Positions 1-37,041 of a stretch of DNA of 37,041 nucleotides are shown here, one piece after another. The notes below the pieces were generated by a model. That model saw nothing but the letters and a program-made list of their open reading frames with translations. It searched no databases and was not told the origin of the DNA. Every line of letters starts with the position of its first letter. Positions within the stretch are counted from its first letter, which is position 1. A program made the translations under genes and the position numbers. The DNA comes from Planctomycetota bacterium (GTDB lineage: Bacteria; Planctomycetota; B15-G4; JADJEK01): positions 1-37,041 of the forward strand of contig JACQZJ010000174.1 of the NCBI GenBank assembly GCA_016213895.1. Reading direction: 5' to 3'.

Positions 1-1110
1 GGCGCCGCCGAGCGCGGGCGGCGCGACACGCGCGAAGTTGATGATCATCGCCACGGCGATCCCGCCCTGCGACACGAGCCCGAGGCCGAGGCTCGCGGGC
101 GCCCGCACGCCGCGCCCGGCCGCGCGCGCGGCGAGGAAGCCGCCCAGGAGCTTGCCCAGGAGGCGCAGCACGACGTAGAGCGCCGCGAAGGCCAGGACCC
201 AGGAAGGCCCGGCGTGCCACAGGGCGCCGGCCAGGATGAGGAGCACGATGTAGGCCTGCTTCTCCAGCGGCACGAGCAGGAGGAACACGCGGACGCCGGC
301 GCCACGCAAGTTGGCCAGGGTGGCGCCGCTGACCATGCACACGAAGAGCGGCGACAGGCCGAGGTGCTGCGCCGCGCCGCCGGCGAAGAGCACGGCGCCG
401 AGGACGAAGACGGCCAGCTCCTCCTGGCGGCAGCGCAGGCGCCCCAGGAGCTGGAGCAGCGCGCCCACGCAGGCGCCGATGGCGAGCGACGCGCCGAACC
501 AGAGGAGGGCGGCCGCGAGCGGGACGGCCGGCGCGGAGCCGGCGCGCGCCAGGGCGAAGGCGCAGCCGAGCACGACCAGGCCGAAGAAGGCGTCCAGGCC
601 GGACACGTAGCGCAGGAACTCGAGCAAGCGGCTGCTCGGCGGGCTGAGCTCGCGGGCGAGGAGCGCGAGCGCCGTCGGCCCGGTGCACCCGGCGCTGGCG
701 GAAAGCACGAGCGAGGAGAGCAGGACCTCCGCGCCGCCCCCGTAGGCACGCCGCAGCAGCAGAAAGCACGGCACGAACACCGCGACCATGGTGACGACGG
801 CCTGCAAGAAGGCGGCGAACTGGTAGCGCGCCGGGAAGAGCGCGATCCGCCGCAGATCGAGCTGCAGGCCGAAGATCAGGCCGGCGAAGCCCAGTCCCAG
901 GGTGTAGAGCGGCGTCAGGCCGCGCAGCGTCTCGGCGTCGAGGATGCCGATGAACTCGGCCCCCAGGGCGATCCCGACCAGGATGAACTCGGTGCCCGAG
1001 AGGAAGAGCAGCCGCGCTCCGCTGGGCAGGGGAATCCTGGTGAACGTCCTGCGGTAGCCGGCGAGGGCGATGGCGACGAGCAGCAGAACCCCGGCGACGG
1101 CCTGCAGCAA
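1..1110 (-). CDS. Cation:proton antiporter (CPA family), partial at left edge
   Basis: Integral membrane Na+(K+)/H+ exchanger; about 370 residues are inside the window and the C-terminus lies beyond position 1. Reading leftward from 1110 the frame is a series of hydrophobic helices. Family-typical core pieces are visible: CTGPTALALL at the unwound-helix position, SGLDAFFGL with the core Asp, and a later GLVSQGGIAVAM helix. I chose the TTG at 1110-1108 because it directly follows the TAG stop of the upstream gene in the same frame and has a GGGGA Shine-Dalgarno about ten bases ahead; no ATG sits nearby. It is the last gene seen of a three-gene operon with a PTS IIA-like and a P-II-like protein, so its activity is probably gated by phosphorylation state or a small ligand (inference). 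The exact ion cannot be read from sequence. Confidence 0.88.
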   Translation of the reverse strand, partial: MLQAVAGVLLLVAIALAGYRRTFTRIPLPSGARLLFLSGTEFILVGIALGAEFIGILDAETLRGLTPLYTLGLGFAGLIFGLQLDLRRIALFPARYQFAAFLQAVVTMVAVFVPCFLLLRRAYGGGAEVLLSSLVLSASAGCTGPTALALLARELSPPSSRLLEFLRYVSGLDAFFGLVVLGCAFALARAGSAPAVPLAAALLWFGASLAIGACVGALLQLLGRLRCRQEELAVFVLGAVLFAGGAAQHLGLSPLFVCMVSGATLANLRGAGVRVFLLLVPLEKQAYIVLLILAGALWHAGPSWVLAFAALYVVLRLLGKLLGGFLAARAAGRGVRAPASLGLGLVSQGGIAVAMIINFARVAPPALGGA

Positions 1111-1449
1111 CTACTCGATCTCCCCGGCCAGTCCGCGGACGCTTTTCACCGGCAGCGTGAAGCAGAAGCCGGTTCCCGGGTTCTCCAGCCCCCCGCAGAC
1201 CTCATCGACGACGCGCTCGGCGCGCGCAACCTGCTCCTCCTCGAGCACCGAGAGGATGACGTAGGTGCCGCCCGCGGCCGCCGGGAAGAGCGTCCTGAAG
1301 CCGGCGAAGATGGGAATGTCCGCGGCGATGACCTGCCCCATGCCGCGCGCGTCGAGAACCGTGGCGCCCCGGATGCCCAGCTCGAGGTAGCCGGTGAGGA
1401 TCTCCTCGACGTGCCGGTGGCTCTTCACGATGCAGACCAGGAGATCCAT
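1111..1449 (-). CDS. P-II-like regulatory protein
   Basis: Small 112-residue cytoplasmic protein beginning MDLLVCIVKSHRHVEEILTG and containing GIRGATVLDARGMG, the beta-alpha-beta pattern of the GlnB/P-II ferredoxin-like fold. The usual T-loop uridylylation tyrosine context is not evident; the segment after GMG (ADIPIFAGFRTLFP) may replace it. Start ATG at 1449 has a clear GGGAGGAAG ribosome site. It lies 13 bases after the IIA-like gene, and the antiporter start codon follows its stop directly. By analogy with other P-II-like proteins encoded next to transporters (SbtB type), the likely role is ligand-dependent control of the antiporter. That is inference; the ligand is unknown. Confidence 0.75.
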   Translation of the reverse strand: MDLLVCIVKSHRHVEEILTGYLELGIRGATVLDARGMGQVIAADIPIFAGFRTLFPAAAGGTYVILSVLEEEQVARAERVVDEVCGGLENPGTGFCFTLPVKSVRGLAGEIE

Positions 1450-1462
1450 CTTCCTCCCGCCG

Positions 1463-1930
1463 TCAGTCGACGTGCCGCGCGTCCTCCTCGACCACGAGGT
1501 CGTAGATCTCCCGCGGGTTCTCGGCGCGCAGCACGGCCTTGACGAAGGCGTCGCTGCCCACCACCCGCGAGATGCGCGCCAGTAGCTTGAGGTGCTGGCC
1601 GATGGTGTTGGGCGGGCTGAGCAGCAGGAAGACGAAGCGGACCGGCGCCAGGTCGATGGAGTCGAAGGCCACGCCGTCCGGCACGCGCGCCAGCAGGCAG
1701 ACCGTGCGCTCGAGACCCGCGACCGCCGTGTGCGGGATCGCGATCCCCTTGCCGACGCCGGTGCTCACCTGCCGCTCCCGCTCGCTCAGGCGCCGCAGGA
1801 GGTCGGCGGAGTCGATGCCGGGGAAGCGGGAGGAGGCGCGCCGCACCAGCTCCTCGAGCAGCTCGGCCTTGTCCGCTGCGCGCAGGTCCACGAAGATCAG
1901 GCTCTGGTCGATGTGGTCTCTCAGTCGCAT
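1463..1930 (-). CDS. PTS IIA-like protein, nitrogen/fructose type (PTS_EIIA_2)
   Basis: A 155-residue single-domain IIA protein. The phosphorylatable histidine is H67 in GIAIPHTA, preceded by the family signature RERQVSTGVGKG. The C-terminal LLSPPNTIGQHLKLLARIS matches the conserved helix of IIA(Ntr)/fructose IIA. It accepts a phosphoryl group from HPr or NPr. No sugar-specific IIB or IIC lies in the window, so it is more likely regulatory (IIANtr-like) than part of sugar uptake. First gene of the operon with the P-II-like protein and antiporter; IIANtr proteins are known regulators of potassium transport in proteobacteria, so control of the antiporter is a reasonable inference. The Shine-Dalgarno before ATG 1930 is weak. 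Confidence 0.88.
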   Translation of the reverse strand: MRLRDHIDQSLIFVDLRAADKAELLEELVRRASSRFPGIDSADLLRRLSERERQVSTGVGKGIAIPHTAVAGLERTVCLLARVPDGVAFDSIDLAPVRFVFLLLSPPNTIGQHLKLLARISRVVGSDAFVKAVLRAENPREIYDLVVEEDARHVD

Positions 1931-1971
1931 GCCGCTACTCGGTTCCCTGCTGCGAGCCCAGGTCCGGGCAC

Positions 1972-2000
1972 AACCTAGGTCGCGCTCCGGCGGCTGTCAA
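1972..2000 (-). promoter_or_regulatory. Sigma-70-like promoter of the IIA/P-II/antiporter operon
   Basis: On the minus strand a perfect -35 hexamer TTGACA (1995-2000) is followed after exactly 17 bases by TAGGTT (1972-1977), a 3/6 match to TATAAT. Transcription would begin near 1965, giving a leader of about 35 bases before ATG 1930. This is the best consensus promoter in the window. Confidence 0.55.
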
Positions 2001-2216
2001 AGGGGCGGAACGGATTCAGCTTCGGGCCGCACACAGATAGCTTCGCCCGTGGCGTCGCGGCAACGGCGCCGCGCCCGAGGGCGGATCGCTTTCCGCCGGA
2101 CGCGCCCGCCCGGCGCCGCGGAAACGCCCGGAAAGCGCCGCCCGCGGGCCGGAAGCGCGCGCGGCGGCCAGCGGCGCTGGGGTAGCTTGATCCCGGCTCC
2201 CCGGTGGAGAAAGAGC

Positions 2217-2858
2217 ATGGAATTCGATCCCGCGAGGCTCGCCGTCAAGGACCGCTACCGGCTCATGTCCGGCGTCATCGTGCCCCGTCCCATCGCCGTG
2301 GTGTCGACCTGCTCGACCGACGGCAAGCCGAACCTGGCGCCCTTTTCGTTCTTCACGGGCGTAGGTTCCGATCCCATGACCCTGATCATCTGCCCGGTGA
2401 ACGCGCCCGACGGCTCGGAAAAGGACACCCTGCGGAACGCCAAGCCGGTGGAGGAGGGCGGGACCGGCGAGTTCGTGGTGGGGGTCGCCACCAAGGACAA
2501 CATCCGCCAGGTGGTCGGCGCCTCCGAGCCGCTGGCCTTCGGCAAGAGCGAGTTCGAGCTGACCGGCCTGACCGCGGCGCCGAGCGCCAAGGTCAGGCCG
2601 CCGCGCGTGGCCGAGTCGCCGGTCTCCTTCGAGTGCCGCACCATCCAGGTGATCCGCACCAATCCGGGCAAGCCGGGCGGCGGCAACGTGGTCCTGGGCA
2701 GGGTGGTCCACGTCCACGTGCGCGAGGACGTGATCGACGCGAAGCTGCGCGTGAGCAGCAAGGCGCTCGCCGCCATCGGCCGCATGGGAGGCCTCGAGTA
2801 CACGCGCACCGACGACCTCTTCACCCTGCCCCTCGGGCGGCGGGCGCTGGAGCCGTGA
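2217..2858 (+). CDS. Flavin reductase-like (DIM6/NTAB) flavoprotein
   Basis: 213-residue FMN-binding protein of the flavin reductase-like split-barrel family. It has the family pattern VIVPRPIAVVSTCSTDGKPN near the N-terminus, then APFSFFTGVGSDP and, after a spacer, RNAKPVEEGG and FVVGVATKDN. These proteins reduce flavin with NAD(P)H or bind FMN tightly; the substrate is not predictable. ATG 2217 is preceded by GGAGA six bases upstream, whereas the longer upstream open frame reads as non-coding sequence. A possible -10 element TAGCTT lies at 2183-2188. The stop is four bases before the GTG start of the MFS gene, so the two are probably cotranscribed, though no functional link is obvious. Confidence 0.88.
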   Translation: MEFDPARLAVKDRYRLMSGVIVPRPIAVVSTCSTDGKPNLAPFSFFTGVGSDPMTLIICPVNAPDGSEKDTLRNAKPVEEGGTGEFVVGVATKDNIRQVVGASEPLAFGKSEFELTGLTAAPSAKVRPPRVAESPVSFECRTIQVIRTNPGKPGGGNVVLGRVVHVHVREDVIDAKLRVSSKALAAIGRMGGLEYTRTDDLFTLPLGRRALEP

Positions 2859-2862
2859 CGCC

Positions 2863-4164
2863 GTGACGCGCGCGCAGGAAGCGGCGGCGGCGAACGGCCG
2901 ATCGGGCTCCTTCCTCAGGAACCGCTCGCTGCGCGGCCTGACCATCTCCCAGTTCCTGGGCGCGTTCAACGACAACCTGTACAAGCAGCTCGTGCTGCTG
3001 CTCGCGGCGCGCGTGCTCTTCCAGGGTGAAGACAAGCAGGGCATTGCCTCGACCGTGTTCGCCCTGCCCTTCGTGCTCTTCTCCGGCATCGCCGGCAACC
3101 TGAGCGAGCGCGTCTCCAAGCGCTCGGTCATCGTCGTGATGAAGGTTGCGGAGATGGGCGTCATGCTCGGCGCGGTCGCCGCCCTCTACCTGAGCGGCTG
3201 GAAGCACCAGTGGTGGTTCTTGCTCGCCGTGCTCTTCCTCATGGGCACGCACTCGGCCTTCTTCGGGCCGTCGAAATACGGGATCGTGCCGGAGATCGTG
3301 GAACGTAAAGGGCTCCTGTCCGCGAACGGCGTCATCTCCATGACCACCTTCCTGGCGATCATCACGGGAGCGGCCATCGCCGGGCCGCTCCTCGACCATT
3401 TCCCCCATGCGCTCTGGATCGGCGGCGCGGCCGGCGTGGTGCTCGCGGCCGCGGGCATGGCGGCTTCCCTCACCATTCGCCCGACGCCTGCGACGCGGCC
3501 AGAGCTCAGGGTGGGCTGGAACCCTTTCGGCGGACTCGCGGGAACAGTGCGCGAGATGCGCGCCGACCGCCGCACCTTCACGGTCGTGATCTCCTACTCG
3601 TTCTTCTTCTTCAACGGCCACGTGCTGCAGCAGGCGGTGAATGGCATGGGCGTGCCCCAGGTCCTCGACCTCGAGGCCGATGAGAACTGGCTCATTTCGC
3701 TGCTCCTCGTCACGCTGGTGACCGCCCTGATGATCGGCTGCATGCTCGCGCCCGTGGTCGGCCGGCGCGTGCCTGCGTCGCGCATGATCGCGACCGGCGC
3801 GCTCGTCCTCGTCCTCGCCCAGGCGACGCTCGTGCTCGTCGGCCCGGTCGTCTCGCGCGCGGCCGGCGGCTACCTGCTGGCGCACGCGGCGCTCGCCGTC
3901 GCCGGCTTCGCGGCCGCGTTCTTCGTCGTGCCGGTCGTCTCCTTCGTCCAGGACGCACCCGAGGAGGGCAGCAAGGGCAAGGCCTTCGCGGTCAACAACT
4001 TCTTCAACTTCGTCTTCATCTTCCTGGCCGGGGGCTTCTACTACCTGACCTCGCACCTCGGCATCCTGCCCACCGTGGCCGCCGCCGTCGCCGCCGCGCT
4101 CCTCGGGGCCTACCTCTTCTTCATGCGCCGCGTGGTGCGCGCCGTGCGCCTCGGGCCAGGGTAG
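2863..4164 (+). CDS. MFS transporter, LplT (lysophospholipid transporter)-like
   Basis: 433-residue polytopic membrane protein of the major facilitator superfamily. The first helix carries FLGAFNDNLYKQLVLLL, a signature of the LplT/Aas lysophospholipid flippase branch, and helix 4 carries HSAFFGPSKYGIVPE, also typical of that branch. LplT moves lysophospholipids inward for re-acylation; no acyltransferase domain is fused here or encoded nearby, so the substrate is an inference. The start is GTG 2863, just after the flavin reductase stop. It ends 29 bases before the convergent HepT-like gene. Confidence 0.85.
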   Translation: MTRAQEAAAANGRSGSFLRNRSLRGLTISQFLGAFNDNLYKQLVLLLAARVLFQGEDKQGIASTVFALPFVLFSGIAGNLSERVSKRSVIVVMKVAEMGVMLGAVAALYLSGWKHQWWFLLAVLFLMGTHSAFFGPSKYGIVPEIVERKGLLSANGVISMTTFLAIITGAAIAGPLLDHFPHALWIGGAAGVVLAAAGMAASLTIRPTPATRPELRVGWNPFGGLAGTVREMRADRRTFTVVISYSFFFFNGHVLQQAVNGMGVPQVLDLEADENWLISLLLVTLVTALMIGCMLAPVVGRRVPASRMIATGALVLVLAQATLVLVGPVVSRAAGGYLLAHAALAVAGFAAAFFVVPVVSFVQDAPEEGSKGKAFAVNNFFNFVFIFLAGGFYYLTSHLGILPTVAAAVAAALLGAYLFFMRRVVRAVRLGPG

Positions 4165-4193
4165 CGGGACGCTGCGCTCGCCTCGGCCTCCGA

Positions 4194-4514
4194 TCAGTCC
4201 GGGCTCTGCTGCTGGAGTCGCGCCAGAAGGACCACGCACTCCTGCCGCAGCACACGTGCTTCACGGTTCGCTATCACCCACACCACGGCGTCATCGACCG
4301 TGGCGTACGCGTGAGCCAGCTGATTCCGGAAGTCCGTGATGCGCCACGCCAGCACCGTGGCGGCCTCGCCTATGATGATGAACTCGCGCTCGACCGACGA
4401 CTGGACGAGACGATTGCCGCGATACGCGGCCAGATCGAGACCTTTCACGGCCGCCGAGATGGCGTCGCAGGCTTCGATGATGTCGGCCAGGTTCGCGCAC
4501 GCCCTACGCGGCAT
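4194..4514 (-). CDS. HEPN-domain protein, HepT-like toxin (DUF86)
   Basis: 106-residue HEPN protein. It has REFIIIGEA in the central helix and RNQLAHAY, an exact match to the RX4HXY motif that forms the RNase site of HepT toxins and holds the tyrosine AMPylated by the MntA antitoxin. Between GEA and the motif it seems roughly a dozen residues shorter than typical HepT, so the fold may be compromised. ATG 4514 overlaps the stop of the MntA remnant by a few bases, the usual antitoxin-toxin arrangement in this family. The antitoxin is broken (next entry), so this protein is either inactive, neutralised by a partner elsewhere, or decaying. Confidence 0.8.
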   Translation of the reverse strand: MPRRACANLADIIEACDAISAAVKGLDLAAYRGNRLVQSSVEREFIIIGEAATVLAWRITDFRNQLAHAYATVDDAVVWVIANREARVLRQECVVLLARLQQQSPD

Positions 4515-4654
4515 ACAGGACCTGCCCGGTCCGCATCACCTCGGCAGCGATGCAACGGGCCCATCGGGTAGGACTCGACCAGCAGGTCGACGTCGCTCTC
4601 GCCGGAGCGGTGGTCGTCGCGCAACGCCGAGCCGAACACGTCGAGGCGCGCCAC
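4504..4654 (-). pseudogene. Remnant of MntA-type nucleotidyltransferase antitoxin
   Basis: Two pieces of a minimal nucleotidyltransferase remain in different frames. The first (from GTG 4654) reads ARLDVFGSALRDD and ESDVDLLVE, the GS-x(n)-DxD active-site region. After about 4590 that frame turns to nonsense, but another frame supplies IAAEVMRTGQVLYAA and a stop at 4504, the normal C-terminus of MNT proteins. Some 40 central residues are missing and the join is out of frame. The N-terminal helix normally found before the first piece is also lacking. A functional antitoxin would be about 100 residues; this cannot make one. It overlaps the downstream HepT-like start. Confidence 0.75.
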
Positions 4655-4689
4655 GCCGTGCGCGGCTCGACCGGCCCGCGCAGAAGCCC

Positions 4690-6846
4690 CTACCGCTTCG
4701 CGTCCCCCTTCGCCGGCGAGGGTTCTCGCCTGCCCTTCCGCCAGGCGAGCCCGGCCGCCACCTGCTCCCGCAGGTCGGCCGCGAGATCGGGCGAGAGCCG
4801 CGCGAGCACCTCACGCCCCTCGCGCAGGACGAGGTCGCTCATCCAGCCCAACCCCCAATAGACGTGCCGCCTCGCCGCCTCGGGGATCGTCTCGGCGATG
4901 CGCGCGTCGAAGCGCGCCGGGTCCTCCCAGTAGCCAAGGCAGGCGGCGCCCACGCCGTTGTAGAACGCCTCCCGCCAGTCGTCGCGGCCCGCGCCGCTCA
5001 CGCGGCTCATGACCTCCTCGGCGATGACGCGCTCCGCCTCGATGCCGCGCCAGAGGAGCGATCCCACGAACAGGCCGAGCCCCTGGTAGGCGTACACCCT
5101 GAGGTCCGCCGGGACCTGCTCGAGCACGATCGAGTTCCTGTGCGCCCTCTCGCGGCCGCGCGCGGTCACCAGCATCTCGGAGCCGAGGAACAGCCCCTGC
5201 ACCAGGAAGAGCCGCTCCGGCCCGGGGTGCTCGAAGATGGCGCGCATGGCCTGGTCGGAAGTCTCCTTCTTGCCGTCCTTGATGGAGGGGTGCGCGGCGA
5301 CGTGCGCGCCGATGCCTTGGGCGATGAACGGCCGGTACTCGGCGGGGAAGGGGGCGAGGATCTCGTCGATGCGGAGCCGGCCCGCGCGGCGGCCGACCGC
5401 GCGCATCTGCAAGAGCGCCTCGTGCACGCCGATCCCCAGGTAGCACTCGGCGCGACGCCTCGGCGGCAGGCCCTCCAGCGCGTCCACCACGAGCTGCTTG
5501 TCGTCGTAGCGCGGCAGGAGGAAGACGCGCGCCATCTGCGGGTAGTAGAAACCCTCGTAGCAAAGCGCCTTGCCGGCGGAGTCCGCGCTGAAGGAATGGC
5601 CGGCGTTGCCCGCGGCGCCGACCAGCACCACGAGGCCGGCGAGGCCGGCCGCGAGGCGCGTGCGCCCCATGCGCCGGAGTTCGGCGAAGGCGAGCACGAG
5701 CAGCAGCAGCAGCAGGTAGTGCAGGGTCAAGAGGTAGCGGAACCCTCCCCACTCAGGGGCGGCCCAGTTGCCGATCTTGAAGTTCGAGAAGGCGTAGGTG
5801 CAGGCCAGGGCGAGCGGATAGCCCAGAAACAGCACGAGCAGGGAACGGCCGTCCACGGCGAAGCCGCGCCAGGGCGGCAGCAGGCGCCGCAGGAACCAGA
5901 GGATCCCAGGGAACCAGCGCACCGCCAGGAAGAGGGCGGCGGCCAGCCAGAGAAGCACCAGGATCCGGTCGAGAACGGCTCCCGCGAGGAAGGGCAGGTC
6001 GTAGAAGCAGGGCGAGCGCGGCAGCAGGTCGCCGAAGAACTCGGCGAAGCGCCCGGGCGCACGCTCGAGCGTGACGCCGCGGCCGGCGAACTTGGCCTCC
6101 ATCCACTTGGTCTGCGGCGCCTCGTAGGTGAGCAGCACGTACCAGAGCGGCAGGGTCCCGGCCGCGAAACCCAGGAGCCAGGGCAGGAAGGCACGCTTGA
6201 GGAAGAAGAGCCCTTCGGCCGCCAGCCAGAGCACGAGGTAGAGGGCCACGACCAGCAGCGAGGAGAGCGCGTACCAGACCGCGAGGCCGCACGTCAGGCC
6301 GAAGAGGAAGCGCGTGCGCGCGTCACGCCGGCCGTCCACGAACAGGGCGAAGCACGGCGCGAGCGACAGGGCCAGGAAGAACAGCACCTCCGAGTGGTTG
6401 CCGAAGTTCGCGCTCGAGTAGTCGACGTACGTCGCCGGCGCGCAGACGAGCGCGGCGCCGCAGAAGGCCGCGGCCGCCAGGCCGAACCTCTTCAGCACGA
6501 AGCGGTAGCTGACCAGGAGCGTCAAGGCGGCGAACAGCACCGGCACGAGCTTGAGCGCGAAGCAGCTGGCGCCGAGGAGGGCGAACGTGCCCGCCGACAG
6601 AAGCGCGCTCAGGATCTGCCCGCCGGAGTGCGTGTCGTGGAACTCGAAGACCGAGAGCGACGGCAGGCCGTGCAGGAGCTCGTTGGCGAGCACCCCCATC
6701 GGGAACAGCTCGTAGCCGGGCACGAAGACGTCGTCCACGGCGAAGAAGAGGATCGCCAGGCGCTCGGCGAGCAAGAGCGCGAGCAGCCCGGCCAGGACGG
6801 CCCAGGCCTTGCGCCGCTCAGCGCGCGCCGGCGCCGCGTCCGCCAT
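4690..6846 (-). CDS. Polytopic GT-C-like membrane protein with repeated C-terminal domain
   Basis: 718-residue protein with roughly eleven transmembrane helices in its first ~430 residues and a soluble C-terminal third. The first periplasmic loop holds acidic residues (VDDVFVPGYE), as in ArnT/PMT-type GT-C glycosyltransferases that use polyprenyl-phosphate sugars, but the overall match is loose. The C-terminal part carries at least six degenerate copies of an aromatic-x-G-hydrophobic-G motif (CYLGIG, FIAQGIG, FLVQGLF, YAYQGLG, FYNGVG, VYWGLG) spaced about 34-43 residues apart. I prefer ATG 6846, which has GGGAG six bases upstream; ATG 6882 would add 12 residues. It overlaps the end of the GT2 gene, so the two are translationally coupled. 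Function in glycan transfer is inferred from this neighbour. Confidence 0.8.
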   Translation of the reverse strand: MADAAPARAERRKAWAVLAGLLALLLAERLAILFFAVDDVFVPGYELFPMGVLANELLHGLPSLSVFEFHDTHSGGQILSALLSAGTFALLGASCFALKLVPVLFAALTLLVSYRFVLKRFGLAAAAFCGAALVCAPATYVDYSSANFGNHSEVLFFLALSLAPCFALFVDGRRDARTRFLFGLTCGLAVWYALSSLLVVALYLVLWLAAEGLFFLKRAFLPWLLGFAAGTLPLWYVLLTYEAPQTKWMEAKFAGRGVTLERAPGRFAEFFGDLLPRSPCFYDLPFLAGAVLDRILVLLWLAAALFLAVRWFPGILWFLRRLLPPWRGFAVDGRSLLVLFLGYPLALACTYAFSNFKIGNWAAPEWGGFRYLLTLHYLLLLLLVLAFAELRRMGRTRLAAGLAGLVVLVGAAGNAGHSFSADSAGKALCYEGFYYPQMARVFLLPRYDDKQLVVDALEGLPPRRRAECYLGIGVHEALLQMRAVGRRAGRLRIDEILAPFPAEYRPFIAQGIGAHVAAHPSIKDGKKETSDQAMRAIFEHPGPERLFLVQGLFLGSEMLVTARGRERAHRNSIVLEQVPADLRVYAYQGLGLFVGSLLWRGIEAERVIAEEVMSRVSGAGRDDWREAFYNGVGAACLGYWEDPARFDARIAETIPEAARRHVYWGLGWMSDLVLREGREVLARLSPDLAADLREQVAAGLAWRKGRREPSPAKGDAKR

Positions 6847-7636
6847 CGCCCGCTCCCGCGGGGCCGCCGCCCCGCTCGTCATAGCGCCCCGCCAGCGCTC
6901 GCCAGCGGATGCGCAGCATGTCCCGGAGCATGCGCAGCGTGTCCGTGGCGAAGCGGATGGTCGAGGGCTCCTTCGAGTAGATGAACTCGACGCCGACCTC
7001 CTCGATCTTGAGGCTCAGGCGCTGCGCCAGGAAAAGGACCTCCACGTCGAACGAGAAGCGGTTCATGATCTGCAGGGGGAAGACGCGCTCGGCGGCCGCG
7101 CGCGTGAAGCCCTTGAGGCCGGCCTGGGTGTCGCGCAGCCAGCCCACGAGGAGCAGGCGCGCGCTCAGGCTGAAGGCGCGCCCCATGAGGTGCCGGGTGA
7201 GGAGGATGGGCAGGAACTGCGCGTTGACGATGTAGCGCGAGTCCTCGTGCACGCGGCAGGCGATGGCCACGTCCGCGCCCGCGCGCAGGCTGCGGCAGAT
7301 GCGGCCGACGTTCTCGATCGGGTAGGTCAGGTCAGCGTCGGTGAAGACGCGGTAGTCGCCGCGCGCCTCGAGCATGGCGCGGCGCACCGAGGCGCCCTTG
7401 CCCGCGTTCTTGCTGTTCCTGTGCACGCGCACGCGCTCGCCGCCGCCGCGCTCGCGGAAGCGCTGCGCGATGTCGTGCGTGCCGTCCGTGCTGCAGTCGT
7501 CCACGACGATCAGCTCCCAGTCCTGCTCCGTCTCCTCGAGGTAGGCGGCGCAGCGCGCCAGGTTCTTCTCCAGGAAGCGCGCGCTGTTGTACGCCGGGAT
7601 GATGAGGCTCAAGGAGCCCGCGCCGCCGCCCGCCAT
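6818..7636 (-). CDS. GT2 glycosyltransferase, polyprenyl-phosphate sugar synthase type
   Basis: 272-residue family 2 glycosyltransferase resembling dolichyl/undecaprenyl-phosphate glucosyl- or mannosyltransferases. GT-A motifs are visible: LIIPAYNSARFL at the start, VVDDCSTDGT (45-53), FTDADLTYP with the metal-binding DAD at 100-102, and later DTQAGLKGF, characteristic of the Alg5/DPM1 branch. It would transfer sugar from a nucleotide donor to a polyprenyl phosphate on the cytoplasmic face, producing the donor used by GT-C enzymes such as the overlapping downstream gene. Start ATG 7636; a GTG at 7639 is an equal alternative. The C-terminal tail is Gly/Ala/Arg-rich and probably disordered. Confidence 0.9.
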   Translation of the reverse strand: MAGGGAGSLSLIIPAYNSARFLEKNLARCAAYLEETEQDWELIVVDDCSTDGTHDIAQRFRERGGGERVRVHRNSKNAGKGASVRRAMLEARGDYRVFTDADLTYPIENVGRICRSLRAGADVAIACRVHEDSRYIVNAQFLPILLTRHLMGRAFSLSARLLLVGWLRDTQAGLKGFTRAAAERVFPLQIMNRFSFDVEVLFLAQRLSLKIEEVGVEFIYSKEPSTIRFATDTLRMLRDMLRIRWRALAGRYDERGGGPAGAGDGGRGAGAR

Positions 7637-7666
7637 CACCGCCCCCGCCGCGCCGACGGAATCGCT

Positions 7667-7672
7667 AGCATG
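7667..7672 (+). promoter_or_regulatory. Possible -10 element of the ChbG-like gene
   Basis: TAGCAT lies only six bases before the GTG start at 7678, so transcription would begin at or next to the start codon and the message would be leaderless. No -35 element is visible. The same hexamer occurs upstream of the GDT1-type gene. Confidence 0.3.
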
Positions 7673-7677
7673 CCCCC

Positions 7678-8478
7678 GTGCGCACGCTCATCGTCACGGC
7701 CGACGACCTCGGCGCCAGCGCCGCCGCCAACGAGGCGATCGCGCGCGCCGCGCGCGCGGGCATCGTCACCCAGGCGAGCGTGCTGGGCAACGGCGCCGCG
7801 CTCGCGGACGCCGCCGCGCGCTTCCTCGGCGCGGCCCCGGCCGGTTTGCACCTCAACCTCACCGAGGGACACGCGCTCACCGGCGTCCTGCCAGGCGCCA
7901 CGGACGGCGCCGGCCGCCTGCGCGGCCCCCGCCCCCTGCTCCTCGCCTGCCTGCGCCGCGCCGTCGATCTCGCGGCGCTGGAGCGCGAGTGGGACGCGCA
8001 GATCGGCCGCGTGCGCGCCGCCGGCTTCCGGCCCGCGCACCTCGACGGCCACCACCACGTGCACGTCTTCCCCGGGATGCTCGACGTGGCCCTGCGCCTG
8101 GCGCGGCGCCACGGGATCGGCGCCCTGCGCGTGCCGCACGAGGGCGCGCTCTTCCGCCACGGCGGAGCGCGCCTCAAGCGCGCCCTGCTCTGCGCCCTCT
8201 GCCGCGGAGCGCGCGCCGCCGCGCGCCGCGCGGCGCTGCGCGTCCCGGACCACTTCTTCGGCCTTTCGCTGTTCCGCCGCGGCCACGATCACCATTCCCG
8301 GCTGCTCGCCCTGCTCGCGCGCCTGCCGCAAGGCTCCACCGAGCTGATGGTGCATCCCGGCGACGGCCTCCTGGGCGGCGTGGAGACGGCGTCCCTCACG
8401 CACCCGGAAACCCGCGCGGCGCTCTCCCGCCTGGACATCCGCCTGGCAACCTCCGCATCGCTCCCGGCCCTGGACTGA
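7678..8478 (+). CDS. ChbG/YdjC (HpnK-type) carbohydrate deacetylase
   Basis: 266-residue metal-dependent deacetylase of the YdjC family (PF04794). The fold's metal ligands are visible: TADDLG (D9, D10), DGHHHVHV (residues 123-130) and a later LMVHPGD. Family members remove acetyl groups from N-acetylated sugars such as chitobiose or a glycolipid head group. The length is normal. It uses GTG 7678; an overlapping ATG at 7671 is out of frame. It is divergent from the GT2 gene by about 40 bases, which supports a role in modifying the same lipid-linked sugar, but that is inference. The sequence is very rich in Ala/Arg, as expected of the local composition. Confidence 0.9.
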   Translation: MRTLIVTADDLGASAAANEAIARAARAGIVTQASVLGNGAALADAAARFLGAAPAGLHLNLTEGHALTGVLPGATDGAGRLRGPRPLLLACLRRAVDLAALEREWDAQIGRVRAAGFRPAHLDGHHHVHVFPGMLDVALRLARRHGIGALRVPHEGALFRHGGARLKRALLCALCRGARAAARRAALRVPDHFFGLSLFRRGHDHHSRLLALLARLPQGSTELMVHPGDGLLGGVETASLTHPETRAALSRLDIRLATSASLPALD

Positions 8479-8483
8479 CTGGC

Positions 8484-8512
8484 GTCGCGCCGGGCGCCGT
8501 CACCGGCGCGAC
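8484..8512. terminator. Bidirectional hairpin between convergent genes
   Basis: A perfect 10-bp inverted repeat (GTCGCGCCGG / CCGGCGCGAC) with a 9-base loop begins six bases after the ChbG-like stop and overlaps the last codons of the convergent radical SAM gene. There is no T-run, so it is a plausible but not canonical terminator for both genes. Confidence 0.5.
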
Positions 8513-9951
8513 GAGTGATGCTCCGGAATGTACGCCAATTCCTCGCGGCGCGGCGCGCCTGGCGCCGGCTGGTTGACGAACGTCGCCTTCTTGAACAGGA
8601 ACTTGCGCAGGAAGACGAAGCCCTCGCGGCGGAAGCGCCACAGGAAGCGCGCCAGGTCGAGGAAGCGGAAGTTCCTGATGAAGACGCTGAGATAGCCGAT
8701 GAGCTGCAGCCGCTCGAGCTGGCGGCGCGAGAGGTGCTCGAACTCCAGCGCGTCGCCGATCTGCTTGTTGTAGTCGTCCCAGTCGTAGGACCTGATGCGG
8801 AACCCCCCCGCGCCGCGCTCCGCCATGGCCGCCACCCCGGTGCCCGGATAGGGCACCATGATGCCGAAGATCGGCAGGTCGGGGTTGACCTCGGCCGCCA
8901 GCTTGATGGTGTTCTGCGCCGACTCGTAGGTCTCGTCCGGCTGGCCGATGATGAAGTAGCCCTCCACCGGCAGCCCGGCGCGCCGCGCCGCCTCGCGCGC
9001 CGCCTTGATCTTCTCGTGGCTGCGGATGCCCTTGTTCAGGCTCTTGAGCTTCTCCAGGTCGCCGGTCTCGATGCCGAAGCCGACCATGTAGGCGCCGGCC
9101 TCCTTCATGCGGCGGAACAGCTCCTCGTCCACGAAGTTCACGTGCGTCTGCGCGAACCACTTGAGCTTCCGGTGCACGCCGCGCTCGATCATCAGGTCGA
9201 GTAGGCGGCGGGTGCGCGCCACGTCCACCGAGAAGATCTCGTCGCAGATGAACAGCCGCTCCGGCCGCTTGTGCTCGATCAGCCACTCGAGCTCCTGGAC
9301 GAACGCCTCGATCGAGCGCTTGCGCACCACGCGGCCGTTGGGGTTCATGCAGAACACGCAGGAGTAGGGACAGCCGCGCGCGGTCATGACCGTGTACTCG
9401 CGCGCGGCCGGCATCAGGTCCCAGGCCGGCATGGGGATGCTGTCCGGATCGGCGATCTCCTGCCGCGGCCCGTTGCGCGTGAGCAAGCCGCCCGAGCGGT
9501 GGATCAAGCCGTCGACCTGGCCGAGGTCGCGGCCCGCCGCGAGCGCCTGGCACAGCTCGAGCAGGGTGCGCTCGCCCTCGCCGATCACCCCGCAGTCGAA
9601 CTGCGGGAACTCGTCCATGGTGCGTTCCGGGATGGCCGTCATGTGCACGCCGCCGAGCACGGTGCACGCCTCGGGCAGCTCGCGCTTGATGAGCGCCGCG
9701 ACCTGGCCGGCGGACTTCACCTCGTTGGTGAACGCGGTCAGGCCGACCACGTCGGGGCGGAAGCCCCGCACGCGCTCCAGCACCGCGTCATAGCCGAGCC
9801 GCTCGAACTTGGCGTCAACGCAGGAGACCTCGTGCCCGTGCGGGCGCAGGTAGCCTGCGAGCGTGGCGAGCGCGAGACGCGTGAACTCGGGCGTGTCGTA
9901 CATGCGCTCCACGATCTGGCGCGGCGGTGCGTTGATGAGCTGGACGCGCAT
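8500..9951 (-). CDS. B12-binding radical SAM enzyme
   Basis: 483-residue protein with an N-terminal cobalamin-binding domain (about 1-140; LINAPPRQIVERMYDTPE, DVVGLTAFTNE, VLGGVHMTAIPE, GVIGEGERTLLEL) and a radical SAM TIM-barrel. The [4Fe-4S] ligands are C194, C198 and C201 in CPYSCVFC. VGFGIETGD and YFIIGQPDET are the later SAM-barrel motifs. Such enzymes methylate unreactive carbons or rearrange lipid, hopanoid or pigment precursors; the substrate here is not predictable. I start at ATG 9951 because residues before it in the longer frame look non-coding and MRVQLINAPP is a normal beginning for this class; the ribosome site is weak. The C-terminal FIRNFRFLDL and FLRKFLFKK tail is basic and aromatic, perhaps membrane-associated. 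Confidence 0.9.
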   Translation of the reverse strand: MRVQLINAPPRQIVERMYDTPEFTRLALATLAGYLRPHGHEVSCVDAKFERLGYDAVLERVRGFRPDVVGLTAFTNEVKSAGQVAALIKRELPEACTVLGGVHMTAIPERTMDEFPQFDCGVIGEGERTLLELCQALAAGRDLGQVDGLIHRSGGLLTRNGPRQEIADPDSIPMPAWDLMPAAREYTVMTARGCPYSCVFCMNPNGRVVRKRSIEAFVQELEWLIEHKRPERLFICDEIFSVDVARTRRLLDLMIERGVHRKLKWFAQTHVNFVDEELFRRMKEAGAYMVGFGIETGDLEKLKSLNKGIRSHEKIKAAREAARRAGLPVEGYFIIGQPDETYESAQNTIKLAAEVNPDLPIFGIMVPYPGTGVAAMAERGAGGFRIRSYDWDDYNKQIGDALEFEHLSRRQLERLQLIGYLSVFIRNFRFLDLARFLWRFRREGFVFLRKFLFKKATFVNQPAPGAPRREELAYIPEHHSSRR

Positions 9952-10125
9952 GAGACTCTGCTTTCGCCCGGCGGCGGCGCGAGCGCGGCGACGATCGGCC
10001 AGGAACCCTGGAATCGGGCGTTCCGCCGGCGTTTCTGGAGGATAAACCCGCCCGCCGCCTCTCGCAAGCGCTCCCGGACGGCGCGCGGCGCGGCCGGCGA
10101 ATCCCGCCGAGCTGCCGCGGCGCGC

Positions 10126-10134
10126 TGGTAGCAT
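10126..10134 (+). promoter_or_regulatory. Possible extended -10 promoter of the GDT1-type gene
   Basis: TGG-TAGCAT has the extended -10 form TGn-TAnnaT. Transcription would start near 10141, giving a leader of about 60 bases that begins almost at once with the hairpin at 10148-10168. No good -35 is visible. The rest of the 251-base divergent gap 9952-10202 shows nothing else I can name. Confidence 0.35.
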
Positions 10135-10147
10135 CGCGCCGCACGGC

Positions 10148-10168
10148 GCCGGCGCACGAAGCGCCGGC
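10148..10168 (+). other. Leader hairpin upstream of the GDT1-type gene
   Basis: Perfect 8-bp inverted repeat GCCGGCGC / GCGCCGGC with loop ACGAA, about 35 bases before the start codon and just downstream of the predicted start of transcription. I looked for the manganese riboswitch (yybP-ykoY) consensus that often precedes GDT1-like genes and did not find its conserved loops. Confidence 0.4.
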
Positions 10169-10202
10169 CGTGAGAACTTGCTGCCGCGAGCGAGGAAGAC
10201 CG

Positions 10203-10475
10203 ATGAACCTCCGGACGATCTTCACCGTGTTCGTGATGGTGTTCCTGGCGGAGCTCGGCGACAAGACCCAGCTCGCCACGTTCCTCTACTCCACGGACTC
10301 GCGCAACCCGCGGCTCGCCGTGTTCGTCGGCGCGGCGGCCGCCCTGGTGCTCGCCACGGCCATCGCCGTCCTGGTCGGCGGGCTCGTCTCGCGGCACGTC
10401 AACCCGAGGTACCTGTCTTGGGCCGCCGGGATCGGGTTCATTTTCATCGGGATCTGGACCCTGGCGCGGGCCTGA
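10203..10475 (+). CDS. GDT1/TMEM165 (UPF0016) family cation transporter, half-size
   Basis: 90-residue membrane protein carrying one copy of the family signature, ELGDKTQLA (E17, D20, K21), in the first helix, followed by two more hydrophobic segments. Family members export Mn2+ or exchange Ca2+/Mn2+ for protons. Full-length members have two such motifs in an inverted repeat; this one has a single copy, so it must act as a dimer. ATG 10203 is preceded by AGGAAG at proper spacing. It stands alone between a divergent radical SAM gene and the MocA operon, with its own putative promoter and a GC hairpin directly after its stop. Confidence 0.85.
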   Translation: MNLRTIFTVFVMVFLAELGDKTQLATFLYSTDSRNPRLAVFVGAAAALVLATAIAVLVGGLVSRHVNPRYLSWAAGIGFIFIGIWTLARA

Positions 10476-10501
10476 GCGGCGCGCGGCGCCGGCCGCGCCG
10501 C
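10476..10501 (+). terminator. GC-rich hairpin after the GDT1-type gene
   Basis: Inverted repeat GCGGCGCG / CGCGCCGC (8 bp) with a 10-base self-complementary loop begins immediately after the stop codon and is followed only by a short TT. A weak intrinsic terminator. Confidence 0.35.
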
Positions 10502-10530
10502 TTGCCCGTCATGGCCGCCGCGACCGCGGC

Positions 10531-10539
10531 TGGTACACT
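10531..10539 (+). promoter_or_regulatory. Possible extended -10 promoter of the MocA/ThuA/SGNH operon
   Basis: TGG-TACACT is an extended -10 element; transcription would begin near 10546, 45 bases before ATG 10591. No convincing -35 hexamer lies 16-18 bases upstream. Confidence 0.35.
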
Positions 10540-10590
10540 GCTCCCCGCGCAGCACGGACAGCCCTCTCCTCCTGGCAAGGAACATCTCAT

Positions 10591-11910
10591 ATGAACCGCA
10601 GCACCCGCCTCGACCGGCGCGGCTTCATGAAGAGCGCGGCCGCCGCCGGCGCGGCGATCGCCCTCCCCACTTTCATTCCGGCCGCCGCGCTCGGCCGGGA
10701 CGGGCGCCCGGCGCCGAGCAACCGCATCGTCATGGGCTTCATCGGCGTGGGCTCGCAGGGGCGCGGGAACATGAACTGGTTCCTGGACAAGGAGGAGGTC
10801 CAGGTGGTCGCCGTGTGCGACGCGGACGCGGCGCACCTGGAGCAGGCCAGGCGCAACGTCGAGGAGCGCGGCGGCGGCACGGGCTGCGCCGCGTACGCCG
10901 ACTTCCGCGACCTGATTGGCCGCGGCGACCTGGACGCCGTGGCCCTGGCGCTGCCCGATCAATGGCACGCCGTGCCGGCGATCGCGGCCGCGCGCGCCGG
11001 CCTGGACATCTACGGCGAAAAACCGCTGGCGCGCTCCATCCGCGAGAGCCGGGCGATCTGCGAGGCCGTCCTGCGCTACGGCCGCGTGTGGCAGACCGGG
11101 AGCTGGCAGCGCTCGGAGCGGCACTTCCGCCACGCGTGCGAGCTGGTGCGGAACGGCCTGATCGGCCAGGTGAACCTGGTGGAGGTCGGGCTGCCCATGG
11201 GCAAGACCTGCGGCCAGAAGCCGCCGCAGCCCGTGCCCGAGGGCCTCGACTGGGAGCGCTGGCTGGGGCCGGCGCCGTGGCGGCCCTACTGCGAGTTCGG
11301 CAGCGACAGGTGCCACTGGGACTGGCGCTGGATCATGGACTTCTCGGGCGGGCAGCTCACCGACTGGGCCGGCCACCACATCGACATCGCGCACTGGGGC
11401 CTGGGCAAGGAGCACACCGGGCCGGCCGAGGTGGAAGGCAAGGCCGACTACCCCGCGGACGGGCTCTGGGACGCTCCGGTCACCTACCAGTTCACCTGCC
11501 GCTACGCCGGCGGACTGGAGATGCGCGTGGCCAGCGACGACGTCATGGGCTTCATGGGCACGAAGTGGCACGGCGAGAACGGCTGGGTGTACGTGGACCG
11601 CGAGCGCATCGACGCCTCGGATCAGCGCCTGCTCTCCTACGACGTGATCGGCCCGAACGACGTGCGTCTCTATCGCGGCCCCAGGAACCGCGACCACGTG
11701 GACAACTTCCTCGACTGCGTGCGCAGCCGCCAGCTGACCATCACGCCGGTCGAAACCGCCTGCCGCTCCATCAGCGTCGGGCACCTCGGCGAGATCGCCA
11801 TGCTCACCGGCAGGAAGATCCGCTGGGATCCGGAGAAGGAGAGGATCATCGGCGACCCGGGCGCGAGCGCGCTCCTCGGCCGCTCCTACCGCGAGCCCTG
11901 GGTGCTGTGA
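10591..11910 (+). CDS. Gfo/Idh/MocA family oxidoreductase, Tat-exported
   Basis: 439-residue NAD(P)-dependent sugar oxidoreductase-like protein. It begins with a twin-arginine signal (R9-R10 in LDRRGFMKSA, then an Ala-rich stretch), so the folded protein with bound cofactor would be exported. The Rossmann motif GFIGVGSQGRG follows the signal, and the catalytic EKP triad is at 143-145. The second domain contains WRWIMDFSGGQLTDWAGHH, typical of the large planctomycete/Bacteroidetes exported subfamily related to GH109. It is the first gene of a probable operon: its stop overlaps an ATG of the next frame, and the chosen start of the ThuA gene is 50 bases on. The Tat route implies tight cofactor binding, as in glucose-fructose oxidoreductase. 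Confidence 0.92.
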   Translation: MNRSTRLDRRGFMKSAAAAGAAIALPTFIPAAALGRDGRPAPSNRIVMGFIGVGSQGRGNMNWFLDKEEVQVVAVCDADAAHLEQARRNVEERGGGTGCAAYADFRDLIGRGDLDAVALALPDQWHAVPAIAAARAGLDIYGEKPLARSIRESRAICEAVLRYGRVWQTGSWQRSERHFRHACELVRNGLIGQVNLVEVGLPMGKTCGQKPPQPVPEGLDWERWLGPAPWRPYCEFGSDRCHWDWRWIMDFSGGQLTDWAGHHIDIAHWGLGKEHTGPAEVEGKADYPADGLWDAPVTYQFTCRYAGGLEMRVASDDVMGFMGTKWHGENGWVYVDRERIDASDQRLLSYDVIGPNDVRLYRGPRNRDHVDNFLDCVRSRQLTITPVETACRSISVGHLGEIAMLTGRKIRWDPEKERIIGDPGASALLGRSYREPWVL

Positions 11911-11960
11911 TGGCCGCTCGATCTCTTCCGCTCCATCGCCTGCTGACTGGAAGGTGGACC

Positions 11961-14900
11961 ATGATCGCCGACCTTCGCGCCGTCCTGTTCGCCGCCTTGC
12001 TCCTCGCCTGCCAGAGCGCGCCGCCGCCCAAGGACCTCGGCCGCTACACGGACGAGGAGAGCCTTGCCATGGCCGAGGCCATGCCCGCGGCGCCCGCCGC
12101 CGCGCCGCGCGCCCCGCGCCGCCTGCTGGTCTTTTCGCTCTGCGAAGGCTACCGGCACGAGTCCATCCCGGCGGTCGAGAAGGCCCTGCGCATCATGGGC
12201 GAGATCACCGGCGCCTTCACGCCGGTCTTCTCGACGGACATGGCCTGCTTCGAGCCGGAGAGCCTGAGCTTCTTCGATGCGGTTCTGTTCAACAACACGA
12301 CCCAGCTCAAGTTCGCGTCGCCCGCGCAGCGCCAGGCCCTGCTCGACTTCGTGCAGGGCGGCAAGGGGGTGATCGGCATCCACGCGGCCACGGACTGCTT
12401 CTACGAGTGGCCGGAAGCGGCGGAGATGCTCGGCGGCCTGTTCGACGGCCACCCGTGGCACGCGGGCGGCACCTGGGCGTTCAAGATCGACGAGCCGGAC
12501 CATCCGCTGAACGCGGCATTCTGCGGCAGGGGCTTCCTCATCTCGGACGAGATCTACCAGATCAAGGAGCCCTACTCGCGCGCCGCCCTGCGCGTGCTCC
12601 TGAGCCTGGACATGTCAAATCCGCGGAACCGCGAGGTCGAGGGCGTGCACCGCGAGGACCGCGACTTCGCCGTGTCCTGGATCCGGCCCTTTGGCGCCGG
12701 GCGCGTGTTCTACTGCTCCCTCGGCCATAACCCGGTGGTCCTGCGGTACCCCGGGGTGCTCGGGCACTACCTGGCCGGCATCCAGTACGCTCTCGGGGAT
12801 CTCCCCGCGGACGACGCGCCGAGCGCGACGCTCGAGACAACGCCGGCGCCGGCCCTCACCACCGGCCCGGAAGACGTCGACGGTCCGTACGCCGTGCTCG
12901 CGCGCATCGAGTTCGGCGACAGCCGCGCGGTGCTCTCGGCGTTCGAGGAGAGCATCCGTGCCGCGACGCCCGACGAGCGCGCGGAGATCGAAGCGAGGCT
13001 GCTCGAGGTGCTGACGGCGCCGGCCACGACGCGCGCCGGCAGGCAGTTCGCGTGCCGCCTGCTGCAGCGGGTCGCCACGCCGCGCTCCGTGCCGGCGCTC
13101 GCCGCGCTGCTCGACGATCCCGAGATGGCGCACATGGCGCGCCTCGTGCTGCATGGCACGTCCTTCCGGCACGCCGACGCCGCCATGCGCGACGCCCTGC
13201 CGCATCTCTCGGGCGACCTGCGGCTCGGCGTCATCGACACGCTCGCCGCCCGCGGCGACCGCGAGGCGGCGCACTACCTGGCGGAGCTGGCCGCGGGCGA
13301 GGACGCGATCACGGCGCGCGCGGCGATCCTCGCTCTCGGGCGCATCGGCGGAGCGGACGCCGCGTCCATGCTCTCCAACCTGAAGGTTCCGGAGGAGCTG
13401 CGGGCGGCCTGGCTGGACGCGCGCCTGGTGTGCGCCGACCGACTCAGGAGCGAGGGGCTGGACCCGGAGGCGGAGACCATCTACGAGGAGCTGTCCGCCG
13501 CCTCGCAGCCTCCGGCCTGCCGCGCGGCCGCGTGGCGCGGCCTGCTCCAGCTCCACCCGGACAAGGCCGGGACCCAGCTCGCGGCCCTCTTCCGCGACCC
13601 CGAGCCCAGGCTGCGCCAGGCCGCGGCCAAGTACTTGTCCGAGATGGGCGCAAGAGCGAATGCCGCGCCCGTGATCGCCGCCTGGCCGGAGCTGCCCGCG
13701 GACGCGCAAGGAATGGCGCTCCTCGCCCTGGCGGAGAGGGGCGACAGGGCGGCCGCGCCCGCGGCGCTCTCCGCCCTGGACAGCGCGCACGCGGAGGTGC
13801 GCCTGGCCGGCCTGCAGGCTCTCGGCCGGATCGGCGCGGCCGAGCACGTGGAGCGCCTGGCGCGCGCGGCCGTGCTCGAGGGCGACGAAGGCCAGGCCGC
13901 GGCGCAGAGCCTCGCAGAGCTGCCAGCCGCTGGCGCGGACGAGGCCATGCTGCGCTGTCTCGAGCAGACGGAGGACGGCGCGGTGCGCGCGGCGCTGCTT
14001 TCCTGCCTGGTGGAGCGGCGGCCCGCTGGACTCGTGCCCGTGCTGCTCGCGCGCGCCGCGGACGAGGAGGCGGCGGTGCGCCTCGCGGCGCTCAGGGGCC
14101 TGGCGGCTTGCGCCGCGGCCGCGGACTTGCCGGGCCTCCTCGGCCTGCTCGCGCGGGTCGCCTCGGACGAGGAGCGCGGCGAGCTGGAAGGCGCCCTGGC
14201 CGCGGCCTGCGGCCGGACGGATGGCGGAGCCGAGGCGGTGCCGCTCCTCGCGGCTGCGCTCGCCGGCAAGGACGCGCCGGCGCGGGCCTCCCTGCTGCGC
14301 GTCCTGGGGCGCATGCCGTCCGCGTCTTCCCTCGAGCCGCTGCTCACCGCGGCCGCGGACGCGGACGCGGAGCCGCGCGCGGCCGCCATCGCGGCGCTCG
14401 CGGACTGGCCGGACGCCGCGCCCGCGGACGCGCTGCTCGCGGCCGCGCGCGCCGGCACCTCCACAGAGGAGCGGGCGCGCGCCCTCGGCGGCTACCTGCG
14501 CCTGGCCGGACTGGGCGGCGAGCGCTCCCCGCAGGAGATGCGCGCGATCTTCGACCAGGCCTGGGAGCTGGCGCGCACGCCCGAGGAAAAGGAAGTCGTG
14601 ATTGCGCGCGCCGGCGAGGCGCAAGGCTTCTGGACCCTCTCCTTCCTCGAGCCGCTCGGCGCGGACGCGGCCGTGGGCGCTGCGGCGCAGCAGGCCTACG
14701 AGAAGGCCGCCTCCGCCCTGGCGCGCCGCGTCGATCACGGCGCAGAGGGCTGCGCCGTGACGCTCGCTCTTCCTCCATCCGAGAAGTACCAGGCCGGCGG
14801 GCAAAACGCCCTGACGGACGGCGAGTGGGGCTCCGAGTCCTTCTCGGACGGGCGCTGGCAGGGGTTCAAGGGAGAGAGCCTGGAGGCGGTCATCGACCTC

Positions 14901-15227
14901 GGCCGCGAGGTCGAAGTGGAGGACCTCCGCGCCGGGTTCCTGAGCGACATGAACTCGTGGATCTTCCCGCCGGTGCGCGTGGAGTTCAGCCTCTCGCTCG
15001 ACGGCGCCGTGTACGAGACGGTCGGGCTGTTCGAGCCGGGCGCGCCCGCGGCGGAGGAGGACAGGCAGCTCCGCGACTTCCACGTGCGCGTCGAACGCAA
15101 GCGGGCGCGCTTCGTGCGCGTGGCGGCGAGGAACATCGGCGCGCTGCCCGACTGGCATCGCGGCGCGGGCGAGGCGGCCTGGCTCTTCGCCGACGAAATC
15201 CAGGTCAACCCGCGCTTCGAGCAGTGA
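11961..15227 (+). CDS. ThuA-domain / HEAT-repeat / F5-8C lipoprotein
   Basis: 1088-residue multidomain lipoprotein. Residues 1-17 are a lipoprotein signal with lipobox LLAC (C17). About 45-270 form a ThuA (trehalose-utilisation, class I glutamine amidotransferase-like) domain: VFSLCEGYRHESIP, FFDAVLFNNTTQLKF, GGKGVIGIHAATDCFYEWPE, YCSLGHNP. About 290-900 are Ala/Leu-rich HEAT-type helical repeats. About 925-1088 resemble an F5/8-type C (discoidin) carbohydrate-binding module (LTDGEWGSESFSDGRWQGF, DLRAGFLSDMNSW). I use ATG 11961 because it gives a clean lipoprotein signal and has AGGTGG upstream; ATG 11910 would place 17 residues before it. ThuA genes next to MocA-type genes are common in planctomycetes, where they are thought to act in glycoside breakdown; the actual reaction is not established. 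Confidence 0.88.
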   Translation: MIADLRAVLFAALLLACQSAPPPKDLGRYTDEESLAMAEAMPAAPAAAPRAPRRLLVFSLCEGYRHESIPAVEKALRIMGEITGAFTPVFSTDMACFEPESLSFFDAVLFNNTTQLKFASPAQRQALLDFVQGGKGVIGIHAATDCFYEWPEAAEMLGGLFDGHPWHAGGTWAFKIDEPDHPLNAAFCGRGFLISDEIYQIKEPYSRAALRVLLSLDMSNPRNREVEGVHREDRDFAVSWIRPFGAGRVFYCSLGHNPVVLRYPGVLGHYLAGIQYALGDLPADDAPSATLETTPAPALTTGPEDVDGPYAVLARIEFGDSRAVLSAFEESIRAATPDERAEIEARLLEVLTAPATTRAGRQFACRLLQRVATPRSVPALAALLDDPEMAHMARLVLHGTSFRHADAAMRDALPHLSGDLRLGVIDTLAARGDREAAHYLAELAAGEDAITARAAILALGRIGGADAASMLSNLKVPEELRAAWLDARLVCADRLRSEGLDPEAETIYEELSAASQPPACRAAAWRGLLQLHPDKAGTQLAALFRDPEPRLRQAAAKYLSEMGARANAAPVIAAWPELPADAQGMALLALAERGDRAAAPAALSALDSAHAEVRLAGLQALGRIGAAEHVERLARAAVLEGDEGQAAAQSLAELPAAGADEAMLRCLEQTEDGAVRAALLSCLVERRPAGLVPVLLARAADEEAAVRLAALRGLAACAAAADLPGLLGLLARVASDEERGELEGALAAACGRTDGGAEAVPLLAAALAGKDAPARASLLRVLGRMPSASSLEPLLTAAADADAEPRAAAIAALADWPDAAPADALLAAARAGTSTEERARALGGYLRLAGLGGERSPQEMRAIFDQAWELARTPEEKEVVIARAGEAQGFWTLSFLEPLGADAAVGAAAQQAYEKAASALARRVDHGAEGCAVTLALPPSEKYQAGGQNALTDGEWGSESFSDGRWQGFKGESLEAVIDLGREVEVEDLRAGFLSDMNSWIFPPVRVEFSLSLDGAVYETVGLFEPGAPAAEEDRQLRDFHVRVERKRARFVRVAARNIGALPDWHRGAGEAAWLFADEIQVNPRFEQ

Positions 15228-15232
15228 CGACC

Positions 15233-16384
15233 ATGACCGAAGCGATCTCCCGCGGGCTCCTCAGGTTCTTCAAGCTGCAGACGGCCATTGTCATGACCGT
15301 GATCCTCTGGATCCTGGTCATCGAGGTCGGCGCGCGTTTCCTGCCCATTCCCGGACTGCGGCACGACGACTTGAACCCGCCGCTCCTCGGGGCCTCGCGC
15401 GTGACGCGCACCGAAGGCCATCCCTACCTCGCGTACCGCCTGATGCCCGGCTGGGAGTCCTTCCCCAAGGCGGAGAAGCAGGTCTCGCACAACTCGCTCG
15501 GCTTTCGCGGGCCGGAGATCACCTGGAACAAGCCCAAGGGCGTGACGCGCATCGCCTGCCTGGGCGGCTCCAGCACCTACGGGCACCAGGCTTCGAGCGA
15601 CGCGAGGACCTGGCCGGCCCGGCTCGAGCAGCACCTGCGGGAAGCCCTGCCCGGCCGCGAGATCGAGGTGCTGAACGGCGGCGCGCCAGGGTACTCGACG
15701 TTCGAGAGCCTCGCCAACCTCGCCTTCCGCGTGATCGACTTCAGCCCCGACCTGATCATCGTCTATCACTCCATCAACGACATGCGCTGCGCGCTCTATC
15801 CCAATCCCGCGCACGACAACACGCACTGGCGCGCGGTGTGGCCGGTCGACAAGGTCTCGTCGATAGAGAGGTTCCTGGAGGGAAGCGTCACGTATCAGAT
15901 CCTGCGGCGCTACTTCACGGACTACTTCGAGACGCGCGCGGACCTGTTCTACTACGCCATCGTCGACTACGATCCCGACGCCGACCCGTACGTGGTGGAG
16001 AACGCCTCGCCGCAGGGCTTCCTGAACGCGCGCCGCAACTTGATCAGCATGGTGGCCGTCGCGCGCGCCCACGGCGCCGAGGTGCTGATCAGCACGCAGG
16101 GCCTGTGGGATGCCGACATCCAGTCGCGCAACTCGCGCGCGGCGCAGCTCCAGGGCATGGCGCAGATGGAGAAGGTCCTGAGGCACGTGTGCGAGAGCGA
16201 GAACGTGCCTCTGGTCGAGGGCGCGGCGGCCCTGGAGAAGGAGGCGCACCGCCAGGCCGAGAGGTTCGGCGGCAAGCAGGGCGTGTTCGTCCACGAGGTC
16301 CACCTCTCCGACGAAGGGGAGGACCTGCTGGCGCGCACCTTCGCGAACTTCATCGTCGAGCACAAACTGCTCGAGCCGAAGTGA
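15233..16384 (+). CDS. SGNH/GDSL hydrolase, membrane-anchored
   Basis: 383-residue esterase-type protein. One N-terminal membrane helix (IVMTVILWILVIEVGA, about 19-34) anchors an extracytoplasmic domain. SGNH blocks are visible: block I LGGSSTYG with nucleophile S113, block II NGGAPGYST, block III YHSINDMR, and block V VHLSDEG near the C-terminus. Substrates for this AlgX/acyl-esterase-like set are often acetyl or acyl groups on polysaccharides. It starts five bases after the ThuA gene stop and is the last gene of that operon. With the oxidoreductase and ThuA protein it could deacylate a glycan at the cell surface (inference). Confidence 0.85.
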   Translation: MTEAISRGLLRFFKLQTAIVMTVILWILVIEVGARFLPIPGLRHDDLNPPLLGASRVTRTEGHPYLAYRLMPGWESFPKAEKQVSHNSLGFRGPEITWNKPKGVTRIACLGGSSTYGHQASSDARTWPARLEQHLREALPGREIEVLNGGAPGYSTFESLANLAFRVIDFSPDLIIVYHSINDMRCALYPNPAHDNTHWRAVWPVDKVSSIERFLEGSVTYQILRRYFTDYFETRADLFYYAIVDYDPDADPYVVENASPQGFLNARRNLISMVAVARAHGAEVLISTQGLWDADIQSRNSRAAQLQGMAQMEKVLRHVCESENVPLVEGAAALEKEAHRQAERFGGKQGVFVHEVHLSDEGEDLLARTFANFIVEHKLLEPK

Positions 16385-16445
16385 CGACGGGCGCCCCCCG
16401 CTCGAGCAGAGGAGATCGCGGCGTGCGCTCCCTGGGCGGCGCCGT

Positions 16446-16451
16446 TATCAT
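16446..16451 (+). promoter_or_regulatory. Possible -10 element of the NupG-like permease gene
   Basis: TATCAT is a 5/6 match to the -10 consensus. If used, transcription begins near 16458 and the hairpin at 16466-16485 lies in the leader of the permease message. No -35 hexamer is clear. Confidence 0.3.
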
Positions 16452-16465
16452 CCCGGCTTCCGCCG

Positions 16466-16500
16466 GCGGCGCCGCAAGGCGCCGCGGCGCGTTCTTTTTC
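16466..16500 (+). terminator. GNRA-loop hairpin with T-tract after the SGNH gene
   Basis: Perfect 8-bp stem GCGGCGCC / GGCGCCGC closed by the stable tetraloop GCAA (16474-16477), then six G/C bases and TTCTTTTTC (16492-16500). It fits an intrinsic terminator for the upstream operon, except that the T-tract starts several bases after the stem. Because a -10-like element precedes it, it could instead be a leader hairpin of the permease gene. Confidence 0.45.
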
Positions 16501-16513
16501 GGCAGGTGAAAAG

Positions 16514-17761
16514 ATGAACGCAAGCGGCCAATCCCCCAGCTACACGGGCACGCGCCTCTCCGTGATGATGTTCCTGGAGTTCTTCATCTGGGGCGCCTGG
16601 TACGTCACCGTGGGCAACTTCGTCAAGGCCCACGGCATGAGCGAGCTGGGCGGCTGGCCCTACACCGTGGGGCCGATCGCCGCGATCATCTCGCCGTTCT
16701 TCCTGGGCATGATCGCCGACCGCTTCTTCGCCACGCAGAAGGTCTTGGGCGTGATGCTGCTTTGCGCGGCCGTGCCCATGTTCCTCGCGCCGGCCGCGGC
16801 CAGCGCCGGACCGTGGGTCTTCATCGGCGTGCTGCAGGCGCACATGCTGTTCTACATGCCCACCCTCGGCCTCACCAACACGCTGACCTTCCACAACATC
16901 ACCAACCAGGAGAAGCAGTTCCCGATCATCCGCGTGTTCGGCACCATCGGCTGGATCGTGGCCGGCCTGATCGTGAGCCGCGTACTGCACGCCGACTTCG
17001 GCCCGGCGCAGTTCTACGTCACGGGCGCCGCCTGCGTGGCGCTCGGCCTGTTCAGCTTCACGCTGCCGCACACGCCGCCGCCCGCCAAGGGCAAGGCGGC
17101 GAGCGCCAAGGAAATCCTCGGGCTCGGCGCCCTGAAGAGGCTCTCGTCCGCTCCCTTCTGGATCTTCCTCGCCAGCTCCTTCCTGATCTGCATCCCGCTG
17201 GCCGCGTACTACGCCTACGCGCCGGTCTTCATGGGCGACACGGGCAAGGAGAACCCCGGGGCGTGGATGTCGGTCGGGCAGGGCTTCGAGGTCTTCTTCA
17301 TGTTCGTCATGCCCTGGTTCTTCGTGCGCCTGGGCGTGAAGTGGATGCTGCTCGTCGGCATGCTGGCCTGGGTGACGCGCTACGGCCTGTTCGCCGCGGC
17401 CGCGCCCGGCGGGGTCTTCTGGATGATCCTGATCGGCGTCGCCCTGCACGGCATCTGCTACGACTTCTTCTTCGTCACCGGCCAGATCTACGTGGACAAG
17501 AAGTCGGTCCCCGAGGTGCGCGGCCAGGCGCAGGGGCTGCTGGTCCTCGTGACCCAGGGCATCGGCATGCTGATCGGCGCGCGCGTGGCCGAGGTCCTGA
17601 AGAACCGGCTGGTGAGCGGCTCGGGTTCTGAACTGCTCGCCAGCTACGGACGCTTCTGGCTCATCCCCTGCCTTGCGGCCGGCGTGGTCATGATCCTCTT
17701 CCTTCTGCTCTTCCGGGACCGCGGCGTGAACGCGAAGGGGGCGGGCAAGGGCAGCGGCTGA
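16514..17761 (+). CDS. NupG-like nucleoside:H+ symporter (MFS)
   Basis: 415-residue, twelve-helix transporter of the nucleoside:H+ symporter branch of the MFS. It begins RLSVMMFLEFFIWGAWYV, and contains ADRFFATQKVL in the helix 2-3 loop, FGTIGWIVAG, and HGICYDFFFVTGQIYVDKK in the helix 10 region, all strongly conserved in NupG-like permeases of planctomycetes and Bacteroidetes. Many of these take up sugars or unknown compounds and sit beside MocA/ThuA genes, so the substrate may be a product of the upstream operon rather than a nucleoside. ATG 16514 has AGGTG upstream. The C-terminus is a short Lys/Gly-rich tail. Confidence 0.9.
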   Translation: MNASGQSPSYTGTRLSVMMFLEFFIWGAWYVTVGNFVKAHGMSELGGWPYTVGPIAAIISPFFLGMIADRFFATQKVLGVMLLCAAVPMFLAPAAASAGPWVFIGVLQAHMLFYMPTLGLTNTLTFHNITNQEKQFPIIRVFGTIGWIVAGLIVSRVLHADFGPAQFYVTGAACVALGLFSFTLPHTPPPAKGKAASAKEILGLGALKRLSSAPFWIFLASSFLICIPLAAYYAYAPVFMGDTGKENPGAWMSVGQGFEVFFMFVMPWFFVRLGVKWMLLVGMLAWVTRYGLFAAAAPGGVFWMILIGVALHGICYDFFFVTGQIYVDKKSVPEVRGQAQGLLVLVTQGIGMLIGARVAEVLKNRLVSGSGSELLASYGRFWLIPCLAAGVVMILFLLLFRDRGVNAKGAGKGSG

Positions 17762-17836
17762 AGGGGTCGATGCTCCAAGGCCGCGCTGCCGCAAGTGGTC
17801 TATTCAGAGGATCTTGAGCATCCAGCCAAACGCGCC

Positions 17837-17871
17837 TTGCAACATTGGAATTGAATTCCATGATTGCGTGA
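17837..17871 (+). promoter_or_regulatory. Promoter with operator-like palindrome, first DUF4143 ATPase gene
   Basis: An unusually A/T-rich patch. TTGCAA (17837-17842) and CATGAT (17859-17864, 4/6 to consensus) are 16 bases apart, and +1 would fall at 17871-17872, the ATG itself. Between them is a perfect palindrome with a one-base centre: TGGAATT (17846-17852), G, AATTCCA (17854-17860). No Shine-Dalgarno precedes the ATG. The arrangement resembles that at 35567-35605 before the second ATPase gene. Confidence 0.45.
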
Positions 17872-19068
17872 ATGATCGAGCGTTCCCTTGCGTCGCACGT
17901 CGCTCGCCTCCGGTGCGGCTACCCGGCCGTCTCCATCACCGGACCGCGCCAGTCTGGAAAGACCACCTTCGCCCGGGAGACCTTCTCGGACCTGCCATGC
18001 GTCAACCTCGAAAGCCCGCTGGAGCGAGCCGAGGTCGCCGATGATCCGCTTGGCTTCCTGGCGAGGTTCCCGGAGGGGGCGATTCTCGATGAGGTCCAGA
18101 ACGTCCCTGACCTGCTCTCCTTCCTGCAGGTGCGGATCGACGAGGACCAGAAGATGGGTCGTTGGATCCTCACCGGCTCACGACAGATGGAACTGACGCG
18201 CGGGGTGACCCAGTCCCTCGCCGGCCGGGTCGCGTTGCTCGATCTCCTGCCCTTCTCCCTCGCGGAGCTGGCCGATGCGCCGAGGCGGCCGAGCACCCTG
18301 CCCGACGCGGTCTTGCGCGGCGGCTACCCTGCGCTCTACGACCCGAGCCGCGACCTCGAACCCGCGCGCTGGCTCGAGAACTACCTCGCCACCCTGGTCA
18401 ACCGGGACATTCGGCAGATCCTCGAAGTGCAGAACCGCACGGCCTTCGATCGCTTCCTCGGGCTCTGCGCGGCCCGCACCGCGCAGATGTTCAAGATGAG
18501 CGAGCTGGCCAGGGACTGTGCGGTCGACAACAAGACGATCCAGGCGTGGCTCAGAGTCCTGGAGGAATGCTACGTCGTCCGCCTGCTGCGTGCTCACCAT
18601 CGGAACTTCGGCAAGCGGCTGGTGAAAAGCCCCAAGCTCTACTTCATCGACTCAGGCCTCGCCTGCCGCCTCTTGCACATCAGCGACGTCAACCAGCTCC
18701 GCGTCCATCCCCTGTGGGGCGCGCTCGTAGAGACCTGGTGCTTCGGCGAGATCCTGAAATCCCGCGTGCACCGCGGGGTTCGGCCGGACATGTGGTTCTG
18801 GCGCTCGAGCGACGGCATCGAGGTGGACATCGTCATCGAGACCGGCGGCGGCGTCTTGCTGCCCATCGAGATCAGGGCGAGCGCGACCCCGTTCCCGGCC
18901 GATGCCGCGGGCATCCGGAAGCTCCGCGAGCTGAGCAGCCGCGAGCCCGGCGCGGCCATCGCGCCCGGTCTGGTCGTCTACGCGGGCGCCGAGCAGCGGC
19001 CCGCAGGCGAGGACCGCTTTGTGCCGTGGAACGCCATCGCCGAGGCGTTGGCGGGCCGCGCCGGTTGA
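17872..19068 (+). CDS. AAA ATPase with DUF4143 domain
   Basis: 398-residue ATPase of the large AAA_14/DUF4143 group. Walker A is GPRQSGKTT (24-32) and Walker B ends in DE at 73-74 (AILDEVQ). LTGSRQ is the sensor-1 region. A winged-helix-like segment follows (FKMSELARDCAVDNKTIQAW). The C-terminal DUF4143 part has the outline of a PD-(D/E)xK nuclease (EVDIVIE, then PIEIRAS), but the usual final lysine is arginine here. The cellular role of this family is unknown; members are often scattered, horizontally moved and sometimes grouped with toxin-antitoxin genes. The first in-frame ATG is used; no ribosome site is seen. It converges on the GH127 gene. Confidence 0.88.
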   Translation: MIERSLASHVARLRCGYPAVSITGPRQSGKTTFARETFSDLPCVNLESPLERAEVADDPLGFLARFPEGAILDEVQNVPDLLSFLQVRIDEDQKMGRWILTGSRQMELTRGVTQSLAGRVALLDLLPFSLAELADAPRRPSTLPDAVLRGGYPALYDPSRDLEPARWLENYLATLVNRDIRQILEVQNRTAFDRFLGLCAARTAQMFKMSELARDCAVDNKTIQAWLRVLEECYVVRLLRAHHRNFGKRLVKSPKLYFIDSGLACRLLHISDVNQLRVHPLWGALVETWCFGEILKSRVHRGVRPDMWFWRSSDGIEVDIVIETGGGVLLPIEIRASATPFPADAAGIRKLRELSSREPGAAIAPGLVVYAGAEQRPAGEDRFVPWNAIAEALAGRAG

Positions 19069-19095
19069 TGCGGGCCGATCGCCCGGCGCCGCAGC

Positions 19096-21486
19096 TCACT
19101 CGACCGTCCACTCGTGGATGCCGGCAGAGAAGCCCTCGGGGAGCCGAACCTCCAGGCGCAGGCCGGTGGTCAGGACCGGCTCGAACGCGACGCGGTTGAA
19201 GCGGTCCTTGTCCACGCCGAAGGGGCCGGCGGCCGCGACCGGCTTCCACGCGTCGCCGTCCCGGTAGAGGAGCGACCAGGAGGCAGGCACGCGGCACTCG
19301 CCCCGGCCGGTGTCGTCGAACCAGTAGACGCTCGCGCGCGAAACGGACTCTGCCTGCGCGAACTCGAGCTCCACCGTTTCGACGGTTCCCTTCCTCGGCC
19401 ACCAGTGGAAGAAGGGGACCTCGTGGTCCCCTGAGCTCGCGGGCTCGAGGCGGTCGTTGATCGCCCCCGGGTTCGTGCCGCCGGACGTGGTGAGCCGCGC
19501 CGCCGAGGCGAGAGTCGGCCGCGGCAGGGGACGCGCCGCCCTGCGCTCGCCTGCCAGCCAGACTGTCATCTCGCCCGGGCCCCGGTGCGCCCAGACGCAG
19601 TAGGGAACGGCGAGGAACTCCTGCTCGGCCTCCTCGACCGTCCCCTCCGCCTCGCCCTGCGCGAACGCGATCCCGCGGCCGCGCACGACCGTGACCCCGC
19701 CGAGCAGGTCCGCGCGAGGTTCGGCGCTGAGTTCCGCGTCATCCGGCACGAGCAGGTTCAGCACGCGCCCGCCAGCGTGATCCGCACCCTCGAGGCAGTA
19801 GACGATCGGCCCGCGCTGCAGCGCGACCCTGCCCTGGTTCTCGCGCACCTTCTCGTCGCAGAGCACGCGCCGCACCGGCATGGGCAGCTCGAGCTCAATG
19901 ACGTCCCCCTTCTGCCACACGCGCCGCACACGCGCGAAGCCTCCCTCCAGCTCGAGCGCGCAGGGCGCGCCGTTCACGCTGAGCTCGGGCGAGGGCGCCC
20001 CCGCCTCGGCGAAGCGGTAGAGGCCGCCCGGCAGCGCCTCGCCGCGCGCCCAGCCGGGAACGCGCACGTACACCGTGAACTCGGCCTCGCGCTCCGGTTC
20101 GAGCACGAGGCGCACGTCCCCGTCCCACGGGTAGCGCGTCTCCTGGCGCACGAGCAACGCCCCCTGCCCCATCTCCACGCGCGCCTCTCCCGCGGCGAAG
20201 AGGATGACGAAAAGCTCGTCTCCGCGCTGCGCGTAGGCGTAGCCCGGGATCGAGGGGATGAAGCGCGCCACGTTGCCCGGGCAACAGGCGCAACCGAACC
20301 ACGGGCTGCGCTGGTGCTGCCCGCGCGACTCGAGCGGGTTGTCGTAGAAGAAGGCGTCGCCGCCGAGCGACACGCCCGAGAGCACGCCGTTCATGAGCAC
20401 GCGCTCCAGCACGTCGGCGTACTTGGCGTCCGCGTGCAGGAGCACCATGCGGTGGTTCCACATGGCGTTGCCGATGGCGGCGCAGGTCTCGCAGTAGGCC
20501 GTCAGGTTCGGCAGCTCGTAGTCCTCGCCGAAGGCCTCTCCGTCCCCGCGCGCGCCCACGCCGCCGGTCACGTAGAGCTTCCTGCCAACGACGTTCTCGA
20601 AGAGGCGGTCGATCGCCCGCACGTATTCCTGGTCGCCGCACAGCGCGGCCACGTCCGCCATTCCGGCGTAGAGGTACGTGGCGCGCACGGCGTGGCCCAC
20701 GGCCTCCTCCTGCTCGACCACCGGCAGGTGGTCCTGGCTGTAGGCGCCGTACAGCTCGCGGCCGCGCGCGCGACCGCGCTCGTCGAGAAAGAACTTCGCG
20801 AGCTTCAGGTACTTCTCGTCGCCCGTGGCGCGAAAGAGCTTCACCAGCCCCATCTCGATGACCTGGTGGCCGGGCGGCGCGCGCAGCCCCTCTTCGCCGA
20901 AGGTGCGCGCGACCAGGTCCGCGTTCTTCAGGGCCACCTCCAGGAGCGAACGCTTGCCCGTGGCGCGGAAGTGCGCGACCGCCGCCTCGTAGAGGTGCCC
21001 GGCGTTGTACAGCTCGTGGCTGCCCGAGAGCCTGGACCAGCGCTCGGGACCGAACCACCTCTCGAGGCGCGTGGCGCCGTTCGTGCGGCAGGTGTAGAGG
21101 TAGCCGTCGTCTTCCTGCGCCGCGGCGATCTTCTCGATCAGGCCGTCCAGGTACTGCTCGAGGTCGGGATCGCGCCGCACGCTGAGCGAGTAGCTCGCGC
21201 CCTCGAGGATCTTGTACGGGTCCGTGTCGTCGAACGGGAAGTCGCCGCGGTGTTCCCCTTCGAGCAGGCCGCCGGCAATGGCGAAGTTGTCGATGCGGCC
21301 GGTCTCCTCGCACTTGGCGAAGGCGTAGGGGATGGTCACGCGCCGGTTGGTCTCGAGGCGCGGCGCGAAGAACTCGTCGGCGAAGCGCACGGCGGTGAAG
21401 GGGACCGGCTGCAGCGGATAGTCCGCCGCGCCGCTCGCGCTTCCCGCCGCCGCGAACACGGTGAGAGCCGCTGCCATCCATCGCAT
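19096..21486 (-). CDS. GH127-type glycoside hydrolase (beta-L-arabinofuranosidase-like), secreted
   Basis: 796-residue exported enzyme. Residues 1-20 are a Sec signal (MRWMAAALTVFAAAGSASG). The (alpha/alpha)6 domain follows, with the GH127 zinc/thiolate site intact: E333 and C335 in YCETCAAIGN, C401 and C402 in CACCPGN. In characterised GH127 enzymes the equivalent cysteine is the nucleophile and removes beta-L-arabinofuranose. Other family pieces are LETNRRVTIPYAF, GSHELYNAGH and YVTGGVGARG. After about residue 650 an extra domain (GTNPGAINDRLEP through RFNRVAFEP to the end) looks like a carbohydrate-binding or discoidin-like module. ATG 21486 has AGGG upstream. Divergent from the EF-hand methyltransferase gene. 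Confidence 0.92.
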   Translation of the reverse strand: MRWMAAALTVFAAAGSASGAADYPLQPVPFTAVRFADEFFAPRLETNRRVTIPYAFAKCEETGRIDNFAIAGGLLEGEHRGDFPFDDTDPYKILEGASYSLSVRRDPDLEQYLDGLIEKIAAAQEDDGYLYTCRTNGATRLERWFGPERWSRLSGSHELYNAGHLYEAAVAHFRATGKRSLLEVALKNADLVARTFGEEGLRAPPGHQVIEMGLVKLFRATGDEKYLKLAKFFLDERGRARGRELYGAYSQDHLPVVEQEEAVGHAVRATYLYAGMADVAALCGDQEYVRAIDRLFENVVGRKLYVTGGVGARGDGEAFGEDYELPNLTAYCETCAAIGNAMWNHRMVLLHADAKYADVLERVLMNGVLSGVSLGGDAFFYDNPLESRGQHQRSPWFGCACCPGNVARFIPSIPGYAYAQRGDELFVILFAAGEARVEMGQGALLVRQETRYPWDGDVRLVLEPEREAEFTVYVRVPGWARGEALPGGLYRFAEAGAPSPELSVNGAPCALELEGGFARVRRVWQKGDVIELELPMPVRRVLCDEKVRENQGRVALQRGPIVYCLEGADHAGGRVLNLLVPDDAELSAEPRADLLGGVTVVRGRGIAFAQGEAEGTVEEAEQEFLAVPYCVWAHRGPGEMTVWLAGERRAARPLPRPTLASAARLTTSGGTNPGAINDRLEPASSGDHEVPFFHWWPRKGTVETVELEFAQAESVSRASVYWFDDTGRGECRVPASWSLLYRDGDAWKPVAAAGPFGVDKDRFNRVAFEPVLTTGLRLEVRLPEGFSAGIHEWTVE

Positions 21487-21533
21487 GCCCTGCCACTCTA
21501 CCTGCCGGCCTGGCGCGGCGCTGGCGCGCCATG

Positions 21534-21544
21534 TAGAACGTCCC
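21534..21544 (-). promoter_or_regulatory. Shared 11-mer upstream of the GH127 gene
   Basis: On the minus strand GGGACGTTCTA runs into CAT, giving a -10-like TACATG about 45 bases before the GH127 start. The identical 11-mer lies upstream of the M1/M28 peptidase gene (31429-31439), where it runs into a better -10, TATTAT. It may be a shared promoter or regulator site, but chance cannot be excluded. Confidence 0.25.
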
Positions 21545-21594
21545 GCACGCGCCTCGCGCAGGAGGCCCTGCCGCTTGAACCACCAGAGGTGACC

Positions 21595-22392
21595 ATGAAG
21601 ATGCTGGCTGCCGCCCTTCTCGCCCTCGCCCTGGCCCTCCTCTCCGCCGGCCAGGGCGGCGAGGCGCCGGACTCCTGCCCGCTCGTCCTCGCGCTCGACG
21701 CGGACGGCGACGGGACGCTCTCCCGCTCCGAGGTCGAGGGCGCCTCGGCCGCGCTCCTCGGGCTCGATTCGGACGGAGACGGCGCGCTCTCCCCGGAGGA
21801 ATACGGCCGCGCGCGCCCCGCCGCCGGCCGCACGCCCGAAGCCGCTTCCCGGATCCTCGCGGTGCTCGGCGAGCTGAACCAGGACCGGGGCGGAAACATG
21901 AACGTCCCGGAGGAGGACGGCCGCCTGCTGCGGCTCCTGGCCGAGGCCGCGGGCGCGCGGAACGCGGTCGAGATCGGCACGTCGAACGGCTACTCCGGCC
22001 TATGGATCTCCCTGGCGCTCTGCTCGACCGGCGGCAGCCTCACCACCTTCGAGATCGACCCGGAGCGGGCACAGCGCGCGCATGAGAACTTCGCCAAGGC
22101 GGGCGTCGCCGACCTCGTCACCATCGTCCTCGGCGACGCCCACGAGGAAGTGCTGAAGCTGCGGGAGCCCATCGACGTCCTCTTTCTCGACGCCGACAAG
22201 CCGGGCTACGTCGATTACCTCGAGAAGCTCAAGCCGCTCATCCGTCCGGGCGGTCTGGTGCTCGCCCACAACATGAGGCGGCCGGAGCCCGATCCGCGCT
22301 TCATCGAGGCGATCACGACCGATCCCGAGCTGGAGACGCTCTTCCTGCACATGGAAGACGCGGGCATGGCCGTCACGCTGAAGAAGCGCTGA
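21595..22392 (+). CDS. Exported EF-hand / SAM-dependent O-methyltransferase
   Basis: 265-residue fusion. Residues 1-19 are a hydrophobic export signal or anchor (MKMLAAALLALALALLSAG). Two canonical 12-residue EF-hand loops follow at 35-46 and 58-69 (DADGDGTLSRSE, DSDGDGALSPEE), so Ca2+ binding is expected. From about 80 to the end is a class I methyltransferase of the caffeoyl-CoA/catechol O-methyltransferase type: EIGTSNGYSG (SAM loop), FEIDPERA, VLFLDADKPGYVDYL (metal/catalytic Asp region). SAM is not normally available outside the cytoplasm, so export of this enzyme is odd. ATG 21595 has AGAGGTG upstream. The acceptor is unknown. Confidence 0.85.
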   Translation: MKMLAAALLALALALLSAGQGGEAPDSCPLVLALDADGDGTLSRSEVEGASAALLGLDSDGDGALSPEEYGRARPAAGRTPEAASRILAVLGELNQDRGGNMNVPEEDGRLLRLLAEAAGARNAVEIGTSNGYSGLWISLALCSTGGSLTTFEIDPERAQRAHENFAKAGVADLVTIVLGDAHEEVLKLREPIDVLFLDADKPGYVDYLEKLKPLIRPGGLVLAHNMRRPEPDPRFIEAITTDPELETLFLHMEDAGMAVTLKKR

Positions 22393-22396
22393 GGCG

Positions 22397-22420
22397 GCGG
22401 GCGCCAGCGAGGGCGCCCGC
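22397..22420. terminator. Bidirectional hairpin between convergent genes
   Basis: Perfect 9-bp stem GCGGGCGCC / GGCGCCCGC with loop AGCGAG fills the gap between the methyltransferase gene and the convergent chemoreceptor gene. No T-run on either side. Confidence 0.5.
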
Positions 22421-22425
22421 ACGCG

Positions 22426-24150
22426 TCAGAAGTCGGCGAAGCCGTCCTCGCCCACGGCGGCGCCGACCGGCTGAGGGCTCTCCTCCGCCCGATCCCGCGG
22501 CGCGCGCATGCGCGGCTGCTCAGGCGGAGCCTCCCGCGCCAGGGATGACTCCGCCGGGGCCGTCCACACGGACTCCGTCCGGGCCGCCGCGCCCTGCTGC
22601 TCCCGGCGCTCGCGGTCGACGACGACCAGCGCCTCCAGCTCCTCCACCACGTGGCCGAGCGATCCGGACTGCGACTTCAGCTCCGCGGCAGCCGCCGCGG
22701 ACTCCTCCGCGCACGCAGCGTTCGCCTGCGTCACCTTGTCCACCTCGCTCACCGCCGTGAACAGGCCCTGCATGCCCTCGGATTGCTCGTGCGTCGCGCG
22801 CGTGATCGCCTCGACCAGCGCCGACTGCTCGTCGCTCGCCGCCGCCATCTGGTCGATGAGGTTCATCACCGTGGTCACTCCCTCGCCGATCTTGCCGAGA
22901 GCCTGCTGCACCGTCTCGCCCACGGCAAAACCGTGGTCGGCGTTCTTCACCGACTCCTCGATCAGATCGGCTGTCTCCGTGGCCGCGGCCCCGGAGCGCT
23001 GCGCCAGGCTGCGCACCTCCGACGCCACCACCGCGAAGCCCTTCCCCGCCTCGCCGGCGCGCGCCGCCTCCACGGCCGCGTTCAGCGCCAGCAGGTTGGT
23101 CTGGAAGGCGATCTCGTCGATCGTCTTGATGATCCTGCTGGTCTTCTCGGACGAGGACTTGATCTCCTTCATGGCCGCGCCGAGCTTCTCCACGGCTTCC
23201 TGGCCCACGACCACGTCGCCGTGCACCAGATCCGCCTTGCCCTTGGCCTCTCGCGCGCTCACCGCGTTGTGCTTGGCCCGCTCGTTCACCTGGGCGGCGT
23301 TCTCGGCGGTCTGCTTGACCATCGCGCTGACCTCGTTCACCGAGGCGCTCGCCTCCTCCAGGCTCGCCGCCTGCTCGCTCGCCCCGGCAGCCAGCGACTG
23401 GCTCGAGGCAGCCACTTCCGCGGAGGCACAGTTCACCTGGGCGGCGCCCTGGCGCAGGGCCAACGCGGTCTCCTTCAGGCGCCGCGCGATGCCGCGCGCC
23501 ACGAACCACGCCATGCCCACGCCCAGGAGCATCGCCACCAGGGCAAGCGCTCCCACCAGCGCCTGCGTCAGCGAGGCCGTGCTCAGCGTTTCGGCGTTGG
23601 CCTCGTCGGCCACGCCGCGCACCGCGTCCCGTGCCCGGCCCAGCAGCACCTGCATGTCTTCCAAGGCTGGCCGCGTCGCCTGCGCGTACAGAGTCATGAC
23701 CTGGCTCGCACGCTCCGCGTCCTTTGAACCGGCCGTCCCGCGTCCGGCCAGGACTTGCTTGATCTCGCCGGCGGACGAGTGCAGCTTCGCGTGAACGCCC
23801 TCGATCTCCTTGAGGATGGTCACCAGCCCGGGCACGGCTTGCTGCGCCTCGACTCGAGCATCGCCGTACATCCATTGGCCGAACGCGCACTTGTGATCGT
23901 CCGTTTGCACGTCGAGGGCTCCGCCTTCCTCGTCGAAGACCACGGACCTGACCTTGTCTCCCCACTTGAGGTGGTCGATCTCCCTCTCGGCCAGCCCGGT
24001 GATGAGCAGGTTCTTGGCGACGGAGCCGCGCGCGTTGTTGCTCATGCTGTGGATGCCGATGAAGCTCGTCGCACCCATCGCCGCCAGCACGGCAAGGACC
24101 GAGCCGAAGCCCCATCCAAGTCTCTTGCTCACCGTCATGGTCGTGGCCAC
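22426..24150 (-). CDS. Methyl-accepting chemotaxis protein with N-terminal CZB zinc domain
   Basis: 574-residue chemoreceptor. The first membrane helix is about 11-33 and the second about 193-217. Between them is a chemoreceptor zinc-binding (CZB) domain with the full 3His-1Cys set: H60 (DHLKW), C88 ([12 protein letters not shown]), H120 and H124. The cytoplasmic part is a long coiled coil with the standard hairpin tip [21 protein letters not shown]. The tail ends in DGFADF. CZB domains sense zinc or hypochlorous acid; most occur at the cytoplasmic end, so a placement between the membrane helices is less common. Start GTG 24150 with GAGGAG eight bases ahead; ATG 24138 is possible. No other chemotaxis gene is nearby. 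Confidence 0.92.
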
Positions 24151-24336
24151 GGTCGGTTCTCCTCTCGATCAGTTTCCTCTGGTCAAAGTAGTGGCCCCCT
24201 TCCACGACAGAAGCACGGCGCCGTCGTGTTCCCGCGCCTGCAGATTCGGAGATTCCCAGAACTGGACTTGAGCCATTCTGCAGGAGCCGCGCGTACGCCC
24301 CCTTGCCGCGCTCCGGGCCGTGAGGCGCACGGGCTG

Positions 24337-24990
24337 TCAGATCAGGCCGTGCTCGGCCTTGAAGGCGGTCCAGTCGCGCTTCAGCCTGAGGAACTCCCCG
24401 ATGTCTTGCGCCAGCAGGAAGGGGTTCGTCAGGCGCTCGAGCGCGAGGGTCGAAGACGGGCGGCAGCCGTAGTCGTGGCCGGGCCAGACGGTGGTCTCTG
24501 CCGGCAGCTCGGCGAGCACGCGCCGCAGGCTGTCGTGTTCCCGGCGCGCGTCGCTCTCCGAGGAGGTGCCGCCGATCTTGCCCACGAAGAGCAGGTCGCC
24601 GGTGATCGCCACCTTCAGCTCGGGCAGGTGGAACAGGAGGTGATCATCGCAGTGTCCCGGCACATGCAGCACGCGCAGCTGGTAGGCGCCGATGGCAAGC
24701 ACCTCGCCGTCCTCGAGGGGCAGGTCCGGCGGGAGCGGCGCACCGCGCCAGGCGGCGATCCGCGCGCCCGTCTCGCGCTTGAGTTCGCCGTTGCCGTTCA
24801 CGTGGTCGCCGTGGCCGTGCGTGTTCAGGATGTGCGTGATCGCCAGCCCCTGCGCGCGCGCCCGCTCGAGCGCGAGCCGCGGGTGGAACGAGGGGTCGAT
24901 GACCACGGCCGCGCGCGCCGCCCGGTCGCCCAGCAGGTAGGCGAAGTTGCGGTCGCCGCCGATCCGGATCTGCTCGAGAATGAAGTTCAT
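24337..24990 (-). CDS. MBL-fold metallo-hydrolase (glyoxalase II / persulfide dioxygenase-like)
   Basis: 217-residue metallo-beta-lactamase-fold protein. The metal site is complete: THGHGDH (H58, H60, D62, H63), VPGHCDDH (H113), ITGDLLFVGKIGG (D132) and WPGHDYG. This pattern belongs to hydroxyacylglutathione hydrolases and the related persulfide dioxygenases (ETHE1). I start at ATG 24990; a GTG at 25011 would add seven residues. The upstream gene encodes a DUF2892 membrane protein, a domain often attached to rhodaneses in sulfide oxidation, which tips the balance slightly towards persulfide chemistry. There is no rhodanese in the window to settle it. The 186-base gap between this stop and the chemoreceptor start holds nothing I can name beyond the latter's GAGGAG. 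Confidence 0.88.
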   Translation of the reverse strand: MNFILEQIRIGGDRNFAYLLGDRAARAAVVIDPSFHPRLALERARAQGLAITHILNTHGHGDHVNGNGELKRETGARIAAWRGAPLPPDLPLEDGEVLAIGAYQLRVLHVPGHCDDHLLFHLPELKVAITGDLLFVGKIGGTSSESDARREHDSLRRVLAELPAETTVWPGHDYGCRPSSTLALERLTNPFLLAQDIGEFLRLKRDWTAFKAEHGLI

Positions 24991-25018
24991 GGCCGCGCCG
25001 CGCCGCTCCACGGCGCCG

Positions 25019-25219
25019 TCAACCGCCGTCCTTCCGCGCCACGCCCAGCCAGCGCAGGATGTCCTCCATCAGGCACCAGCGCGTGAACGCGGACTGCAGC
25101 AGGTTCAGGCCGACGAAGGCGGTGAAGAGCAGCCAGTAGGGGCTGTGCCAGCGGCCGAGCGCCAGCGACGCCAGGATCATGATCCCGGCAATGGCTCGAA
25201 CGTATCTTTCCGTGGTCAT
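25019..25219 (-). CDS. DUF2892 (YgaP transmembrane-like) small membrane protein
   Basis: 66-residue protein beginning MTTERYVRAIAGIMI and containing two hydrophobic helices, the second WLLFTAFVGLNLLQSAFT, then RWCLMEDILRWLGV. This matches the DUF2892 domain that forms the membrane part of the rhodanese YgaP and often occurs alone. GGGAG lies upstream of ATG 25219. It is probably cotranscribed with the MBL-fold gene 28 bases downstream. Confidence 0.8.
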   Translation of the reverse strand: MTTERYVRAIAGIMILASLALGRWHSPYWLLFTAFVGLNLLQSAFTRWCLMEDILRWLGVARKDGG

Positions 25220-25319
25220 GGGCAGCCGCTCCCGCGTCACGCTCCAGGGTAGCCGCCGGCCCGTTTCCTGAGAAGGGCCGGCGCCGTGCGCGATGGACGG
25301 CGGCGGCGCGCCCTGTACC

Positions 25320-28022
25320 ATGCATGATCACATGCTGGTGAACCTGTTCGCGCTCGCCGTCCTCGCGCTCGCGGCCTGCGGGTCGCCGCCGGACGCGGCG
25401 CCCCCGGCCGGTGCTCCTCCGGGCGAGCGGTTCGGCGACGGCGTGCCCATCGCACGGCCCCTGCCGCGCGACCTGCGGCTCGCCCATCCGGCCGCGGGCA
25501 CGGCGCGCGAGGGGGACGACTTCGGCTGGCGCCTGAGCGTGCCGCCGGGGCGCTGCTCCGTGGAGCTGGGCTTCGCCGAGCTGGTGCTCGACACCGCCGG
25601 AGTGCGCGCCTTCGCGGTCCTGCTGAACGGGAAGGCCGTGCTCGAGGACCTCGACCTGGTGAAGGAGGCGGGGAAGAGCCCGGCCGTGCTGGTCTGCGCG
25701 TTCGAGATCGACGTGCCAGACGGCGGGCTCGAGGTTCGCCTGGTTTCGCGCAGCTACCACGCGACCATCGCCTGGATCGCGCTCGAATGCGGCGGCGCTC
25801 GCTACCTCGTCGACTGCGGGGGCGACCAGGACCTGCCGGCCGCCGGCGACTCCGCGCCGCTCGGCGAGGCGATCGTGGCCGGACTGGGATCGCGCTTCCT
25901 CCTCGACTTGCAGCCCCAGTGGAGCCGGCTCGAGACCTCGCCGCTCGGCAAGTTCGCCGAGAAGCCCAAGTCCGCGGTCATCGGCTTCACCACCGAGCAC
26001 GGCAACCGCTCCCTGCCGATCTTCGACGCGGAGTCGGGCTTCACGCCGTTCGACGAGGTGCGCGAGGAGCGCTCCCTGACCTCGGTGAAGTATCACGTGA
26101 AGTTCGACGGGCTCGAGGGCACGATCACGCTGTGCGCGCCCTTCCACCCCGGCGACCGCGCGCTCTCCTCGCTGCCGGTCATCTGCCTGCGCTTCGAGCT
26201 GCGCCGCGTGGCCGAGGACGCGCCGCGAGAGCCGCAGGCGGGCGTGTTCCTGCCGCTCTACGAGGCCAAGGGCAGGCTCGTGTCGCCGGAGGCCAAGGAC
26301 TTCCGCGGCGTCGTGCTCTCCAAGCTGGTGAACGGCCGCCTCACGCGGCGCGGCCTGTTCGTGGGCACGCCCGGCGTCGAGTCCTCCGCCACGGCCAGCG
26401 CGGAGGTGAAGCTGGTCGACTACGGCGCCTGGGTCGGGGTGCCGCTCTACATGTACTCCAAGGACTCGTGCTGCGTGGACGTGCTGCTCGCCGCGCACGT
26501 GGCCGACTCGGTCCTCCTGGTGGACGGCGCGCAGCACCGCTTCCAGTACGCGGCGCGCTTCGAGACCATCGACGAGCTGGCGCGCCACGCGGCCACGCGC
26601 CTGGAGGAGGCGCTCCGCGCCTCGGCGGTGGTCGACTCGCTCGCGGCGCACGCCGTCCTGCCCGAGGGCGTGAAGGAACTCATGGCCTCCGCGCTGCCCT
26701 CGTTTCTCATGAACACCTTCCTCACGGAGAGCGAGCAGGGAGAGGCCTGGTACTCCTGCCTCGAGGGCTACTGCCGCTTCCACTCGACCGTGGACGTCGA
26801 GTACAACGCCGCGCCCTTCTACTTCTGGTTCGCCCCGGACCTGCTGCGCCACCTGCTCGAGGCCTGGCCGCGCCATGCGCGGGACGGCTTCCTCGCCCAC
26901 GACATGGGCCTGGACGGCGTGGTCGGGGAGCAGAAGTACCCGCACGACATGCCGGTGGAGGAGAACACCAACTACGTGCAGCTCCTGCACCACTACTGGG
27001 TGATGACCGGCGACGAGGAGTTCGCCAAGAGCAAGTTCGAGGTCGTGCGGCGCCTCTTGGCCTACGTCATCGACGCGGACAAGGACGGCGACGGCTTCGC
27101 CGAGGAGGGCACGGCGAACACCATCGACGACGCCTCGCCCGCGGTCCAGGTCGCGCGCGAGCAGACCTATCTCGGCGTGAAGTGCGCGGCAGCGTTCCTG
27201 GCCGGCGCGGAGCTGGCGGACGCGGCGGGCGACGCCGACGCGGCCGCGCGCTATCGTGAGCAGGCGGGGAAGATCCGCGCCACCCTCGAGGCCGAGGCCT
27301 GGCTCGGGGACCACTTCGCTCTGTGCGTCGACCGCAGCGCCTCGGGACTCATCGACCCGCTGACGCGCCGCGCCGTGGCCTCAGCGGATGGGAAGGACGA
27401 GCTGGACGGCTGGGACGCGGCGCATCCCCACACCGCGCTCGGCCTGCTCTACCTGCAGCGCGCCGGCATGGGCCTGCCGCTCGACGAGAAGCTCCTCAGG
27501 CAGGACCTGGCGACCGCGGCCGCCCGCACCGAGCGGCGCTACGGCTCTGCCCACTCCGAGCTGGAAGACAACAGCTGGGTGTCGCTCAACCTCTTCCGCG
27601 ACGCCGCGCAGTGCTACCTCGGGGACGACGTGCTCGACCGCACCGCGCGCTACGCCGAGCTGCAGCGCGTGCGCGCCCGGGCCACGGACACGGCGGACTG
27701 GGCCGGCTTCTGCGACTCGCCCTACAACAGGCATCTCAGCTACTACCCGCGCGGCGTGGCGGTCTTCGCGCTCGTCGACGCGGCCGCGGGCTTCGCTCTC
27801 GACCGCCGTGCCGGCACCCTGCGCCTGCGGCCCGTGCGCGCGCCGCTCCGCGTGCCCCTTCCCGCCCTCGCCGACTGGCCGGCCCTCTGCGTCCCCTGGT
27901 TCCAGGTCACCCTCGACAAGGACGGCGCCCCCCAAGCGACGATCAGCGAGCAGAAACTCCTCGAGGGCCTGCGCGTGACCATCGACCTCTCGCTCGTCGG
28001 AGGGGAATCCCGGGAGCTGTGA
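25320..28022 (+). CDS. (alpha/alpha)6 glycosidase-like lipoprotein, GH52/DUF4965-related
   Basis: 900-residue lipoprotein; the signal ends in lipobox LAAC (C20 from ATG 25320; ATG 25332 is an equally good start and gives a more typical signal). Residues about 50-440 form a beta-rich domain. The C-terminal catalytic-type domain has LEGYCRFHSTVDVEYNAAP (from 481), AHDMG, MPVEENTNY, TIDDASPA (from 601), DNSWVSLNLF and YYPRGV. The last two and the EG...TVD context recall GH52 beta-xylosidases, whereas STVDV and MPVEE recall DUF4965/glutaminase GtaA. E482 and D603/D604 are candidate catalytic residues by analogy. Substrate unknown. It converges on the M1/M28 peptidase gene with a four-base gap and no room for a terminator. 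Confidence 0.8.
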   Translation: MHDHMLVNLFALAVLALAACGSPPDAAPPAGAPPGERFGDGVPIARPLPRDLRLAHPAAGTAREGDDFGWRLSVPPGRCSVELGFAELVLDTAGVRAFAVLLNGKAVLEDLDLVKEAGKSPAVLVCAFEIDVPDGGLEVRLVSRSYHATIAWIALECGGARYLVDCGGDQDLPAAGDSAPLGEAIVAGLGSRFLLDLQPQWSRLETSPLGKFAEKPKSAVIGFTTEHGNRSLPIFDAESGFTPFDEVREERSLTSVKYHVKFDGLEGTITLCAPFHPGDRALSSLPVICLRFELRRVAEDAPREPQAGVFLPLYEAKGRLVSPEAKDFRGVVLSKLVNGRLTRRGLFVGTPGVESSATASAEVKLVDYGAWVGVPLYMYSKDSCCVDVLLAAHVADSVLLVDGAQHRFQYAARFETIDELARHAATRLEEALRASAVVDSLAAHAVLPEGVKELMASALPSFLMNTFLTESEQGEAWYSCLEGYCRFHSTVDVEYNAAPFYFWFAPDLLRHLLEAWPRHARDGFLAHDMGLDGVVGEQKYPHDMPVEENTNYVQLLHHYWVMTGDEEFAKSKFEVVRRLLAYVIDADKDGDGFAEEGTANTIDDASPAVQVAREQTYLGVKCAAAFLAGAELADAAGDADAAARYREQAGKIRATLEAEAWLGDHFALCVDRSASGLIDPLTRRAVASADGKDELDGWDAAHPHTALGLLYLQRAGMGLPLDEKLLRQDLATAAARTERRYGSAHSELEDNSWVSLNLFRDAAQCYLGDDVLDRTARYAELQRVRARATDTADWAGFCDSPYNRHLSYYPRGVAVFALVDAAAGFALDRRAGTLRLRPVRAPLRVPLPALADWPALCVPWFQVTLDKDGAPQATISEQKLLEGLRVTIDLSLVGGESREL

Positions 28023-28026
28023 GCGC

Positions 28027-31000
28027 CTACCGCGCCTCCACCGTGACGTCGAAGGTCATGCGCGCGTTGTCGCGCAGCAGGGCCACCGCGACCGTCTGGC
28101 CCGGAGCAAGGGCCTTCAGCAGGCCGGAGAACTGCTGCAGGTTCGCGACCTTCTGGCCGTCGAGCTCGATGAGCACGTCTCCGGCGAGGATGCCGGCGCG
28201 CGCGGCCGGGGAGTCGGCCACGAGCGAGGCGACCTTCACGCCCTCGCCGGCAAAGGCGAAGTCGGGAACCGTGCCGAACAGGATCCGGCGGCCCGCGGCG
28301 GGCGCTTGCGGCGCCTGGGCAGCGCCGCCGCCCGCGACGCGGGCGGTGAGAGGCTCCTCGCGCTCCGCCAAGTAGACCACGGCCTCCTTCACAAAGGCCG
28401 CCACGCGCACCAGGCCCGCGGCATCCACGCGCTCGGGAGTGTCGCTCGGCCGGTGGTAGTCCTCGTGCGCGCCGGTGAAGATCTGCACCGCCGGGATCCC
28501 CTGCTCGATGAAGCTCTGCTGATCGGAGCCTTCGGCCGCTCCGGGCGCGATCTGGCACTCGAGGCCGGTGACGTAGCCCGCGCCGCGGAAGATGTGCTGC
28601 CACTCGTCCGCCGTGCCCGCGCCGAGCACCTGCAGCGTCCCGCTGGACAGGCGGCCGACCGTGTCCAGGTTGATGGCGCCGCGCATGCCCTCGCGCGGGA
28701 AAGCGCCGGGATCGGCGGCGAAGCGCTTCGATCCGAGCCGGCCCGCCTCCTCGGCCGAGAAGGCGATGAAGACCACGCTGCGCGCGTGCCTGGCCTCGCG
28801 CGCGAGATGGCGCGCCAGCTCGATCAGGACCGCGACGCCGCTTGCGTTGTCGTCCGCGCCCGGGTGGATCTTCCCGGCCTCGCCTTCGCGCGCCTCGGGC
28901 CAACCGCGGCCCAGGTGGTCGTAGTGGGCAGAGAGGATCACCGACTGCTCCCGCCAGTCAGCGCGCGTCCCGGAGAGCACTCCGATCACGTTCCGCGCCG
29001 CGCACGGCTGCCCGTCAGGCCCCTCTTCCACCGTGAACTCCTGGAACCAGCCGCCCGCGCAGCCCGGCTCGAGGCCCGCGGCCGCGAATTGCTCCGCCAC
29101 GTAGTCCGCCGCCACGGCCAACCCATCGCTCCCCAGGCCCCTGCCTTCCATCTCGCCGGCCGCGAGGCGCTCCACGTGCCGCCGCAGATCCTCCTGCGAG
29201 AACAGCGCGGGCAGCTCGGCGAGCGCCGGCCGCGCCTCTGGCTCGCTCGGAGGCAAGGGCGCCCCGCGCTCGCCAACAGGCCTGAGATCCACGCGAAGCG
29301 GCGACTCGAGCGCCGCCCACTGTCCCTTCACCACGTTCGTGGGCTCGCCGCCCTCGAACGCGAGATAGGAGTACTTGCCGTAGTGAGGCAGCTTCCGCCC
29401 GAGGCCGGGAAACGCCGCCTCGGGATCGACCACGAGCCAGCCGAGCGCGCGCTCCGGGTCGGCGGGATGGCGCCGCACGGCCAAGAAGGAGTGCGCGGCA
29501 AGCGGCGCCCTCTCCGCGCCGAAGGACACGCTCTCCTCGTCGAGCGCGATTCCGCTTTGTGGATCGCGCGCAAACAGCTCCTCGGCGAAGCGGTTCTTGC
29601 GGCCGAGGATCCAGATCGAGCGTCCGGCCGGAAGCGCCCGCAGGTCCGCGTCGAGAGCCACCTCGATCGCGTGGCTGTCGCTTCGCCACCCCTCGACCAG
29701 CGCGCGGTACTGCTCGCGCGCTGAATCGGCCTCGGCCGACGGGAGCACGGCCAGGATGCGCTCCTCGCCGAAGATCTGCCCGAGAGACGGCGGCGTCTCG
29801 CGGGGATCGAGCAGGCGGAAGAGGTCGAAGTCCGGATCCACCTCGCGGAGGATCGGCGGCGCGGCAGAGCGCACCTCGAAGTCCGCGCGCTCTCCCGCGA
29901 GATCGACGAACGCGCGCTCGCCTCCTGCCGCGGTCCGGACCGCGAGCGGCACGCGCAGGGAGAAGGGCTCGGCTGGCGCGCTCTGCAGGAGCACACCGCG
30001 CACGCGGAAGCCGCCGCCCTCGGGGACGACCCCCTCGACCGTGACCGACAGCGATGGAGCGTCGCTCTTCCCCACCCACTGCTCGAAGAACGCCGCGAGG
30101 TCCAGACGGCTCGCCTCCTCGAAGCACGTGCGCAGGTCCGCGAAAGACGCGCGCTTCTCGCGGAAGGCACCATAGAAGCGCGCCAGCGCCTGGCGGAACA
30201 CCTCGTCGCCCGTGCGCTGCCGCAGCATGTGGAAGAGCATGAGCGCCTTGCCGTAGCCCACGGCCTCGGTGGCGGCGCTGTGCCGCTCGCGGAACTCGCT
30301 GAGCGGAAAGTCGCGCCCCGCGCGCACGTAGTCGCGGTACTTCTGCAGCGTGCTCCTGCGGTACTCCGCGCCCTTGCCGCGCTGCTCCTGGATGAGATGG
30401 TCGGCGAGATAGGCCGTCAGTCCCTCGCACCAGTTCCCCGACTCGTAGTCCACGAAGACCGAGTTGCCCCACCAGTTGTGCAGGATCTCGTGTGGATAGG
30501 ACGAGTGCAGGATGAAGGGGAAGCGGATCACGGCCGGGCCGAGCAGCGTGAAGGACGGCATGCCGAACCCGGTCTCCCAGAAGTTCTCGACCAGCGCGAA
30601 CTTGCCGTAGGGATAAGGCCCGATGAGCGCGCGGTACATCTCGATGTACTGCGCCGTGGCCGTGAGGTACTGCGCGGCCAGGGCATCGTCCGGCTCGTGC
30701 AGGTAGACCTCTGCCTCCACCGCGCCAGCCGCCTCGAGGTACGCGACCAGCGGGCCGCCCACGAGATGGATGTCCTCGGTCCGGCCCTGAGATCTCCACA
30801 CGGCCCGTCCCGCCTCGTTCCGCGCCGTGCCCTCGCCCTGGCCGATCACGCGCCAGGTCGCGGGCTGCCCCACGTCGAGGGCGAACTCGACGTACGTTCC
30901 CGCGAAGACCGGGTACCAGGACCCGCCTCCGGCCAGGTACACGCCTTCCTCGCCGAGGAAGCCCTCGGTGTCTCGGAAGCCGCGCGTGTACTCCTCCTTC

Positions 31001-31356
31001 TGGTCGGAGAGGCCGAAGTGCACGCGTCCGGCATAAGCCAGGGTGACGCGGCCGTCCGCCGGCGCCGAGTCGATGCGATAGCGCGCGAGGCGCAGGCCGG
31101 GCGCGAGCGCTGCGCCGCCCGGGGCCGCGACTTCCGTCACGGCCGGATCGGCCGCGCTCACCGTGAGCGCCGCGTTCAAGACGAACTCGACCGCGCCCGC
31201 GCGCAGCGTCTCCGGCAGGACCATCCGGTCCACGACCGCCAACTCGCCCTGCGCCGGATCCAGCTCGACCTTCATCTCGTGCCGCACGGACTCGGCCGCG
31301 AGCGCCGCCTGGCAGCACGACGCCAGCCAGACCGCGAGGAGCACCGTTCGCTTCAT
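28027..31356 (-). CDS. M1 aminopeptidase-like / M28 peptidase / PDZ fusion, exported
   Basis: 1109-residue secreted protein carrying two metallopeptidase domains. After a signal (MKRTVLLAVWLASCCQAALA) an M1-like domain has HEILH (H289, E290, H293) and WCEGLTAYLAD with E311 as third zinc ligand, one residue closer than the classic HExxH-x18-E; the helper tyrosine is in GYGKALMLFHML. The GAMEN loop is replaced by ENFWETGFGMPSF. Around 480-690 is a mixed region I cannot assign. An M28 domain then shows SAHYDHLG, HPGADDNASG, FSAEEAG, INLDTVGR and EDYHRPSD, a full di-zinc set. The last ~90 residues are a PDZ domain (SPAARAGILAGDVLIELDG). Both sites look intact, so it should release amino acids or dipeptides outside the cell. 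Confidence 0.92.
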   Translation of the reverse strand: MKRTVLLAVWLASCCQAALAAESVRHEMKVELDPAQGELAVVDRMVLPETLRAGAVEFVLNAALTVSAADPAVTEVAAPGGAALAPGLRLARYRIDSAPADGRVTLAYAGRVHFGLSDQKEEYTRGFRDTEGFLGEEGVYLAGGGSWYPVFAGTYVEFALDVGQPATWRVIGQGEGTARNEAGRAVWRSQGRTEDIHLVGGPLVAYLEAAGAVEAEVYLHEPDDALAAQYLTATAQYIEMYRALIGPYPYGKFALVENFWETGFGMPSFTLLGPAVIRFPFILHSSYPHEILHNWWGNSVFVDYESGNWCEGLTAYLADHLIQEQRGKGAEYRRSTLQKYRDYVRAGRDFPLSEFRERHSAATEAVGYGKALMLFHMLRQRTGDEVFRQALARFYGAFREKRASFADLRTCFEEASRLDLAAFFEQWVGKSDAPSLSVTVEGVVPEGGGFRVRGVLLQSAPAEPFSLRVPLAVRTAAGGERAFVDLAGERADFEVRSAAPPILREVDPDFDLFRLLDPRETPPSLGQIFGEERILAVLPSAEADSAREQYRALVEGWRSDSHAIEVALDADLRALPAGRSIWILGRKNRFAEELFARDPQSGIALDEESVSFGAERAPLAAHSFLAVRRHPADPERALGWLVVDPEAAFPGLGRKLPHYGKYSYLAFEGGEPTNVVKGQWAALESPLRVDLRPVGERGAPLPPSEPEARPALAELPALFSQEDLRRHVERLAAGEMEGRGLGSDGLAVAADYVAEQFAAAGLEPGCAGGWFQEFTVEEGPDGQPCAARNVIGVLSGTRADWREQSVILSAHYDHLGRGWPEAREGEAGKIHPGADDNASGVAVLIELARHLAREARHARSVVFIAFSAEEAGRLGSKRFAADPGAFPREGMRGAINLDTVGRLSSGTLQVLGAGTADEWQHIFRGAGYVTGLECQIAPGAAEGSDQQSFIEQGIPAVQIFTGAHEDYHRPSDTPERVDAAGLVRVAAFVKEAVVYLAEREEPLTARVAGGGAAQAPQAPAAGRRILFGTVPDFAFAGEGVKVASLVADSPAARAGILAGDVLIELDGQKVANLQQFSGLLKALAPGQTVAVALLRDNARMTFDVTVEAR

Positions 31357-31424
31357 CGTCTTGTCGCTTCCTGCGCGCCGCGGCGCGCGCGGGAGGCGCG
31401 CGTTCCGGTGCTACGCGAAGGCCC

Positions 31425-31439
31425 ATAATAGAACGTCCC
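31425..31439 (-). promoter_or_regulatory. Putative -10 and shared 11-mer of the M1/M28 peptidase gene
   Basis: Minus strand TATTAT (31425-31430) is a good -10 with +1 near 31418 and a leader of about 60 bases. It forms the end of GGGACGTTCTA, the 11-mer also found before the GH127 gene. No -35 hexamer is visible. Confidence 0.35.
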
Positions 31440-31470
31440 CGGGAGCGGCGCCGATGCCGTCCCGGGGACG
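31434..31470 (-). terminator. Hairpin downstream of the Lys-C-type protease gene
   Basis: Perfect 11-bp inverted repeat CGTCCCCGGGA / TCCCGGGGACG with a 15-base loop, about 40 bases after the protease stop. On the minus strand it is followed by TTCTATTAT, moderately T-rich, so it is a good candidate intrinsic terminator. It overlaps the proposed promoter of the next gene. Confidence 0.55.
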
Positions 31471-31511
31471 CTCGAGAACGGGAGCTTTGGGCAGGTCCCT
31501 CGCAGTGCTCC

Positions 31512-33194
31512 CTACGGACAGAAGGTCACGATCAGGCCGTTCGAGGCCTGGACGTCGCCGCCGAAGCCGGCGTCACGCGCGACATACTGGTAGTACTTGG
31601 TCAAGCCGACCATGCCCGAGGTGATCGGGATGTTGATCGAGCAGCCGCCGGACCCATCCGTGGCGCTGTAGGTGCGCAGGTAGTTCGGCCCTCCCACGAG
31701 CACCGTGCCCCAGGAGTAGGGCACGCTCGCCTGCGACTCGCCCGACAGCATGCAGCAGAACTGGTTGGGCTTGGCGCCCGCCAGCACGATGTAGAAGCTC
31801 GGGTTGCCCACCGTGGGCTCGCCGCTGGCGCTGACCAGGGCGACGGTGCCGGTCGAGCCGGTCTCGCCCGTGCCGTAGTTCGAGGGCGACGGGCAGGCGT
31901 TCGGGTCGAGGCCGGCGATGGAGGTGGCGCCGGTGTTGAGCGGGTCGAGGTACGCCTTGACGCCGGTCCACGACTTCGCCAGCCGGCCGAAGTAGTCGTG
32001 ATACGGGTAGGAGCAGTCCGACTGGCCGCCCCAGAGCTGGCCGATGAAGCGGTGCGCCACGCTGTAGAGCGGCGAGCCGGAGGAGCCCCCCTCGGTCGCG
32101 CCCACGTCCCACTGGACGATGTGCCAGTCATTGCCGCTCTTCGAAGGCGCGTTGTAGTCGTGCGAGATCTTCTTCGGATCGCCCGCCGGATGATGGATGC
32201 ACGCCGTGCTGCTCGGAGCCACGTCGCTGCGGTCCCAGCCGGCGTAGTACACGCCGTAGCTCGCCGGGATGGCGGGCGTGATCTTCACCAGCCGGTAGTC
32301 GATGGTCGTGTCCACGACCATCTGCGTCGAGCCCTGCACCGTCTGCGTGAGGGGCGCGGTGCCCGTGCCGCAGCCGGACCTCTGGTAGTTGAAGTAGAAG
32401 ATGGCGCTGCCGAGCGTGCCGCAGTGGCTGGCGGTGATGAAGTACTGCGTGCCGTCATTGGCCGTGTTGTTCAAGAGCGAGCCGGTGCAGAGGTACGGAC
32501 CGGTCAGGATTCGCGCCACGGCGTCGATCTCGTTCTCCCAGCCCACACCCTGCGGGCAGTTGACGTCGACCTCGCAAGCGCCGGCCGCCTTGGGCGATCC
32601 GGTTCCCTTGATGATGTAAACGATGATCTCCTGATAGGCGTGCACCACTTCGCACACCTCCAGTTCGCCCGGGAACTCGGCCCAGGAGGGCTCCATGTAC
32701 TCGAGCGTGATCGCGTCGTTCAGGACCGCCTCGGTGGCGAAGCGGCCGTCCGGGTTCTCGTTGAGCGCGTTGTAGCTGCCGAGCACGTGGGAGTGGTCGT
32801 CGTTGTAGATGTACAGCTCGGCGCCATCCGGCACGTGGAAGCGGCTGAAGGTCAGGTTGATCGAGAGCGCGTCGCGCGAGGCGATGCGCAACCGCCAGAG
32901 GCGGGCGCCGTTCGGCAGATCCTCCCACGCGCCGGAGTTCGTGAAGTTCAAGGCGACCGGGAAGGACTTGCCGAAGCGGAAGGGCTGGTTCTTGGGCCGG
33001 CGCGCGTCCTCCATGAGGAGGACCGCCTCGTTGACCGGCGGCATCACCTCGCTCGGGGCCTGCTGGGTGAGCGGCACGGTGAAGCTCGGGGGCTCACCCC
33101 CGTAGCTGATCTGCGCCTCGGCCGGAGCGGAGGAGATGGCGTAGATGAGCGCCGACAGAGCGCCCACGACGAGAAGACGAACGGGCTTGACCAT
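31512..33194 (-). CDS. Secreted lysyl-endopeptidase-like serine protease (S1, Lys-C type)
   Basis: 560-residue preproprotease. Signal 1-28 (ends SSAPAEA). The propeptide, with FHVPDGAELYIYNDD, matches the Achromobacter lysyl endopeptidase group. The trypsin-like triad is complete: H257 in ITASHCG, D299 in TTIDYRLV, S372 in EGGSSGSPLY. Many cysteines (YLCTGS, RSGCGTG, TACIHH, SDCSYP) suggest disulfides. From about 440 to the end is a separate module (FYIVLAGAKPNQFCCML through YQYVARDAGFGGD to SNGLIVTFCP), of the type seen at the C-termini of planctomycete exoproteins; it may serve sorting or surface attachment (inference). It cleaves after lysine or a similar residue. Confidence 0.9.
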   Translation of the reverse strand: MVKPVRLLVVGALSALIYAISSAPAEAQISYGGEPPSFTVPLTQQAPSEVMPPVNEAVLLMEDARRPKNQPFRFGKSFPVALNFTNSGAWEDLPNGARLWRLRIASRDALSINLTFSRFHVPDGAELYIYNDDHSHVLGSYNALNENPDGRFATEAVLNDAITLEYMEPSWAEFPGELEVCEVVHAYQEIIVYIIKGTGSPKAAGACEVDVNCPQGVGWENEIDAVARILTGPYLCTGSLLNNTANDGTQYFITASHCGTLGSAIFYFNYQRSGCGTGTAPLTQTVQGSTQMVVDTTIDYRLVKITPAIPASYGVYYAGWDRSDVAPSSTACIHHPAGDPKKISHDYNAPSKSGNDWHIVQWDVGATEGGSSGSPLYSVAHRFIGQLWGGQSDCSYPYHDYFGRLAKSWTGVKAYLDPLNTGATSIAGLDPNACPSPSNYGTGETGSTGTVALVSASGEPTVGNPSFYIVLAGAKPNQFCCMLSGESQASVPYSWGTVLVGGPNYLRTYSATDGSGGCSINIPITSGMVGLTKYYQYVARDAGFGGDVQASNGLIVTFCP

Positions 33195-33351
33195 GGAGCG
33201 GATCCTCGCAGGGTTCGGGTACTCGGGGCATCTGGGCGAAGCAGCAGAACTAATGTAGTACGGGAAGGCTGTCCCACGAAAGGGGGAGCGTCAAGTCGCT
33301 CGGCGAGTTGGGCTGCGGTGCGCGAGGTGCTCGTGGCGCGGCAAGCGCCGG

Positions 33352-33370
33352 CGCGCCAGAGTCTGGCGCG
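33352..33370. repeat. Intergenic hairpin downstream of the first alpha/beta hydrolase gene
   Basis: CGCGCCAG / CTGGCGCG with a 3-base loop (AGT), extendable by CGG/CCG across a bulged G. It lies in the 256-base gap 33195-33450, whose left part (33200-33300) holds the A/T-richer upstream region of the protease gene (minus-strand TACATT at about 33250, no convincing -35). No T-run follows the hairpin on either strand. Confidence 0.35.
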
Positions 33371-33450
33371 GCCGCGGCGAGCGGCGGCGCGCCGCGCGCG
33401 GACGTTGCAACGCCTGGCGGCGAAAGCCGTTAGGCCGCTTGCTGCCGCCC

Positions 33451-34269
33451 TCAGCGCGGCTGCAGGAAGCGACCGAGAAAGGCCTCGACCGCCTTCCAGT
33501 ACCCGGCGCTGTCCTCGAACTCCTGCCACAGCGCTTTCGAGCCGTGGTTTCCCTCGGTTTCCGGCAAGAAGGACGTCTTGTCCGCGGTCTTGAGAGCGTC
33601 GAAGATGGCCTTCCAGCTCTCCGCCTCGGAGCGCGCCGAGGTGACGAACACCGGACACTCGACGCTCTTCGCCGCCGCCTGGATCCAGTCCGCGGGCTTG
33701 CCCAGGCGCTCGAAGTACTCGCCTGGCGCGAAGCAGAGCAGGCCGTCCACGAGCTTCGGCTGCTCGGCCGCGACGCGGAGCGCGAGCGACGCCGAATACG
33801 AGCTGCCCCAGGCGAGCACCTTGCCCTTGGCGTAGACGGCGCGCGCGTGCTCCAGCGCCGCGATCAGGTCCTGCTCGGCCTCGAGGTAGCTCGGTTCCTT
33901 GCCGCCTTCTCGCGCGCGCTCCGCGGTCTCGTTCGCGACCTCGTTCATGGCGCCGCCCGAGCGCTGGTCGATGGCCAGGCAGTTGAAGCCCAGCTCGTTC
34001 AGGCGCTCCGCGATCTCGCGATACTCGCCGCGGCTTGAGCGCGCCTGATGGAAGAGCACGATGAAGGGCGTGTGCTCGTCCGCGTGCTTCAGGTAGAGGT
34101 CGGCGCCGATCTCGAGGCCGTCCTTGGACGCGAACGTGATCTCGCGCCGCGTCTCCTTCTCGTCCGCGGCGACCTCTTCCTGGCCCGAGTCCGCGCACGC
34201 CAGAACCGCGCACGCGACGGCCCAGACGAGAACCCACCTCGCTCGGGCGGAAACGGCGATCGCGCTCAT
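33451..34269 (-). CDS. Alpha/beta hydrolase lipoprotein (dienelactone hydrolase-like)
   Basis: 272-residue lipoprotein with signal ending in VLAC (C25). The alpha/beta-hydrolase fold shows FIVLFHQARSSRGEY (oxyanion strand-loop), LAIDQRSGG, the nucleophile elbow WGSSYSASL, and a late EGNHGS with the catalytic histidine. The strand-loop carries HQA instead of the usual HGxG, common in small exported dienelactone-hydrolase-like proteins. ATG 34269 has a strong GAGGAGGAA ribosome site. Substrate unknown; probably an ester or a short acyl group outside the cytoplasm. It lies 79 bases after the second ATPase gene. Confidence 0.85.
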   Translation of the reverse strand: MSAIAVSARARWVLVWAVACAVLACADSGQEEVAADEKETRREITFASKDGLEIGADLYLKHADEHTPFIVLFHQARSSRGEYREIAERLNELGFNCLAIDQRSGGAMNEVANETAERAREGGKEPSYLEAEQDLIAALEHARAVYAKGKVLAWGSSYSASLALRVAAEQPKLVDGLLCFAPGEYFERLGKPADWIQAAAKSVECPVFVTSARSEAESWKAIFDALKTADKTSFLPETEGNHGSKALWQEFEDSAGYWKAVEAFLGRFLQPR

Positions 34270-34348
34270 GGCTGTTCCTCCTCGGTCGTTCCAGGACCGC
34301 GCCTGCCTGTACGAGACTACCACTCGCCCGGTACGGGCGCCGCCGCCC

Positions 34349-35569
34349 TCACAGCACCCGCCACCAGGGCGCGGCGAGCACGCCGGGCGCAAGCCACGCG
34401 AGCGTGCTGCCGGTGTGCAGCAGGAGCGCCGCGCGCGCCTTGCGGCCGTACTCGGCGCGGAACGTGCGCAGGTGCCGAGCATCGCCGAGCCGCGGCCTCG
34501 CGCCAGCCTTGACCTCGATCGGCAGCAGCCGGCCGCCTGCCTCGATCACGAAGTCCACCTCCTCCCCGACGGCGCTGCGCCAGTAGAACAGCTCCGCGCG
34601 CTCGAGCCGCGCGTCGCGCCAGGCGAGGATGTCCTGCAGCACGACGTTCTCGAGGTGCGCGCCGCCCGGCTCGATCCCCTCCCCCAGGTGCAGCGCCACG
34701 CCGGTGTCGCCCCAGTAGAGCTTGGGCGACTTGATGAGGCGCTTGGTGCCGCTCACCGCGTACGCCGGCAGCCGCATCAGCAGATAGGAGGTCTCGAGCA
34801 GGTTGAGCCAGCGGTGCACCGTTGGTTGAGGGAGTGCGACGTCGCGGCCGAGTTCGGTCTGGTTCACGAGTTGCCCGAGCCGCAGGCAGGCCGCGCGCAT
34901 CAAACGGCGGAAGTCGGGCAGCGCGGCGATCGAGGACAGGTCCTGCAGGTCGCGCTCCAGGTAGGTGCGCACGTAGCCGTCGAACCAGATCGCGCGATCC
35001 TGCGCGGCTGCGAGGTGAACGCCTGGCGTCGGGAAGCCGCCGCGGCGCGCCAGCGCGCGCCAGTCTTCCGGCGTCTCGCGCTCCGCGGCGAGCAGATCGA
35101 GCCAGTCCTCGTCGCGGCTCTCGAGCAGCTCCTCCCAGAGGCCGCAGCGCCCGAGGCCGCGCTGCTCGCGCCGCGTCATCGGCCGGAGCGTGAGGTAGCT
35201 GGCGCGGCCGGCAAGCGACTCGGACACGCGGCGCGCCAGCAGCAGGTTGGCCGAACCCGTGAGCAGGAACTGACCCGGCCGCCGTCGCCGGTCGATGGCC
35301 CGCTTGACCGCGCGCAGGAGGTCGGGCTCGCGCTGCACCTCGTCCAGCGTGATCGGGCCGGGGCCGCCGATGAGCGCCTCCGGGTCGCGGCGCGCCGCGT
35401 CCTGTATGTCGAGGTCATCCAGGGACAAGCAGCGGCGCTCGGGCGCGAGCATCCCGGCCAGGGTGCTCTTCCCGGTCTGCCGCGCGCCGGTCAGCACCAC
35501 CGCGGGCATGACGCGCAGGCGGTCGATCAGGCTGCGGGCGACGAGGCGCGGGAGGACGGTTGTATCCAT
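34349..35569 (-). CDS. AAA ATPase with DUF4143 domain (second copy)
   Basis: 406-residue ATPase of the AAA_14/DUF4143 group, only distantly similar to the one at 17872. Walker A is GARQTGKST (28-36) and Walker B ends in DE at 76-77 (ITLDEVQ); LTGSANLLL is the sensor region. LGRDVALPQPTVHRWLNLLE is a winged-helix-like segment. The C-terminal PD-(D/E)xK-like motif EVDFVIE...LPIEVKAG keeps its lysine, unlike the first copy. I start at ATG 35569: it falls at the predicted +1 and needs no ribosome site; ATG 35587 would add MIIIRA. Biological role unknown. Confidence 0.87.
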   Translation of the reverse strand: MDTTVLPRLVARSLIDRLRVMPAVVLTGARQTGKSTLAGMLAPERRCLSLDDLDIQDAARRDPEALIGGPGPITLDEVQREPDLLRAVKRAIDRRRRPGQFLLTGSANLLLARRVSESLAGRASYLTLRPMTRREQRGLGRCGLWEELLESRDEDWLDLLAAERETPEDWRALARRGGFPTPGVHLAAAQDRAIWFDGYVRTYLERDLQDLSSIAALPDFRRLMRAACLRLGQLVNQTELGRDVALPQPTVHRWLNLLETSYLLMRLPAYAVSGTKRLIKSPKLYWGDTGVALHLGEGIEPGGAHLENVVLQDILAWRDARLERAELFYWRSAVGEEVDFVIEAGGRLLPIEVKAGARPRLGDARHLRTFRAEYGRKARAALLLHTGSTLAWLAPGVLAAPWWRVL

Positions 35570-35605
35570 GGCGCGAATGATAATCATTCATGCCATGAAT
35601 AGCAA
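35567..35605 (-). promoter_or_regulatory. Promoter overlapped by a 31-bp palindrome, second DUF4143 ATPase gene
   Basis: On the minus strand TTGCTA (35600-35605) and TATCAT (35577-35582, 5/6) are exactly 17 bases apart; +1 falls at 35570, next to ATG 35569, so the message would be leaderless. A near-perfect palindrome spans 35567-35597: 15-base arms around A35582 match at 13 of 15 positions, with core AATGATAATCATT. It covers the -10, the spacer and the start codon, which is where a repressor or autoregulator would bind. Confidence 0.6.
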
Positions 35606-35612
35606 CTCCGAT

Positions 35613-35642
35613 GCGGCCGCGGCCGGCCGCCGGCGCGGCCGC
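35613..35642 (-). terminator. GC hairpin after the second alpha/beta hydrolase gene
   Basis: Two copies of the self-complementary octamer GCGGCCGC (35613-35620, 35635-35642) flank a GC-rich 14-base loop, 16 bases downstream of the hydrolase stop on the minus strand. No T-run; a weak terminator or a barrier between the hydrolase and the ATPase promoter. Confidence 0.35.
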
Positions 35643-35657
35643 TCGGCGGCAGCCCGG

Positions 35658-36641
35658 TCACTTCCTCTTCCAGGAATCCCCTTCTTCCAGCACGCCGCGC
35701 ACGCCGTCGCCGTCGAGCCACTCCCGCGCCTTGGCGTCTTCGCGCAGGTACGCGTCCCAGAACGCCGTGGTGACGGCCAGGATGGCCCGGTGGTGGTTCG
35801 GATTGCGTTCCTCCGAGTCGCCCGGAAGCGCCCGGTCGCTGAAGGCCGAGTGCTCGGCCCGGTCGAGGACCAGCTCGTACTTTCCTCCCGGCGGCAGGGC
35901 CGGGAAGACCTGCAGGCGCGACTCGGCGTCCGCGTCCACGATGAGCGCGACGTCCTTGGTGCCGGTGAGGAGCATCCAGGGGATCTTCACCCCGCCGAAG
36001 GCCGCGCGCGAATCGCCGCCGCCGCGCGGAGCGCTCGGGCTCATCATCACGGCCGCCTTGATCCTCGCGTCCGTGAAGTTCATCCCCAGAGGGAAGGACT
36101 GGCCGCTCACCGCCTGGGTCGTGGCCGCGCCGAAGGAGTGGCCGGACATGCCGATGCGCTTCAGGTCCAAGCGGCCGGCGAGCGCGTGCTCGTCGGTTTT
36201 GCTCCAAACCTCGAGCTGATCGAGCACGGCGGCCACGTCGCGCACGCGCAGCGCGAAGTTCTCCAGGCTGGCCGCGCGCTGCATGGCCGCGATGCGCTCG
36301 CCCGCGGGCGCCTCGCGCCAGACGGAGTCGTCGCTCCCCGCGTGCTGCAGGAACACGGCCGCGTACCCGCGCCGCGCCCAGTGCTCGCCCAGGTAGGCGC
36401 AGCCCGCGCGCGTGCCCCCGAGCCCGTGGCTGAACAGGACGACCGGCTCCGGCGCGGCCTTCTCCGGGAAGTACGCGCGGATGGGGATGTCCCGCTTCCG
36501 TCCCTCGTCGCGGACCACCAGGTCCGTTTGCTTGGGCTCGGCCTCGCCAACGAGAAGCGGGTCGTAGCCCGCCGGCTCCTCGCCCGCCCACACGGCAGCC
36601 GCCAGCGCCTGCATCAGTCCCACAGCCAACAGAGCCCTCAT
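35658..36641 (-). CDS. Exported alpha/beta hydrolase (PAF-acetylhydrolase / dienelactone hydrolase-like)
   Basis: 327-residue exported esterase-type protein. Signal 1-19 (MRALLAVGLMQALAAAVWA). The oxyanion-hole loop is LFSHGLGGTRAG, the nucleophile elbow GMSGHSFGAAT, and the catalytic histidine is probably in RAEHSAFSD; an acidic residue in GTKDVALIVDAD fits the third position. The layout matches the PAF-acetylhydrolase/chlorophyllase-like family found in planctomycetes and acidobacteria, for which substrates are mostly unknown. ATG 36641 has AAAGGA eight bases upstream. It is not close kin of the hydrolase at 33451 beyond the shared fold. Confidence 0.87.
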   Translation of the reverse strand: MRALLAVGLMQALAAAVWAGEEPAGYDPLLVGEAEPKQTDLVVRDEGRKRDIPIRAYFPEKAAPEPVVLFSHGLGGTRAGCAYLGEHWARRGYAAVFLQHAGSDDSVWREAPAGERIAAMQRAASLENFALRVRDVAAVLDQLEVWSKTDEHALAGRLDLKRIGMSGHSFGAATTQAVSGQSFPLGMNFTDARIKAAVMMSPSAPRGGGDSRAAFGGVKIPWMLLTGTKDVALIVDADAESRLQVFPALPPGGKYELVLDRAEHSAFSDRALPGDSEERNPNHHRAILAVTTAFWDAYLREDAKAREWLDGDGVRGVLEEGDSWKRK

Positions 36642-37041
36642 GACGCGTCCTTTCTAGCCTGCGGCCGGCGAAGCGATGACGATCATCCCAACGGGGACGA
36701 CGGATTCCACCTCAAGTCGCGCATCTGCCCCCGACGCCCAGGGAAGCCGGCTGCGCCGCGCTGCTTCTTCGCCGCGCTTCCTGCGCGGCGCATCCCTGGG
36801 TGGCTTCCGCGGGCGCAAGCCCGCGGAAGCCCACCGCCCTCTTCCGTCGTCGTTCCCGCTGGATGCCCCGGACCGTGAGCAGCGGGACAGCGCGCGGGGC
36901 GGCGCAGCCGCTTCCCTGGGAAAGGGGGCAGTCGCGACGGCGTGCCCACTCGCACCTCGCGTACCTCACGCCGCTCTACCGCCTGCTTCGCCTCGATCGT
37001 GACGAGCCGCGTCTCGTTCCTCGCGCGCTCGATGCACCGGA
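36642..37041. other. Intergenic region with no convincing gene at the right edge
   Basis: 400 bases up to the window edge. Six-frame reading gives only Arg/Gly/Ala/Pro-rich frames that look like translated GC-rich repeats. On the minus strand the last ~80 bases read RCIERARNETRLVTIEAKQ, which is more protein-like and may be the tail of a gene from beyond the window, running without a stop to 36683; I could not identify it. The main content is the inverted-repeat element at 36737-36920. Confidence 0.4.
36737..36920. repeat. 184-bp inverted-repeat element with nested hairpins
   Basis: Sharp terminal inverted repeats: the left arm (36737-36759) and right arm (36899-36920) are complementary over 22 bases apart from one extra C in the left arm; both outer ends read CCCAGGGAAGC when oriented inward. 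Inside are a perfect 13-bp hairpin with a GCAA tetraloop (36802-36831, extendable to 36800-36834 with one bulged C), a 10-bp hairpin (TGCGCCGCGC at 36752, partner at 36783) and a 7-bp hairpin (TCCCGCT at 36854, partner at 36881). The 10-bp hairpin competes with the outer stem. It resembles a MITE or a REP/BIME-type element; no second copy is evident in the window. Confidence 0.6.

Follow-up and report, generated by a model that had tools for sequence, protein, structure and literature searches.

The two AAA_14-DUF4143 ATPase genes located in the window, i.e. the whole stretch of 37,041 nucleotides that was analysed (GC content 71%), belong to a family in which each protein, made of an ATPase, a winged helix (wHTH) and a nuclease-like domain, very probably acts as the repressor of its leaderless promoter by binding to a private operator. 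Palindromes lie before the genes at constrained positions and in a constrained register, the promoter elements show leaderless geometry, and the operator bases covary with the recognition helix of the encoded protein and can be predicted from it. Direct binding, repression, dimerisation and leaderless transcripts we infer from these patterns. Gene 1 is encoded on the forward strand and gene 2 on the reverse strand, with the following features:

17872 to 19068, forward strand: gene 1, AAA+ ATPase (AAA_14), winged helix and PD-(D/E)XK-like nuclease domain (DUF4143), 398 amino acids.
17835 to 17871, no strand assigned: predicted operator of gene 1, centre at 17853, with the core TGGAATTGAATTCCA (17846-17860) and outer TTGC half-sites.
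17837 to 17864, forward strand: promoter-like pair of gene 1, TTGCAA (17837-17842), 16 nt, CATGAT (17859-17864).
18526 to 18534, forward strand: gene 1 codons D219, N220 and K221, placed by covariation and model at the N-terminus of the winged-helix recognition helix.
34349 to 35569, reverse strand: gene 2, AAA_14-DUF4143 ATPase, assigned by Pfam and PADLOC, with the start judged by relatives.
35567 to 35597, no strand assigned: predicted operator of gene 2, a 31-bp palindrome with its centre at 35582, over the -10 element and the start codon.
35577 to 35605, reverse strand: promoter-like pair of gene 2, TTGCTA (35605-35600), 17 nt, TATCAT (35582-35577).
34823 to 34831, reverse strand: gene 2 codons P-Q-P, equivalent to residues 219-221 by alignment and contingency tables.

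Both proteins scored well above the curated Pfam cut-offs of 27 bits for PF13173 and 28.1 bits for PF13635, gene 1 with 82 bits (E 5e-23) and 158 bits (E 2e-46) and gene 2 with 78.8 and 122.4 bits, respectively. The gene 1 protein has the Walker A sequence GPRQSGKT, the Walker B residues DE, D319 and E333. Both proteins also matched the PADLOC model PDC-S01 over nearly the full length (gene 1, E 4e-103; gene 2, E 2e-106). PDC-S01 is described as a fusion of an ATPase with a PD-(D/E)XK-type domain and ranks fourth among the most common defence systems or candidates in prokaryotes, its anti-phage role being that of a candidate and validation being pending for most such candidates (PMC12988326). 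The window proteins share with it the same single-gene AAA_14 plus DUF4143 make-up. A sequence search of the PDB gave no close homologue with a solved structure, and searches of PHROGs and NCBIfam gave no meaningful match for the window proteins. The closest solved folds were those of the archaeal AAA+ ATPases SSO1545 (2fna) and PAB2304 (2qen), with TM-scores of only about 0.44-0.50.

The original prediction had described palindromes before both ATPase genes together with TTGC(A/T)A-containing promoters, and these were recovered on inspection, with some revision of their limits. The palindrome TGGAATTGAATTCCA is found exactly at 17846-17860, 5′ of gene 1, whose ATG at 17872 directly follows an in-frame stop codon. 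As a 15-bp core it stands as described, but its extent does not, since pairing followed outward from 17853 revealed a second paired block (TTGC) at ±11-14 and a symmetric element of about 37 bp. This element overlaps the -35, the spacer and the -10 and extends to the start codon, and its register and outer half-site match the family pattern. In gene 2, 26 of the 31 positions of the palindrome equal the reverse complement (13 of 15 pairs match), and its score lies above those of 5000/5000 local shuffles. The -10-like hexamers of the best-scoring promoter-like pairs, CATGAT and TATCAT, both end 7 nt before the ATG, the former being weak (4/6 consensus bases). For gene 2 the ATG at 35569 is the most likely start, because its relative L053 has no in-frame ATG at the place equivalent to 35587; this second possible in-frame ATG, at 35587, had been overlooked.

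Neither of the two palindromes has a second occurrence in its genome when one mismatch is allowed. Comparison with same-genus orthologues showed that the gene 1 operator is the sole well-conserved intergenic stretch relative to L026, and that the gene 2 core TGAATGATTATCATTC is kept in L052 while the directly adjacent DNA differs. The gene 1 core alone, however, was not significant against local shuffles (p = 0.105), and therefore the case had to rest on the family.

The source genome contains 15 DUF4143 places and a congener 22, and differing inverted repeats were found upstream at most of the starts. As a strong repeat we counted a start-proximal inverted repeat with a score of at least 10. 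The proposal that start-overlapping palindromes are a hallmark of the family was borne out by the enrichment test: 44% of 139 genes of the phylum carry a strong repeat, compared to 1% of 123 control genes (drawn from four of the same genomes and called by a simple ORF method, so that their starts are approximate), 0.8% of shuffles and 0.7% of the far-upstream DNA of the same genes. Likewise, a strong repeat was present in 51% of 83 genes from about 22 named phyla (2.6% of shuffles) and in 37% of 67 further new genes (3.3% of shuffles). Pooling 288 genes, many of them from metagenome assemblies and all with start codons assigned by rule, the value was 44% against 2.2% of dinucleotide-preserving shuffles, and at a score of at least 12 it was 34% against 0.3%.

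The repeat signal is confined to about -60 to +15, is highest at -30, and has disappeared at +30 and -150; no comparable signal was detected in the coding DNA or far upstream of the family genes. The core promoter is covered at each of the places where repeat centres cluster (-19/-20, -26, -28, -31 and -38), those at -19/-20 and from -26 to -31 being the commonest. Moreover, 116 of the 134 strong repeats have an odd length and 18 an even one, and the half-sites are therefore in a fixed register. No clear inverted repeat precedes about 36% of the family genes, their scores being below 8. In some clades tandem direct repeats take its place; such repeats were detected in 10.8% of the genes, compared to 0.7% of the shuffles, and 24 of 31 had a spacing of 22-23 bp, so that a similar half-site may be used there in another arrangement. 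A similar upstream design was also seen in a small sample of Fic genes, and it is thus not unique to AAA_14-DUF4143.

The leaderless geometry suggested at first for the two window genes also turned out to be a family trait. A TANNNT motif ends 6, 7 and 8 nt before the start in 14, 17 and 9% of the phylum genes and in 0, 0 and 0% of the controls, and Shine-Dalgarno-like words precede 11% of the family genes of the phylum against 33% of the controls. In the multi-phylum set the motif ends exactly 6 nt before the start in 36% of the genes, compared to 0-5% at other offsets. This is the spacing that puts the predicted +1 on the start codon. Both window genes have a -10 within 6-7 nt of the start, the one of gene 1 being weak, and no Shine-Dalgarno sequence. 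As the -10 lies so near to the ATG, the transcripts are probably leaderless, in the family as in the window.

Operator similarity rises with protein similarity, from 0.32 to 0.76. Whole-domain identities did not discriminate, since their correlations with operator similarity all fell between 0.30 and 0.37 and singled out no domain, and a column-wise analysis was thus needed. For 127 genes (effective number 88), mutual information was scanned between 356 columns of the protein alignment and 17 positions of the operators, which had been superposed at their centres. The top couplings joined residue 221 with operator position 6, 221 with 5, 220 with 7 and 219 with 5 (z = 13.8, 13.2, 12.8 and 8.3, respectively, by a measure that removes shared ancestry incompletely), and the best coupled pair outside the wHTH reached z = 5.5. 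The maximum exceeded those of all 60 permutations, none of which came near, and the same columns were at or near the top when the phylum set and the multi-phylum set were analysed separately. In the AlphaFold2 model of the gene 1 protein (pLDDT 93.7), which places a winged helix around residues 205-258, where such a segment had been expected from the sequence, residues 219-221 form the N-terminus of the predicted recognition helix 220-232.

The couplings can be read as a code. Half-sites of K221 proteins have C at position 5 in 39/44 and at position 6 in 42/44 cases, and those of P221 proteins have T at position 5 in 65/70 and at position 6 in 57/70. Position 7 follows residue 220, with C for H220 (59/68), A for V220 (31/32) and T for Y220 (12/12). 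The dinucleotide CC accompanies K221 in 20 of 22 genes and occurs in only 1 of 105 otherwise. The K221 state switches about 15 times along a tree for which the wHTH columns had been left out, and the independent pairs for K221/CC gave 7.7 in the same direction and 0 in the opposite one (median p 0.008). H220/C7 behaves alike in this test, and P221/T5, V220/A7 and N221/G5 point in the same direction, short of significance. In the window, K221 of gene 1 pairs with CC at operator positions 5-6, and P221 of gene 2 predicts TT at positions 5-6, where TT is observed (ATCATTC).

With rules fixed from the first two gene sets before unseen genes were scored, 53 of 68 bases were predicted correctly, compared to a permuted mean of 23.1 and a maximum of 45 in 2000 permutations; the K221 half-sites among them included some misses (11/18 at position 5). 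Since some 650 bp separate the operator from the coupled codons downstream of it, shared coding sequence cannot explain the coupling. The outer half-site showed no clearly coupled protein residue in the column-wise covariation. Taken as a whole, the covariation and its out-of-sample success strongly support that wHTH residues 219-221 of the ATPase recognise its own operator, in agreement with the original suggestion that the ATPase reads its own promoter.

If the protein binds the palindrome, it could also activate its own promoter. The centres of some palindromes lie between -38 and -46, where activators can bind, and restriction-modification controller proteins activate themselves; the commonest centres, however, cover the spacer, the -10 or the +1, as is typical of repression, and we regard self-activation as improbable.

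About as improbable is a role of the palindrome as a cutting or tethering site of the nuclease, used for self-limitation, exclusion of incoming related elements or homing, with the overlap with the promoter being secondary. Such a role would find support in the PD-(D/E)XK-like residues, conserved in most family members, and in the diversification of operator specificities among paralogues: those of one genome carry different operators, and the similarity of their cores is weakly lower in the few pairs available, which is also suggestive of orthogonality within a genome. Against it, the sites lie over the core promoter at a few set distances from the start, which only regulation needs, and the gene 1 operator is conserved despite an R in place of the near-invariant nuclease residue K335 (K in gene 2). 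The family members without K335 were compared for operator strength as well, their number (13) being too few for this comparison.

The palindromes might instead serve an unrelated host regulator, in gene 2 possibly Fur, without being bound by the ATPase. Operators over promoters usually serve separate regulators, and the gene 2 core matches the core of the Fur box, AATGATAATCATT. At the equivalent place the nearest other relatives of gene 2, L053 and L119, carry palindromes that differ from its own, and throughout many phyla the operators follow residues 219-221 of the ATPase and differ between the paralogues of one genome. Gene 1 is flanked by a nucleoside symporter and a GH127 enzyme and gene 2 by alpha/beta-hydrolase-like genes, all unrelated to them, and an all-against-all comparison of the flanking ORFs of 78 loci identified no regulator or other gene family recurring beside DUF4143 genes, the commonest being a generic ABC ATPase at 7 of the 78 loci and the others being present at 3 or fewer. 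A host regulator is thus very improbable as the reader of these sites.

The repeats are almost certainly not RNA hairpins, terminators or mobile-element ends, although the family is spread among phyla with variable copy number. If transcription begins at the start codon, most of the repeat would be untranscribed, and covariation with a recognition helix would be left unexplained. The stop-codon regions of the family genes have little matching repeat signal, nothing comparable to that at the starts, and within the genus both genes have orthologues whose flanking DNA is homologous on either side (L002/L026 for gene 1, L008/L052 for gene 2), so that the palindromes are not an insertion boundary at either gene. 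A cassette or transposon end was rejected on these two grounds. Finally, chance or an A/T-rich upstream composition, to which the non-significant gene 1 core alone would point, is already refuted at the family level and retains practically no probability, given the excess over shuffles, the low values in control genes, far-upstream and coding windows, the position and parity constraints and the prediction in unseen genes.

Own-promoter control has known counterparts. Antitoxins and autorepressors of the Xre/LexA type read, by their HTH, a palindromic operator over their own promoter, and the family resembles them in combining an HTH within the protein with an inverted repeat that covers the core promoter of the gene. 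It differs from them in that an AAA+ ATPase with a nuclease-like domain houses the HTH and no partner gene is present, and in that specificity has diversified gene by gene. The controller (C) proteins of restriction-modification systems are mobile and have self-controlled, often leaderless promoters with palindromic boxes. Mobile genes, self-controlled promoters and palindromic boxes are thus common to both, but C proteins are small separate regulators, whereas here the regulator and the presumed effector are one polypeptide. Orc1/Cdc6 proteins join an AAA+ domain to a DNA-binding winged helix, as the window proteins do, and gave TM-scores below those of SSO1545 and PAB2304; for none of these three do we know of a report of own-promoter control. 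In Thermus thermophilus an AAA_14-DUF4143 gene is listed among those whose expression changed with plasmid DNA present (PMC4406477), which would be compatible with inducible control. In the open-access literature we found no account of the regulation, operator, leaderless promoter or DNA target of this family, and earlier work may have been missed.

In the self-repression model, each gene would be a self-contained, self-regulated unit: its protein, presumably dimeric or in a higher oligomeric state, would bind the private inverted repeat that covers the promoter of the gene from -35 to +1. Operator positions 5-7 on either side of the centre would be read by the N-terminal residues 219-221 of the recognition helix, and affinity would probably be increased by an outer half-site of more general sequence (about ±9-15, AATTTGCA-like). 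Because the operator overlaps the -35 and -10 elements, the bound protein most likely represses transcription. With a leaderless transcript, a gene that moves horizontally could be expressed on arrival, needing neither a Shine-Dalgarno sequence nor a regulator of the new host. That the ATP state or an invader signal frees the protein from its operator in a defence response is a conjecture, and any coupling of the switch to the ATP state, the nuclease-like domain or invasion is equally conjectural. A fuller version, which we consider possible but unlikely, would have an ATPase state changed by invasion, or invader DNA with similar sites, release or re-target the protein, so that derepression and nuclease arming would be one switch, and the specificities of up to about 20 paralogues would keep the units orthogonal or mutually exclusive.

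The family is among the commonest prokaryotic defence-candidate genes (PMC12988326), and a biochemical handle on it is now gained, in the form of binding sites predicted for almost half of the members and of a three-residue specificity code. Autorepression by HTH proteins is already known; what is new is an ATPase-nuclease with a built-in reader of its operator, whose diversification among phyla follows a readable code. This suggests as a general rule that mobile single-gene systems whose protein contains a winged helix may bring along an operator of their own; the small Fic gene sample points the same way. For the family itself, the leaderless, self-controlled and neighbour-free design would explain how its genes move between phyla with their expression kept.

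At the position of K335, the near-invariant lysine of the PD-(D/E)XK-like nuclease, the window ATPase gene 1 (17872..19068, plus strand) encodes arginine, and in its same-genus orthologue L026 the Walker A lysine is replaced by arginine (GPRQSGRT). On the basis of these two substitutions, the lineage of gene 1 and L026 may be losing catalysis and retaining the operator, the inverted repeat over the gene's own promoter. Two decayed DUF4143 copies, L010 and L013, are present in the same genome as the window, and their intact counterparts, L045 and L044, are found in a congener.

Among the perfect inverted repeats in the window, the longest is apparently intergenic and possibly a terminator or a repeat element:
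36802-36831, 13-bp arms GGCTTCCGCGGGC, loop of 4

In some DUF4143 clades the palindrome is replaced by tandem direct repeats upstream of the gene, with a period of 22-23 bp, at the following loci:
L003, L049, L018, L111, L130, L341, L343; L232, L251, L261, L265, L307

At two Coxiellaceae loci, L247 and L248, the DUF4143 gene lies within stretches that are dissimilar between the two, with homologous flanks on both sides, an arrangement that resembles that at an exchange hot spot.

Strong start-proximal palindromes were also observed upstream of five of 24 Fic genes (21%) from the same phylum as the window:
L275, L278, L279, L295, L300

TANNNT was located 6-8 nt before the start in 21% of these genes, a small sample (n = 24) in which the start positions are less sure. 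The design combining a palindrome with TANNNT may be common to other single-gene systems too.
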